64,000 bases of DNA from Sipunculus nudus. Its lineage: Eukaryota > Annelida > Sipuncula > Golfingiida > Sipunculidae. The notes under the pieces are model-generated. The model was given only the letters and a program-made list of their open reading frames with translations. It did not search any database and was not told the DNA's origin. The stretch covers positions 26,733,729-26,797,728 of the forward strand of contig CM049314.1 of NCBI GenBank assembly GCA_026874595.1, written 5' to 3'. Position 1 is the stretch's first letter, and each line of letters starts with the position of its first letter. Below are positions 1 through 64,000 of this stretch, one piece after another. The translations under genes were made by a program, and so were the position numbers.

Positions 1-376
1 TGCAGGTGTATACAACTTGGACAGATTTCTGGATTTGTGGTAGGTGGCACAACCTACATACACATTTAGGCTGCAGACATCCATGCTAATATGCAACATA
101 CCTCACTCTATTTCCCCTTGCCACTCAATCCATGCCTCACTATCCGATTTTGGCAGATACATGTAGTCACTTGTCGGTTACCCGTATTCTAGTTTTAAAA
201 GTTAACACATTTTTCTCTATTTTTGAGATATATAAAAACAGACTAAATCTTGGCCTGTTGGTTAATCTGTTTGATGCTTCAGTTGAATGGGTATTTACTA
301 CCATTCTGGTGATAAAATTTCCTTTTGTGAATCTCTTCCCAGTCAGCTGAGCGTCATGACCCATGGGTCACTTGTT
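1..376 (+). repeat. Right end of a dispersed tandem-unit repeat element
   Basis: Bases 1-190 closely match 45165-45370, and 230-376 match 53400-53530. It ends in the shared tail of this repeat superfamily: CAGCTGAGC followed by the palindrome GACCCATGGGTC and then CTTGTT. The left part of the element lies outside the window. Short open frames here are not coding. Confidence 0.8.
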
Positions 377-1426
377 AGTACAATTGATGGTCACCCTTAG
401 GCAGTACGCGTCTTCTAATTCAAGTACCGGTACCCGCGTAACCCTGGATTTTCAGACAATCATATCAGACCCGAAAAAATGTAAGAAAGCTAAGAATATC
501 AGGAGAGCGATTATTTGCTTTTCTTTTAAAGGTCTGTTTCGGGGGGGGGGGGGGGGGGGGGGAGCCGTTGGCACACGGGAGCGATCGCTTGCCTCAAAAC
601 GTCAAAATCCTGTCATACAAAAAAAAAAAGAATTTGCAGATTACTTTTAAAAAAATCCAGCTGGAGCCAAAAATCTCGACCGGCCGGGTTTTCTCCAACA
701 CGGATTTTTTAAAGGATGTTCTCACTGAGTGAAATCATATCCGTATAAGTTTATTCCTTAGACAGTAGGTCTAAATGTTTATTTTAAGGAGACTTCTCTT
801 CATTTTAATGAATTATCTTAAAACAACGTTTGTCGTTACCTGTGGAATAAAACAGCACGATCCATTTCTATTTTTTTTTTTTTCTTGAAGAGGTTACTAC
901 ATTAAAACAGATTATTCCATGCAGCACAGAATTTCAGTTTTAGCACTGACTAAAACATCTGAACTACAGAAATCCCTTACATGAGCAATGTGTACACAGT
1001 GTGCTGCGTATGAGTTACTAATAGGCAGTGACGTTTCCATGCGTCAGCCTATTTTCTGCCACTTGATCCCAGCTTTGTTTGGCGCGCAGTTTGAAACACA
1101 GTTTGAGAGGGGAGAGATAGTCAACACGCACTGCCGACCGGTATGAAGCTGTTCGCGCTGATCGTGTGACGTGTGGATTAATGATGACCCCATCACTGGC
1201 AATGTTATTAACATGAACTGAAAAACTGAACCAAGATAAGCCTTCGAGGATTACATGGAATGAAAAGAAGTTATTGCCAAATGCCAAGGGTTTCGGGACA
1301 ACATGTGATGTCATTTGGAAGATCAGAGGTAAGCAAATTCACTCCCGCTTAACCGTTTCATCCGATGTATCAGTGTCTCTGAATAAATAAGAAAATCCAT
1401 TTTGATAAGAAAATAGAGCCAAGGCA
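377..1426. other. Non-coding stretch, no gene recognised; contains a 22-base G run
   Basis: A pure G tract of 22 bases occupies 541-562. A minus-strand open frame at 1018-1314 has no recognisable motif. A consensus-like splice donor (GTAAGC) follows AGATCAGAG near 1330 on the + strand, so part of 1140-1329 could be a 5' exon, but nothing links it to a protein. I see no other structure. Confidence 0.5.
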
Positions 1427-1432
1427 TATATT

Positions 1433-1479
<47 letters not shown>
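1427..1479. repeat. (TA)n(TG)n microsatellite
   Basis: A TA tract runs directly into a TG tract of about 15 units. Confidence 0.95.
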
Positions 1480-1482
<3 letters not shown>

Positions 1483-1611
1483 GGGTTATTTCAAATTCGC
1501 CATTCTTCCTGTGACGTAAACTTTGTCACCAAGACGAAATATACGGGGCGCTGCATCATGTTACATTTAATACACCTGCTGTTCACATACACACAACCTT
1601 ACACGCACACA

Positions 1612-1614
<3 letters not shown>

Positions 1615-1697
<83 letters not shown>
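1615..1697. repeat. (TA)n microsatellite
   Basis: About 41 uninterrupted TA units. The open frame through it reads alternating Tyr-Ile and is an artefact. Confidence 0.97.
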
Positions 1698-1699
<2 letters not shown>

Positions 1700-2140
1700 G
1701 TGTAAGCGTTATGTGTGAGCTGTCACTGAACGCCAGACGACCGACCTAATTCCTCGAGGTATGGTATCATTCAACGGGGGCTGTGCCCGGCCCGTTTGTA
1801 GCACGAAGGTTATCGTTTCACTCCTCGGCGGCGATATCATATTATCATGCAGATGAAAATTTCATTTACGGAGCTTGTCCCACTGTAGCGATACCGGGGG
1901 TCTGCAGATGTAGAATGCAGATATTAATCAGAGACACACTGCCTGCTGTAAATCTTTACCAAAATAGTTATAACTTTAAAAAATACAAGCCTTATACTTC
2001 GGAACGATGACCAACACACATGTACATACGCTGATAACTATAAAATAATATATATTTGTTGCATGGTACCAGTTATTACATGGAACCAGTGATAACTGGT
2101 ACAGTAGCGGGTGGAGGACTTCGATCCCGGCACCAAAAAC

Positions 2141-2284
2141 ATATGCGCGAGAAATTATCACCTGTCAAAACATATTGCTAGTAAACATATTTTGATAGTA
2201 AAATGAGACTATACTGGGTTACCCCCTTATACCATTATACCATATGTATCCATAGCAACGTGGTATTATTTATGAAGACGTGTG
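2141..2284 (+). repeat. Direct repeat copy A (about 144 bp)
   Basis: Starts ATATGCGCGAGAAATTATCA and is nearly identical to 2936-3080, differing by a few substitutions and a small indel. The two copies are about 650 bp apart. The stretch between them (2285-2935) is AT-rich and shows nothing else. Confidence 0.9.
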
Positions 2285-2935
2285 TTTGTTTAGTCATTTG
2301 CAAGTATAACAATTTTATTCGACATTTTAATTATGAAGTAACAAATCGATTTTTGATGTGAATTAACATGCATTATATTACTTCCCAAGTATACTTTTGA
2401 GCATTTTATGTTCGGTTTTTCTCAAGAATATACCTAAACCATATGCATAATAAAAATAATTTATAAAAAAAGTTCTTTAGGAGCAAACTGAAAATATAAT
2501 TAACCAAAGCGGAATTCTTGTGAATTTTTTTAAATATGTGCCGTATATATGCGAGTCTCGTCTTCGTGTGTCATAGATTTTAGGCCTGCGTGAGAGCGTG
2601 GTCTTATTTGAAACTGCCGTGGCATGCAAAGAAAAGTTTTTAATAAACTCCCCCTGAAGTAAACTTATGTACTAATTAAATACATGTATACTTTAATGAC
2701 CTGTCTGTACTCCGGTCAACATACCGTCATTTTCAAAATAAAACTAGCCTTTCTTTTCATTGATGTATCTTCCTTGACCGTGTACGGTCATTTTGAAGTT
2801 AGGCAGACGAGCGCGGGATAGAATAGCGTACTCATGCTGTTAGATAATACAAAGTTCATGATCTGCATGACTGACATATATAAACAAGTTTCTTTAGTGA
2901 AACACGTAATTACAATGCTCAGGATTACAATGCTC

Positions 2936-3080
2936 ATATGCGCGAGAAATTATCATCTGTCAAAACATATTGCTAGTAAACATATTTTTGCTAGTAAAAT
3001 GAGACTATACTGGGTTACCCCCTTATACCATTATACCATATGTATCCATAGCGACGTGGTATTATTTATGAAGACGTGTT
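2936..3080 (+). repeat. Direct repeat copy B (about 145 bp)
   Basis: Second copy of the 2141-2284 sequence in the same orientation. No terminal inverted repeats are evident. It could be a fragment of a dispersed repeat or a local duplication. Confidence 0.9.
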
Positions 3081-3160
3081 TATCTTAAACTCTACCGGTA
3101 AAAGGTACGTCTATGTATTTGCACCAGGTCGACTTAATTGAGACGACGTCTGAAATACAA

Positions 3161-3421
3161 GTCACGTGATGGCGATGCAAATAAGGATAAGGTCAACCAA
3201 TCGGCGCATTGGTCCAATGTCAAAGGGTCAGATGTCACATGTCAGACAAAATAACAAAAATTTCCCTACACCATGGCCAGCACGTTTTAATCACCTCACA
3301 CGTTGTTAATTGAAAATGCGACTGTCATATTGATAATAAGCATTTTGTCAAGCACACACTTCAATTTCCTTATAAAGATTTATACACGAGGTTGGCTCAA
3401 ACTAGGGCCTAGCCTATAAGA
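3161..3421 (+). promoter_or_regulatory. Possible promoter-like cluster
   Basis: Within about 60 bp lie a CACGTG E-box (3163-3168), an octamer ATGCAAAT (3175-3182), CCAAT at 3197, ATTGG (inverted CCAAT) at 3208 and CCAAT at 3214. A TATAAA at 3371 is followed by an ATG at 3422. Such spacing is compatible with a core promoter, but the evidence is motif density only and no transcript is shown. Confidence 0.25.
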
Positions 3422-3493
3422 ATGGACTCCTCAATTGCTTCTTTAGTGACTGTTGCGTCGCCGTCGGCGGCTAACCCCGTCCCTGTTTTCGTG
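3422..3493 (+). other. Possible first coding exon of an unidentified gene
   Basis: An ATG lies 46 bp downstream of a TATAAA and opens a 24-codon frame (MDSSIASLVTVASPSAA...). The frame ends at a GTAAAT donor in phase 0. The stretch is more GC-rich than its surroundings. The first acceptable downstream fragment is at 4451. I do not recognise the peptide, and it may be chance. Confidence 0.2.
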
Positions 3494-4450
3494 GTAAATA
3501 CGCGTTTAGTACTATATGCTGTATTACAGCTGTGAGAGATCGTGGATATCTCCTTCCTTTGAGTATATAATTTGACAAAAATTATCTCCACCATTAAATA
3601 TTTTCCCTCTTTATGTTGCTAATGTATATTATTGCAGTTAAATGAGACAACCTTTTAATAAGTGGCGGAAGTAGAGATCGAGCAGGTTGCCGGCAGTATT
3701 AATAATTTTTTTTACGCTTTTGATTTTAAGGGACGCGGGGGGTGCCTGAGTACCGGGTAATTGGTTATTTTTTGCTTAAATGAAGTATGGGTTAACTATA
3801 AACTAGGGGCCCATGGGTCTCGACACTCGGCTAACTTTGTCTCTAACGATATACTTATGAGCCTTATCAAAATGTGGGTTCTGTCATTTTGACCCTTGAC
3901 CTTTTGATCTAAAAACTGATAACTTACTTTCGTTGAACTTAACCCATTCCGATTTTCATAATACTCAATCTACCGATTCTTGAGAAGTTAATTTTTCACC
4001 AAATATGGAATTATTATAGATAAACACCACTCTAATATTGAAGGTCATGACCTCAATTACCATGAATCTTTCCTTGAATAAAAACCATGGAGTCAATATA
4101 ATACTGTAGAACAGACTTTTTGGTTTATCAAGATGGGAACGCATCTGATCACATCCCCTGAGGTTAGATCTCTTTCCAGTTCCATATACTTATATATTTT
4201 GTATTGACCTTCAAACTTTGCCTTATTTATATATATACATCCTGCAAAGGAGATTCACAAAAGAGAATCAATTAGAAAACCATTTTCAATGTACAAAAAT
4301 GAAATAAAAATGGCAGAACTTATAAAACATAATAATAAAAGCTTAAAATTTCTGTTTACAGATATCTTTTAAGGGGTAATGCAGGGCCCATTATCTTTGT
4401 TCCTAAGTGCAGTTGTTTTTATTTGCAGTCTTTGGATCATGTAAGTGAAG

Positions 4451-4496
4451 GTCATGGCAGATGTGACTCAAAGGTTTTTAATGGATATACACCAAG
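4451..4496 (+). other. Exon-like fragment (VMADVTQRFLMDIHQ)
   Basis: Bounded by AG and GTATCA, open in phase 0, and ending one base into a codon. That phase joins openly to the fragment at 5955. The surroundings (3494-4450 and 4500-5954) are AT-rich and otherwise empty. It could be the edge of a pseudogene or an unrelated gene. No family recognised. Confidence 0.2.
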
Positions 4497-5954
4497 GTAT
4501 CATCTTTTTTTCTTATATTCGATATTCTATAATGATCTTATATGTAAACATGCACCCCCTGATATTCAGTTCAACAGTCTTTTTCTGTAGCTCATCTTGT
4601 GATAAACAAGGTAAAAATTGTAACATCAGGGTAAGAAAATTGATGATGTACATCCAGACAGGTTCTTGTGAAATATCCATGAAACCCTCGATAAGATCTT
4701 TGTGACCTAAATCCTGTGGGCAACAGGTAAAAACTTGTTTTCCCTGATTAAATACCTGTTAACTGTTCGGATATGATCAAAATCAAAACCACTGGGGATA
4801 AATGGATACTACATGTATTTGGCATTTGGATGTTTCTACCCACTAGATACCTTCATGATTTAATGTGTCGAATTTCAGGCTAAATTTAACTATTTTTTTC
4901 TAGTAATATTACCATTAAACCAGAGATTTAATTCAGTAGATATAAACCTTGGGCTATGACCTAAACTGATACCTAAAACTAGTTCACTTTAATGCCATAT
5001 CTACATGATCATGACTGGCAAAAAGTTGACTTTCCTCCTCTGACATCTGATGAAATTTCAAACATTGGAAGTTTATTACACTCATTATGATTATAATCTA
5101 TAAATACATTTAAAATTTAAAATTTTCTAATTTTACATTGTATCCAATTCTAAGGATTCAGATTATAAAAGTGCAATGTGATACCTCAGTCTTCACATGT
5201 TTTTTTTACTACCTTATTTGATCTTTACTTATATAAATCTGACTAGGCTTACTGTTACATATTTTTATCTACCCCTCTGTTTTATATTTTGAAGGAGCAA
5301 CTGAAATCAACCTGGAATAAAACATGAGTATGGAAAAAACGGCTAAACTGCTTTTCCGTTGATTATACACAAACAAAGAATACAAAGGCAGGTGACTGAC
5401 TGGGCAGCCTGGAAATAAGAAGCAAACAGCCACCAAGTCTTGGACAACAAAGAAAAACTCCAGGACATTTACAGTAAATAAACCTTTATCTTGGAGTTAT
5501 CAGGCTCATATAATTGTATCAGGAATGATGAAAAAGAGAAGCAATTCAGTAATTATCATATTTAAATTTATTCAGTCATTCAGAGAACTATATAATACTC
5601 AGAAGTGAAAATATTGTCATTCTTGTAAAGATAAATCTTTGTTGGTCTACAGTTTGACATACTTGCATCAGATTGTGCTTAGCTGTCTACCTTTTATTAC
5701 CAAAAATTAAGATTTCTTACTAATTGTTTGCAAAAAATGTCTTTACTTTTATTTTAACTTGCACACATGTATATCTTTGACTTGCATATTTATCTGAACT
5801 TAATATGTCTTTATTTGGATAATTTATTAGGTTTTACAATATATTTGTTAAGTGTATATTTGGTGAAAGCTTGTGTCCATGTTCATGTTAAAATGCAACA
5901 TTCAGCTAAATTTCTATAATTAAATGAATGTCTTATTCCCTCTTTTCTTCACAG

Positions 5955-6045
5955 GTCTTGTCCAGGAAAAATGGCCTGAAGTTCACACTATGATAAATGT
6001 GAAGACTGCTGAATTGTTGAAGCCCTGCAGAAACACGAGGTGGAA
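5955..6045 (+). other. Exon-like fragment (LVQEKWPEVHTMINVKTAEL)
   Basis: Preceded by a pyrimidine-rich TTCTTCACAG and followed by a GTAACT donor. In the frame continuing from 4496 it reads about 30 residues without a stop and has coding-like composition. A further open acidic stretch follows at 6186-6330 (FWQGEEDRIPNLVETKHFAN...) but its phase does not join cleanly. These may be exons of an unrecognised or decaying gene. They do not join the polycystin frame in an obvious way. Confidence 0.2.
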
Positions 6046-6345
6046 GTAACTGTCATTAGTGGAATAAAAGCAGTGAACCTGCATTCACATTTACTTTTTT
6101 ATTTTTGTGTGGTAGCTTTCCAGAATTTTCTTTCATGTTTAGTTCAGGATTTCTGCAAAACCAAACTTAAGTTTTTTGCTAGTAGTGGTATTTTGGCAAG
6201 GAGAAGAAGACAGAATTCCTAATCTTGTTGAAACTAAACATTTTGCTAATGATCAACAAACAGCAACAAACACTGACATAGATGAGAGGGACATTGTTCT
6301 TAATCACATCAGTGAAAGTTCAAGGAAACATAAGTTAACTATCAT

Positions 6346-6349
<4 letters not shown>

Positions 6350-6433
<84 letters not shown>

Positions 6434-6441
6434 TATATATA
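6350..6441. repeat. (CT)n(AT)n compound microsatellite
   Basis: About 18 CT units pass straight into about 22 AT units, then into AT-rich sequence. Confidence 0.95.
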
Positions 6442-6475
6442 TTTATACACAATTTTTCTCAAATCCTATTTTTGT

Positions 6476-6890
6476 TTTATGCTTTTCCATGCTTGTCCTT
6501 GCTTTTCCATGGACAATATGGCAGCACGGACAGCATGGACTGGACCTGCACATTTTCCATGGTGTCCATACTGCAGGGAAAAAGGAGTGCCAATACTCCA
6601 TGCTTTTCCATGGACAGTATGGACACCATGGACACAACAGACACAAAGCCGTGCTTTTCCATGGACAGCATGGACACCATGGACACCACGGGCACAAAGC
6701 TGTGCTTTTCCATGGACAGCACAGACACCATGGACAGCATGGAAATAGAAAGCCCTGGTTTTCCATGGACTCCATGCATGTATCAATGAATTTTTTTTCC
6801 ATGTAGCATGGAAAAAGAGTGCCAATACTCCATGCTTCATTTCCATGGAAATCAAGCATGGATTTCCATGGATTTCCATGGAAAGCTTGG
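6476..6890. repeat. CATGG minisatellite
   Basis: Degenerate array of 9-bp units such as CATGGACAC and CATGGACAG, interspersed with TTTTCCATGG. CCATGG is self-complementary, so the array reads similarly on both strands and stays open in several frames. That explains a cluster of overlapping open frames on both strands here, none of which I take as genes. Confidence 0.85.
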
Positions 6891-8402
6891 AAATTTTACA
6901 GCCGGGATGTGTTTTTAGAGAAAAAAATCTATTCATAAACAGAACCAATTCAATTTTTATTAATGCTGTCTGGGTCTCCTTGCTGAAGTAAAGGCCAATA
7001 TCCTGACCAATATGATTTAAAATGTAAAATAGTTGTTCATAAACAAATTATTTATATTAAGATGAAAATTTTCGAAAAATAAAAATAAATTAAAGAGTTC
7101 AACTTTGTCTAGTTCAGTAGAATTTGAATTTGTTTGTTACAAAAAACATTACCCATAAGCAACCAATAAATTTAGGTCTTGATCATGAAAATGTGATTTT
7201 TCTACTGTTTGTTTAATAATTGTATTGACTGTGAAGAGTCCACAATCATAGCCCAGCTCAGCAATAAAAGCAATATTGACCATGAAGTGGATGTTTGCAT
7301 GTTTCTGTTAGTTAAAAAATGTCATGGCACTGATAAGATTTATTTATATTTGTCCAGTCCGTGACATCATGTGCCATCCATGACAAAATGTTAGTTCTAT
7401 CACAGATTAACTAATATGCCAATGCAAAGAGTGAATATTCTTTATCAAACTTTGTCTGTTAAAGCTATATTGATATTGCAGTAAATATTTGTACCATATT
7501 CTGTTCCATAAACACAATTTTTTTTTACCTTCATGTCCTGTCCATGACATTGTGCCCCATCTGGACAAATATAAGTCGATCACTATTCAGTTAATATACC
7601 AACATTTTATAACATTGACCTGCAGTAAGTTTGTACTTCAATCCTAGGAGGAGAAACTTAAGAGTTTGTGCTAATAACTTTTTAAAGTTATATGCCACGG
7701 ACGGGACAAATACCCTGATGACAGAAGAATACAGCATGATAAGAGATAATCATTAATCATTAACATGGCATAAATATTTGAGTACCTTAGATCACTTTGT
7801 CAGTATGATGCTAAAATAATTAGGAGTTTTGCTCAAATAATTAATTCACTTTTTACTATGACCTCTGTGACATGAAATTTAAAATTTTTAAAAGTTTTTG
7901 TTGAGAAATAATGAAATCCTAAAATAAGTCTCTTGAAATATGTATAATGTTGAAATATAAAAGCTTTTTGTTCAATAAGAGCAAATTTTTTGAATGATTT
8001 TCAAAATTTAATTTCTTTACCTTTGCATTGCAAAAACTATGAAATGCCCCTCGAAGCAATTAAAGAAAAAGTGAGTATTTGGGCCTCATGTTGTAGACTA
8101 CTTTACAATATTGTCTTTGTTTGTACAAAGAATTAATGGGAATGTTGTGTTATTAGGTTGATGTCTTGCATGCTCACAATGATAGCCTTAAAAACATGAT
8201 GGCAAAAAGCTATGCCCATTTTGTTTACCTACAGCAACTGCCTACAATGTCTTTGACTGGACTTAATTAAAAAGGTACAAGTACAGTGTACAGTTCTGCT
8301 TAACTTACTTTCAGTTATTCATTTTACTTAATGTATCACTCTGCCAGGTTTGGCACACTGCTTTCATAGATGTAATGTAAAGTAAATCCACTTTCCTTTC
8401 AG
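6891..8402. other. AT-rich non-coding stretch before the first supported exon
   Basis: No coding region recognised. A short motif about a GTCC...CATGACA..TG...CC box recurs near 7355-7395 and 7535-7575. The stretch ends with a pyrimidine tract CTTTCCTTTCAG that is the acceptor of the first polycystin exon. It is therefore intronic at its right end, with further upstream exon(s) expected at an unknown distance. Confidence 0.5.
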
Positions 8403-8503
8403 AATGTTGCAGCTGACCATATAGGTCTTGTTAGTGAACGTATGAAGAAAACTGTTAAGACCACAGTCATGCTGGACGAAGCTGTACTGGAAACTGCATC
8501 AAA
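8403..8503 (+). CDS. PKD1L exon 1 of window: juxtamembrane ectodomain
   Basis: Encodes NVAADHIGLVSERMKKTVKT and 13 more residues, plus two bases of a Lys codon. Acceptor TTTCAG, donor GTAAGA. Only this frame is open. It ends in phase 2, which fits exon 17857-18001 and not 20456, so the small exon between them is required. Helical, Lys-rich sequence like this lies upstream of the GAIN region in PKD1-like proteins. It starts at an acceptor, so at least one more exon lies upstream. Confidence 0.8.
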
Positions 8504-11500
8504 GTAAGAGTTCATATGAGATGACCACTGCTGTATATTCTTAGTACTGTCTCAGAATCAATATATCAGATAACTTGAAAGTTCTTATCAGGTGTCACAG
8601 GTTAAGAAGAACTAGATCGATGGCTTGATAAATTTAATCAATTTTCATTCTTCTTTCCTGAAAGATTTAGTACATTTTTTTTACATAATTGATAATTTTT
8701 TTAGCTCAGCTGACTGAAAGTCAACTGAGGTACATGGCACTCTGTCTGTCCGGGCATGTAGCCATCTGTTAGCAGGGCATCATTAACCCTAGAAACTTGT
8801 TACTGAAAAGGTCAGTTTATATAAAATCTCCTTTGAAACCTGAAATTAAGTCACTGCTACCTATTCCACTGAGCTATGTGGTTGGTATGAACCTCCCAGA
8901 ATAATTGAAAATTTGATACAGAACCTCCAGCATATTGATAATTTATGCATTGATTGCCATGAATCTTGTCTTGAATATTGACTATTACTAGTATAGTCAG
9001 TTCCTGAAAACTGGTAGCATCCCCTTTTTTTTTTTTTTATTTTTAGCTCAGCTGACTATAAGTCATCTGAGCTATAGTCGTGGTCCATTGTCCGTCGTCC
9101 GTCTGTCTGTCCGTCCGTCCGGCCGTCCGTAGATGTGGCACGTTTTGAAACCGTAAGACCTAGGAATCCAAAATTCAGCATAATGTTAGATGTCCCCAAG
9201 ATCTCCTACCAAGCCGAAAACTGGGTCTTTGCGACTTCATTCCTTTGAGAAATTAAGGAAAAACCTCAATTTTTTATTAAAAACCTATATTCACACTTCA
9301 GGACTGCCTAATATCAAAACCACTCATCTGTTTTTCCTCATATTTCCTATAAATAATCCTCTATATAATTCCTATGTACATGCCAGAAATTAGGTCTGTA
9401 TTATATAATTTAAAAAAGTTATGGGCCCAAACATAATGCATTTTGTAAATAATCAGGAAAGAAATTTTATCACTTAACACAAAACTTGTTAAAGCTAAGC
9501 ACTTTTTTTCCAGTAATATTACTTTTATTAATCAAAATTAAATTCTATACCCAAAATTAGATCAAAATCTTTTAAATTTTTTAAAATATTAGCAAAAATA
9601 AAAAATTGGTACCTTAAATTTTGCCCAACTTTGACCATGGCACGTTTTTTTGCTGTAACTGCTGTGGATTTAATTTTCACAGCATGTTTTTGTTAGCATT
9701 TCAACTGTTAACACCAAAAATTTGAAACCAGTTGATCAAAAACTGTAGATTTTATTCAAGTTTTCAAGCACCATGTCACATATTGCTAGTGTTATGCAGT
9801 TTGCTAGAGCTCAGCTCCCGAGCTTCAGCTCTAAGTTCCTTAAATTTGGCATACAGTTAGATTTCTCCAAAATCCCCTACCATGCCAAGAATTTGGTCAC
9901 TAGGACTTAATTCCTTCGAGATATCAATGAAAAACTTCATTTTTCCATTAAAAACCCATTGTTACACTTTAAGACTGCCTAATATCAAAACCACTGATAT
10001 GACTTTAATCATAAATAATATACATATTTTTCTATACATTTGCTATGCACATGCCAGAATGATGTCAGTATTGCATAACTGTTTTAAGTTATGGGCCCAA
10101 ACATAATGCACTTTGTAAAAAATCAAGAAATATATTTACTCCCTTAACAAGGACATTGCTGAAGCTAGAGATTTTTTTGTCAGGGATGTAACATTATTTA
10201 ATCAAGATTCAATTGAATACCCAAAATTAGTTCTTAATTTTTCATATTTTATAAGTTATTAGTATAAATATAAAATTAGTACCTTAAATTTTGCCCAACT
10301 GTGACCATGGCACGTTTGTTTCCTGTGAGCACTGTTGATATAATTTTCATATCATGCACACATAAGGATTTCAGCTTTTTAGTTTAGAAAGCTTAAAGAA
10401 ATTGGCCAAATATTGTAGCTTTTATTATGTTTTTTATGAGACCCTGTCAGACTTTGGCTCTCTCCAGCCCCTCTTGAGTCACCTGTATGTTGACCTTGTT
10501 GACCTTTCATCAAATTATGCACGCTTGAGGCGAGAATCCAGGCAGCTTATGGCCAGCCACAGTTGATCCAGGTGTCCAACCCAACTCATCTAGTAGTTTT
10601 AACCAACAACATAACAATAAACAATAAATTAATAAATTTTTATTGGTTTTTAATAACAAATTAAAGAAAAATAGAAAAGGAATTTGTTAGTTTATAATAA
10701 CAGGAAATTAACTTGCAGTTACTGATGATATAAGAATCTTGTATCGATGGGTAGAATGTCACATATTCCAAATAACACCATGCAGTCACCTATGGCATTT
10801 TAAGTTCAATTTTAATGATAAAGAAATAAATCATATTATTCATTACTAATCATTAGGGATTATATGAAGGAAATTAATGATAGACAAAGATGCAGTTGAT
10901 AATATTAATCTAGATTCCTACTGTGTCTAGTGTGTACATTGATGTGAAATAAGTCCAGAATGAATTTTTTACAGTTATTTTTTAATATAAATAAAAGCCA
11001 TAAAACCAGGTACTTATGATCATTATTTAAATGTGTGAATTTATTATATTCTGGATTCTCAACATCATTGTTTGGTGAAAACTGAATAAATACCAGACAT
11101 GGTGCGAATACTTTGTAATTGTATTTAAATATGAATATGATTATGTACTCCATTAAATTTCTTGCATAAAGAATGGGAATTCAGGTAAAAATGAAAGTAT
11201 ATGAATACTCTTGCAAATACTTTCAAAATGTATTCATGAATGCATTCATGAATATATTCTTTAATATTATTTTAATAATCATATCAGTTATATTTCATTT
11301 TAAAAAATCATACGATTCTCTTATTATTTTTAATAAAAATTATATTTGGGACAATATTTGTAATTTTTTTAATAAATAGTTAAACTCTTATATTATATGT
11401 TCTGCTTATAAGTTATATGGCCAAATCAAAATCTGTGTGACAGTAGTACTCCATTTGTTAATAAAATAAATGAAATCAATCCTCTTCCCTGTCTCCAAAG

Positions 11501-14500
11501 GTACTATCAAAATCATACATAAGCTAAACAACAACTCATAATACAGCTTATATTTATTACCACACAAAACCAGCATGTGCCTCATTTCTAAATAATATTT
11601 TTTTATCATATATAACAGCTGAGCGTCGTGACCCATAGGTCCCTTGTTTTTTATTTTTTTATGATTTCTTTTCTATTTTTGAGACCAACAAATGACAGCA
11701 GTTGTGTCAGTTTCTCAGCTGTGGTTTCATCCAGTCTCCTGAAACCCAGAGTGTTATTGATTGTGATTGAATCCTTCAGTTCCTGAAGAATGGTAAAACC
11801 ACATATTTTTTTTAAATTTTTTATGCATTTTCTTTTATTTTTAGCCTACCAAATTATATTGATACTGTTATGGAGTAGGAAAGGGTGTATATGTGACTTA
11901 ACACATATTTAAAGGAATATTTCAATATTTCATTAATTAAGATCTAAAATCATTCAGAAACAATAAAAATCAATCTTGGTTTCAGTCTGTTCTGATATTC
12001 AGACAGAGCCAAAGGAAATTAATGTTCATCAGACGACCAAGTATCTAATGGCAATTCAGTATGTTTGTAGAGCCTAAATGTACTCTCACAAATTAGCTCT
12101 AAATTGGTTTCTATGATGAGGCAGGCAGATTATGTTTATATGAGTTTGGAAATAGCATTGTAGGTCAGTCTATAACTGGATGCATGTCAGGTCAGACTTG
12201 GGATTTTCCATAGAACTTTTGTCCAATCAGATCTCACGAAAGTAGGAAGTACACTTATAACTCTGATGTAATTGTGACCTACTTTGAGTCATCCAATAAG
12301 GTTTAGCTTTTATGACGAAATGCAGAAATATGGATATGTACGTCTCATGTGTCACGTGAAAGCTCTGTAACAAAACGATCTGTAGTGCACTGAGAGTCAG
12401 AGTGAGTCAGGGAGGCTGGGCGGCTCTCTCAGAGAGAGAGACTGTCCCAGATCGCTTGCTATTGAATAAAGACTTCTGTCATCAAACTGGTCTTGGAACA
12501 TTGTCTGCCACAAACACAGCACCCGTATGTGATACAGGTGGGGACATTCCTCTACCCCTCCATCGTATCATTATGGTGGAGACCGGGCCCCGTATCATTA
12601 TGGTGGATGAACCGGGATTCACTTCCAGCACATCAGCACCAGAAAAACTGACAATGCTTCCAGCTGGAGTGAAGAATGAAGATCCCCTCTCGCAACCACA
12701 GGTGCCATTGACTGGTCTACCAACCTATGCATTGGAACTTCAACCCAGGTACTGGATCACAGCCTAACATCAAGAATGCCACCCTGCTGCTGAAGGTATC
12801 AAACTTGCTATGAACTCTCTCTTCAAACTTTAACTTGGCTGCAGTTCTCAGTGCTCTGCTTGTGAAGATCAAAGACTTTCTCTGTATCTTTAAACCAAAA
12901 GAACACTGTAAATCAGCATATTGCTTTAACCGTGACTTCAAGTTGCAAAACTGACATTTTACGCTAAAAAAAAGTGCTGTGAAATCTCAACCTGAGATCA
13001 TCATTGTTCCTGACCAGCCACATAAAAAAAATCAATATCGGGACAAGCCAGCTTTGGGCCTATGTCAACAATACTCCTGGCCATACCACGTGCACTGTGT
13101 GTTATCTCACAACAAGTTCCTCGCTATGTTCATGCAACTGCTAGAACCAGATTTGCTGTTCTACTGCTATCTTCTGCATCACCTTCCATACCATGACTCC
13201 AGGGAGAAAAAGAAGCCAAGTCAGCAGAGAAGACAACAGAAGACCCAAAGAAGACAAGATTTCCTGAGGTAATGAAAAACAAAACCAGAGACTCTGAATT
13301 TTAAATGCCCAATGTAAATTTGGGGCATTTCATAATATTTTGCATGTATATGTTGTAAACAAAAAAAATATGTATGTAGTACAATATAACTTTCTCTTAT
13401 TGATGTGTCATAATTGTAACATGATATAATTTAATGTCTCTGTCTAATTGATATGGTTAGGAATAAGTTTACAAGACCACAGCAAAAGGTGTAGAACTGT
13501 CAATGTTAGATTTGATGCAGTTATGTCTATCTCAGTTGTTAATATGCAATGTCACAAATGGCTGTATTGATTTTAATACAATAATTCCTAGAGTAGAGCA
13601 AAATGCAAAACCATCAGCATGTTAGCATTCATTTATATTGAGATTTTCTCATGTGTTGTTCCATACCAAATCATCAGGTATCGAAATGCTTTCTTGGCTA
13701 TAAATTTTAATGGAATGGTTGCACATTGTGTAACCAAAGCACAATGCGATGCTTATTTTCAATTGTTACAGTTTGGTCCTAAAACACGGGTTCATGGGAA
13801 GCCCTCCAATATATAGGGAATTGGACAAACTGGGGAGTGTGATGACTCCAAAAATCAATAATGCACTGACCTGTGGTCACATTATTGCCTCAACAAGGGT
13901 TGATATGGTTAACCTCATTAATAGCTGGAAATGCCAGGCAAAAACATGCAGGTTAGCCCAGGAATTCTTCTCATAGGAATTCACATTTACATGTCCTAAG
14001 ACAGACATGTTCATGAGCAAATGCATTCTGGTTGCTGCATTCATGATACTGATAACCCATAAACCAAAATGTGGAGTGACAAGGATTTCGATCATTAACA
14101 TTATTCTTTTAATTTACATCATCACTCTACAGATGTATGTTTGATCTTCCACATAAATAGCATGCAATAAAATTACCATCAAAATCCATATATGGTTAGA
14201 TCGATACGTGCAACTGTCAGGGATTTATTTTCATTATCATTACATTTTCACACAACTTTCGCCTTGTTCATGCACAAAAAATGGTAATCAATGGGAATAT
14301 ATGTACAACATTCCTCTGTCGTTAGGAATGACATCATTCTGTCATGTACTTATCCGCTGGTAAGGTACACCAGTTGTGTAATGCTAAAGGATAATTAGCA
14401 AATCAACCTTCCATTATTCACAAGTCAACTTGTCCCAATGGCAAGTATGAAAGTCAAGATGTTTTCTGAATCATTGGTGTTGATCAACACACAGGGCAGA

Positions 14501-17500
14501 TAGTCATGTACATGTGTATGTGTTAAACTCTTAGGAACAAGAGTATATAAACATTGCCAGATTAGGAATTCATCAATTTCTCAATAGGAATTAATTAAGC
14601 TACAGGTTTAATCTGTAATATCAGGCATTGCTACCAAATCCCTTGTCATTTTTTTTAAATACAGATTGTTGTTAGACAGAACATCTTTATATAACATCAC
14701 TTACTGTATGCTAGAATGGTTCACATACTTTGAATTATTCCATTGCTTACACGGTATGCATAGTACTTGTATATTCTAGCTGTGCATTCATTATGAACAT
14801 GATGCTATAATCATATCTATTAAGATATTTATTTATTGATTCTACTTAGATGCTGTCATACATATATAATCTGCTGCTGTACTGCTTATATTAGAATGTC
14901 AAATATCGTCATCATAGTTGCGATGTTGTTCCTGATTTTATTACAAATCAGCATTTTATCTTCTAGATAATGTTTAGGATTGTCAATTCACAAAAAAAAT
15001 TGTCTTTAGAACATATAGGTATAGCTATAGAATTATATATGTTGTTCTCAGCTTATTTAGGACAGCTTAAGCATTGTTGTTGTACTCATATCAATTTAAA
15101 ACATGCACTACTTTATTCCTTACATTGTTACATCTGGAACTGTGACATATGTTCATGTACTTCACATCTATACTGATATGTGTAATCTATTCACCTCAGT
15201 GATGTAATCCCTTACTCTCTACAGACATATATCCATCACATTTTCATTAGTGCTAGCTAAATATATAGTTCTATTCACTATAATGGTATCTGATCTTGCA
15301 GTAAATGCAGACTTAAGCAGAATATCTTGATCTTTACACATTATGTATTTCTGTCATCTACATTCCGGTTATCCTCCTTGAAATAACTCATTTTTCTCTG
15401 ACTTAGCCGATGAGGCCGGAGCCTCATTCTGAATACCAGAGGGATATGTTATGGAGTAGGAAAGGGTGTATATGTGACTTAACACATATTTAAAGGAATA
15501 TTTCAATATTTCATTAATTAAGATCTAAAATCATTCAGAAACAATAAAAATCAATCTTGGTTTCAGTCTGTTCTGATATTCAGACAGAGCCAAAGGAAAT
15601 TAATGTTCATCAGACGACCAAGTATCTAATGGCAATTCAGTATGTTTGTAGAGCCTAAATGTACTCTCACAAATTAGCTCTAAATTGGTTTCTATGATGA
15701 GGCAGGCAGATTATGTTTATATGAGTTTGGAAATAGCATTGTAGGTCAGTCTATAACTGGATGCATGTCAGGTCAGACTTGGGATTTTCCATGGAACTTT
15801 TGTCCAATCAGATCTCACGAAAGTAGGAAGTACACTTATAACTCTGATGTAATTGTGACCTACTTTGAGTCATCCAATAAGGTTTAGCTTTTATGACGAA
15901 ATGCAGAAATATGGATATGTACGTCTCATGTGTCACGTGAAAGCTCTGTAACAAAACGATCTGTAGTGCACTGAGAGTCAGAGTGAGTCAGGGAGGCTGG
16001 GCGGCTCTCTCAGAGAGAGAGACTGTCCCAGATCGCTTGCTATTGAATAAAGACTTCTGTCATCAAACTGGTCTTGGAACATTGTCTGCCACAAACACAG
16101 CACCCATATGTGATACAGGTGGGGACATTCCCCTACCCCTCCATCATATCAATACTATCAGATTCGAAACTGTGGCTTCACCTGTGCCCTGAAACCTTGA
16201 GTGTTTCTGAGGGCCTCTCTTGAAAAAGTGGATGTTCTTTTTATTGTATATCCATCAAATTTGTTTCCTCATGAAAACATCAGTTTGGATTGACATGGAT
16301 TTCAAACTTGACTTGTATATGGACCACCTCTAACACTAGAGCTCTATTGATTTTGGGGTCATAAGGTCAAAGGTCAAGGTCACGTGACCCACTTATTCGG
16401 AAAGATTGTGGATGGATTTTAAGCCAAACTTTTCACCCCAATCCTTCCATCTTGCATATATAGCTGACCTGCCATTAGGGGAAGAACCTGATTAAATTAG
16501 GGGTCACAAGGTCAAGGTCTCTGGGCCATCTGTCCACATATTTGTTTCAAGATGATAACTCAACTTTGAATTGACATATTGGTTTCAATCTTGACTGATA
16601 CATGTTCCATCAATAATGTAAGAACCCCTTTGATTTTCGGTTCATGAAGTCAAAGGTCAAGGCCACAGGACCCACTTCTATAGAAAGATTGTGGATATAT
16701 TTTACGCCAAACTTTTCATCCCAAACCTTCCATCTTCCGGATATTGCTCTCCTGCCAATAATGAAAGGAACTTATGGATTTTGGGGTCCAAAGGTCTAAG
16801 TCAAAGGGTTCATCAATATTTCACATATAAGTTTCCAGTTGATAACACCAGTTTTGATTAATATTGGTTTCAAACAGGACTTCTATATGGCCCACTAATA
16901 ACTATGATGATTCCGGGGTTATGAGATCTAAGGTCAGTGTCACAAAAACCCAATTCTTTCGAAAGATTATGGATGTTTTTTGCGTCAAACTTCATCGCAA
17001 ACCTTCAATCTTCCACATGTGGCACACCTGCCAATAAGAGAAGTTTCTTTTTGATTTTTAGGTCACCAGGTCAAAGGTCAAGGTCACATGGTCCATCCAT
17101 ATAAATATTAGCGTATGGATGATAACTCTAGTTTGATAGACAGGTTAGCTTCAAACTGATCACAGTACTCATATTTTGAAAAAGCTCATAAACATATCCT
17201 TTTACACAAATTCAGCTGAGTGTTGAGACCCATTGAACTCTAGTTTTTTTTTTTTTTTGCAAAATCCAGAATAGCAGGAATACAGTAACTTTAATTTCAA
17301 TTGTTGATGTCAGCTCCTTGAAATACTAAACTAGAATGATATATATACAATATTAAGGTATGTTGTTGCTGTTTTGTTTACTTTAGCCAATGTTCTCTCA
17401 CTGTTGTCACATAAGCAAGACATCTTGATGCAAAATACAATTCTTCCAATCATTACCAAATATGGCTTCCAATATTACTGATATTGTCTTATGTACAATC

Positions 17501-20500
17501 AAGCTGTATATAGAATTGACTACATGCCTGGTGCAATTGCTAAATAAATTTCAACATATGTGCATATTAACAAGTCTGAGTTCCATAATTTAACTTTTTT
17601 TCTGCAGTAAATATAATATTCCACCTTTAAACTGAAATAAAGGAGGACAGTTGTTTATATCTTGACATGGCTGAACAATCCCATAATTTCTGGGGGTTTT
17701 TTTTATGATAATTAATTTCCCATGAAGCAGGTTTATATGCCAAGAAATATCACTTTTTACATCAACAACAACAGACAGTTTTCTTTCCATGGGTGACCAT
17801 TTGTGAATTAAGGCAGGATTATTTTTCCTTCTATTGTTCCATTTGCTCTGATCCAGGGAATTGCTGGAGGGGACAATGAATGTGCTGGAGTCTTCACTAC
17901 AAGTACTGTATCATACCAAAAATACAACCAAGAACAAGAATGACACAAGGGCCACCACACACACAGATGGAGCAATCACAGATGATGAAGCAAGAAATCA
18001 GGTTACTTTTGTCTGTTATTTATCCAGTCACTGACCCATGCATTCAATCAAACAAAGATAGAAAACAAGGTCTGCCATTTATATCATTTATTAAAATGAC
18101 TCAATAATTCAGCTGGCAGTGCCCAAATTAAATTTCAATCATTCCAGGCAGAAATATAAGCAGAGTCCAAGATTGCCTGGATGAGAATATTAATATGTAC
18201 TAGTTAGTTATTATAATGCATTTAAGCTTTCTCAAGGGGCACTGCCAGGTAAAATCAAACACCAAGTGATACAATTATAATTATAAACATAACACATAGT
18301 GCTGGGGGGAACCAAAAAAGGCCCCCCACCATAAACACAAAGGCATAGAACTCAAGCATTGTATATGTAAATGTGGTGCAACATGGAGCTTAAAAAAAAA
18401 GAACCTTAGCTGAGGTAACATTATTTTACAACTAAAAGAACCCAAGTTAACAAGCAAGTTAAGGGGGGGGGAGGGGTCGCCTTATGTGCGGGTCTAAGCC
18501 TGACAGTCCAAATTTTACCCAGACTTTGTCAAACTGCCAACCTGAATGTCCGGCTGATGCAGATAGGACTTGCCTGATGGCCTGAAAGGTGCAAAGTGGA
18601 ATTAGACTTCCATATTATTTTTTTTTCAAGTTCAGCCATTAACGCTGTCCTTTTAATTAGGTAATGCGGTATATTAAAATTCAAGCGATGAATCTGGATG
18701 CTGACAACCAGCAAGTGACCCAGCGCTTAGTTATAATTAATGATCTTCATTCATGGGCGATTGAGTGTGGGTGCTAGAGGCACGTGTATTGCGTAATCAA
18801 TTTGGGTTTTATCAATGGCATCGACTTCTGTGTATTTGACATCAAAGTCCATTTAAGAATTGCTCGGCAACAATTGATGCTTGAACAAGCAAGCTAACAC
18901 GCAAGTGACTGCGGGCCGCTGTTCATGAATATGAACAGGTGACAAAAGGCGGGCAAACTCGGGTGAACTTCAAAGCCATTTTTCCATTGACACAGGTCAT
19001 AGGTCTTCAGAGCACAATGTTTTCTTAACTGTTTCTTCTGATAATAATTAAATGCTGACAGTTAGCTAGGAATTATATGCTTGATGATTGCCATGACCCA
19101 CTAATAACTGTGGATGCCCAAGCAGGTCAGATGAGATATGTGTACCATTCAGCCTCAATCATATCGAGCAACTGATAAATCCACAGTCTGTTAAGTACTG
19201 GGATTTAAATACAAAACTGTGAACAAATATCATACTTTCATTCACAGGTAATCAATTCTGAACACTGAAGAAGATTATTTTATTTTCTGCACTGTCAGAT
19301 AAGCGAAACGGACAACTTGAACTTGATCGTTGATTCTATCTTCCGTTTTTGTTCAAGCAACATTGGCGTCACCTGACGGGAATACAGTTGATTATTTTTT
19401 ATAGTGGTGACGAAATAATGCTTGTTCTGAAAGGTGCAAAATGAAAGCTATTTAGTTTTATGTTATAAACCTATTAATAACAAATCTTGTTCATTTTTAT
19501 GTATAGAAAATAAAATTCAAACACGAAATAATATGAATTCAGTTTCTCCCCTTTCTAATAAGCAAAAACAGTCTTGACATTTTGTTGTCAATTCCCCCAT
19601 TTTATTTTCACACAACAGTGGCGGCATCTTCCGGGGAAATCTATGACTACGTTTTTCCCATTTGTATAAAGTATTGTCGGTTCTCAAAGCTTATATTGAA
19701 TTATGTCTGTAACTATATAGACTTATGTACATATACTTACTCATATCATACTTATGTAGATACTTATTCATAACACTCGAAAACGTCTTTGTTCATTTGA
19801 AAGTGACAGGAAGTGACTGTGACTCCATGTTGTTACATCCACTGTCACATGGCAGGCCTTCCCGGGGGTTTCACTTTCAGCTTTAAATCACGGCGTCCAG
19901 CGGGTTTGACCCTCACTGAAAGGGAATGTTACCTGCACTAAAGGCAGTGGTAGTAGGTACTCGTAGGCTGACAACTATGCATGCAAGTTTATTTATGGGT
20001 GTGACTTTAATAAAAAAAAAAAAAATGACTTGTTCCACTGGTTATCATTTATTTATCTGTTGTGAGCTGGGGACTTTTTGAGTGGGCTCAAAAAAAAATT
20101 TCTCCCGATTTCTCTCTTCAATATCCCACCTCAACTTATACCAGGGGTTGACGTATAGAAGGGAATTTACTGTATATAACATAAAAAGGTAGCTATTTTT
20201 AGGGATAGGGTGTACAGTGATGCTAGTTATATGGTTAATGCTTGCTACATCATCTTTTTAAAATGGCCTATCCAAAAATCTAACAAGGTTCCTTGCTCTC
20301 AGTCAAGTCCATCCTTCCTGGAGTCCTACTTCAAGTCCCATTTAGATTATTAGTTATATATTGGGCTATATTGTCATACATTTTCGTAAGTATGTGCTGG
20401 AAAGCCTGCTTTTTTCACAGTAAGTTGGGATAACAGTAACTGACTTTTTCCACAGACTAAGAAAATTGGCATGGGAGTGGAATCCATCATAGAAAATGTT

Positions 20501-23500
20501 GCAGATTCAGTGCTTGATCATAAGCTTCCCGGGGAAAAAGCCTCAGTGATAAAAGCTCAGGGTATGTCCCTGCACCTGGAGAAGGCCAAGGCAAATCAGC
20601 TGTCAGAGAAGACTATCAATGTAACATTAGAAGGGTTACTGACAACAGAGGAAGAGACTCTACACTCCCAGGTGTCACTACCAGACCTGGTATCTGAAAC
20701 AGCATCTGCTGAGTCAAGCCCTACAGATGAGATGTCCGTGCAGGTAACAAATATCAAACCTAACTAGAATATCATAGTCACTAAGATGATATGTCTAATA
20801 GTGTAGATCACAGTATATCACTTGGTTTTGATGAATGCAGTATATATATTTCCGTATTTGCCTCAGAAATATTTACATGATCCTAATTGTACCCGCTTTG
20901 GTCAAGCTTTTTTACTCTAGTATAAAGTCTCTAGTACTTTATTGACTTGTACTTATACTTAATTTTCATTTAACCAAGTAAATTACTTATGTTAATACTT
21001 GCCACCCATCTGTAGGCCTACTTGTAAAATCATAAGACCCCCAGGATCTCTTATAATACCAAAAAAAATTAATACCATGAATGACTGATAGAACAGGATG
21101 CTTGTATACAGCATTTAATACTATCAGCCTACGATATTAATAAATGCTGAGTTTTTTCATATATTTTTAATTATATTGATCATAATAAGTACCTGTACTG
21201 TGAAAAGGTTTCATACTGGTCAGATATAGAAATACTCTTACTTTGTATCGTAAAATTCTGTGCAGAAGTCACATACCCATTAGTCACACCCTGACCTGAT
21301 GGTTCTGAATGGTGAATAGCTGTTTAAGTTATGTTTCAGGAAAAGTCCATAATATAAATGGCACCCAGACTTCAGAGGCTTCCCAACCTGGTACCTATGG
21401 AATTTAAGTATCATTGCTCCCTGCGGTGCAAGAATACAAACAACATCCCTGTAGTACCTACATGGTTTATATAAAAAATTTAAACATAAAAATAAATTTA
21501 ACTGTTTAAATTTAATGCTTATATATATATATATATAAGGAATAACAACAGTGTCATAAAATATATAGGGTTTTAGTTCAGTCGTTATATAAGATTTGAA
21601 TAGTGCCTTGGGGTCCCAGTGCCAGCTGCATCAGATAACATTTTGTGCTGTGAAACGGTCATTTTTGCCATATCTTACTAGGTTAAATAACAATATAAAT
21701 ACTTATATCAAGTTAATTGACTGTGTGAATATAATAAATGTCTGAAGCAAAATAATATCACACTTGAGCAACTGTTAAAATGATTGAAGATCATCAAAAG
21801 AAGATTGGATCCGTTAATTTGTGCATGTGCGGAAAGTTCCAGTCTGCTATATTTGGGCATATTTTGAACTAACTTAAGACCCTTGAAGGATGAAAATAAT
21901 AATTTAGTTTGAATGTATTCACCTAATTTCTCACATGAAAATACTGAAATGGGCTTGAAAATTGAATAAAACAACCCTTGAATTAATTGTTAGAAATGAC
22001 AATCAAGGAAAGTACAATTTTCATTGATTATCATTGATTATGTTCAAATAGCTTTTATGTCTGGCAATGTCAGCTGTGTTGTACCAGATCAGTCATGACA
22101 CACAACGATGTTGGTTCCCATGCAATTTAGGTACGGATCTGGTCATTCGAGTAAATTATATATATTGTTACAGGTGCTCTTTTTATTGTGTGACACGGGC
22201 GTAGCTCGTGTTGTTACGTTTTATGTTTAATCAGTACAGGTTGAACACTCGTTGTCATGTGAGCCTTGGGTTTTCACGCCTGGTCGTGGGTTACGTGATG
22301 AGCCTGGTGTGTGGAGATACACAGCACTGTTCTTTCTAGAGAATTCCTTAAGCGTGTGTTTACTGTGATTGTGCAAGATCTTATAGACTGTTCGAGAAGT
22401 GGAAAATTCCCGGCTTGGGTGTGAAGGTATATATAGGGGCTGTTTTTTAGAACCAGGGGGCAGGCAGCAGAGCAGATGCCAGCGGACGCAGAAGCGTGTG
22501 TCAGATTCTAAGACCTTATCTGACGAATGCGGCATGCAATAATACATTTTCAAAGATTTTCTCCTGGATTTTATACATTTGGACTTCAGTTTACTTTCTT
22601 CATTGTTGCAAGAACTTTCCACTGGACTGTCATTCTCCGAGAGTTTACATTCAAAGGACTAATCGTTGTGATGGTGTTGGGATCATGGTACTGTATTATT
22701 ATCTTTCTGTGTGATTATAGTGACTTGTTGCTATAATGCTGTTTTACTGTATAATTGTTTTGATTTAGTGTATTGTATTGTTAGGGTTGTTTTAATAATA
22801 AATTATAGTTATTTGTTAACAAAAAAACACTGACTTTTTTATTCATTCCCCTAGACATTTCATGCTGCCTAGTGTTACAGAATCTGATTTTTTTTATCTC
22901 CATTACAAAATTTGTGTTCATCACGCATGCGTGATCTGTTTATATTAGGTTCTGTAACAATAAACATGTATGGTGTTTGTTGTTTCATGGTACTTTTAAA
23001 AATTTAACCAATTTGTTAACTTACAGTTGACTGTAATGCAAGCATGCCACCATATTGTTGACTGGGAATATGATCCTCATGAAAGAGACACAGGTGAAAC
23101 ATCAAGCAAATAATATATTAACAGCTCACATGTAAAGTTATAAGATTGTAATCCAAAATGTGTGAAAGACCCGAGACACGACGGTGACCTGATAGTTCTT
23201 AATATAGCAGTTAAAATACAACTGTGGATATTGTCATGGAAGGCTTAGTTGTAAAGGTCATTGCACGGGAGTCCCAGGGCTTTACCTTCGGCAACATTGC
23301 TTCAAAGTCAGCTGGTACCTTGCCATCAGCTGCACAGGCAATATAATATCCGATGTGTCTTTAGTGAAGCAAATTTGAATGTTACGCAACTTTACATGTA
23401 TAAATGACTATGGAACTGCAAGTTTTTCATAATGACACACATACCCATTAAAATTAAACAGGAAGAAAATTTTACATCAAAGATCAACAGACTGGTATAT

Positions 23501-26500
23501 GTGCCAAATTGACTCGTGGTATAACAGTAATGCAGGGAATATAAGGAAGTGTCACTTGAATTGCAAAGTTTTTTTGTTTTTTTTTTTGTGGAGGTACCAC
23601 CTCCATTTGTTTGTGCTAACTTAACTACATATATGTACATCTGCAGAATTCCATTCCGGTTTCTGACTACATGACAGGGCAGTATTACCAAGTTCCTCTG
23701 ATTTTATATCCTGGCGTAAAACCAGGCCAATGAATACTGCACCTGCGGGCCCTGGGTTGGTAATCGTCCCCATTGCTGGGTCATATACCGAATTAACCCC
23801 CAAAAGGCGCCTTCCCATAAAGTCCTCACCCTAGCTTTGGGCTGACCGTGAAAAATCTCACCACCTTGGCTGGGATTGAACTCGCAATCTCCCGGCTATG
23901 AGTCCTATGCTCCCTACCCCTGAGCCACAGAACCAGTTTACTTGAATTGCAACTTGTCAGAACAGGTAGGCCTTGAACGGGGCAAGTTTATAATTTGCAT
24001 TTCATGTTGATAATTAAAATGAAAATCACTAAGTACAAGTCACATTTTCATGAGAAATGATTGAAGGTGTAATTTATTGAAGAAAGACATTTTACAAAGC
24101 ACTTGTTATAGGAATGGCTGATTATTGCTCAACTTATTTCATTCCATTTACAGGGAAAGCTGACTTTGATAGGATAAGTACGTATAGCAATTCCCATCCC
24201 GACTTTTGCCAGAAAATTATTGTTTATAGAGTTCAGTTTTCTAGTAGAGTAGCTACTTCTGCCAAGAATTTTACAATAATCTAGTACAGACCTTAATTTT
24301 TTTCCTCTTGTTTTTTTTTGCCAAAGCTTGCATTGTATACTTATCATTTTATCACAGTGTCTTTTACAATACCACTGCTCGTGACAGTAAATTTCATGAG
24401 CCTTGCTTGCCAAATACTGAATTCATGTGGGTGATGGGAAATTTCACCTTTTCAAAATAGGAATTGCTTCAGGATGAATGGTGCATTTCTAATGAGGGTG
24501 CATCTGTAATAACAGAAATAGTAATAGAAAAATTATAAGAAGAAATACTCCTATATGAAAATTAATACAAAAGAGATATTCTGGTATCACTCAAGGTGAA
24601 TTCTCTGAACACCAGTTTTCAGTATGATACCACTATATTGCCCAACTGTAGTTAATGAGTACATTTATTATGCTTTATTTTGCCTAGTCTGTACCCCAGG
24701 TATTGGCTTGGTACAGCATATACAAAATAATGAAGAAGGACAAACATTATATGTTCAGTTTGAACCAATCAGGGGCAAATTAGGACAGCCACAAGGTTCT
24801 CTTTACATATAACGAAGAGGGCTGATTATCCAAAGGTTCTTGAGAGTTTTAAATCACTAAACATGTCTGAACAAAGTTATAAACCAGGTATTTTTTCTTC
24901 TGAAACGTTCTGCTAAATGTTTTATTATATTTGATAAACTCCCTTTTTCTGTTTAAAATTTACAGGTTCACCTCACCAACAAGAACCCTTATGCCTGGCA
25001 AAATTCATCAGAATCTGTGACCACTTCTGTGCTTGGTATGGCACTGAAGGACAGTAATGGCAAGGAGGTAATGATGTCAGACCTGGAAAAACCTGTCAAG
25101 ATGCACATCCCAACTACAAGTGAGTGATATATAGAATATTGTGATACTTAAACAGCTGGCTTATGAAAATTTTACTATTTTTCATAAAATCTGTGTTATT
25201 TTAAATTTTACAACTATTCCTCCATTTATATATAAGGCAATTTAATTTGGGAATCTAAACAAAATAATTGTCTCTTTCTAATTGTGATATTATGATTTCA
25301 GTAAATGAACACAAATAAAAGTTTATTTGGGAAAATTGTGGGCAAGGTGTTAAACTGTCACTCTCTATTTAAATTAAATTGAAGTGTTTATAAACAGATA
25401 TTGTGCATGTGTTAACTGATTAAACTGGAAATTGCATATACAGTATCATAAACAGTATCCCTAAATGTATGCAGCTCTGCTCATATTTGATACTTGTTTA
25501 TGAACCAGCATCAATAAATTTCTATAAGGAACCTTGTGCTGTTTTAGGTTCACTCATTGAAAGTATTGATGAAGTAGAGATGAGACTGAACCTCACAAAA
25601 TCATTTGATTCAGCAGATGTGGTGATGTTTAAGTACTCTATACCAGGAAGAAGGCAGTATTCCATCACACTGGAGCCAGAGCTACCAGACTTACCTTATC
25701 TTTTACTTGTGAAAGAAAACAGTCCTCCAAAAATGACTGAATTCTCAGGTAGCTCAGCCATCCAGCTGCCTTCAAATATACTCAGCTTGACCACAGATAC
25801 CCTGAGCGGCAGACAGTTGTACAAAATGCACAGGGAGAACGAAGGTACAGAAAACATCACGCTTTATTTGGCATTACTGCCTGATGTATATCACAAAGAC
25901 CATGATAACATGATCAGCGCAAGAAAAGCAGCCAATATGTCAATGACTGTGAACTGGCATGTTGGCCTCCTCAAAACACAGTGTCTCTTCTGGAATAAGA
26001 CAGAAATGAAGTGGACAGACACTGGCTGCAGAGTAAGTTACACTCAACACAGGAATGAGAGTTTTCCTTTTTAAATGAATTCAATTTTTCAAAGCCAAGT
26101 ACATTATTACTGTGATTTGTTAAGATCTTAAAAAAAATTGCTGTGATCCTTGATCATACAGCATCAAACCAATGATTTATCCTCATGTATCTTCTCCTTA
26201 CAAGGGTGTGAACCATCAATTGATACCTTATATATATATATGTATACTTTCCTACTCACCTCCGGGTTCTCTTACTGTATTTTCTTATCATTTTCCTTTT
26301 TTTGTTTTTTTTTTCAGTTATAACCATGACTCTCATCCCTGTCAACAAGATGTGTAACTTTGTTTGTTTGTTCAATATTTTTCATATGGTTTGTAGATTT
26401 CCTTTCATATATGGATAATGTTGTATACTGAAATTTTAAAGTTTATTTCTATCTTTTAAAATGTAACAGTTAGAACAGCAGTTATATCACTCTGTATTTT

Positions 26501-29500
26501 TGTTAACAGTCTTTTTTAGCTCTGCTGACTATACATCTGAGCTATAGTCGTGGTCCTTTGTCCGTCCGGCCGTCCGTTAACAGGGCACATTTAAAAACCG
26601 TTGGACCTACGAATCCAAAACTTTGCATACCATTAGATGTCCCCAAAATCTCCTACCATACCAAAAATTGGGTCATTAGAACTTCGTTCCTTTGAGATAT
26701 TAAGGAAAAACCTCCGTTTTCCATTAAAAAGCCATTGTTACACTTCAAGGCTGCCTAAAATCAAAACCACTGATCTGTTCTTTATCATATTTAGTATTCA
26801 TTTTCTTCCATACATTTTCTATGAACATACCAAAAATTAGGTCAGTATTGGTTATTATTTTGAAGTTCGGGGCCCAAATATAATGCAATTTTTAAAAAAT
26901 CAGGAAATATATTTACTCACCTAACATGAGAATTGCTGAAGCTGGAGACTTTTTTTCAGGAATATAACTTTATTTAATCAAGATTCAATTGTTAACCAAA
27001 AATTAGATCTGAATTTTACAAATTTGTCAAGTTATTAGCATAAATAAAAAATCAATACCTTAAATTTCGTCCAACTTTGGCAATGGCATGTTTTTCCCCT
27101 GTAAGCACTGTTGATTTAATTTTCACAACATATATATATAAGGATTAAATCTTTTTTTAAAATCTGAAATTTCAAAGGAATTGATTGAAAAGAGTAACTT
27201 TTATTCAAGTTTCCATACACCATATCAAGTGTTGTTTACAACTAGCCCACCTGGTAGTACAGCCTTCACTTGCATTATGTAACTGACCCTAGGCAGCTTG
27301 CCTTGGCTCAGCTTGGCCACTACTAGCAAGCTTCCCCTCTGCCCTGCACTCCCCCCCCCCCCCCCCAGATGGTGCATCAACTAGATGAATGTTATAATTT
27401 TCTGTATTTTATTTTATTCTTGGCTATGCTACATTTTAGATTTTGTATTGTACCACCAGGATTACAATGATTAAAGAGCACATTGAATTGTGTCCACAAA
27501 GTGGTGTATTGGTATGAAAGTGTGGATGTTCATCAAATAATTAATTCCTTACTTTAGAAAAATAAAAACTTCACCAGGTGTGAAATTGACTATTCATTCC
27601 AGTAATAAATTATAGCTGAGATAGTAAATAGCACAATGATATTGTTTGTCCCTCATTCAACCAACAGTGTGTATACTTTATTTGAAAAGATGTTTTTATT
27701 TTATCAAATTTACTGAATCTTTTATTTCAATTCAGTGAATAAAATTAAGCATGTACTGAAAACTCCAATGTGCAAAACTTTTTAATGGTGATTAAAGGAA
27801 TAATCTTGTAGATGCCATGTTGTGGCATAATTTTCTTTTAAATTCAGTTTAAACATTTGTGATTTAAAAATAATAAAATATATGTGTATGCATAATATGA
27901 CCCTATATGAGCTACACTCTGGATATATAATGATTGCAACTTAGAATTCTAAAATTTTAACTTTTTAAAATTTATAAAACTTGTAAATAAAAAAAAAATG
28001 AATCAGATAAAAACTATTAATGGAAAAAGTGGATATGCTAAAAAATAAGCTTATGTATAAACTTAAATGCATTATTCTCTTGAAAGTGAAATAAAGGTAT
28101 TAGTCCATTCTGTCCACTTGCCTGTCCATCTGTTAATTTTTCATATGCATCACAGTATCTCAAAACTGTTACTGTTTTTCTTCATGACAGTCTTGTCAGA
28201 GTATTAGTTTGCAATCATATATTTTGAACTTTGCTATAACCAAGTAGGAGGGCCCCTTTCCTCTCAGCTTCTCATATGCTTATATAAATGAAAAACATTA
28301 CAATAGAATATTTTGCATTTGCAAAAATTTTTCAGACTTCAGCTGAGCGCCGTGACCGGTGGGTCCCTTTTTTATTAAAGAACAGCTCTGCGCACTGAAA
28401 GCCATCTGACCTTGAGTGATGACCTTTGTCCATCTTCCCACCAGCTTTATTGCAGGCTAACAGGGCAGAGAATGTAACTGTTAGATATAGAAAGGTAAAA
28501 CTTAACATGCAGACATAATGTGTAAGTATTTGGAACATCTCCTTAGAAAGTACCTTACAGTGGCCTTATATTCTGCTAGTTGAGAAGAAAAACAGGCATT
28601 TGAGCTTAAGCTAAGTGTTCAGAGTTGCTGAAAAAATATTTTGCAATGATTAACAAAATTGTAATGATGGACCTTATTAGAAATTAATTCCCTGCAAACA
28701 ACTCTAAACTTAAAATAAAAAATAATTTGATAATAAAACGAGGATTTAATTCAAACATTTGTTCATTATTTTCCTGCCACAGCAGAATAGGGGATCAGGC
28801 TTTGTTTGCCCTGTATACATGTACCGTATATTCAGAAGTGTTGTTAATTCAACCACCCCCACCTAGCTGCCATCGATTCATTTGCACCTGTGCACTGGGA
28901 CATTAGTTTTTAATTGAAAATGTGTAAAATCTATTGGGAAAAAATATAATTAGATCAGAAAAAATTTAGATCTGATTGAAACATATTCTTTCCTCAGGAG
29001 AATGGAACATAAAGTGATCAGCTCTGTCTGTCCATCATTTCTCCGTTATCCTTAAATATTTATTATTTATGAAATTTTTCCTATAAGCACTGTTGAATTA
29101 ACTTTCATATGCTGTATGTGTATGGATTTCGGCTATTGAAGTCTGGAATTTGAAAGCAACTTATATATTCAGTTGAGTAATATTGCATATGTTAAACTTT
29201 AATCCCATCATCTCCCCCCCCCCCAGACCAACACAACCAAGTCCTTCCATCTGTGGCCTGGGGATATTAGTTATATTTCAACTGTATACATTTTATAAGA
29301 TAGATAAAAAATATATATGTAATGATATATATATATATATGTCCAATTTAACAAATGTGTAAACTACTGAACTGTCAACATTTTATCAAAAAGCCAACCA
29401 ATGATCAAGGTATTATTATTCATCTTATGGTCACAAACTCCTCACATGCTTCAATTTTAACATTAGGAAATGCATGGTTTGGTTACAAAATATTATTTGA

Positions 29501-32500
29501 AACAATTTCTTGCTTATCAATATAAACCAATCATGTTAACCAGCCATGGCCTATATTCCCTTTTTCTCCTAGACTTTATCTCCAAATGATATTATTTTAG
29601 ATGTTTTACCTTAAAGGTCAACTTCAGCTGAGCACAGTGACCCATGGGTCCCTTGTTTTCTAAATGAAGTCAGGAACACTTCATATTCAAGGGCTCCTTT
29701 TTAAACATAGAGGTAAGATTTTTTCAGGAGTAGGGTCACTTTTTTCTCACTGATCTTGAATAAGTGTATATGTTGAGCAGAAATAATGGTGGTACCTTCA
29801 GTTTCCTCAGCGTTACACGCTTTTATTTTTCGAAAGGCAGATGAAATCCATCTGTCATTTCTTTAGCTGAGTACAAATTGTATGGGTTACCACCAAAAGC
29901 TCCAGCTTCACTTCAAGACAAATCTGGTGGGATATTCCAGCAGACCTTTAATGAGGTTTGTGTTACTTTTATATATACCGTAAAATCTCCACTTAAAACC
30001 GCACTTCCGATTAAAACCGCACCCAGACTTTGCGAAATTCCAGGTGAGACACCGTGAGGGCTCAAATACTAAGAACCCCCCTTTCGCTTCGGGATGATTT
30101 GACAAAAGACACAATCAAGCTATGATCTAGAAATGAACACATGTAGGTTTCAACTCGGCCATTCCTGTCCACTTTAAAATTCCTCTGACATTTTATTTAA
30201 ACACATCATAACACTTTTTTGCAGGGTCACTCAAGCATGAAGTTTGGGAAGACGTAAGGGCCGGTGAACCTCTGCCTGTTTATACAGATTTTATATTCCG
30301 CGCCGTATTCTTGTTTGCTACTGATTTGTCATTATATTTTGGAAAAATATTCTGCTGATCCATTTCAAGTCACTGTATTTTTTAATGCTAAAAGTAATAT
30401 TTTGAAATCTTAATTTTTGATGAAAATTCCATTTTCTGGAATTACTCGGAAGATTCAAATCATTTTCATACTGGTTACTTCAGTATTATCATCGTCACAT
30501 CGTACTTGGACATCGCTCCATGTCACAATTTGCTGGTGCGTTTGAAAACATCGCTGGTCAACTAAACTAAATATCAAAGTAACTGAAGTTACCTTGTCGA
30601 GATATGCACGAATAGGAAACATGACGCTTAAAAACGAGTGATTTTAAGGTAAAATTAAAGTGGCCAGTCGGGGTAAGCAAGTTTTTTTCCTGAAGAAAAT
30701 TTCCGTATGGGGAGCCATTTTGTCAAGGCAGTGTTCGCGCAAGGCATGCTGGGACAAAATAGGTGGCTGTTCTGTTTACCACCCACCGCGTACAGCCGTT
30801 AAAAATATTCTTAGCAGAATACCCGGGCGTTTCAGCACATGGCGGCACTCAAACTTGATTTTAAAATGATTGTCTGCCATTGTGTGACTCTTTACGATGT
30901 CAGCTTTTTATTCATTTTACGTTTTAAACAAATAATCATTGCTAAATAATGCCGCAAATGGGTTTAAAGTAGGCTTTTATTTCAATTTTGTTTGACCATG
31001 CCCAACAAAGTGGGCCGCTGTGTGTTACAGCAGGGTTGTTGTAAACGTATTATTTGGTGACAATTACTAAGATTATATAACAAGTTATATATCACAAGAA
31101 AACTAATCAGCAATATTAAATTTATAAATAACAAATAATCGTAAATAATACATTTACATATGGCTTCCATGCATGTGAGACTGCTGCTAAGAACGGCCTT
31201 CGAAAGTTGCAATATTATCGCCCACTCGCCGGCCCAAAAACGATGTCTGTCAGGAAGATACTCAGGAAACCATTCTAGTATACCGCACAGTGCTTTCAGG
31301 GAATCAACCTGATTTCAGGATTTTGAATTTCTTGATTAAACTGCGGTTTTAAGTGGAGATTTTACGGTACCTTCAGTTAGCAACTAAAACAGGTTTGGTG
31401 CAGCACTATACTAGTAGAAAATCTCAGTAGGCTCTTGTCAGTAAACATTCTTACAAAATGCCATATCTCTCAAGGTGTCTGTATTGTTCTAAAACAGTTT
31501 CAGCTGCTTACACCAATGTTACAGCTATTAGTACCTTACCTTGAGAAAGCAGAAATAATAACCATAGGACCTAACAAGTAGACGTGCAGACCAGACCACC
31601 ATTTGGTCCTGGTCAAGTTGAGCTGTAGGCTGTCTGTTACTGAGGGTGGACATGTCAAAGTGATCTGGTCCATTAATTTATTAATAAGTAAAGGAATATT
31701 TAATTAAAAAAATGTATAAAAATAAAATTATACATGATAAAAATAAAAATATTCAAGCTGATGAAAATAATAATAATACACAAATAAACCAGCTGATCCC
31801 ACCAACACCCTTTATATACCCTGAAATTCTATGTCTAAACTAATTAGAACAAATTTTCTGCCAGTGGTTCTTGTACATTTATTATGGTTAAGGAGTCATT
31901 ACTTGTTTATAAGCTACCAACAAGCACAAGCAAAGTGTTCAAAACAAGGGTTGCAAGTTGAACTTTGTCACATGAAACAAATTCAGCAATAGCACAAACC
32001 ATTATATTTCAGAAGGGGCAGCCCAGACTGGTTGGAAGGCGGTAGGAGTTCCAGGGGTAGGGGGTCCAGTATATTGTGTCTCCAGTCTGGTCCAGCCCAA
32101 AATTGTAGACATGAACATTCCAAGCCTTCTGGTCCACACCTCTACTAACAAGTCAAGCTGTACATGCAGGCATGTCTGGTAAAACCTCCTTGTACACCCA
32201 AAATAAGATCATTTGGAATATATCAATCTGCTGTGGGTTTGAATAATGTTTCAAATTCAACTAAGCATCATGACCCATGGGCTTCTAGAGTGGCAGCTCA
32301 ATCTACAAGAATTTAGACCAGATTACACCTATAATTGAATCTTTATTTTTTTTCTCCTCCAGGTAGACCAGAAAGAAACAAATGAGCATCTTATGGTCTG
32401 TGAGTGCAACCACTTGACAGTATTCTCAGGAGGTTTCTTTGTGGCACCAAATGCACTCAATATCTCAGAAGACATTCTGTTGTTCCGCACATTCTTTGAC

Positions 32501-35500
32501 AATCCGATTGTGGTTTGCTTGGTTATTTTTGTCTGGATTATGTACATACTGCTGGTTATATGGGCTCGCAGAAAAGATAAAGAAGACCTGGAAAAGGTGA
32601 GTATTAAAGTTTAAAGGTTACTAGTTTCTCAGTAAAGAAGAACAGAATGATTTTGTAAAAGTATAATCCCATCTGTTGGCACATTCAGTGCTCAGACTCA
32701 TGGAAAAGGTAGTATTCATAATTATACTTATGCTTCATTACAATGCATGTAATCAGTCACATTTGGATTTAGCATGGATTAGATCTAATCAATTAATCCA
32801 GTCAAATTGGCAGCTTTATTCATGATTATTGCCTATCCTAGTCATGCAGTGCTGTTACTCCTGAATATTAAATGTTCATTTTTACACAGGACTTCAAACA
32901 GTGGTCCTATTATGGATTATAGATTTATGTACAAAAAATATCCTCGTCTACCTCTTATTTTAGTCTGGATAATGTCTCCTTTCCTCCTGACCCACTTGTC
33001 TACAATGGTTTATTGCAAAACTTCAAGTGAATTATGCATCTTTTTAACATAAGAACTAAAAGATACACAGACATGAGTGAATATATGTATGTACTCTGTC
33101 CAGCCTCATAGACTGTAGTAGAAATGTTAGTTACCAGTATCTTGTTTTGTTTTATATCATAATATATAAACCATTGAATGGCAGTGGTCAGAATAAATAA
33201 TGGAATGTTTTTCTCTGGTTTCAGTTTTAATCACTCTTCATAAGCAAAAGAATATACTTGAATAAGTGTAATGGAACAATATCAGTTTGATGCAAGTTTT
33301 TATTTTATTTCATGGCAAATATATAAATTAAGATTTCACTTGTGGTTCCAGTATGGTGTGACATTTTTACAAGACAACATGCCAATATCCACGCATGGTT
33401 ATCTTGTGACTGTGTTTACTGGATGGAGGACAATGGCAGGCACCACAGCTAATGTAGCATTGTACCTGACAGGAGATCACAAAACGAGTGACACGCACTG
33501 GCTATATGATCCTGAGAGGAAGAGGTTTGAGCCAGGGAGCCAGGATTCATATCTGCTTATGACAGGTAGGTGTAACAACTATAAACAAAGCAATGATCAC
33601 ACTTAAACTGATCACATTGAGCCACACTAAAATTAATCATGCTAAACTTCATCACATGGAGCCACACTAAACCACACTAAACCACATTAAAACTAATCTC
33701 TTTAAATCACACTAACTTATCAACCTAAATCTGAACTAAAACTTATCCACCTAAATCACACTAAAACTAATCACATTAAGCCTCACTTAACCACACTGAA
33801 ACTAATCTCTCTAAATCACACTAAAATGGTTCACTCTAATTCACACTATAACTATTCACTCAAAATCACACTAAAAACTACTGGCTCTAACCACACTATA
33901 ACTAATCACTCTAATTCACTCTATAACATTCACTGTTAATTACACTAAAACTAATCACTCTAATCCCACTATAACTATTCACTCTAAATCACACTTGAAC
34001 TAATCAATCTAATCTCACTTAATTAAGCTAATCACACCATATCTAATAACTCAAAATCACACAAACTATTCACTCTAAATCTAACTAAAACCAATCACTA
34101 TAACCACACTATAATTAATCACACTTAATCATATTAAAGTAATAACTCTACATCACACCAAAAGTAATCAGTCTTATCACACAATAAATAATCTCCATAA
34201 CTAACCACTTTAAAAATACATACTAAAAACCCATCACACTGAACCACCTAGATGATTAATATTTAATCAAACTAAAACCAATCACAACAAATCAAACTTT
34301 ACTTTCACTCTGTGTGTTTATTGTAAACATAAGAATTATATACATTTCACAGATTTCTAAGGTCATGTGTTTGAAAAGGTTTTTATATACACATAGCTTC
34401 ATTAATTGGGCTGATGGGATCACAATAAAGAAAAATTTTATTTTGTGTCAGCATATCATTTGCTTCCACATGCATTGACTTCCAGTTTGCATAAGTCCTG
34501 GATTGGTTTTATGTGTCCCTTTTCCATATCAGGAATATGAATATATATTAGAATGAAAGCCTATGATAGATCCTGAAATTAATATAATTTTATGTTGCCT
34601 AAAATATGTGTCATCAGTGCACTGTGTTTTAATAGAATCTGATTAACTTGCCCTTAAAAATATAATTGACATTTATGAGATTTCTTTGATTCATCCATTT
34701 TAGTATAATCTATTAAAAATGTCCAATTTGTGAATGATTATTTAACTGCCTTGAAGTTTGCTGGGTATATTGACCAAAGCCTTTGTTTACCAATTATCAA
34801 AGGCCAGATATGCCACCTAAAACTGCATTTCTATTTTTTTAAAAGAAATATTTGCAGTTGTGTAACAATTTGTCTGAGGAAAATAATTATATCACTGAAT
34901 AGGGAATATAATAAGCGAATTAAAATGTAAAATTTACTCCTGTGTCTGTGTCACCATTGAATTTTTCCAGAACTTATTTGAACAAAATTTTGGTTTATTG
35001 AATTTGCTTTAAGGTTGTATATTCTTGGGGGAAACTTAGTCTGTGCTATTTTTTATGCCATTTTCACTTGTTTCATTTGATGGTTTTGACTTATGTATTT
35101 ATAAGGATAGAAGTATTAAGTATAAAAGGCTGTGCTCATTGACCAAATTAGCATCATGACCCATGGGTCACATGTTATCATTTAATAAATATAAGTGCAT
35201 GTAGATTCATAGACACTATATTCTACAAAAAAAGAAATCATTATTGGTATTAATATTATTATATGGATATACTTTTTATCCCTTAGATTATATTGGAAGG
35301 CTAAAATCAATAAATATATGGCATGATGGAAGTGGAAGTTCTCCTTCTTGGTGAGTATACTGTTCAGAGACTGTTTTATTATCTACTGGATCAAGACAAT
35401 TGGTGATGGAGTAAACTCAGTGTTAGTACTTTTGGTTAAAATAATGTTATATCAGTTGAGATATACAGTTAAATAAATGTTTCTGGTTGAAAGGCCAGGT

Positions 35501-38500
35501 GAATATTTGTTTAAATCACTTTCACTTACCGGTATCTTCAATCAGTTTTTAGCCATGTGCGTTTCTTTCTATTCCTAACTTCCCATTTCTTTCAGCATAG
35601 GATTACTCATGACCCTGTAAACGTTATGTTATATGCATCTTTTTTGTAAGGTATTTCATATGTGCCCATACATATTAATTAATATTTCCCATAATATTTT
35701 GGTTAATTATTATTATTATTATTATAATTATCATTAAGCACATTCCCTGTTTAGCATTCATGTCTGCACCTTTGCAGTGCAGCTAGAATGGCATTGTAAA
35801 ATTCCTTAATCTCTTCTTGAAATTTTTTATTAGGTTTGACATCATAATGTCAGTACTTCCTAAGTGTTATATGTGCAAGTTTATGAATGATTTCAAAAGG
35901 TTAATTTGATCAGAAGGAAAATATCTTCCATCATAACATATAGTTCTAAAGGGAGACTCAGAGGGGTTGAAGGACCCAGAAAATTGTTCACTTTGTCACT
36001 AGGAAAAGATTAATCTCCCAATAAACCATATAACCTTTGCACAATTAAAATATTTTTGGATTCCTGTGAAAACTTATGTATATAATTCCTTTATTCTAGT
36101 GTACAGTAGTTTTAAGATAAATGTAAAAAAAAAAAAAAGGATAAACACATTTTATACCTCCTTTCTTCATGGCATTTCCTTTGGCTACTAACTCAACAGT
36201 TACCCATATTTTCTTGTATTCAGCCTTTAAATATGTATGATTCAGTTTGGCATGTTTGGTCTTAATACTAGCCTTCACAGACATCATGCATTGCAGATAA
36301 AAGACATATGGCAAGCAGGTCATTTAATCACAGTCATAAATATTATTAACACCATTCTTCAATTGATGTGTTTTACTATTAGAATTTGGATCTTAAATTA
36401 ATAATAAAATTTGTTATTAGGGCAAATGGGGGTACCCCCCCCCCTTTCAGCGGTTGCACATAGCCAGTTGGCTCTTTTGGGTAGACAGTACAGACCTGAC
36501 AATGATGTACTTAAACAAATGTAAATTTTATACTTTTATTGATTGGAAAGGAAGCACTTTGCTGCAAATACATATTATATATGATGCCTGTTTGTGTCCT
36601 CCTATGGAGGCTTGTTAGAGAAAAATTCAGTTAAATGATATTTATTGTACATAATTTCTTCCTTGTTAAGGGATTGTTGTTCAGTTCATAACAGGTGTAT
36701 GTAATACTCAATATCAACTGAGAAGATGTGATCCGGACAGATTGGGTTTTATGTTACAGGTTCCTTGTACAAATTATCGTGACTGATCTTCAGGATGGGG
36801 AGAACTACTTCTTTATATGCAATGACTGGCTGACACCACAGGAGAGTTCCGGATCTGTACATCGCAGGATAGATGTTGCTGATGAGGCGAGAATGAAAGA
36901 GTTCAAACATATCTTCTTGAGCAGGAATGGTCTTAAAATGAGGGATGAGCACCTGTTGGTTGGAATCTTCTCTCGGCCACCATATAGTCCATTCACTCGA
37001 GTACAGAGAGTAACTTGTCTCATCTCCTTCCTTCTCATAATGATGTTAGCTAACATCATGTTTTATGGTGGGGACACTGATGATCCTGAAGACCAGCTCT
37101 CCAAGGACAATATAACCATCTCCCTGTCTCAGATTGTGATAGGAGTACAAACTAGCTTGATTGCCATACCGGTTTTCACCATCATTGTGCAGCTGTTCCG
37201 TCTTGCCAGACCCAGGCCAAACAGTACTATGAAATGGAGAGCTTGTAAAAATATATCAGGCACCACGTTCCACTCAGCTATTGGGACCCTGTATCAGAGT
37301 CATGAGGGGTAAATATGTTGTTTTCTTATTTAAGTAATAAAAAGTCATGTCCATAAACAACATACAGTGGTAAACTGAAGTTTGCAGTGGAGGACTCTGT
37401 GACCATCTGTGCCTTATTGATATTCTATATTAGAAATAACATATTCCCATGCATATTTGAATTTTCTATGTTTGCTCTTATAACCAGTTATTTAATGTTA
37501 CATCATAGGAAACTATTTTCTACATAAGAAAGTTGAACAAAGGCACCAATCAGGATTCAAAATATTTCCCATTAGCCAGTCTTGTCCTGTTTTTGATTAT
37601 CAGTGAACAGAGCTTTGTTTAAATGACACAGTACACTCCCCTATATATAAAGAGAGGTAACTCTGAGATAAACATTCTAATTTTTGTCTCCTTATATTAT
37701 CGACTGATATTTGGTAATTTCTTTCCACAGATCTGAGGTTAGACACACCTTCCAGTCACTGACCCCATCAGAGTGTAGTGCCTGTCAACTGACAGATATA
37801 CATGTGGATAGTAGTACAAATTCAGTAAACCCAAATTCTCCTATTGAGGCAGACTTTGTGACAGATATACGTGTGGATAGTAGTACGAATTCAGTAAACT
37901 CAGATTCTCCTATTGAGGCAGACTTTGAGACAGTTATACGTGCTGATAGTAGTACAAATTCAGTAAACCCAGATTCTCCTATTGAGGCAGACTTTGAGAC
38001 AGATAGACGTGTTGATCGCAGTACAAAGCCAGTAAACCCTGATTCTCCTATTGAGGCAGACTTTGAGATTCAGATAGAGGGACCTGGTTCATCAGGTGAT
38101 AACAAGTCTGGCCCGGATGGCGATACCCAAAAAGAATTTACACAAAGTCTCATTAAACAAAAGGGAAAACAGAAAAAGGAAAAAGAACCTTTCATGTGAG
38201 TCTCATCAAACCAGTTACACAATTCACCAGTATATGCTACACGTGACCATTGATCCCATTTTGATTTTGTGAAAAGAATTTCAGTCCCTCATTTCATGGT
38301 ACAGACCTCTGTTGACATCTATACACCATAGCAGAGTAATTGTTCCAGTTATAGATGGCCTTTTCAAAACAAAAGCTTATATGCTTAATGGTTGATATAT
38401 AGCATTGTTTTGTTTTATCACTTTGATCAAAATAATAATCTACTGTCTGTTATATATTAATCATTGCATCAACTGAAATGCCAGATTTTACCTGTTTGTT

Positions 38501-41500
38501 ATGTAATTAGCAGTGTTTATGAAACTTGTCTTGATGCTACATGTATTTGCATATTATCAGGAACTGGAATATGTTTTCATTGTTTTATCACCAAAAATTT
38601 ACTGAGCAATCGTCAGTTAATATGTATTACCTCCAGTCAGGCAAATTATGTTTTCAAGAACCATTAAACTAAATATAACCGAGTCGGACATATATGGCTG
38701 GTTTAATTTCCTGACAAGTATGCAGAAATAAGATTTTGGTGGACACATACATACTGACTTGTTTCTAGATGTCCACTTGCAAATCCCCATTTATTCTAAA
38801 GTTACTCAAAACGTCTGTTTATTATCCCTTCATAAAGTTCATAATAATTATCTTGTTTTCCACATGACAGTATTTCATTAAAAAACAAATACAAAAAAAT
38901 GTTAATAATTTAATGAAAAATGTTGGAATTTTTTTGTGATAAATTTTATAATAATTATCCTGTTTCTCACGTGTAATATCAATATCCCACATGTTATATC
39001 ACTCCTATTCCATATTACTGATTAATGTTTCACATTTCTGCTTCTGTAATACAAAGACTCCCTACAATGTGCGCTGGGATTGTAATGGGGAACATTTATG
39101 TATGTAGATATTTATAGTATTGTACATAATGTAAGCATTTTTCTTCTCTTTCAGGTTGCCTTGGTGGAGTATATACATTGGATGGGTTTTATGTATTTGT
39201 ATCTGTGTCGTTTCATCATTTTTTGTCATGTTGTATGGACTCCAATATGGCTACACAAAGAGTGTTGCCTGGGTGACCTCCATCCTGACCTCTTTCCTGC
39301 AAGATGCATGTATTAATCAACCATTGAAGCTGACGTTATTCACTGCTGTTTTGACCTGTTTTGTGAGAAAACCATTTGAGACCAATGGATATGTTGGAAC
39401 CCATCTGCATACATGTATGTATAAAGTTTAAGATAGCTGTGGTCATTTATAAATCAAGAAAAACTTATATAAAGTATTTGTTCAAACAGTCCTTGATTAA
39501 TGTAAAGATGGAGTTAGAACATCAAAAGGTGTTATATACTGTTATATAGGTTATGAAGAAAACTGGTATAGATAGTCATATGAACAGGTATATGTATTAC
39601 AAAAAATTGTAGAATATAATGCAACACACAGTTGAGCATAAGTTTTCCATTCAAAATCAGCTTATTCATGCAACAGTTTGTTTACCTCAGACTTTGTATC
39701 ATATTCATAATCTGTATATGTTTTCTTATCACAGAACTGATAAAACTGGGTCATAAATTAAATCATATCAGATTATTGTAACCAATCAAATCCCCGCAAG
39801 GGAAACATTTTATTTTTATGTGTTGTACCATCTTGCATCATTAATAAATTATGATATATAGGACAGGTGCTAATCTATGCAAAAAGACACCTGGCTTTGA
39901 AGGAAATGAAAGGCAACCAGAAAGTTTTACGTTTCAGAGCAATATACTTTTCTTTTTAATAGGGTTTCTTTCATGGGTCATCTTTTCATTTACTTTTGGT
40001 AATTATGTGGTTGCATGAAGCTTGAAACACTCTTCTAGATATCTAATGGATTTTATATGATCGAACCTTCGAGGTTTAAAGCTCAGCTGACTGTAAGTCA
40101 TCTGAGGTATAGGTATGGCGCTTTGTCTGTCTGGCTGTCTGGCTGTCCCTTGGCAGTGCACAAATCATAACCACTGACCCTAGATGCCTGTAACTTAAAA
40201 CCTAGAGAGATCCATAAAATATTTCCTTGGAAATTTGAATTTTTTTCATTGCAACCTATATCCTCGGAGCTATGGGGCTTGAAAGTACCCGAAAGAATCA
40301 TAAAAAATTTGATACAAAACCTCCTATATCTTGATAATTAATGCATGGATGGTCATGAATCCAACCTTGAATTTTGACCATGAATAGTCTAGTCATTTCC
40401 CAAAAGGTGGTGGCACCAGCTGCATTTTTAGCTCAGCTGACTATAAGTCATCTGAGCTATAGTCGTGGTCCATTGTCCGTCGTCCGTCCGTCTGTCCGTC
40501 CGTCCGTCCGTCCGTCCGTCCGTCCGTCCGTCCGTAGATGTGGCACGTTTTGAAACCGTAAGACCTAGGAATCCAAAATTCAGCATAATGTTAGATGTCC
40601 CCAAGATCTCCTACCAAGCCGAAAACTGGGTCTTTGCGACTTCATTCCTTTGAGAAATTAAGGAAAAACCTCAATTTTTTTATTAAAAACCTATATTCAC
40701 ACTTCAGGACTGCCTAATATCAAAACCACTCATCTGTTTTTCCTCATATTTCCTATAAATAATCCTCTATATAATTCCTATGTACATGCCAGAAATTAGG
40801 TCTGTATTATATAATTTAAAAAAGTTATGGGCCCAAACATAATGCATTTTGTAAATAATCAGGAAAGAAATTTTATCACTTAACACAAAACTTGTTAAAG
40901 CTAAGCACTTTTTTTCCAGTAATATTACTTTTATTAATCAAAATTAAATTGTATACCCAAAATTAGATCAAAATCTTTTAAATATTTTAAAATATTAGCA
41001 AAAATAAAAAATTGGTACCTTAAATTTTGCCCAACTTTGACCATGGCACGTTTTTTTGCTGTAACTGCTGTGGATTTAATTTTCACAGCATGTTTTTGTT
41101 AGCATTTCAACTGTTAACACAAAAAATTTGAAACCAGTTGATCAAAAACTGTAAATTTTATTCAAGTTTTCAAGCACCATGTCACATATTGCTAGTGTTA
41201 TGCAGTTTGCTAGAGCTCAGCTCCCGAGCTTCAGCTCTAAGTTCCTTAAATTTGGCATACAGTTAGATTTCTCAAAAAATCCCATACCATGCCAAGAATT
41301 TGGTCACTAGGACTTAATTCCTTCGAGATATCAATGAAAAACTTCATTTTTCCATTAAAAACCCATTGTTACACTTTAAGACTGCCTAATATCAAAACCA
41401 CTGATCTGACTTTAATCATAAATAATATACATATTTTTCTATACATTTGCTATGCACATGCCAGAATGATGTCAGTATTGCATAATTGTTTTAAGTTATG

Positions 41501-44500
41501 GGCCCAAACATAATGCACTTTGTAAAAAATCAAGAAATATATTTACTCCCTTAACAAGGGCATTGCTGAAGCTAGAGATATGTTTGTCAGGGATGTAACA
41601 TTATTTAATCAAGATTCAATTGAATACCCAAAATTAGTTCTGAATTTTTCATATTTTATAAGTTATTAGTATAAATATAAAATTAGTACCTTAAATTTTG
41701 CCAGACTGTGACCATGGCACGTTAGTTTCCCGTGAGCACTGTTGATATGATTTTCATATCATGCACACATAAGGATTTCAGCTTTTTAGTTTAGAAAGCT
41801 TAAAGAAATTGGCCAAATGTTGTAGCTTTTATTAATGTTTTTTATGAGACCCTGTCAGACTTTGGCTCTCTCCAGCCCCTCTTGAGTCACCTGTATGTTG
41901 ACCTTGTTGACCTTTCATCAAATTATGCACGCTTGAGGCGAGAATCCAGGCAGCTTATGGCCAGCCACAGTTGATCCAGGTGTCCAACCCAACTCATCTA
42001 GTAGTTTTAACCAACAACATAACAATAAACAATAAATTAATAAATTTTTATTGGTTTTTAATAACAAATTAAAGAAAAATAGAAAAGGAATTTGTTAGTT
42101 TATAATAACAGGAAATTAACTTGCAGTTACTGATGATATGAGAATCTTGTATCGATGGGTAGAATGTCACATATTCCAAATAACACCATGCAGTCACCTA
42201 TGGCATTTTCAGTTCAATTTTAGTGATAAAGAAGTAAATCATATTATTCATTACTAATCATTAGGGATTATATGAAGGAAATTAATGATAGACAAAGATG
42301 CAGTTGATAATATTAATCTAGATTCCTACTGTGTCTAGTGTGTACATTGATGTGAAATAAGTCCAGAATGAATTTTTTACAGTTATTTTTTAATATAAAT
42401 AAAAGCCATAAAACCAGGTACTTATGATCATTATTTAAATGTGTGAATTTTGTATATTCTGGATTCTCAACATCATTGTTTGGTGAAAACTGAATAAATA
42501 CCAGACATGGTGCGAATACTTTGTAATTGTATTTAAATACGAATATGATTATGTACTCCATTAAATTTCTTGCATAATGAATGGGAATTCAGGTAAAAAT
42601 GAAAGTATATGAATACTCGTGCAAATACTTTCAAAATGTATTCATGAATGCATTCATGAATATATTCTTTAATATTATTTTAATAATCATATCAGTTATA
42701 TTTCATTTTAAAAAATCATACGATTCTCTTATTATTTTTAATAAAAATTATATTTGGGACAATATTTGTAATTTTTTTAATAAATAGTTAAACTCTTATA
42801 TTATATGTTCTGCTTATAAGTTATATGGCCAAGTCAAAATCTGTGTGACAGTAGTACTCCATTTGTTAATAAAATAAATGAAATCAGTCCTCTTCCCTGT
42901 CTCCAAAGGTACTATCAAAATCATACATAAGCTAAACAACAACAACTCATAATACAGCTTATATTTATTACCACACAAAACCAGCATGTGCCTCATTTCT
43001 AAATAATTTTTTTTTTCATCATATATAACAGCTGAGCGTCGTGACCCATAGGTCCCTTGTTTTTGTATTTTAAGAATATTTTTCATTTTTAACTCAGCTT
43101 GCTGAAAGTCATCTGAGCTATAGTGATCACCCTTTGTCTGTCGTCCATCCATTAACCAGGCACAAATCGTAACCACTAGACCTCGAATCTTCTCAATTGA
43201 CATCCTGGGATGTCCATAAAAAATCTCTTTGGAAACCTGAAATTAGGTTTCTGTTACCCATATTGTTTAAGCTATGGGTTCTGAAGAACCCCCCCCCCCC
43301 CCCCCGAATAATGGAAAATTTGATACAAAAGCTCAAGTATCTGAGGAATTAATGCATTGATCACCATGATTATTTGCATGGATATTGATCATGGAGTGTT
43401 TCATCATTTTCTGCAGACTGGTGGCACCACCCGTATTTTTTCAATTTTTTACAATTTTATTTCTCTATTTTTGAGACCTTTAAAGATGCGTTTATCTGTT
43501 AACAGGGCACAAATCGTAATGACTGGACCTGGAATCTTCTAACTTGACATCCAGAGAGGTCCATGAAAGATCTCCTTGGAAACCTGAAATTAGGTCTCTG
43601 TTACCCATATTTTTTCAAGCTATGGGGCTTTGAAGTACCCCCCCCTCCCACCCCCCAGGATAATGGAAAATTCGATACAAAAGCTCAAGTATCTGAACAA
43701 CTAATGCATTGATCACCATGATTCTTTGCATCAATATTGATCATGGAGTGTTTCATCAGTTTCTGCAGACTGGTTGCGACACCTTTATTTTTTCAATTTT
43801 TTACTATTTTTTTCTCTATTTATGAGACCTTAAAAGATGCGGTCATCTGCTGAAAAGGGCACAAATCAAAACGACTGAACCTGGAATCTTTTAACTTAAC
43901 CTCAAGGGAGAACCTAAAAAAGTCTCTGTAAAAAAGTGAAATTAGGTCTCTGTTACCCATATCCTACGAGCTACAGGGCTCGCAATTACCCTCCAGAATT
44001 GTATCTGCCAAAACAAAGTTTTGCGGATACTCTGATTTTGACTGGGTTCCACCGCCGCCTTTTTACCGAAACTTTACACGATTATCGGGTCACATGTGAA
44101 CTGGTGCCAAAATATTTTGCGTTTACCTCTTACCTTTCCTCTCCAGTGTGTCCATCTGTGCGTCTGTTTTGACACATTAACCCACATATCTCAGGAACCA
44201 TTTGACTGATCAGGAAAAAAATGTGCACAAATGTAGCCCTTGGATAGCTTTATAACATACATAAAAAATGGTGGCACCACCTGCAACCATTTTTGCACAG
44301 CGTCCATCTGTTCATATGCCTTGGGAAAAAAAATCACTCATATCTCTGCATTGGTTGGACTTATCCACCTGAAATTTTGCATGTGTATTGGCCTGGACAG
44401 CTTTCTTGATTTTATGACAGGTGGTGCCACCTACATTCAAGTTTACGCTGCAGACATCAAAGCTCATAACTTGGGAACTGTTTGACCGATTAGGCCAAAA

Positions 44501-47500
44501 TTTAGCATGTGTGTAGATCTCACATAGCTTTTTATCATAAAAAAACTAATGGTGCCACCTGCAACCATTTTTGCACAGTGTCTGTCTGTTTGTCTGCCGT
44601 GGGATAAAATCACTCATATCTTTGCAGTGGTTTGACTTACCTGCCTAAAATTTTGCAGGTTTATACATCTTGGATAGCTTTCTGGATTTTGTGGCAGGTG
44701 GCGCAAACTACATTTATGTTTATGCTGCAGACATCCAGCCTTTTTCTCAGGAACCATTTGACCGATTGGGCCAAAATTTTGCATGTGTATAGATCTCACA
44801 TAGCTCTTTTTCATAGGCAGTACTGGTGGCGCCAACTGCAACCATTTTTGCACAGCGTCCATCTGTTTGTCTGCTGTGGGATAAAATCACTCATATCTCA
44901 GCAGTGGTTTGACTTATCTGCCTGAAATTTTGCATGTTTATTCATCTTGGATAGCTTCCTTGATTTTATGACAGGTGGCGCCACCTACATTCACATTTTA
45001 CGCTGCAGATATCCAAGCTCATATCTCGGGAACCCTTTGACCAATTGGGCTAAAATTTTGCATGTGTATAGATCTCATCTAATTCTTGATCATAGGCAAA
45101 ACTGGTAGCACCATTTTTTTGTCTGCCGTGGGAAAAAATCACTCATATCTCGGCAGTGGTTTGACTTTTTGCATATGTATACAACTTTGACAGCTTTCTG
45201 GATTTTGTGGTACATGGCGCAACCTACATACACATTTAGGCTGCAGACATCCATGCTAATATGCAACATACCTCACTCTGTTTCCCATGCCACTCAGTCC
45301 ATGCCTCACTTCACCTGTCCCACTCTGATTTTGGTGGATACACGTAGTCGCTTGTTGACTACCTGTATTCTAATTAAAAATTTGATACTTAAGCTCCAGT
45401 ATCTGAATAACTTATGCATTGATTGCCATGATTTTTTGCCTGCATATTGATCATGGAGTGTTCCATCAGTTCCTGCAGACAGGTGGCCCCATCTTGACTT
45501 TTTTATGAATTTTTACGCATTTTATTTCTCTATTTTTGAGACATTCAAATGAAGCCTCATCTGTTTACAGGGCACAAATCATCACTGTTTGACCCAGAAT
45601 CTACTAACTTTTCATCTAAAGAGGTCCATTAAGTTTTAATGAAAACATGAAATTAGGTTTCTGTTACTCATATCCTTTGATCTATGGGGCTTGAAAGTAC
45701 CCCCAAGATTAATAAAAAATTTGATACAAATTTCCATTATCTGAATAACTAATGCACTGATGGCCAGAATTTTTTGCATGCGTATTGATCATTGAGTGTT
45801 TTATCAGTTCCTGTACACTGGTGGTGCCACCTGTATTTCTTCAAATTTTTTATGTATTTATTCCTCTGTTTGAGACCTTCGAATGAAATGGACTTAGAAC
45901 TGTCAACAAGGCACGAATTATAACCATTGCACCTAGAATCTTCTTACGTCAAATCCTGGGAGGTCAATGAAAAGTCTCCATTATAAACATGAAATTCTCT
46001 GTTACCCATATTCGCCAAGCTTTGTGGCTTGTACCCCCCCTCCCCCCTGGTTAATGAAAAGTTTCAGTATATGAATAACTAATGCATTGATTGCCATGAT
46101 TCTTTGCCTAATTGAGGTTTCATTAGTTCCTGCAAACTGGTGATGCCACCTGTATTTTTATGTCCCCAACCCCCTCCCTACAGGGGAGGCATATTGTTTT
46201 CAGTGCCATTGTCTGTCAATATCGTCCTCATCTGTAGGATATCTTGTGAACATGATAACTTTTTAAGGGCTGGATATTTTCTGCCAAAATTTGAAACACT
46301 TAATTGTTCATTAAAAAATCTTGGAGGAGTTTAAAAAAAAAAACTGGTGACCTTGGCATTCATCTTTAAGGTAAAATCTGGTGGATTTTTTTGTGATCCA
46401 TAACTTAATTTAAAGTATTCCACATTTTGTCCTCAAATTTGGTATTTCTATTGTTCCTTCAAAGTTCTCAGATGATTTTGAAACCCAGTGACCTTGACCA
46501 GGATCTTAAAGGTCAAATCAGTGGAATTATACTTATTGTATTGAGAACACAAAAACCTTTGAAGTATTTCACATTTTGTCCCTAAATTAGGTACACCAAT
46601 TGTTCCTACTAAAATCTTGGAGGAGTTTGAAAGCTGATGACCTTGACCATCATTTTTTAGATCAAATTTGCCGAAATGTAAATTTTTTTAACCCCATAAC
46701 TTTTGAAGTGTTTCACATTTTGTCCTCAAATTTTGAACAACAATTGTTGAAACCAAAATCACGAATGAGTGTGAAAATTGGTGACCTTGACCTTCATCAT
46801 CAATGTCAAATCTGCAGAAATGTGAAATTTTTGTGAACCCCATAACTTTTGAAGTATTCCACATTTTGTCCTCAATTTTGGTTCATCTATTGTTCCTTCC
46901 AAGTTCTCGAATGATTTTGAAACCTGGTGACCTTGACCAAGATCTTCAAGGTCAAATCAGGAGAATTATACTTATTGTGTTTTGAACGTGATAACTTTTA
47001 AAGTATTTCACATTTTGTCCTGAAATTTGTTACACCAATTTTTCCTACTAAAATCTAAAAAAGTTCGAAAGCTGGTGACCTTGACCATCATCTTCAAGGT
47101 AAAGCATTTCACAATTTGTCCTCAAATTTAGTACACCAATTGTTCCAACCTAAATCACAAAAAATTTTATAAATTGGTCACCTTGACCTTCATCTTCAAG
47201 GCCAAATCTGCAGAAATGTGAAATTTTTGTAAACCCCATAACTTTGAAGTATTCCACATTTTGTCCTCAAGTTTGGTTCACCAGTTGTCCCTACCAAAAG
47301 GCTCCTTGAATTCAACTGAGCATCATGGCCTATGGGCCACTTGTTTTTACTACAAAATGACAACAATCATGTCAGTTGCTCAGGTGTAATTCCATCTAGT
47401 GTCGTTAAACCTGGTGTGTTCATTGATCACAAGTGGATGCCCTATAGTAATCACCCTGTCTGTCTGTCTTTCCATCAGTCCACCAACAAAAAATTGTTTC

Positions 47501-50500
47501 AATGATATCTCCAGGTTTAATTGACTTATGGATTTCAAACATGCCTCACATGTGGCCAAACACGAAAGAAAGAACCTTTATGATTTTTTGGTCATTAGGT
47601 CTAAGGTCAAGGTCACAGGACTCAATTTTTTAAAAAGATTATGGCTGCATTTTCAGGCATGCCCAAGCTTTTTATCCCAAGCTTTCCATCTTGCACATCA
47701 AGCTGACTTGCTAGTATTGGGAAAGCATAAATGAATTTGGAGTCAAAGGTCAAGATCACAGGGGCCATCTGTTCACAAATTAGTTTCCAGGTGATAACTC
47801 CAGTTTAGTTTGACATATTGGTTTCAAATTAACCTTATATATGGGCCATCACTAAAGTAAGAAATTTGTCGATTTTGGGGTCCAAAGGTCAAAGGGACTA
47901 TTTCTTTAAAAGAATTGTATATGCATCTCAAGCCATACTTTTCATCAAAAACCTTCCATATTTAAGATATTTTACTCACCAGTCAATAGGGGAAAATTCC
48001 TTCTGATTTGGCGTCATATGGTCAAAAGTCAAGGTCACAGGGCCCATCCATTCACAGATTAGTTTATGGATGAAAACTCTGCTTTGGATGGACAGATTGG
48101 CTTCAAACTCGATTTATTAATGACTTATTTAAGAAATATTTTTCTTTTCAGGGCCTAGAGGTCAAAGGTGAAGGTTACAGGAGCCACATCTTTAAATTGA
48201 TTGTGGATGCACTGTAAATCTAACTTTTCATCCCAAACTTTCCATCTTTCACACATGGCTTACTTGCCCATTGTGGAAGAAATCTTTAAATGTTGAGGTT
48301 ACCTGGTCACAAGATCATTGATTAAGGTCATAGGACCGTCATTCTGGAAAAAAATCTTTAAAATATCCTTATAGGCAAATTCAGCTGAGCATCGAGACCC
48401 CTGGGTCCCTAGTTAACATTTCATTTCAAGAGGAAAATGGCTTGAAAGCACTGAAGAGGCTTCAGATTTTAGCAGAAAGAGTCTACCCAGAATTCCAGTG
48501 TGGTTTGCAATAAGTTCTACTGTAGACATGGTCTTTTCCATCAGGCAACTGCAGGAGAAATGCAGGGAACAAAGACCACCACTGTTCAAGGCCTTCATAG
48601 ACCTGACAAATGGGTTGAACTTGGTGAGAGAGGAACAGTCTCTTCATGATCCTCCCTAAGACTGGATTTCAGCCTTAGCACTTCAGCATCATTAAGTCCT
48701 TTCATGATGACATGAAAGGTACTGTGTTTTTTGACAGCGCAACATCAAACTTTTGTGAAGTGAGGTAAAATAAGACTGAGTCCTTGCACCGACCCTGTTC
48801 CGCAACTTCGCTGTCTTGCTGAAGCATGTTTTTGGATCCACTACCGATGGTTTCTACCTCTGAACCAGGTCAGACTGGAAACCCTTCAACCTCTATAGGC
48901 CAAGAGCGAAGTAAGTTCATTTGAAGAGTGTGTGGAACCTCCTCTTTGCAGACGATACACAAACTACACTGCTGAAGACCTGCAGACATTCATGTCCCAA
49001 TCCAGTGCATCCTGTCAGGCCTTTGGACTTACGATCAGCCAGAAAAGAACAGCAAAAGATGGGACAGGATGTGGACATGCCACCGGACATCAGAATCTCA
49101 GATTACCATTTCGAAGTCATGCAAAGACTGAAGACTTCATCTGCCTAGGCTCAATGATCTCGGAATCCCTCTTCCTTGAGACTGAGCTGAACAAGGGGAT
49201 AGGCAAGGCAGCCACCACCATGTCCAGGCTGACCAAGAGAGTGTAGAACAACAGCAAGCTGACAGGACACACCAAGATCTAAGTCTACAGAGCCTGTGTT
49301 GTGAGCACCTTGCCGTATGGCAGTAATGCCTGGCCATTATGCACCCGGCAGGAGCATAATTTTAAAATATTCCACGTGCGCTCATTGCACTGTCTCTGCC
49401 GCATACATGGCATCTGCAGGCAGGATAAAATGTCAAACACTGCTGCCATGAATAGAGCTGAAATCCCAAGCATGTATGCCATATTCAAACAGAGATACAC
49501 GGGATGGCTCAGACACGTCATGGGAATTGCGAAGGCCGCATCAACAAGGATCTCTTTTACGGTGAACTGGTACAGGGAGCACCCCGTACAGGTAGACAAA
49601 GGTGTCTGCAAGAGAGACCTGAAGGCCATGGGCATCAAACTGAACAACTGGGAAGCCACCACCTAAGAACGAACAATCTGGAGGCAGATAGTACTGAAAG
49701 GCCTCACCAGGTTCGAAGAGACCCTAGCTCAACAATTAAAAGCCAAGAGACAGAAGAGGAAAGCCAGAGGCGAAACCGACAGAACAGCATCAGAGTGTCA
49801 GTGTACTCGCTGTGAAAGAAAGACTGCCACTCCCGCATTGGCCCGACCAGACCACACAAGATGCTGATCCAGAACATTCATCCAGGGCGCAACTCCATAG
49901 TCTCCTAGACTAAAGGATGCGTGCTTACTTATTTTCCAACAAAGATGTTTTCTGCCTCTCCAGATTTATTGTTAAATTCCAAAACAGAGTTCTGGATATC
50001 TCATTTTATGCCATTTTGAAAGAAACTTTCCTCTAACTCGGTTAGACTAAAAATCGTCAGTACCCATGCAAAAATATTTCTGTATAATTCAACAGCTGTT
50101 GCTACATAATAGTTAAGTAGGTATTCGTTAACAGCTAGTTACCAACTGGTTCAGATTTTCGCATGCAAATCGAGAACTGCTAGGTAATGAATATTCATGA
50201 ATCTCCCCTAACAACTTGAGGTACATCATATAATGAGGACATAAACTTGTGAAGTTATTGCTAGGTTGTGAAGTTGAAACGTTATGAACTAATTGAAAAG
50301 TTTTAAAGCTGCAGCAAAGCTTAACTGCAACTTAGCGGCTACTTTACAACTTATAGACTTACAACCTAGCAACTTATACAAGACCACTTGACAACTTCTT
50401 AACATCTTTGCAGCTTAAAACGACTTTGTTAAATCATCAGTGCATGGTTTGCAAGTTCTTTATGCCTTCTTCATGACTTATCAGCTTCTTTATAGCTTTG

Positions 50501-53500
50501 CAGCTTCTCTACGGCTTTGTAGTTTCTTTATGGCATTGCAGTTTCTTTACGGCTACGTAGGCTCCTTAAGGCTTTACAGCCTCTTAACAACTTATGTTCA
50601 TTAAGTACATTCTAATATTGTAACAAGTAAATATTTGCAGAAAGAGATTTAATTTCTCTCTATAATGAACAAATAAATGATGGTATACGACTCTTAATGG
50701 GCTTTGGACAAACTTGTATACCAATTAGCTGTATTGTAGCCAGTCAGCTAAAATACGGGAACTAAAAATGATTGTTATCATGTGGCTATATCAACAACAA
50801 AAAATGAAGAAATTGGTAATAAAGATTTATTTACTTGAGGTGGGTCATATAAAGAAAACAGTGCTTTAAACACTATTTATTATCACTAAAAAAGCTGATC
50901 TCAAAATAATTAATTCTATGTCACTAATATTTATCATGTTACAGTTTATGTTCAACCCTGACCTCCATCTGACTGCATAATTATCATTCCCTTCAGTTGA
51001 CCATGATGAATCCTAAAACAAGACAAAATTCAATGAACTCTTTTTGCTTTATATATTTAGTTCTACTTATTAACAAATAATGAACGCTTAAGAAACCAAC
51101 TATTAAAACAAAATAGATTAGCAATATTACTTGAATTTTTATACATTGCATCATGTGTATAATACTGCAGTGATATAAGCACAATAAAGTTTAATATACC
51201 AATATAAAAATGTCACTTTTTGCACAACCAAATTTGACAAGATAACACGTAAACTGAAAATATGGCAATTAATACTGATTAGTGACTAGTACATGGCCAT
51301 AGATACACAGCTTGTTTTTAATTGCTGTTAAACTGATAATTTTTATCAGTTTTGCAAATACAAAATGTACATTTGTTATGGTATGAACTTAGTTTTTGCT
51401 TTTAAATAAAAATTAAATTTAATGCTACACTTTCTGTGTATTAAATTACTTGTTGAAAAATCACTTGTATCAGTGCCCAGTGATCACCACTTGTCCACGT
51501 TTGCTACTGAAGCCCTTGGTGTACCTATATGTAGTTCAAACTTTCTGGTGGTAAGTAACATTAACAGCCACTCCTGGTCCTCCCATCAAGTGATTGTATG
51601 TTCTAATTAATCCAATGAGTCCTCTGAACATGCTGGATCCATCAAATGTTACTCTTACTTGGCTTCCTTGTTGAAGATCTTCATTTTTTAGCTCAGCTGA
51701 CTGTAAGTCATCTGAGCTATAGCGATCACTCTTTGTCCGTCGTCCGTCCGGCCGTCTGTACGTTAACAAGGCACAAATTGTAACCACTGGACCTGGAATC
51801 TTCTTACTTTACATCCAGAGAGGTCAATGAAAAATCTTCTTGGAAACCTGGAATTAGGTCTCTGTTACCCATATCCTTTGAGCTATGGGGCCCCAAAGTA
51901 CCCCCCAGAATAGTCAAAAATTTCATACAAAAACTTCAATATCTCATTAACTACATCACTGATGGTCATGGTTTTTGGAATACACATTGATCATGAGATG
52001 TTCCATCAGTTCCTGCAGACTGGTGGCGCCACCTGTATTTTTTTATTTTTTAAGAATTTTTTTCTCTATTTTTGAGACCTTTAAAAATGTGATCATCTGT
52101 TAACAGGGCACAAATTGTCAAGTCTGGACTTAGAATCTTCAATCTTGACATTCTGAGAAACCTCTGAAAAGTCTCCATGGAAACCAGAAATAAGGTCTCT
52201 GTTATCCATATCCTTTGAGCTATGGGTCCCCAAATTACCCCTCAGAATAGTAAAAATTTCATTAAAAAACTTCAATATCTCATTAACTACATCACTGATG
52301 GTCATGATTTTTGGCATACCTATTAATCATGAGATGTTTCATCAGTTTCTACAGACTGGTGGCGCCACTTGTATTTTTTATGAATTGTTTTCTCTTTTAT
52401 TGAGACCTTTAAAAAATGAGCATCTGTTAACAGGGCACAAATCGTAAAAACTGGACCTAGAATCTTCATTCATGACATTCTGAGAGACCAATGAAAAGTC
52501 TCCATGGAAACCTGAAATTAGGTCTCTGTTACCCATATCCTTTGAACTGTGGCACTCCAAAGTACAGCTCAGAATAATGGAAAATTTGGTACAAAAGCTG
52601 AAGTATCTGAACAACTAATGCAGAGATCACCATAATTGTTTGTATTGATATTGATCATGGAGTGTTTCATCAGTTTCTGCAGCCTGGTGGCACCACATAT
52701 ATTTTTCCAGGCTTTTTTTTCGAAATTTTTTCTTTATTTTTTTAGACCTTTAAAGATATGAACATCTGTAAACATGGCACAAATCGTAACAACTGGACCT
52801 AGAATCTTCATTCTTTACACACAGGGAGACCCATGAAAAATGGAAACTGGAAATTAGGTCTCTGTTACCCATATCCATTAAGCTGTGTGGCTCCAAAATA
52901 CCCCCCAGAATAATGAAAAATTTGATACAAAAACTCAAGTATCTCAATAACTACAATACTGGTGCTCATGATTTTTGGCATACATATTGATCATGACATG
53001 TTCCATCAGTTTTAGCAGACTGGGTGTGCCACCTCTATTTTTTTTCAAATTTTTACAAATAATTTTCTCTATTTTTGAGACCTTTAAAGATGTGGTTATC
53101 TGTCAACAGGGTACAAATTGTAATAACTGGACCTAGAATCTTCATTCTTGTCATGCAAGGAGGCCCATGAAAAGTGTCTGTGGAAACCTGAAATTAGGTC
53201 TCTGTTACCCATATCATTCAGGCTATAGGACTCATAGGATACAAAAGCTGAAGTATCTGAACAACTAATTCAGAGACCACCGTGCTTCTTTGCATGGATA
53301 TTGACCATTAAGTGTTTTTATTAGTTTCTGCAGACTGGTGGAGCCACCTGTATTTTTTTTAAAGTTTACACATTTTTTCTCTATTTTTGAGATATATTAA
53401 ATAGACACAATCTCAGCCTGTTGGTTAATCTGTTTGATGCTTCAGTTGAATGGTTGTATACTACCAAAATTTCCTTTTGCAAATCTCTTCCCAGTCAGCT

Positions 53501-56500
53501 GAGCGTCATGACCCATGGGTCACTTGTTCTTACAACAGCTGGAAAGGCACCTTTTCCCAATTTTGAAAAGGTGGCTACTGATCCCTCCAAAATCAATTTA
53601 GCCAATCACAGCAGAGTAAGACAGGAAATTACTGTCTAATGGTTTCAGGTAGTGGCTAGAATTCATTTAAGCTGTTATCCAGTTGCTTAAACTTCCACTT
53701 CATTTGCTAAGTAATTGCTAAGCACTGCCATCTTGAGCTTTAGGCTGCTAACTGAAGTTCTCAAGTGAAAAATTGACAGTTAGCTAACGGCTAGTTTATG
53801 GATAACTTGCCGTGAACTAGCAGTTAACTAACGGCTACCTCACAATTGGAAAAATATTTTGCCTGGGTATGTATCTTTTTTGCCTGGGTATGTCTTTCTG
53901 TGATTATTTTTTTTTTATTATTGAAACAATAACATTCCACCTTGTTAACAGTTTTGTGTGATTAATTTGTGCATGTATATAAGCCAGATTTAGTTCCTCA
54001 GAATGTATGTTTATTTGCAAGACTTTAGTCATTGGTGTGTATATTAGCCAGATTTGAGTCAGTCTCACTCTGTTTATTATGGCTTTTTCAAGAATCTAAT
54101 TATTTGTAAAAAGAAGTAAGGCTTGCCGTTTCTTAAAATATTTATTGAAAATTCTGAAATCTAGGTTAATTTTAGCCCATTCCGTATGAATTATATATTT
54201 TAAAACCAGATAGTTACTAATTAATAACTGGAAATATACCAGTGACACGTGCTAAATTTGGCAAAAAGAACAATTAGGTGTTACTCTGTCATTCATGTTC
54301 TTACAGATGCTAGTGAGGAGCTGTTGCACTATGAAACCATACGGCGGTATTTGAGCCGTCAGAAAGTGGAAAAAGACCATTCTATCTACACACCTCCCTC
54401 TGATGAGCACGTCATCAATGTAAGGAGAAAACTACTACGACACCAAGAGGCGAGGGACATTCTGCGGGAGATATTTGTATATGGTCTTTTTTTGGTGGTG
54501 CTGTGTATAGTGGTCTACGGACATAATGACCACCATGCATTTCCCTACTTTTCAACTACCAAAAGTGTATTCCTTGATGCTGGATATGCTGGTGTCACGA
54601 GGTTTGAAGAAGTAAGTAAACTGAATAATTAGAGCCTCGCTTCAATAAAGGCTAATGCCCTATAGTTATCACTCTGTCCGCCCATCTGTCCGTCCTTAAA
54701 TTCGTTTCCGTATGATAAATCCACTTTCAGTTCACATATATGGATTTCAAACTGAATATATAAATGGCCCACCGCTAAAGCAAGAACCCTATTGATTTTG
54801 GGGTCATGAGGTCAAAGGTCAAGATGTCAGGCTCCCATTTATAAAAAACATTGTTGATGCATTTTCAGCCAAACTTTCCATGCCAGTCCTTCCATCTTAC
54901 ACATATATGACACCTGCCAACAGGGAAACAACTCTACCATTCCTTGGGTCACAAATTCAAAGGTCAAGGCCATAGAAGTCATCTGTCCACAAATTCATTT
55001 CCAGATTATAACTCTACTTGGAATTCACGTATGGATTTCAAACTTAATATATAAATGGCTCAATACTAAAGCAAGAACCCTATAGATTTTGGGGTCATGA
55101 GGTCAAAAGTCAAGGTGTCAGGACTCGCATTTATAAAAACTTTATGGCTGCATTTTCAGCCAAACTTTCCATGCCAGTCTTTCCATCTTACACATATATG
55201 ACACCTGCCAACAGAGAAATATCTAGGGGTCACAGGTTTAAAGGTCAAGGTCACAGGAGCCATCTGTCAACATATTCATTTCAAGATGATAACTCCAATT
55301 GGGATTCACTTATGGATTTCAAACTTGATTTTTATATGGCCCAACACTAAAACAAACATCCTTCCTCATTTAGGGACAGGAGGTCAGAGATCAAAGTCAC
55401 AGTCCCCACATCTCTAAAAGGATTGTGGATGCATTTTAAGCAAAACCCTTCATATAGAGGTTCTATCTTAATCATACAGCTCACCTGCCAGTAGGCAAAT
55501 ACATGTATATCTTTCCCTTTTCGGGTCACAAGGTCAAAGGTCAAGGTCACAGGAGTCATCTGAATTAATTTCAAAAACCTTTCATTAATCCAGTTTGGTT
55601 TAATATATTTATTTCAAACTTTCCATCTTGCTTCAGTGTTTAAATACCGTTTTCGGTCAGTTTCCTCTGCTCTGCATGTGATCAGGTCTTTTATTATATT
55701 TTTCCAACCATCACTCGGTCTACACTAGGGTCTATGGGCCTTCAGCAAGGCCCTTCCTGACATGCCAACATCACCCAGAATTTCGGGGCATATATAGGCA
55801 TCATGTGGTTCCTCACATCCGTAATGAGTCTGTCAGAGGATGCTTCCAGATAGGGAATTTAGATCTTTTCCCCAGCGTTTCAAGGGAAGGACATTTAATT
55901 TTTTTTCCTCAGACCATACTCCCATCTTTCCGAAATAAAGTGGCCAAAATTACTTGCTGAACTCTGTAAAGTTGAATTTTCTTTAACTGTGAAAGTGTTA
56001 CGTTCCATTCAGCTTACTTCCCTGTGGTGTGCACTGTAGTACTGATAATCATTGGATCTTCATGTTATCATTACTAATGTTATATGCCCGTCTATGATGG
56101 GACGTATTAGATTACCTGCGGTCGGCCGTCCATTAACTTTTAGTGTGGCCGTGAAAACTTACCAGGACTTTGATGGATTTTCGCGAAACTCACCATAACG
56201 ACATACCAATAAATCATCTCGCTCGAGATCCATTATGGGCAAAGCCGCACATAGTTAATAGGTTAGAGATAAGGCTACCTTTTGGTGTTGCCACGATAAC
56301 TTAGGAGGAATACAATGGGTATTGATAAAACTAGACAGAAATATTAACCAATATAATATCTCGCCTAAGTTTGATTTCGAACAAAATCCACGCATATCTA
56401 ACGAGACTTTGTTAGCACCATGGTGACTTACCATAAATCTTATGGATTTTCATGAATCTCATTATACATATTTACCAATAAAGTATTTTTACCTCATTTA

Positions 56501-59500
56501 AATTTTCAGCAAAATTCACATATGTTTTATGGGGTCAGAGGTCACCAGATACACGATGGGTGTATTATGCACCATTTGTGGTGCTCTTGTTAAGGTTTGA
56601 GCATTTAATGACTTTTCACACGTCTCCTGACAAATGTCCAAAGAGTGCAATGTATTGTCTCATCCAAGGTCGATGTCTTTCTTTCCCGGTCCTCTGGTTC
56701 CCTATACACTGCTTTGAATCTAAACTACAGGTGAGAAATACCCCATATCCATACGTTAAATCTTAGTTATGATACACCTTATATGCAGTGTATTCTGTCA
56801 TAGTGTCAGCATGGTATCGTGATTCAGATCCTGATAAAATGTTTAATTTTAGGCCATTTCGTCAACTGACCACTTCAGTTTGTCATTTAATACGGATTAA
56901 CTGTATAAAGCAATTCTTCACAGGTTAGAACCGTTGACGATATGTGGGACTACCTTGAACATACATTTGTTCCTGCTCTACACATGAATGAGTATTACAA
57001 TGGTCAGATAATGGATCAGATTGGTGCGACAGCCGACCATGCATCGTATATTGTTGGGGTTCCAAGAATAAAGCAGATCAGAACATCCCAAGGTATGTTC
57101 TTTCTCAAATATCATGTCAAGCTAGGTCTCCTTGAATATATTTCGGCCTACGTAAAATATGGTATTTAATTTTGTTTGTATGTCACCTGACTTTCTTGCA
57201 CATTTTCTTTTGCTATTTCATGCGCCTCATCTAAGCTTTTCAGCAGATCTGACAAGTACTGCTGAGTGAATGTGTGTCAGATCTGCTGAAAAGCTTAGAT
57301 GAGGCGCATGAAATAGCAAAAGACAATGTGCAAGAAAGTCAAGTGACATACAAACAAAAGTTATGACAAAGGGTCAAAATCAATAAAATTTTAATGAAAA
57401 ATGTAATGAAAAAAAATATTTGCAATTTTTTTACATTGCAGACATTGACCTATTATTGTATATATGGAATCTTCCCTTTTTTAAGGCTTTAAACTCCAAT
57501 AACGCCCGCCAGGGCGCGCGTTTGTCACGGGCCTGTAGTTCAAAGGCGCCCGCCCGGGCGCGCTTAAGCCCATTTTACATACCCGTAATTGGGGCAAGTT
57601 TTGGGGGTGAAATGTCTATTGTCATCCATCATATTTGTACTTAAATGAAAGAGAAAAACGTCAAGTGTTGTTCTAACATGTGACCAAGATCCAAACTGGC
57701 GCGAACGCAGACTTGTTGGAAAAATATAAAAATGATTGACTTTCACTCACGTGGCCTTGTTACGTGGGCCCTGGTAACATGTCGGCTGCGAGAGTAAAAT
57801 CAGACTCCTACGCTAAATTCATCAGAAATCGGTAAATTACCAAATGTTGGCAATCAATCCTGGTGACAAAATCAAGTGCAGTGTGTTTACAGATTTAACT
57901 TCCGTTAAACATTTCCAAGATCATATATTATCCCCTTTTTTATTGGTTTAACTTGTGACCAATGATCGCCGTCCGACTGACTGACGCGTCTGACAGACAC
58001 CACGCACGTGATCTGCGTGACCTCCTTCCTGTGTCATGTACTGGCACTGGAAAACCATTTTTAACCGATATCATATAATAAAATGAGTATTTATTTTAAA
58101 TATTAACATATTTTCTTAACTAAAAATCGAAGATACTGTCATATATCATGTCGTATATATATGTGATGTCTGATTGTTTACTAGTGATCATTTCTGTGCC
58201 AAACATTTTATGTACAATCGTAATCGGGCACAAGAACTGTCAATCATTCTAAGAGGCTTTTTGGATTGAAAATAAAATTAATACCGTCTTAAATAAGAAA
58301 CAGTCGGATATTATAGAGATATAGTTAATTTTCCAGTGTAAAATATAAAGATAACTTTATACTCCATAAAATATTGAAGTAATTATTTTACGACGTACGT
58401 GGAACTGTACGCCTATACACCCAGATCCTTGAATATGTAAAACAAGACAGTAAGTGACTTATACGCTTGAACAAATATGTATTAATACGGTTTTAACACA
58501 TACTGAACAGATTTTACAAATTTTTATATGTGTAGTACTTCCTTTATATGTATAGGCTACATGTTTACGTGCACGTGTGCGCGCTTTTGTGTGTGTGTGT
58601 GTATATATATAGGCCTATGTGCGTATTATAATTTTCATTAGTGATTGATAAAAGCACCAGTAGTTGTCATTGCCAGCGAAACAGATTTTGGGCGGAGCTG
58701 CAAAACATCTTTAAATATATATGGCACATAGCAAACTAAATTTTAAAAATATAACCTATTATTTTATGAATTGAAGTAAATAATTTTTTTTTGTAATACG
58801 TTTGCCTATAACAGGCTATTCATTGTTGTAAGGAATAGTACTGCGTTATAAATGTTTGTACCTTTTAAACATAAAATCTGACCACTAATACCAGAACTTA
58901 TAACTCCTTTTTATATTTCATCCATGAAAGTTTCTCAAATCGGGTTCATTCGCCGCCTATATTCATAAAAAATACATAACGTATACCGCAGACCGCATAT
59001 ATATCGCATATACCGTACGTGCACCCGGTATAAACGCCGCTTTATATTGATATCGCTCTCAAAACCCAGTCAACGCTTGCATGCATGGCCCAGGGATTAA
59101 ATATGGAAAATGTGTCGTGGTCATGATAATCCTTTAAAGTCATACGGCGGAGTCAGTCAGATCTCAGTCATGATACATGCAAGAAAATGAATAAAATGCA
59201 TTCGCCAATCTTAAATTAGAAGCTATAGCGTATATATATAGTGACGGTGACACAGTGAAAGTAAAATATTAAGACCAAAGATGCGGACTTTCGATATGCA
59301 TGCGCATGGTGTACTCAAAATGACGATCGAGAAACCATGCAGGTGGACAAATTAGACTGAAATCTAATTGTACCTTTCCATTGCTGTAAAATAAGATTTA
59401 AAAGACGCAGGTATACAAATATATCTATATTGCAAAATGTTTGATGGCTTTGTCTCAAACTTGCCCCTTTCGAAGACCTAAAATACCACAGGGTGTCGGC

Positions 59501-62500
59501 TTCTATTTTTACCCACCGACCTGGTCATTTTCACGTTTGATTGACAGTTTTATTAGCACAAGGAAATTTTCCTATCACACAGAAGATTTTAGCGGAAAGA
59601 CAGCACACAACATGTGGCCAACCAGACGGGGATTCGGAGTGAAAATTACTTATTTAAATTGGCATCTATTACATTAATCATCAAAGGATAATGACATCAT
59701 TTACAATGTTCGGGAACCGAACGACATGTATAATTGCCAGGTGTAGGTCATGGTCCGCGTCTCTACAGCTGACGGGACTGGTGAATACAAAATAAATAAA
59801 TAAACGAACACCCAAGAGATCATAACTTATTAGAAGTTTTTGGAACATTCCAGGTGCTTCTTAAGAATTATTGAATTGTTGCTGCATATTGTTTTATAAT
59901 TAACTGGAACTCTGCCTCTCCGTGAAATCACCATGCACCTTGCAGCCTGGGGAGACCGCATGCTTTCCTGCTAAAGCTGAAGTTTTATCAGCAGTGCATG
60001 ATTTCTGACTATATGAGGGCTTAAATGTACAAAGTTGCATACGGAGGTTACCAGATTAGCTATATGATTTGAAGTTAGGTCTCGTGTATACATCTAGGTA
60101 ACCAAGGAATTGCATGTGCATCTCAAAATTATTAAATAAATTTCCTACTTTTCTTCAAGTGAAGTTGAATTAAATAAATGTAATTATATATTATATTTCC
60201 ATTTTATATTAATTTCATATGACGTAATTATGCTTCATTTAAATGTCACTGAAATAAAGTGCAAATTGAAGACCTGGATAAGTAAGTGCATGAAGATATG
60301 TAAGCCTACGTGCAATTTTCCTCTAAGATACCAGAATGTACTGCTATGAAATCATAGTAACTAGGCATGATTTTGATAAGCATTGTTGGACTTACGTAGG
60401 CCTATATATTTGAATAACATAACATACATTAAAATGTACTGTGAAAACATGTTTCTTTGGTGTTACTTCACAGTTTAGTATCGTTTTCTCACGTTTATAA
60501 ACTTTGGTATTATGTGCATTATCCCCAATAGCACATTTTAAAAACACCTTTTCCACAATAAAAAATATTGTTTTTCCGTTATTTTATATTCTTGTTAATA
60601 ACGATTTCTTTACATTAATGTGCATTGGCCTATTTATTATATATATGTAATAAATTATTGTTCCACTAGTACTACCAGTGTTTTCATTGTTTCTGATCCC
60701 TGCGGGAAAGAATCGATTCTAATGCATACATATTGCATGACGTGAGAGGATGTTTCCAGTTAATTCCCCCCCCCCCCCCCACCACCCCAACAAAAAAAAA
60801 GAATAATCAGACCGCCAGTCGGCACAGCATCTCATGATGCTTCTTATAATAAACACGCCAGACTCAGTCACGTGAACCATGTCCATTTAAAAGACTTTAC
60901 AAAATAAACACGCCAGACCCAGTCACGTGAACCTTGCTGATGTAAAAGTAGATACGATTGGGTAAGAAAAGTTTGCAGCGTCAGTGCGTCACCGCTGGCT
61001 GAGGGATGACGCGGTAAATTGGACCGTTCAGGAAAAAAACCCAAACAGACGTGTCGTCTTGCATCTTAATTGTCCAGTAAATGTTTTATTTATTTTTATT
61101 TTTCCGTTATATTGACTAGATAGGATAATTCTTTGACTAAAGTCTGCAAAACCGCCTCGTTAATGTACCTTGTGTGCTACATATTGCTAAATTCACTCAT
61201 TATCGCTCAATCACCGTCAGCCGCGGAGGGGCGGTTACTTCAAAAGAAATTGCATGGATACCCTCAATTAAGAAAATAAGAGTTTTCACAAGTGCAAGAC
61301 ATATTTGTTTTGATTTTTTATTTCAAATTTTAGTACATTCGCACTGTTTCGAATGGGAAAGATTTGGATATATCAACGTTTATTTAGGCTAATCGTTGAT
61401 CGAACCAAGTGCACACCTGTTTACCTGTCGCACCTGGATTTTTACCAGTGCAGATAAACGCGACAGACCAACTAAACAGCAATTTTATTATTGCATGAAA
61501 TGTTAACAAACAGGGTAGACACATTTTTCCAGATTTTATTTTAAAATCAGTCGGCGATTTGTTTTTGCCTGCACATGTAAAAATATATTAATTTGACATA
61601 AAAAGGTATATTACAGGTAACCAGATAATTAGTGCATTTCACACCCATAAATTATATATTTTGCACATTGGACAAAAGTAAATAGTTTTTATTGCAATGT
61701 CCCTTATAACAAGTATAATATATAATTTAAATTAAAAAAATGAGAATTTACCTTTATTTACCTGATCTTACCTGTGCAGGTGAGTAAACTTTTACAGGTA
61801 GAAATTGGCAAAATTGAAATCCACAAGTCCCGTGGCTGTGCAGTTAATTAAAAGATAGTTTCTGCATATTGTTTTAACTCCTTCAAAAATTTCCTCTCCA
61901 CTTTTAAAATGAAAAGTTGTCTTTATATTCTGTACTTACAAAGGTAATTAAATCTGTTTAAGATCAAAGGTATCATTTCAGGTAACCCAATAAATAGTGC
62001 AGTTAGTACCTATAATTCATAAATTTTACACATGGCACTCAAAATTAAGTTGTATGTTTTTTTTCTCCCTTATTACATGTATAAAATATATACTTCATTA
62101 AAAAAATAATTTACCTGTATTTACCTGAACTCACCTGTACAGGTGAGTATGTTTTTATGTGTAACCGTAACCAAAATTATCAATTTATGTTTTACATGTC
62201 TAAAAAATCAAAATATAATGGTTTTACACAGTTGACACTTGTTTATCCATATTCTTCTCAGCCACTTTTCAGCATGATTTTGTCACTGCCACAGGTAATT
62301 AGATCAGTTGAAGAACAAAGGTACTATTCACATAGGTAACTTAATTACTGTATTAAAAGCACCTGTTCTTATATCAAAATGAATTATACAGTCCATAAAT
62401 AGAGAAGGTATTAATTTATAGTAACTATATTGATGAACAAGGTGTTTGCTAACATATTCAGAAAAAAAAAAATAATTTACCTTTACTTACCTGTACAGGT

Positions 62501-64000
62501 AAACATATGTGTTATATGTTAATAATCATAGAATGTGCTCTTTGGGTCAGCAAGCTTTTCAGGTGAAAAATATTTGATTTTCAACAGAAAAATCTAATTT
62601 ACTTGCACATTCTGGTTCGTTGGTGGTTCCCTTTCCAGTATTAAACCAAATCATTTACCTTTTTCTTACCATTAATTAATAATTACCTTAGAGTGAAAAA
62701 AAATCCTTACATTTCCCTTTTTTTATCAAAGGGTTAATGGGTTACCTGAACAGGATGAAAGGGGTCATTTTGGTGATATACCAGTGAGTGGAAATACAGT
62801 TAGTACAGATTTACCTGTTTTTACCTGTATATACCTTAGTTACATACATATCAAACCAGGTATATAGAAAATAAATAAAATAACATGATGGACATATACC
62901 TGACAGTAAAAGCTGAAAATTTCACAAAGATACCTTTAACGGTTACTGAGTTAATGTCTCTTATATAGATTCATGTCAAAATGTGGAAAAAATGCAAAAT
63001 AAATCTGAACAGTAGGAGTGTGACAATCCACAGGCTAATCTGAACAGTAAAGGGTTAATGCATACCGCCACCTTAGGGCTTTTTTTGTGTTCTGTCGTGT
63101 TTATTTTCAGTTTGCAGATTTAAGATATGCACACGCACATTTCGGAAACATACGAGATCAAGAGCTATGGTCTGTGGGTCACTGTATCACTGACGTTTTC
63201 TTGAGCCCGGTATTTCCTAGATATCACTGACCTAAAATATACAATACTGACCTAATAACTCCTCACATATAAAACCTGAAAAGCAGAAGACTTAGAAGTT
63301 TATACATATCATCTAATTGTGTTGTTGCATTTGTCCTCATTCAGATGACATTGCCTCCAGAAAGCCATAGACCTATCCTTTTAAACTCCTCACATAACCA
63401 TAGATATGTTCACTGAAACTACTTAAATAACGACATACGTAAACATATCTTGAAAAGTTGCGTAATTTGGCACTAACTAGTACTTGTTTTTATACCTTTT
63501 CAGACAATGTATTACGTTCCTCATTGTTTGATTAAATATTGTTTTTCAGTTATGCGGAACCTCAGCAAGATTAATCTTAGATTCCCTAGTTTTGTATTAT
63601 CAGTATTTTTGTAAATGTATAAGAAACATTATTGAAATAATGGTGCCATGATCATATGTCATTGCCAGCATATCACATATATATTTGTTGATAGAATATT
63701 GCACATATATGGCATCATTTTACATAATAGAGAGGCAGAAAATTGCATTTATTTGGCATCATGATATTCTTTTCAGGGACGTGTAAGCCTCCAATACAGG
63801 GGATGAGTTTTCCATGCAAACCTGAGTATATTTATGCCAAAGCCGACACCAAATCCTACAGTGCAGGATGGACACCTTTAGAGGCTGGTACAGTGTCTAA
63901 CAAACGGACTAGTGGCTGGTTATACAGGTCTCCTGACGCTTCAGACATGGGGCCTGTCATGGGAAGACATGCCTGGTACCCAGGTGGTGGTTACATCTTC
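8403..64000 (+). CDS. Polycystin-1-like (PKD1L-type) gene, partial, 14 exons
   Basis: Join of 8403-8503, 17857-18001, 20456-20743, 24966-25119, 25548-26032, 32363-32596, 33352-33565, 35287-35350, 36760-37308, 37731-38195, 39155-39414, 54307-54611, 56924-57092 and 63777-64000 gives 1219 codons with no stop. Both ends are open. Domain order: juxtamembrane ectodomain/GAIN-like (1-391), GPS (375-410), TM1 (about 439-458), PLAT (about 485-600), TM2 (646-664), TM3 (687-708), loop with 4 x 23 residue repeats (766-857), TM4-TM5 (about 905-985), TM6 (1042-1057), then the start of the TOP/polycystin domain. This order is diagnostic of the polycystin-1 family: large membrane proteins that autocleave at the GPS and pair with TRPP2-type channels for mechano- or chemosensing, often in cilia or sperm. 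The subfamily (PKD1L1, L2, L3, REJ) cannot be fixed from this part. The ectodomain N-terminus and the C-terminal membrane segments are outside. Confidence 0.95.
8504..8701 (+). other. Start of intron 1
   Basis: Unique AT-rich sequence directly after the GTAAGA donor. Nothing else seen. Intron 1 runs to 17856 and is mostly repeats, listed separately. Confidence 0.6.
8702..9040 (+). repeat. Repeat unit with head hairpin (older, diverged)
   Basis: Begins AGCTCAGCTGACT, three to four bases, then a near-complement AGTCAACTGAGGT. After that come a CTGTCTGTCC stretch and a unit with 'TAGCAGGGCA' and a TTGATAC box. It is homologous but clearly diverged from 40080-40429, and like that copy is followed directly by the 2.6-kb element. 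No tail is present before 9045. Confidence 0.75.
9045..11647 (+). mobile_element. 2.6-kb non-autonomous repeat element, copy 1
   Basis: Head: AGCTCAGCTGACT-ATA-AGTCATCTGAGCT hairpin, then a GTCCGTC tract. Tail: CAGCTGAGCGTCGTGACC, ATAGGTCCCTTG. It carries two degenerate internal copies of a roughly 650-bp unit (from about 9150 and about 9830, sharing 'CCTACCA.GCC' and 'TAATATCAAAACCACT' boxes), then AT-rich sequence. It is near-identical to 40430-43060 over its full length. The open frames at 9882, 10905 and 11173 recur in both copies but show no protein motif. No transposase, helicase or reverse transcriptase is visible. T-rich sequence flanks both ends. Confidence 0.85.
11648..11861 (+). 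repeat. Left fragment of an AGGTCA-family repeat
   Basis: 'AATGACAGCAGTTGTGTCAG' and the CTGAAACCCAGAGTGTT box match the left part of the repeat at 47350-47420. The LTR element at 11866 interrupts it, and the family resumes at about 16152. Confidence 0.55.
11866..12570 (+). repeat. 5' LTR of the 11866-16151 element
   Basis: Carries a GAATAAAG poly(A) signal near 12465, preceded by a GAGAGAGAGAC stretch and CACGTG. Same length as the 3' LTR. Confidence 0.9.
15447..16151 (+). repeat. 3' LTR of the 11866-16151 element
   Basis: Matches the 5' LTR apart from a few transitions, for example CCATGGAAC for CCATAGAAC, and CATCATATCA for CATCGTATCA at the end. Confidence 0.9.
16152..17247 (+). repeat. 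AGGTCA-rich dispersed repeat
   Basis: Units of roughly 300 bp with recurring GTCAAAGGTCAAGGTCAC, 'CATCTTGCATAT' and 'GATAACTC' boxes, at about 16363, 16650, 16930 and 17068. The tail (17214-17245) reads TTCAGCTGAGTGTTGAGACC. Related to 47350-48415 and 54640-55620. The LTR element is inserted near its left end. Sequence from 17248 to 17856 is AT-rich with nothing recognised. Confidence 0.75.
17857..18001 (+). CDS. PKD1L exon 2: juxtamembrane ectodomain
   Basis: Encodes ELLEGTMNVLESSLQVLYHT and 28 further residues rich in Asn/Thr/Asp, with N-T-T and N-D-T sequons. Acceptor GATCCAG. The donor, CAG|GTTACT, is weak beyond GT. The exon is 145 bp, exactly the phase 2 to 0 adaptor needed between exons 8403-8503 and 20456-20743, which is the strongest support. 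The Leu-rich helical start resembles the region preceding GAIN in PKD1-like proteins. Confidence 0.75.
18002..20455 (+). other. Intron 2; no gene, possible old DNA transposon debris
   Basis: 18450-18540 ('GGGTCGCCTTATGTGCGGGT', poly-G) and 20090-20180 ('GGGTTGACGTATAGAAGGGA', TTTACTGTATA) resemble the ends of Tigger/pogo-like elements seen in many animals. The two ends do not pair convincingly, so this is only a suggestion. A run of A occurs at 20011-20024. Nothing else seen. Confidence 0.35.
20456..20743 (+). CDS. PKD1L exon 3: GAIN-proximal ectodomain
   Basis: A 96-codon, phase 0-0 exon between a CCACAG acceptor and a CAG|GTAACA donor. It contains VESIIENVADSVLDHKLPGE, followed by a stretch with 'IKAQGMSLHLEKAKANQL' and a Ser/Thr/Glu-rich linker ending MSVQ. 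The pattern helix, 'PGE', 'I.....L.LEK......L' is typical of polycystin-1-like and REJ-type proteins just N-terminal to the GAIN fold. Extracellular; an N-V-T sequon is present. Confidence 0.93.
20744..22165 (+). other. Intron 3, left part: nothing recognised
   Basis: AT-rich, with a short (AT)n at about 21521-21538. A minus-strand open frame at 21708-21974 has no motif. Confidence 0.5.
22166..22961 (+). mobile_element. Probable solo LTR
   Basis: Starts TGTTACAG and ends CTGTAACA (8-bp inverted ends). It holds a TATATATAGG box near 22430, a GC-richer segment downstream and an AATAAA near 22796: the layout of an LTR with promoter and poly(A) signal. An alternative right end is TGTTACA at about 22875. 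I see no clear target duplication and no second copy, so it is either a solo LTR or another TIR element. A palindrome ACGCATGCGT lies at about 22924. Confidence 0.5.
22962..23565 (+). other. Intron 3, middle: nothing recognised
   Basis: Unique-looking AT-rich sequence without gene or repeat signal. Confidence 0.4.
23566..23940 (-). mobile_element. tRNA-derived SINE
   Basis: Read on the minus strand it begins with a tRNA-like head. An A box (GTGGCTCAGGGGTAG) lies near 23932-23918 and a B box (AGTTCAATCCC) near 23883. A roughly 200-bp body follows, then an A-rich tail (the T-rich run at 23566-23590 on the + strand). The head lacks a complete cloverleaf context and is fused to non-tRNA sequence, so it is a SINE and not a tRNA gene. 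Confidence 0.75.
23941..24965 (+). other. Intron 3, right part: nothing recognised
   Basis: A 62-codon open frame at 24624-24812 is not bounded by convincing splice sites in a compatible phase. No other signal. Confidence 0.4.
24966..25119 (+). CDS. PKD1L exon 4: GAIN subdomain start
   Basis: Encodes VHLTNKNPYAWQNSSESVTT and 31 more residues, with one base left over. The 'NPY.W' box followed by S-V-x-x-L-x-L-K-D-x-N-G and an 'L.KPV.M.IP' strand is a hallmark of PKD1L proteins upstream of the GPS. Donor GTGAGT. Phase 1 joins exon 25548 to give a Ser codon (a|gt). The following intron of 428 bp is unremarkable. Confidence 0.95.
25548..26032 (+). CDS. PKD1L exon 5: GAIN domain and first half of GPS
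   Basis: A 485-bp exon of 161 codons after the split Ser. It covers the beta-rich GAIN subdomain ('YSITLEPELPDLPYLLLVKE', 'ENITLYLALLPDVYH'). It ends with the first half of the GPS, C-L-F-W-x6-W-T-D-T-G-C-R, with the conserved Cys375, Trp378, Trp385 and Cys390 of the reconstructed protein. Several N-x-S/T sequons fit an extracellular location. Donor GTAAGT in phase 0. The exon must continue directly into 32363 to complete the GPS. Confidence 0.96.
26033..26517 (+). other. Intron 5 start: nothing recognised
   Basis: AT-rich sequence between the GPS-splitting donor and the first repeat element. Confidence 0.5.
26518..28370 (+). mobile_element. Head-to-tail repeat element related to the 2.6-kb family
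   Basis: The head is AGCTCTGCTGACTATACATC with CTGAGCTATAG and GTCCGTCC. The first 700 bp match the left unit of the 9045 and 40430 elements at clearly lower identity ('ATCTCCTACCATACC', 'TCAAAACCACTGATCTGTTC'). The tail CAGCTGAGCGCCGTGACC, GGTGGGTCCC ends near 28370. A C run of about 17 lies near 27351. The middle part (27400-28330) is AT-rich with no coding signal. Confidence 0.7.
28380..29656 (+). mobile_element. Adjacent repeat element of the same superfamily
   Basis: It begins ten bases after the previous tail with a degenerate head (CAGCTCTGCGCACTGAAAGC, then GATGACCTTTGTCC) and ends with CAGCTGAGCACAGTGACCCA, TGGGTCCCTTG at 29656. The interior is AT-rich without genes. The head-after-tail arrangement resembles tandem insertions. 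Confidence 0.6.
29978..31367. mobile_element. Inverted-repeat DNA transposon, TA target duplication
   Basis: Terminal inverted repeats of about 26 bp, apparently perfect, run CCGTAAAATCTCCACTTAAA at the left and the exact complement, ending TTTTACGG, at the right. Both ends are flanked by TA (29976-29977 and 31368-31369), as in Tc1/mariner-type insertions. Length is 1390 bp. Two short open frames (30660-30869 +, 30982-31212 -) show no DDE/D transposase motifs, so it is probably non-autonomous. The interior is partly GC-rich (30650-30840). Confidence 0.9.
31370..32362 (+). other. Intron 5, right part: nothing recognised apart from a tail remnant
   Basis: A degenerate superfamily tail (AAGCATCATGACCCATGGGC) occurs at about 32263-32284. 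The rest is AT-rich. A pyrimidine tract TTTTTTTTCTCCTCCAG ends the intron. Confidence 0.5.
32363..32596 (+). CDS. PKD1L exon 6: GPS cleavage site and TM1
   Basis: 78 codons, phase 0-0. It completes the GPS with C-E-C-N-H-L-T. His-Leu-Thr at 32411-32419 is the canonical autoproteolysis tripeptide, with cleavage between Leu and Thr, so the site looks catalytically intact. The tethered stalk VFSGGFFVAPN follows. TM1 is NPIVVCLVIFVWIMYILLVI, then the W-A-R-R-K-D-K-E-D stop-transfer that is typical of the family. Donor GTGAGT. Confidence 0.97.
32597..33351 (+). other. Intron 6: nothing recognised
   Basis: 755 bp of AT-rich sequence. An open frame at 32807-33052 lacks compatible splice bounds. Confidence 0.6.
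33352..33565 (+). CDS. PKD1L exon 7: first half of PLAT domain
   Basis: 71 codons plus one base. After a short linker the PLAT beta-sandwich starts at GYLVTVFTGWRTMAGTTANV, followed by 'ALYLTGDHKTSDTHWLYDPE' and 'RFEPGSQDSYLLMT'. The family signature Y.V.V.TG....AGT.ANV...L.GD.......L.D.....F..GS.D.F.L is nearly complete. PLAT is an intracellular lipid- and protein-binding domain between TM1 and TM2. Acceptor TTCCAG, donor GTAGGT. Confidence 0.97.
33590..34290. repeat. Degenerate AT-rich minisatellite in intron 7
   Basis: About 30 imperfect units of roughly 20-25 bp built on CACTAAAACTAATCAC and CTAAATCACA. No pyrimidine-rich or coding interruption. It begins about 25 bp after the exon 7 donor. 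Confidence 0.85.
34291..35286 (+). other. Intron 7, right part
   Basis: AT-rich. An isolated superfamily tail (TTAGCATCATGACCCATGGG, TCACATGTT) at about 35147-35176 is the only repeat remnant seen. Confidence 0.5.
35287..35350 (+). CDS. PKD1L exon 8: PLAT domain, short exon
   Basis: Only 64 bp, too short to show as a long open frame. With flanking phases it reads DYIGRLKSINIWHDGSGSSP then S and the split Trp. The 'LG.L..I.IWHD.SG..P.W' box is the most conserved part of PLAT. Acceptor CCTTAG, donor GTGAGT. Phase 1 in and phase 2 out match its neighbours exactly. Confidence 0.96.
35351..36759 (+). other. Intron 8: nothing recognised
   Basis: AT-rich, with a (TTA)n-like stretch near 35710, an A run at 36126-36138 and a C run near 36436. 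No genes or full repeats seen. Confidence 0.5.
36760..37308 (+). CDS. PKD1L exon 9: end of PLAT, TM2 and TM3
   Basis: 549 bp. It begins with the Trp shared with exon 8 (WFLVQIIVTDLQDGENYFFI, CNDWL), the last PLAT strands. A loop with the 'HLLVGIFSRPPYSPFTRVQR' box follows, found before TM2 in PKD1-family proteins. TM2 is VTCLISFLLIMMLANIMFYG. The outer loop is acidic with an N-I-T sequon. TM3 is QIVIGVQTSLIAIPVFTIIV, then QLFRLARPRP. Donor GG|GTAAAT, phase 2. Confidence 0.97.
37731..38195 (+). CDS. PKD1L exon 10: cytoplasmic loop with four 23-residue repeats
   Basis: 465 bp. It forms the intracellular loop between TM3 and TM4. From 37791 to 38066 it consists of four tandem 69-bp units. The consensus residue unit is TDIRVDSSTNSVNPDSPIEA followed by D-F-E, acidic and Ser-rich, all in frame. 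It ends Lys/Gln-rich (LIKQKGKQKKEKEP). Donor GTGAGT, phase 2. The loop is normally variable in the family. The repeat is likely disordered and lineage-specific. Confidence 0.95.
37791..38066 (+). repeat. Coding tandem repeat, 4 x 69 bp
   Basis: Units start at 37791, 37860, 37929 and 37998 with GACAGATATA or close variants. Spacing is exactly 69 bp, so copy-number change keeps the frame. Confidence 0.95.
38196..39154 (+). other. Intron 10: nothing recognised
   Basis: AT-rich, ending with TTCTTCTCTTTCAG. An open frame at 38464-38667 has no motif. Intron 9 (37309-37730) is likewise plain. Confidence 0.5.
39155..39414 (+). CDS. PKD1L exon 11: TM4 and TM5
   Basis: 260 bp. The split ATG codon joins exon 10 and leads into LPWWSIYIGWVLCICICVVS (TM4). 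'FFVMLYGLQYGYTKSVAWVT' follows, then 'SFLQDACINQPLKLTLFTAV' (TM5) and a Lys/Pro end. The motifs LPWW, MLYGL.(F/Y)G, S..W and QPLK are diagnostic of polycystin-1 proteins. I place the donor at GTATGT (39415) because its phase 1 matches the next exon. The alternative GTGAGA at 39363 would break the frame. Confidence 0.93.
39415..40079 (+). other. Intron 11 start: nothing recognised
   Basis: AT-rich unique-looking sequence. Intron 11 extends to 54306 (about 14.9 kb) and is otherwise built of repeats. Confidence 0.5.
40080..40429 (+). repeat. Repeat unit with head hairpin, homologue of 8702-9040
   Basis: Head GCTCAGCTGACTGTAAGTCA, then CTGAGGTATAG and CTGTCTGGCTGTC. The unit includes 'TTGATAATTAATGCATGGAT' and a GGTGGCACCA box. 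It is diverged from 8702-9040 yet occupies the same position relative to the 2.6-kb element. Confidence 0.75.
40430..43060 (+). mobile_element. 2.6-kb non-autonomous repeat element, copy 2
   Basis: Near-identical over its whole length to 9045-11647, in the same orientation. The main difference is an expanded GTCC array (about 40482-40535). It has the same head hairpin, the same pair of internal units and the same tail (GCTGAGCGTCGTGACCCATA, GGTCCCTTG). The non-coding open frames at 41289, 42313 and 42581 mirror those of copy 1. No enzymes visible. Confidence 0.88.
43091..43985 (+). repeat. Head plus roughly 350-bp tandem units (335-bp family)
   Basis: Head AACTCAGCTTGCTGAAAGTC, CTGAGCTATAG. 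Units then share 'AACAGGGCACAAATCGTAA', 'GGAAACCTGAAATTAGGT', a C-rich run, 'AAGTATCTGA' and 'TTTCATCA', with the box 'TCTATTTTTGAGACC' between them. Unit starts are near 43150, 43499 and 43853. Same family as 51690-53530 and 45380-46140. Confidence 0.8.
43986..45370 (+). repeat. Roughly 277-bp tandem array
   Basis: Units share 'TTTTTGCACAGCGTCCATCT', 'AAAATCACTCATATCT', 'GATAGCTTTCTGGATTT', 'CGCTGCAGACATC' and 'ATTTTGCATGTGTATAGATC'. GCACAG boxes occur at about 44295, 44574 and 44849, and a partial fourth unit lies near 45120-45360. The last segment matches bases 1-190 of the window. Confidence 0.85.
45371..46150 (+). repeat. Further units of the 335-bp family
   Basis: Two to three units with 'ACAGGGCACAAATCAT', 'GAAATTAGGTTTCTGTTAC', 'TCATGGAGTGTTCCATCAGT' and a GGTGG(T/C)GCCACC box, continuous with the 277-bp array to the left. 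Confidence 0.75.
46151..47347 (+). repeat. Roughly 146-bp tandem array with superfamily tail
   Basis: The box CACATTTTGTCC (or a variant) occurs at 46421, 46570, 46714, 46860, 47009, 47110 and 47255. Spacing is 144-149 bp apart from one shortened unit of 101 bp. Each unit carries 'GTGACCTTGACC' and 'CTTCAAGGTCAAAT'. The tail AACTGAGCATCATGGCCTAT, GGGCCACTTGTT closes the block. Open frames at 46600 and 46803 are repeats of this unit. Confidence 0.88.
47348..48415 (+). repeat. AGGTCA-rich dispersed repeat with tail
   Basis: Same family as 16152-17247 and 54640-55620. It has the head-like 'CTATAGTAATCACCCTGTCT', recurrent AGGTCAAGGTCACAGG and 'CTTTCCATCTT' boxes, and the tail TTCAGCTGAGCATCGAGACC, CCTGGGTCCCTAG at about 48380-48413. 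Confidence 0.8.
48416..49925 (+). pseudogene. Degenerate non-LTR reverse transcriptase (LINE) remnant
   Basis: Translating across several frames gives a reverse transcriptase of the endonuclease-RT LINE type: 'LKRLQILAERVYPEFQCGL', then the 'FKAFIDLT' motif A region. The catalytic FADD is intact at 48945-48956. After that come 'MISESLFLETELNKGIGKA', 'TTMSRLTKRV' and 'WLRHVMGIAKA'. A C-terminal Cys/His finger (C-x2-C...H-x3-C, 49802-49864) precedes the stop. Multiple frameshifts, in-frame stops and a deletion across the palm region make it inactive. No endonuclease half is seen, so it is 5' truncated. Sense orientation relative to the host gene. Confidence 0.88.
49926..51689 (+). other. Intron 11 interior: mostly unrecognised
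   Basis: 50270-50600 contains a degenerate tandem of about 20-22 bp based on GCAGCTTCTTTACGGCTTT, with Leu/Ala-like open frames that I do not take as coding. The rest (50600-51689) is AT-rich with nothing identified. Confidence 0.45.
51690..53530 (+). mobile_element. Complete head-array-tail element, five 335-bp units
   Basis: Head AGCTCAGCTGACTGTAAGTC, CTGAGCTATAGCGATCAC and GTCCGTCGTCCG. Five units follow, with a GTTAACAGGGCACAAAT box (or variant) at 51762, 52099, 52426, 52768 and 53102. The tail CAGCTGAGCGTCATGACCCA, TGGGTCACTTGTT ends at about 53530. This is the clearest example of the superfamily's full structure. No coding capacity. Confidence 0.88.
53531..54306 (+). other. Intron 11 end: nothing recognised
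   Basis: Contains short GCTAACGGCTA-type reiterations at about 53660-53840 and ends in CATGTTCTTACAG. Confidence 0.45.
54307..54611 (+). CDS. PKD1L exon 12: TM6 and start of TOP domain
   Basis: 305 bp, phase 1 to 0. A basic cytoplasmic helix ('SDEHVINVRRKLLRHQEARD') leads into TM6, ILREIFVYGLFLVVLCIVVY, then GHNDHHAFPYFSTTKSVF. The pattern 'A...R...LREI..Y..FL..L..V.YG..D..AF' is the polycystin family entry to the extracellular domain. Donor GTAAGT. Confidence 0.96.
54640..55640 (+). repeat. AGGTCA-rich dispersed repeat in intron 12
   Basis: It starts with 'CCCTATAGTTATCACTCTGT' and CCGTCC. Units of about 300 bp share 'TTGATTTTGGGGTCATGAGG', TCAAAGGTCAAG, 'CCTTCCATCTTACACATATA' and 'GACACCTGCC'. 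No tail was found at the right end. Confidence 0.8.
55641..56923 (+). other. Intron 12, right part
   Basis: 56085-56590 looks like another dispersed repeat ('GATGGGACGTATTAGATTAC', GGTCGGCCGTCC, then 'GATGGATTTTCGCGAAACTC' recurring as 'TATGGATTTTCATGAATCTC'). The rest is not recognised. Confidence 0.4.
56924..57092 (+). CDS. PKD1L exon 13: TOP (polycystin) domain
   Basis: 169 bp encoding VRTVDDMWDYLEHTFVPALH, 'MNEYYNGQIMDQIGATADHA', then YIVGVPRIKQIRTSQ and one base of Gly. The 'D.W.YL...F.P.L' helix and the '(N/Y)..(L/V)G.PR(I/L)(K/R)Q.R' box define the first part of the extracellular TOP/polycystin domain. In the family this domain mediates subunit contacts. Donor GTATGT, phase 1. Confidence 0.96.
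57170..57359. repeat. Near-perfect inverted repeat (hairpin), arms about 85 bp, loop about 20 bp
   Basis: Left arm 57170-57254 (ends CAGCAGATCTGACA); right arm 57275-57359 (begins TGTCAGATCTGCTG). I count two mismatches in 85 pairs, for example GTCACCTGAC against GTCAAGTGAC. It lies 78 bp after the exon 13 donor, so it would be transcribed in the intron as a long stem-loop. Confidence 0.93.
57480..57780. other. GC-rich CpG patch in intron 13
   Basis: Two related motifs, CGCCCGCCAGGGCGCGCG (about 57502) and CGCCCGCCCGGGCGCGC (about 57547), sit 45 bp apart in otherwise AT-rich sequence. Each is nearly palindromic. No gene assigned. Confidence 0.6.
57781..60830 (+). other. Intron 13, middle: no gene recognised
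   Basis: AT-rich, with a TG/TA microsatellite at about 58586-58610 and a C run at about 60766-60780. The open frame at 59441-59677 (78 codons) has no recognisable motif and no supporting splice context. Confidence 0.45.
60848..60933 (+). repeat. Two 31-bp direct repeats carrying CACGTG
   Basis: AATAAACACGCCAGACTCAG at 60848 and the same with CCCAG at 60903. Each is followed by TCACGTGAACC. The copies are 55 bp apart. Confidence 0.85.
61602..62860 (+). repeat. Roughly 360-bp tandem array rich in ACCTGTACAGGT palindromes
   Basis: Unit starts (AAAGGTAT..., CAGGTAAC) lie near 61602, 61966 and 62317, with a degenerate fourth. Each unit ends with 'TTTACCT' reiterations and a palindrome: ACCTGTGCAGGTGAG at 61770, CACCTGTACAGGTGAGT at 62132 and ACCTGTACAGGT at 62489. 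No coding capacity. Confidence 0.8.
62861..63776 (+). other. Intron 13 end: nothing recognised
   Basis: AT-rich, ending in a TATTCTTTTCAG acceptor for exon 14. Confidence 0.5.
63777..64000 (+). CDS. PKD1L exon 14 (cut by window edge): TOP domain continues
   Basis: The reading starts with Gly split from exon 13, then TCKPPIQGMSFPCKPEYIYA. It continues through 'YSAGWTPL', 'TSGWLYRSPD' and 'GRHAWYPGGGYIF' to the last base. The two Cys, the Y/W-rich middle and the 'Y.GGGY' box match the polycystin TOP domain, where the Cys pair forms a conserved disulfide. The exon and the channel-like TM7-TM11 segments continue beyond the window. Confidence 0.96.

What the first reader, a model, noticed from the sequence alone, without database searches (positions are those of the whole stretch)
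8702..53530. Different repeat interiors share one tail and related heads: a candidate mobilisation system
The head is a hairpin AGCTCAGCTGACT...AGTCATCTGAGCT followed by CTATAG and GTCCGTC. The tail is CAGCTGAGC plus the palindrome GTGACCCATGGGTCAC and CTTGTT. GCTCAGCTG in the head is the inverse of CAGCTGAGC in the tail. About eleven tails (near 360, 11630, 17230, 28355, 29640, 32275, 35160, 43045, 47330, 48400, 53515) close blocks with different interiors: 335-bp units, 277-bp units, 146-bp units, AGGTCA units, the 2.6-kb module. Short subterminal inverted repeats, a 3' hairpin, central tandem arrays and T-rich flanks recall Helentron-associated (HINE) elements known from bivalves and other animals. 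That assignment is inference.
Basis: partly seen in the sequence, partly recalled or inferred. Interest (0 to 1): 0.7.

Follow-up and report, generated by a model that had tools for sequence, protein, structure and literature searches.

The report
Helentron ends with their helper found
The repeated heads and tails are the two ends of a very abundant family of rolling-circle transposons in an animal genome, and the same genome holds longer copies with the same ends that carry a transposition gene and the same satellite-like repeats.

Summary
The window has 12 tails (11 on +, 1 on -) and seven + heads within 8 and 7 mismatches; chance gives almost none. The 1.43-Gb genome has 21,700 tails and 30,943 heads within 1 mismatch; reversed controls gave 0.

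The HINE reading is supported. Three copies of a 15-16 kb element begin with this head and end with this tail, where their homology stops. The one read throughout encodes Rep, Pif1 helicase and a weak endonuclease match, with Helentron-type Rep residues. Their 5' leaders carry the window's 335-, 149- and 277-bp repeats. Six of nine Rep loci followed downstream have the tail.

Empty sites show insertion in T-rich DNA; a TT duplication is not excluded. One copy with a damaged first palindrome ends, by six empty sites, at a second tail 45 bp on.

Correction: one tail subtype goes with the 2.6-kb interior in 13 of 13 sampled copies, others in 0 of 14.

Oyster HINEs with satellite-like cores are known; new here are the autonomous partner, unresolved there (PMC7492417), and the shared repeats.

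The parts
344..376 (+). tail, 0 mismatches, end of an element whose part at 1-194 is 83% like the end of the 277-bp array (element runs off the window start)
8703..9044 (+). head (4 mismatches) and 335-bp-unit remnant of an older element, cut by the next element
9045..11648 (+). 2.6-kb HINE (module subtype): head 0 mismatches, GTCC run, tail GTCGTGACCCATAGGTCCC; inserted in the T-rich linker of a 335-bp unit
17213..17245 (+). decayed tail (8 mismatches) closing a block (16257-17157) related to the 281-bp units at 54739; no head found
26518..28372 (+). older HINE: decayed head at 26518, start of interior 75% like that of the 2.6-kb module, tail 28340-28372 (4 mismatches)
28384..29657 (+). HINE, decayed head (7 mismatches), tail with 2 mismatches; 29358-29507 is 72% like the 3' region of the Helentron at C7 (L049)
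32258..32290 (+). orphan decayed tail (8 mismatches)
35144..35176 (+). orphan tail (4 mismatches)
40080..47345 (+). composite HINE: outer head 40080, one 335-bp unit, [insert 40430-43061], internal head 43091, 335-, 277-, 335- and 149-bp arrays, tail 47313-47345 (ATGGCCTATGGGCCAC)
40430..43061 (+). second copy of the 2.6-kb HINE, nested in the element above
47437..48414 (+). block related to the 281-bp units at 54739, no head found, tail 48382-48414 (3 mismatches); the start coordinate is that of the similarity
51690..53528 (+). HINE with 335-bp units, head and tail both 0 mismatches; T-run before the head

Best explanation
Heads and tails are the 5' and 3' ends of Helentron-associated (HINE) rolling-circle transposons. 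Shown by sequence: longer copies in the same genome carry the same head and tail and (read throughout in one copy) encode a Rep/helicase/endonuclease protein; their 5' leader holds the same satellite-like arrays as the HINEs; copies sit in T-rich sites with clean empty-site counterparts; one copy ends at a second tail behind a first one with a damaged palindrome. Inferred: the Rep nicks at the T-run in front of the head, peels off one strand to the 3' palindrome, which acts as terminator, and joins it into a T-run elsewhere. HINEs keep the ends (and often the 5' arrays) and are moved in trans by autonomous copies. Each subfamily has its own tail variant. New combinations arise by nesting in the T-rich linkers of the arrays and by read-through to a neighbouring tail.
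For: Head and tail at the limits of homology of three long copies. Domains in the C17 ORF: Helitron_like_N 2e-27, PIF1 4e-23, Herpes_Helicase 9e-8, Exo_endo_phos 2.7e-4 (below the curated cut-off); the last is 2e-13 in a second family. Rep motif VEFQQRGSPHIH with S, and FYR just before it, the Helentron signatures given in PMC4067079. The PDB entry of the Helraiser transposase, 7lcc, matches the helicase part, 1.4e-13. 335-, 149- and 277-bp arrays in the 5' leader. Empty sites: both 2.6-kb copies of the window and 6 of 12 sampled copies; six uninterrupted paralogous sites for the C10 long copy. Head hairpin folds at z -3.75 and -4.51. Tails on 6 of 9 Rep loci followed downstream.
Against: No window HINE is a recent deletion product of the long copies: arrays are 67-86% alike, and outside head and arrays only about 35 bp at the tail match. 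The 2.6-kb module shares about 90 bp of head with the C17 element and a tail differing at 4 of 33 bases; no autonomous parent for it was found. Three of nine Rep loci followed downstream had no such tail, and 30 Rep loci seen with 1.5 kb on each side showed neither head nor tail (too short a stretch to expect them). The tail hairpin alone does not fold better than shuffles (z -1.45 to +0.09 in six tails) and its covariation is slight. In C17 the endonuclease match stops before its SDH motif; the open frames around Rep are shorter in C5 and C10 (1124 and 676 aa against 2342), and about 5.5 kb of the middle of C5 and of C10 was not fetched. So no intact copy was shown. Activity was not tested. 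A TT duplication cannot be excluded. Four of six window elements, 6 of 12 sampled copies and, locally, all three long copies had no informative empty site.
Confidence: 0.92

Rival explanations
1. The tandem arrays were captured from host DNA by HINEs (filler DNA) and reached the autonomous Helentron later, so the autonomous element is not their source.
For: Array identity between HINEs and the C17 copy is only 67-86%. A 335-bp array covers about 3.1 of 3.4 kb downstream of a Rep locus, without a tail (L042). PMC7492417 discusses the filler model.
Against: All three long copies carry the three arrays in one order behind the same head; the HINE 40080-47345 shares the double head and all three arrays, though in another order.
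Confidence: 0.35
2. Cut-and-paste MITE-like transposon with inverted repeats and a TT target duplication.
For: TT stands on both sides of AGCTC...CTTG, and empty sites have two fewer Ts in the clearest cases (L054 against L065, L056).
Against: The inverted repeats are subterminal, the ends are asymmetric (hairpin at one end, palindrome at the other), and the same ends flank a Rep/helicase gene. Only Rep loci were examined; other transposases were not searched for.
Confidence: 0.03
3. Satellite DNA and segmental duplication rather than transposition.
For: Many copies are nested in, or made of, tandem arrays; strand runs on C1 could come from duplication.
Against: Flanks of sampled copies differ, ends are base-precise, and empty sites exist.
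Confidence: 0.02
4. A universal tail exchanged freely between interiors by recombination.
For: The subfamilies share about 33 bp of tail; C10 carries two different tails 45 bp apart.
Against: Tail subtype predicts the interior: 13 of 13 against 0 of 14, Fisher 5e-8.
Confidence: 0.1

Closest known systems
Cg_HINE elements of the Pacific oyster (PMC7492417; passages, section 7, and part 1 of 2 of section 10 read)
   Same: 5' subterminal inverted repeat with adjacent complementary repeat, GTCC/GTCY microsatellite, satellite-like central arrays, 3' inverted repeat plus palindrome, T-rich sites, no target duplication; related ends around unrelated arrays; some elements with two arrays
   Different: There ten autonomous Helentrons could not be related to the HINEs. 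Here three long copies share head, tail and three arrays with HINEs. Monomers here are about 149-352 bp against 140-180 bp on average there. Sequences were not compared.
DINE-1 and mite HINEs with their Helentrons (PMC4067079; passages, sections 6 and 7 read)
   Same: Rep/helicase/endonuclease with S in motif 2, subterminal inverted repeats, 3' stem-loop, at least two Ts on each side of an insertion
   Different: Mite HINEs are 84-99.9% identical deletion products of their Helentrons. Here HINE and the C17 copy match at 67-86% in the arrays and over about 35 bp at the tail. No RPA match in the two ORF pieces of the C17 element scanned.
Helraiser (Helitron of bats; PMC4778049, passages read)
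   Same: 3' hairpin as terminator; read-through to a new 3' end when it fails, as inferred for the C10 copy
   Different: Canonical Helitron ends (TC / CTAG), no endonuclease domain (recalled), different terminal sequences
Pearl / CvE, MgE and DTC84 of bivalves (named in PMC7492417; sequences not compared)
   Same: Short central tandem arrays between conserved ends, as described there
   Different: Not tested here

Membership tests
HINE / Helentron | Subterminal inverted repeats at both ends | tested here: met
   GCTCAGCTGACT in the head against AGTCAGCTGAGC in the tails at 344 and 53496; CAGCTGAGC exact in 13 of the 18 tails aligned
HINE / Helentron | Inverted repeat next to the 5' subterminal repeat, and a short microsatellite (as in DINE-1, Cg_HINE) | tested here: met
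   head hairpin z -3.75 and -4.51; GTCC runs at 9090 and 40475 and GTCC/GTCT runs in the three long copies
HINE / Helentron | 3' palindrome able to form a stem-loop | tested here: inconclusive
   palindrome present; standard pairs in 78.9% of cells on 15 distinct tails against 75.3% in shuffles, 3 double-change cells; folding energy no better than shuffles. The C10 copy with a damaged palindrome ends at the next tail
HINE / Helentron | Insertion in T-rich sites, TT at both sides, no target duplication | tested here: met
   empty-site pairs; a TT duplication is not separable from element-borne TT, an ambiguity PMC4067079 also describes for terminal Ts
HINE / Helentron | Autonomous element with Rep, Pif1 helicase and C-terminal endonuclease sharing the termini | tested here: met
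   C17 read throughout; C5 and C10 by Rep match, both ends and 3' part. 6 of 9 Rep loci followed downstream carry the tail; heads were fetched for 3. The C17 endonuclease match is weak (2.7e-4)
HINE / Helentron | Helentron-type residues at Rep motif 2 (S before P; F/Y x R upstream) | tested here: met
   FYRVEFQQRGSPHIH in C17
HINE / Helentron | RPA gene in the autonomous element | tested here: inconclusive
   not among Pfam hits of the two C17 ORF pieces; the rest of the element was not scanned
HINE / Helentron | Rolling-circle transposition itself | not testable with these tools
   needs an assay of circles or mobility
canonical Helitron | 5' TC, 3' CTRR, insertion between A and T | tested here: not met
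   elements end in CTTGTT and sit in T-runs
TIR transposon / MITE | Terminal inverted repeats and a target duplication | tested here: not met
   inverted repeats are subterminal, no duplication beyond a possible TT

The most novel reading that the evidence does not exclude
The strand on which these elements insert is set over hundreds of kilobases, as if the single-stranded intermediate entered one template strand at replication forks (as reported for bacterial IS200/IS605 in PMC5371812, passages), so that about 30,000 heads would be a fossil map of fork direction. On C1 0-12.6 Mb, tails 20-100 kb apart share strand in 52 of 72 pairs (0 of 2000 shuffles reach it) and 100-300 kb apart in 107 of 169 (1 of 2000), falling to one half beyond 600 kb; for consecutive neighbours 20-200 kb apart it is only 39 of 62. 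A sparser set of heads on 12.9-36.8 Mb gave 34 of 59 pairs within 300 kb (811 of 5000 shuffles reach it), so it is not replicated. Duplication or nesting could explain part of it.
Probability: 0.1. Interest if true: 0.8.

Novelty: new member of a known kind. Interest (0 to 1): 0.52.

Why it matters
HINEs with satellite-like cores are thought to spread tandem repeats through bivalve genomes, but for the oyster the enzyme source was left unresolved and the origin of the repeats was open between capture and formation from the element's own sequence (PMC7492417). Here gene, ends and repeats are found in one element. That makes both questions directly testable and links dispersed satellite-like DNA to one rolling-circle system with over 20,000 recognisable ends. 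The C10 copy is a natural case of a Helentron whose damaged terminator was, it seems, bypassed and replaced by a neighbour's.

Tried and rejected
Free exchange of one tail among interiors: rejected by subtype-interior linkage. The 43091 head as an element start: rejected; with the 2.6-kb insert left out, the region is colinear with the double-headed 5' end of the long copies. Tail hairpin as a stable fold: not supported by energy; covariation is slight and partly one lineage. Local excess of T-runs as the cause of the + orientation in the window: in eight stretches between the main blocks, T5+ and A5+ runs are about equal, 128 against 114. Strand domains: strong on C1 0-12.6 Mb, not significant in the next stretch. 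In one search the 0-20 kb row counts each tail with itself; without that it is 18 of 22. An autonomous parent of the 2.6-kb module: not found among the nine Rep loci followed. Empty sites for the C17 and C5 copies: none in the DNA held, and the genome searches did not complete. The one spanning match for the window element at 28384 is a match of its neighbour's tail to its own tail and was dropped. Window ORFs of 130 aa or more: 10 listed, 6 scanned against Pfam, only one sub-threshold match; 4 not scanned. A paper search for Helitron with Herpes_teg_N gave none, nor did Helitron with lagging strand and insertion bias.
Full report
WHAT IS THERE. Thirty Markov windows gave no tail at 9 or fewer mismatches. 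The genome holding the window (unnamed, 1.43 Gb, 153 contigs, window on C9) has 10,873 + 10,827 tails and 15,247 + 15,696 heads at up to one mismatch; the patterns read backwards gave 0.

ELEMENTS IN THE WINDOW. Clear head-to-tail units are 9045-11648 and 40430-43061 (the 2.6-kb module, two copies), 51690-53528 (335-bp units), and 40080-47345, which contains the second module. Older ones are 26518-28372 and 28384-29657. The blocks 47437-48414 and 16257-17245, related to the 281-bp units at 54739, have a tail but no head that I found. The element 40080-47345 has two heads, 40080 and 43091, one 335-bp unit apart once the insert is left out; the three long copies below have a double head too.

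THE AUTONOMOUS PARTNER. Helitron_like_N gave 143 matches in this genome (150 of 195 candidates scored) and none in 14 control genomes. Thirty of these loci, seen with 1.5 kb on each side, show neither head nor tail, as expected if the gene is long. I then fetched 3.4-9 kb downstream of nine. Six carry a tail: C17:35630192, C5:42912065, C10:71600289, C8:29994604, C7:71189229 and C3:10575424; three do not: C11:50385293, C2:7643210, C8:36631795. For C17, C5 and C10 I also fetched the upstream side; about 5.5 kb of the middle of C5 and of C10 was not fetched. Homology among them (94-98% in the main segments seen) starts at TTTTT|AGCTCAGCTGACT and ends at ...CTTGTT. The C17 copy is 14,885 bp (C17:35,625,477-35,640,361, minus strand); from their coordinates C5 and C10 are about 16 kb. 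In C17's own coordinates: head 1, 335-bp units 94-1589 with an internal head at 725, 149-bp units within 3672-4358, 277-bp units within 5280-5655, ORF of 2342 codons from about 6835 to 13860, tail 14853-14885. The ORF holds a Herpes_teg_N-like domain (E 2e-12), DUF6570, Helitron_like_N, PIF1 and Herpes_Helicase matches, and a weak Exo_endo_phos match. The Rep motif reads FYRVEFQQRGSPHIH, which has both features that PMC4067079 gives as Helentron-specific. C5 and C10 keep the endonuclease SDH motif, but their open frames around Rep are shorter (1124 and 676 aa); the match in C17 stops before that motif. I make no claim that any copy is intact.

THE REPEATS BELONG TO THE HELENTRON TOO. The tandem units that fill the window's HINEs match the leader of the C17 copy: 335-bp units up to 79%, 149-bp up to 85%, 277-bp up to 83%; C5 and C10 have the three arrays in the same order. 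In the HINEs examined the arrays are 67-86% like C17; outside head and arrays they share about 35 bp of tail, 97-100% alike in 8 of the 11 with a tail match and 80-88% in 3 (13 examined, two without a tail match at that threshold). So the HINEs of this window are not recent deletion products of these copies but older members of the same group. Whether the arrays began in the Helentron or were captured first is not settled.

SUBFAMILIES. From the first 100 tails listed on C1 (of 21,700; the first 12.6 Mb) I took every fifth (20) and the seven with the autonomous-type tail. By the best match in the 1.2 kb before the tail, all 13 with CATAGGTCCC have the 2.6-kb module; of the other 14 none does (335 units in 7, 277 in 4, 281 in 2, none in 1; four of these by only 102-230 bp; Fisher 5e-8). 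In 11 of the 13 the head lies 2.59-2.63 kb upstream. Thirteen module copies (these 11 and the two in the window) are 94-99% alike, median 96%. The C8:29994604 Helentron has the tail palindrome ATGGCCCATGGGCCAC, one base from the window's 47313 tail ATGGCCTATGGGCCAC; both have G-C where the other subfamilies mostly have an A-T pair. C7 and C3 have the GCCGTGACCCATGGGTCCC type, close to the window's 29625 tail.

ENDS AND EMPTY SITES. Both window modules lie in the T-rich linker of a 335-bp unit, and units without the insert read straight through. Of 12 sampled copies with both ends (11 modules and one short element), six have a spanning match among DNA held: L052, L054, L056, L060, L061, L064; the other six do not, nor do the other window elements (apart from one false match) or the three long copies. 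The clearest are CAACCATTTTT|GCACATTTTG (L054, against L057 and L065, 95-96%; L057 reads A for the last T), GCTTTTTTATT|GCAGTATC (L056, against units of the same tandem array, 97%) and L061 (88%). No base is lost; beyond a possible TT nothing is duplicated. PMC4067079 describes a like ambiguity of terminal Ts.

A NATURAL TERMINATOR BYPASS. The C10 copy has its own tail with a damaged palindrome (CCCATTGG instead of CCCATGGG) and 45 bp later a second tail of another subtype, preceded by TATCATATATAA, the sequence before the tail of the window's first 2.6-kb module. Joining the left flank to the sequence behind the second tail gave six uninterrupted sites elsewhere, 97-98% over all 219 bases, while C10 itself is split there. 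Five of the six hits are one base longer than the query, as expected because I had left out one T (the C16 one is two longer); the repeat of the search with that T did not complete. The unit inserted at this site therefore ends at the second tail. The simplest history (inferred): an ancestor landed just in front of a module's tail and on its next move ran past its own defective terminator. Helraiser does this more often when its hairpin is deleted (PMC4778049, passages).

STRUCTURE. The head folds strongly (z -3.75, -4.51). The tail does not beat shuffles, and pairing on 15 distinct tails is only modestly above control (78.9% against 75.3%, 3 of 500 shuffles reach it). The bypass case says more for the palindrome than folding does.

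AGAINST PRIOR WORK. PMC7492417 describes the same anatomy in oyster, reports T-rich sites, no target duplication and empty sites, and states that ten autonomous Helentrons could not be related to the HINEs. In my searches for Helentron or Helitron with bivalve, oyster or mollusc terms (13 listed; 18: 9 listed; 61: 15 of 48 listed) I saw no paper that names an autonomous partner for a mollusc HINE. I judged this from titles, starts of abstracts, and passages of four (PMC4067079, PMC7492417, PMC11136912, PMC12628747); the rest were not opened, and the library lacks most subscription journals. The species is not known to me; HINEs of oyster type and large contigs numbered up to C17 suggest a mollusc (inference).

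ORIENTATION. Neighbouring elements tend to share strand on C1 0-12.6 Mb. The next stretch of C1, with a sparser set, does not confirm it. I keep it as a lead only.

Noticed in passing
G000:C1:96416-1146475 and further (heads; tails): Very long strand runs: 55 of 56 listed heads on - from 96 to 1146 kb, then 8 on +; not significant in a sparser set on 12.9-36.8 Mb.
   Followed up: partly
window 11861-12573 and 15443-16154: Direct repeats of about 713 bp, 99.2% alike, 3.6 kb apart, starting TGTTATGG and ending TATCA, with ATAC on both outer sides: looks like an LTR retrotransposon.
   Followed up: partly
L037:1-2874 (-), C17 Helentron ORF: The N-terminal part matches Herpes_teg_N (E 2e-12) where the other Helentron family of this genome (L035) has an OTU protease match.
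   Followed up: no
L035, L036 (C11:50385293), L041 (C2:7643210): A second Helentron family: DUF6570, PIF1 and a strong Exo_endo_phos match in the C11 copy; none of the tails in 9 kb (L036) or 3.4 kb (L041) downstream, no head in 5 kb upstream (L035): its ends probably differ.
   Followed up: partly
L042 (C8:36625400-36628800): A 335-bp-unit array over about 3.1 of the 3.4 kb fetched downstream of a Rep locus, with no tail in it.
   Followed up: no
L050:471-680: The 3' end of a Helentron (99% like L049 up to its tail) abuts a 335-bp unit followed by another tail 177 bp on: nesting of one element in another.
   Followed up: partly
window 37791-38068: Four copies of a 69-bp in-frame repeat in a 163-aa open frame without Pfam match.
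   Followed up: no
window 25424-26071: Open frame of 216 aa with a sub-threshold GPS (GPCR proteolysis site) match, E 0.0015.
   Followed up: no
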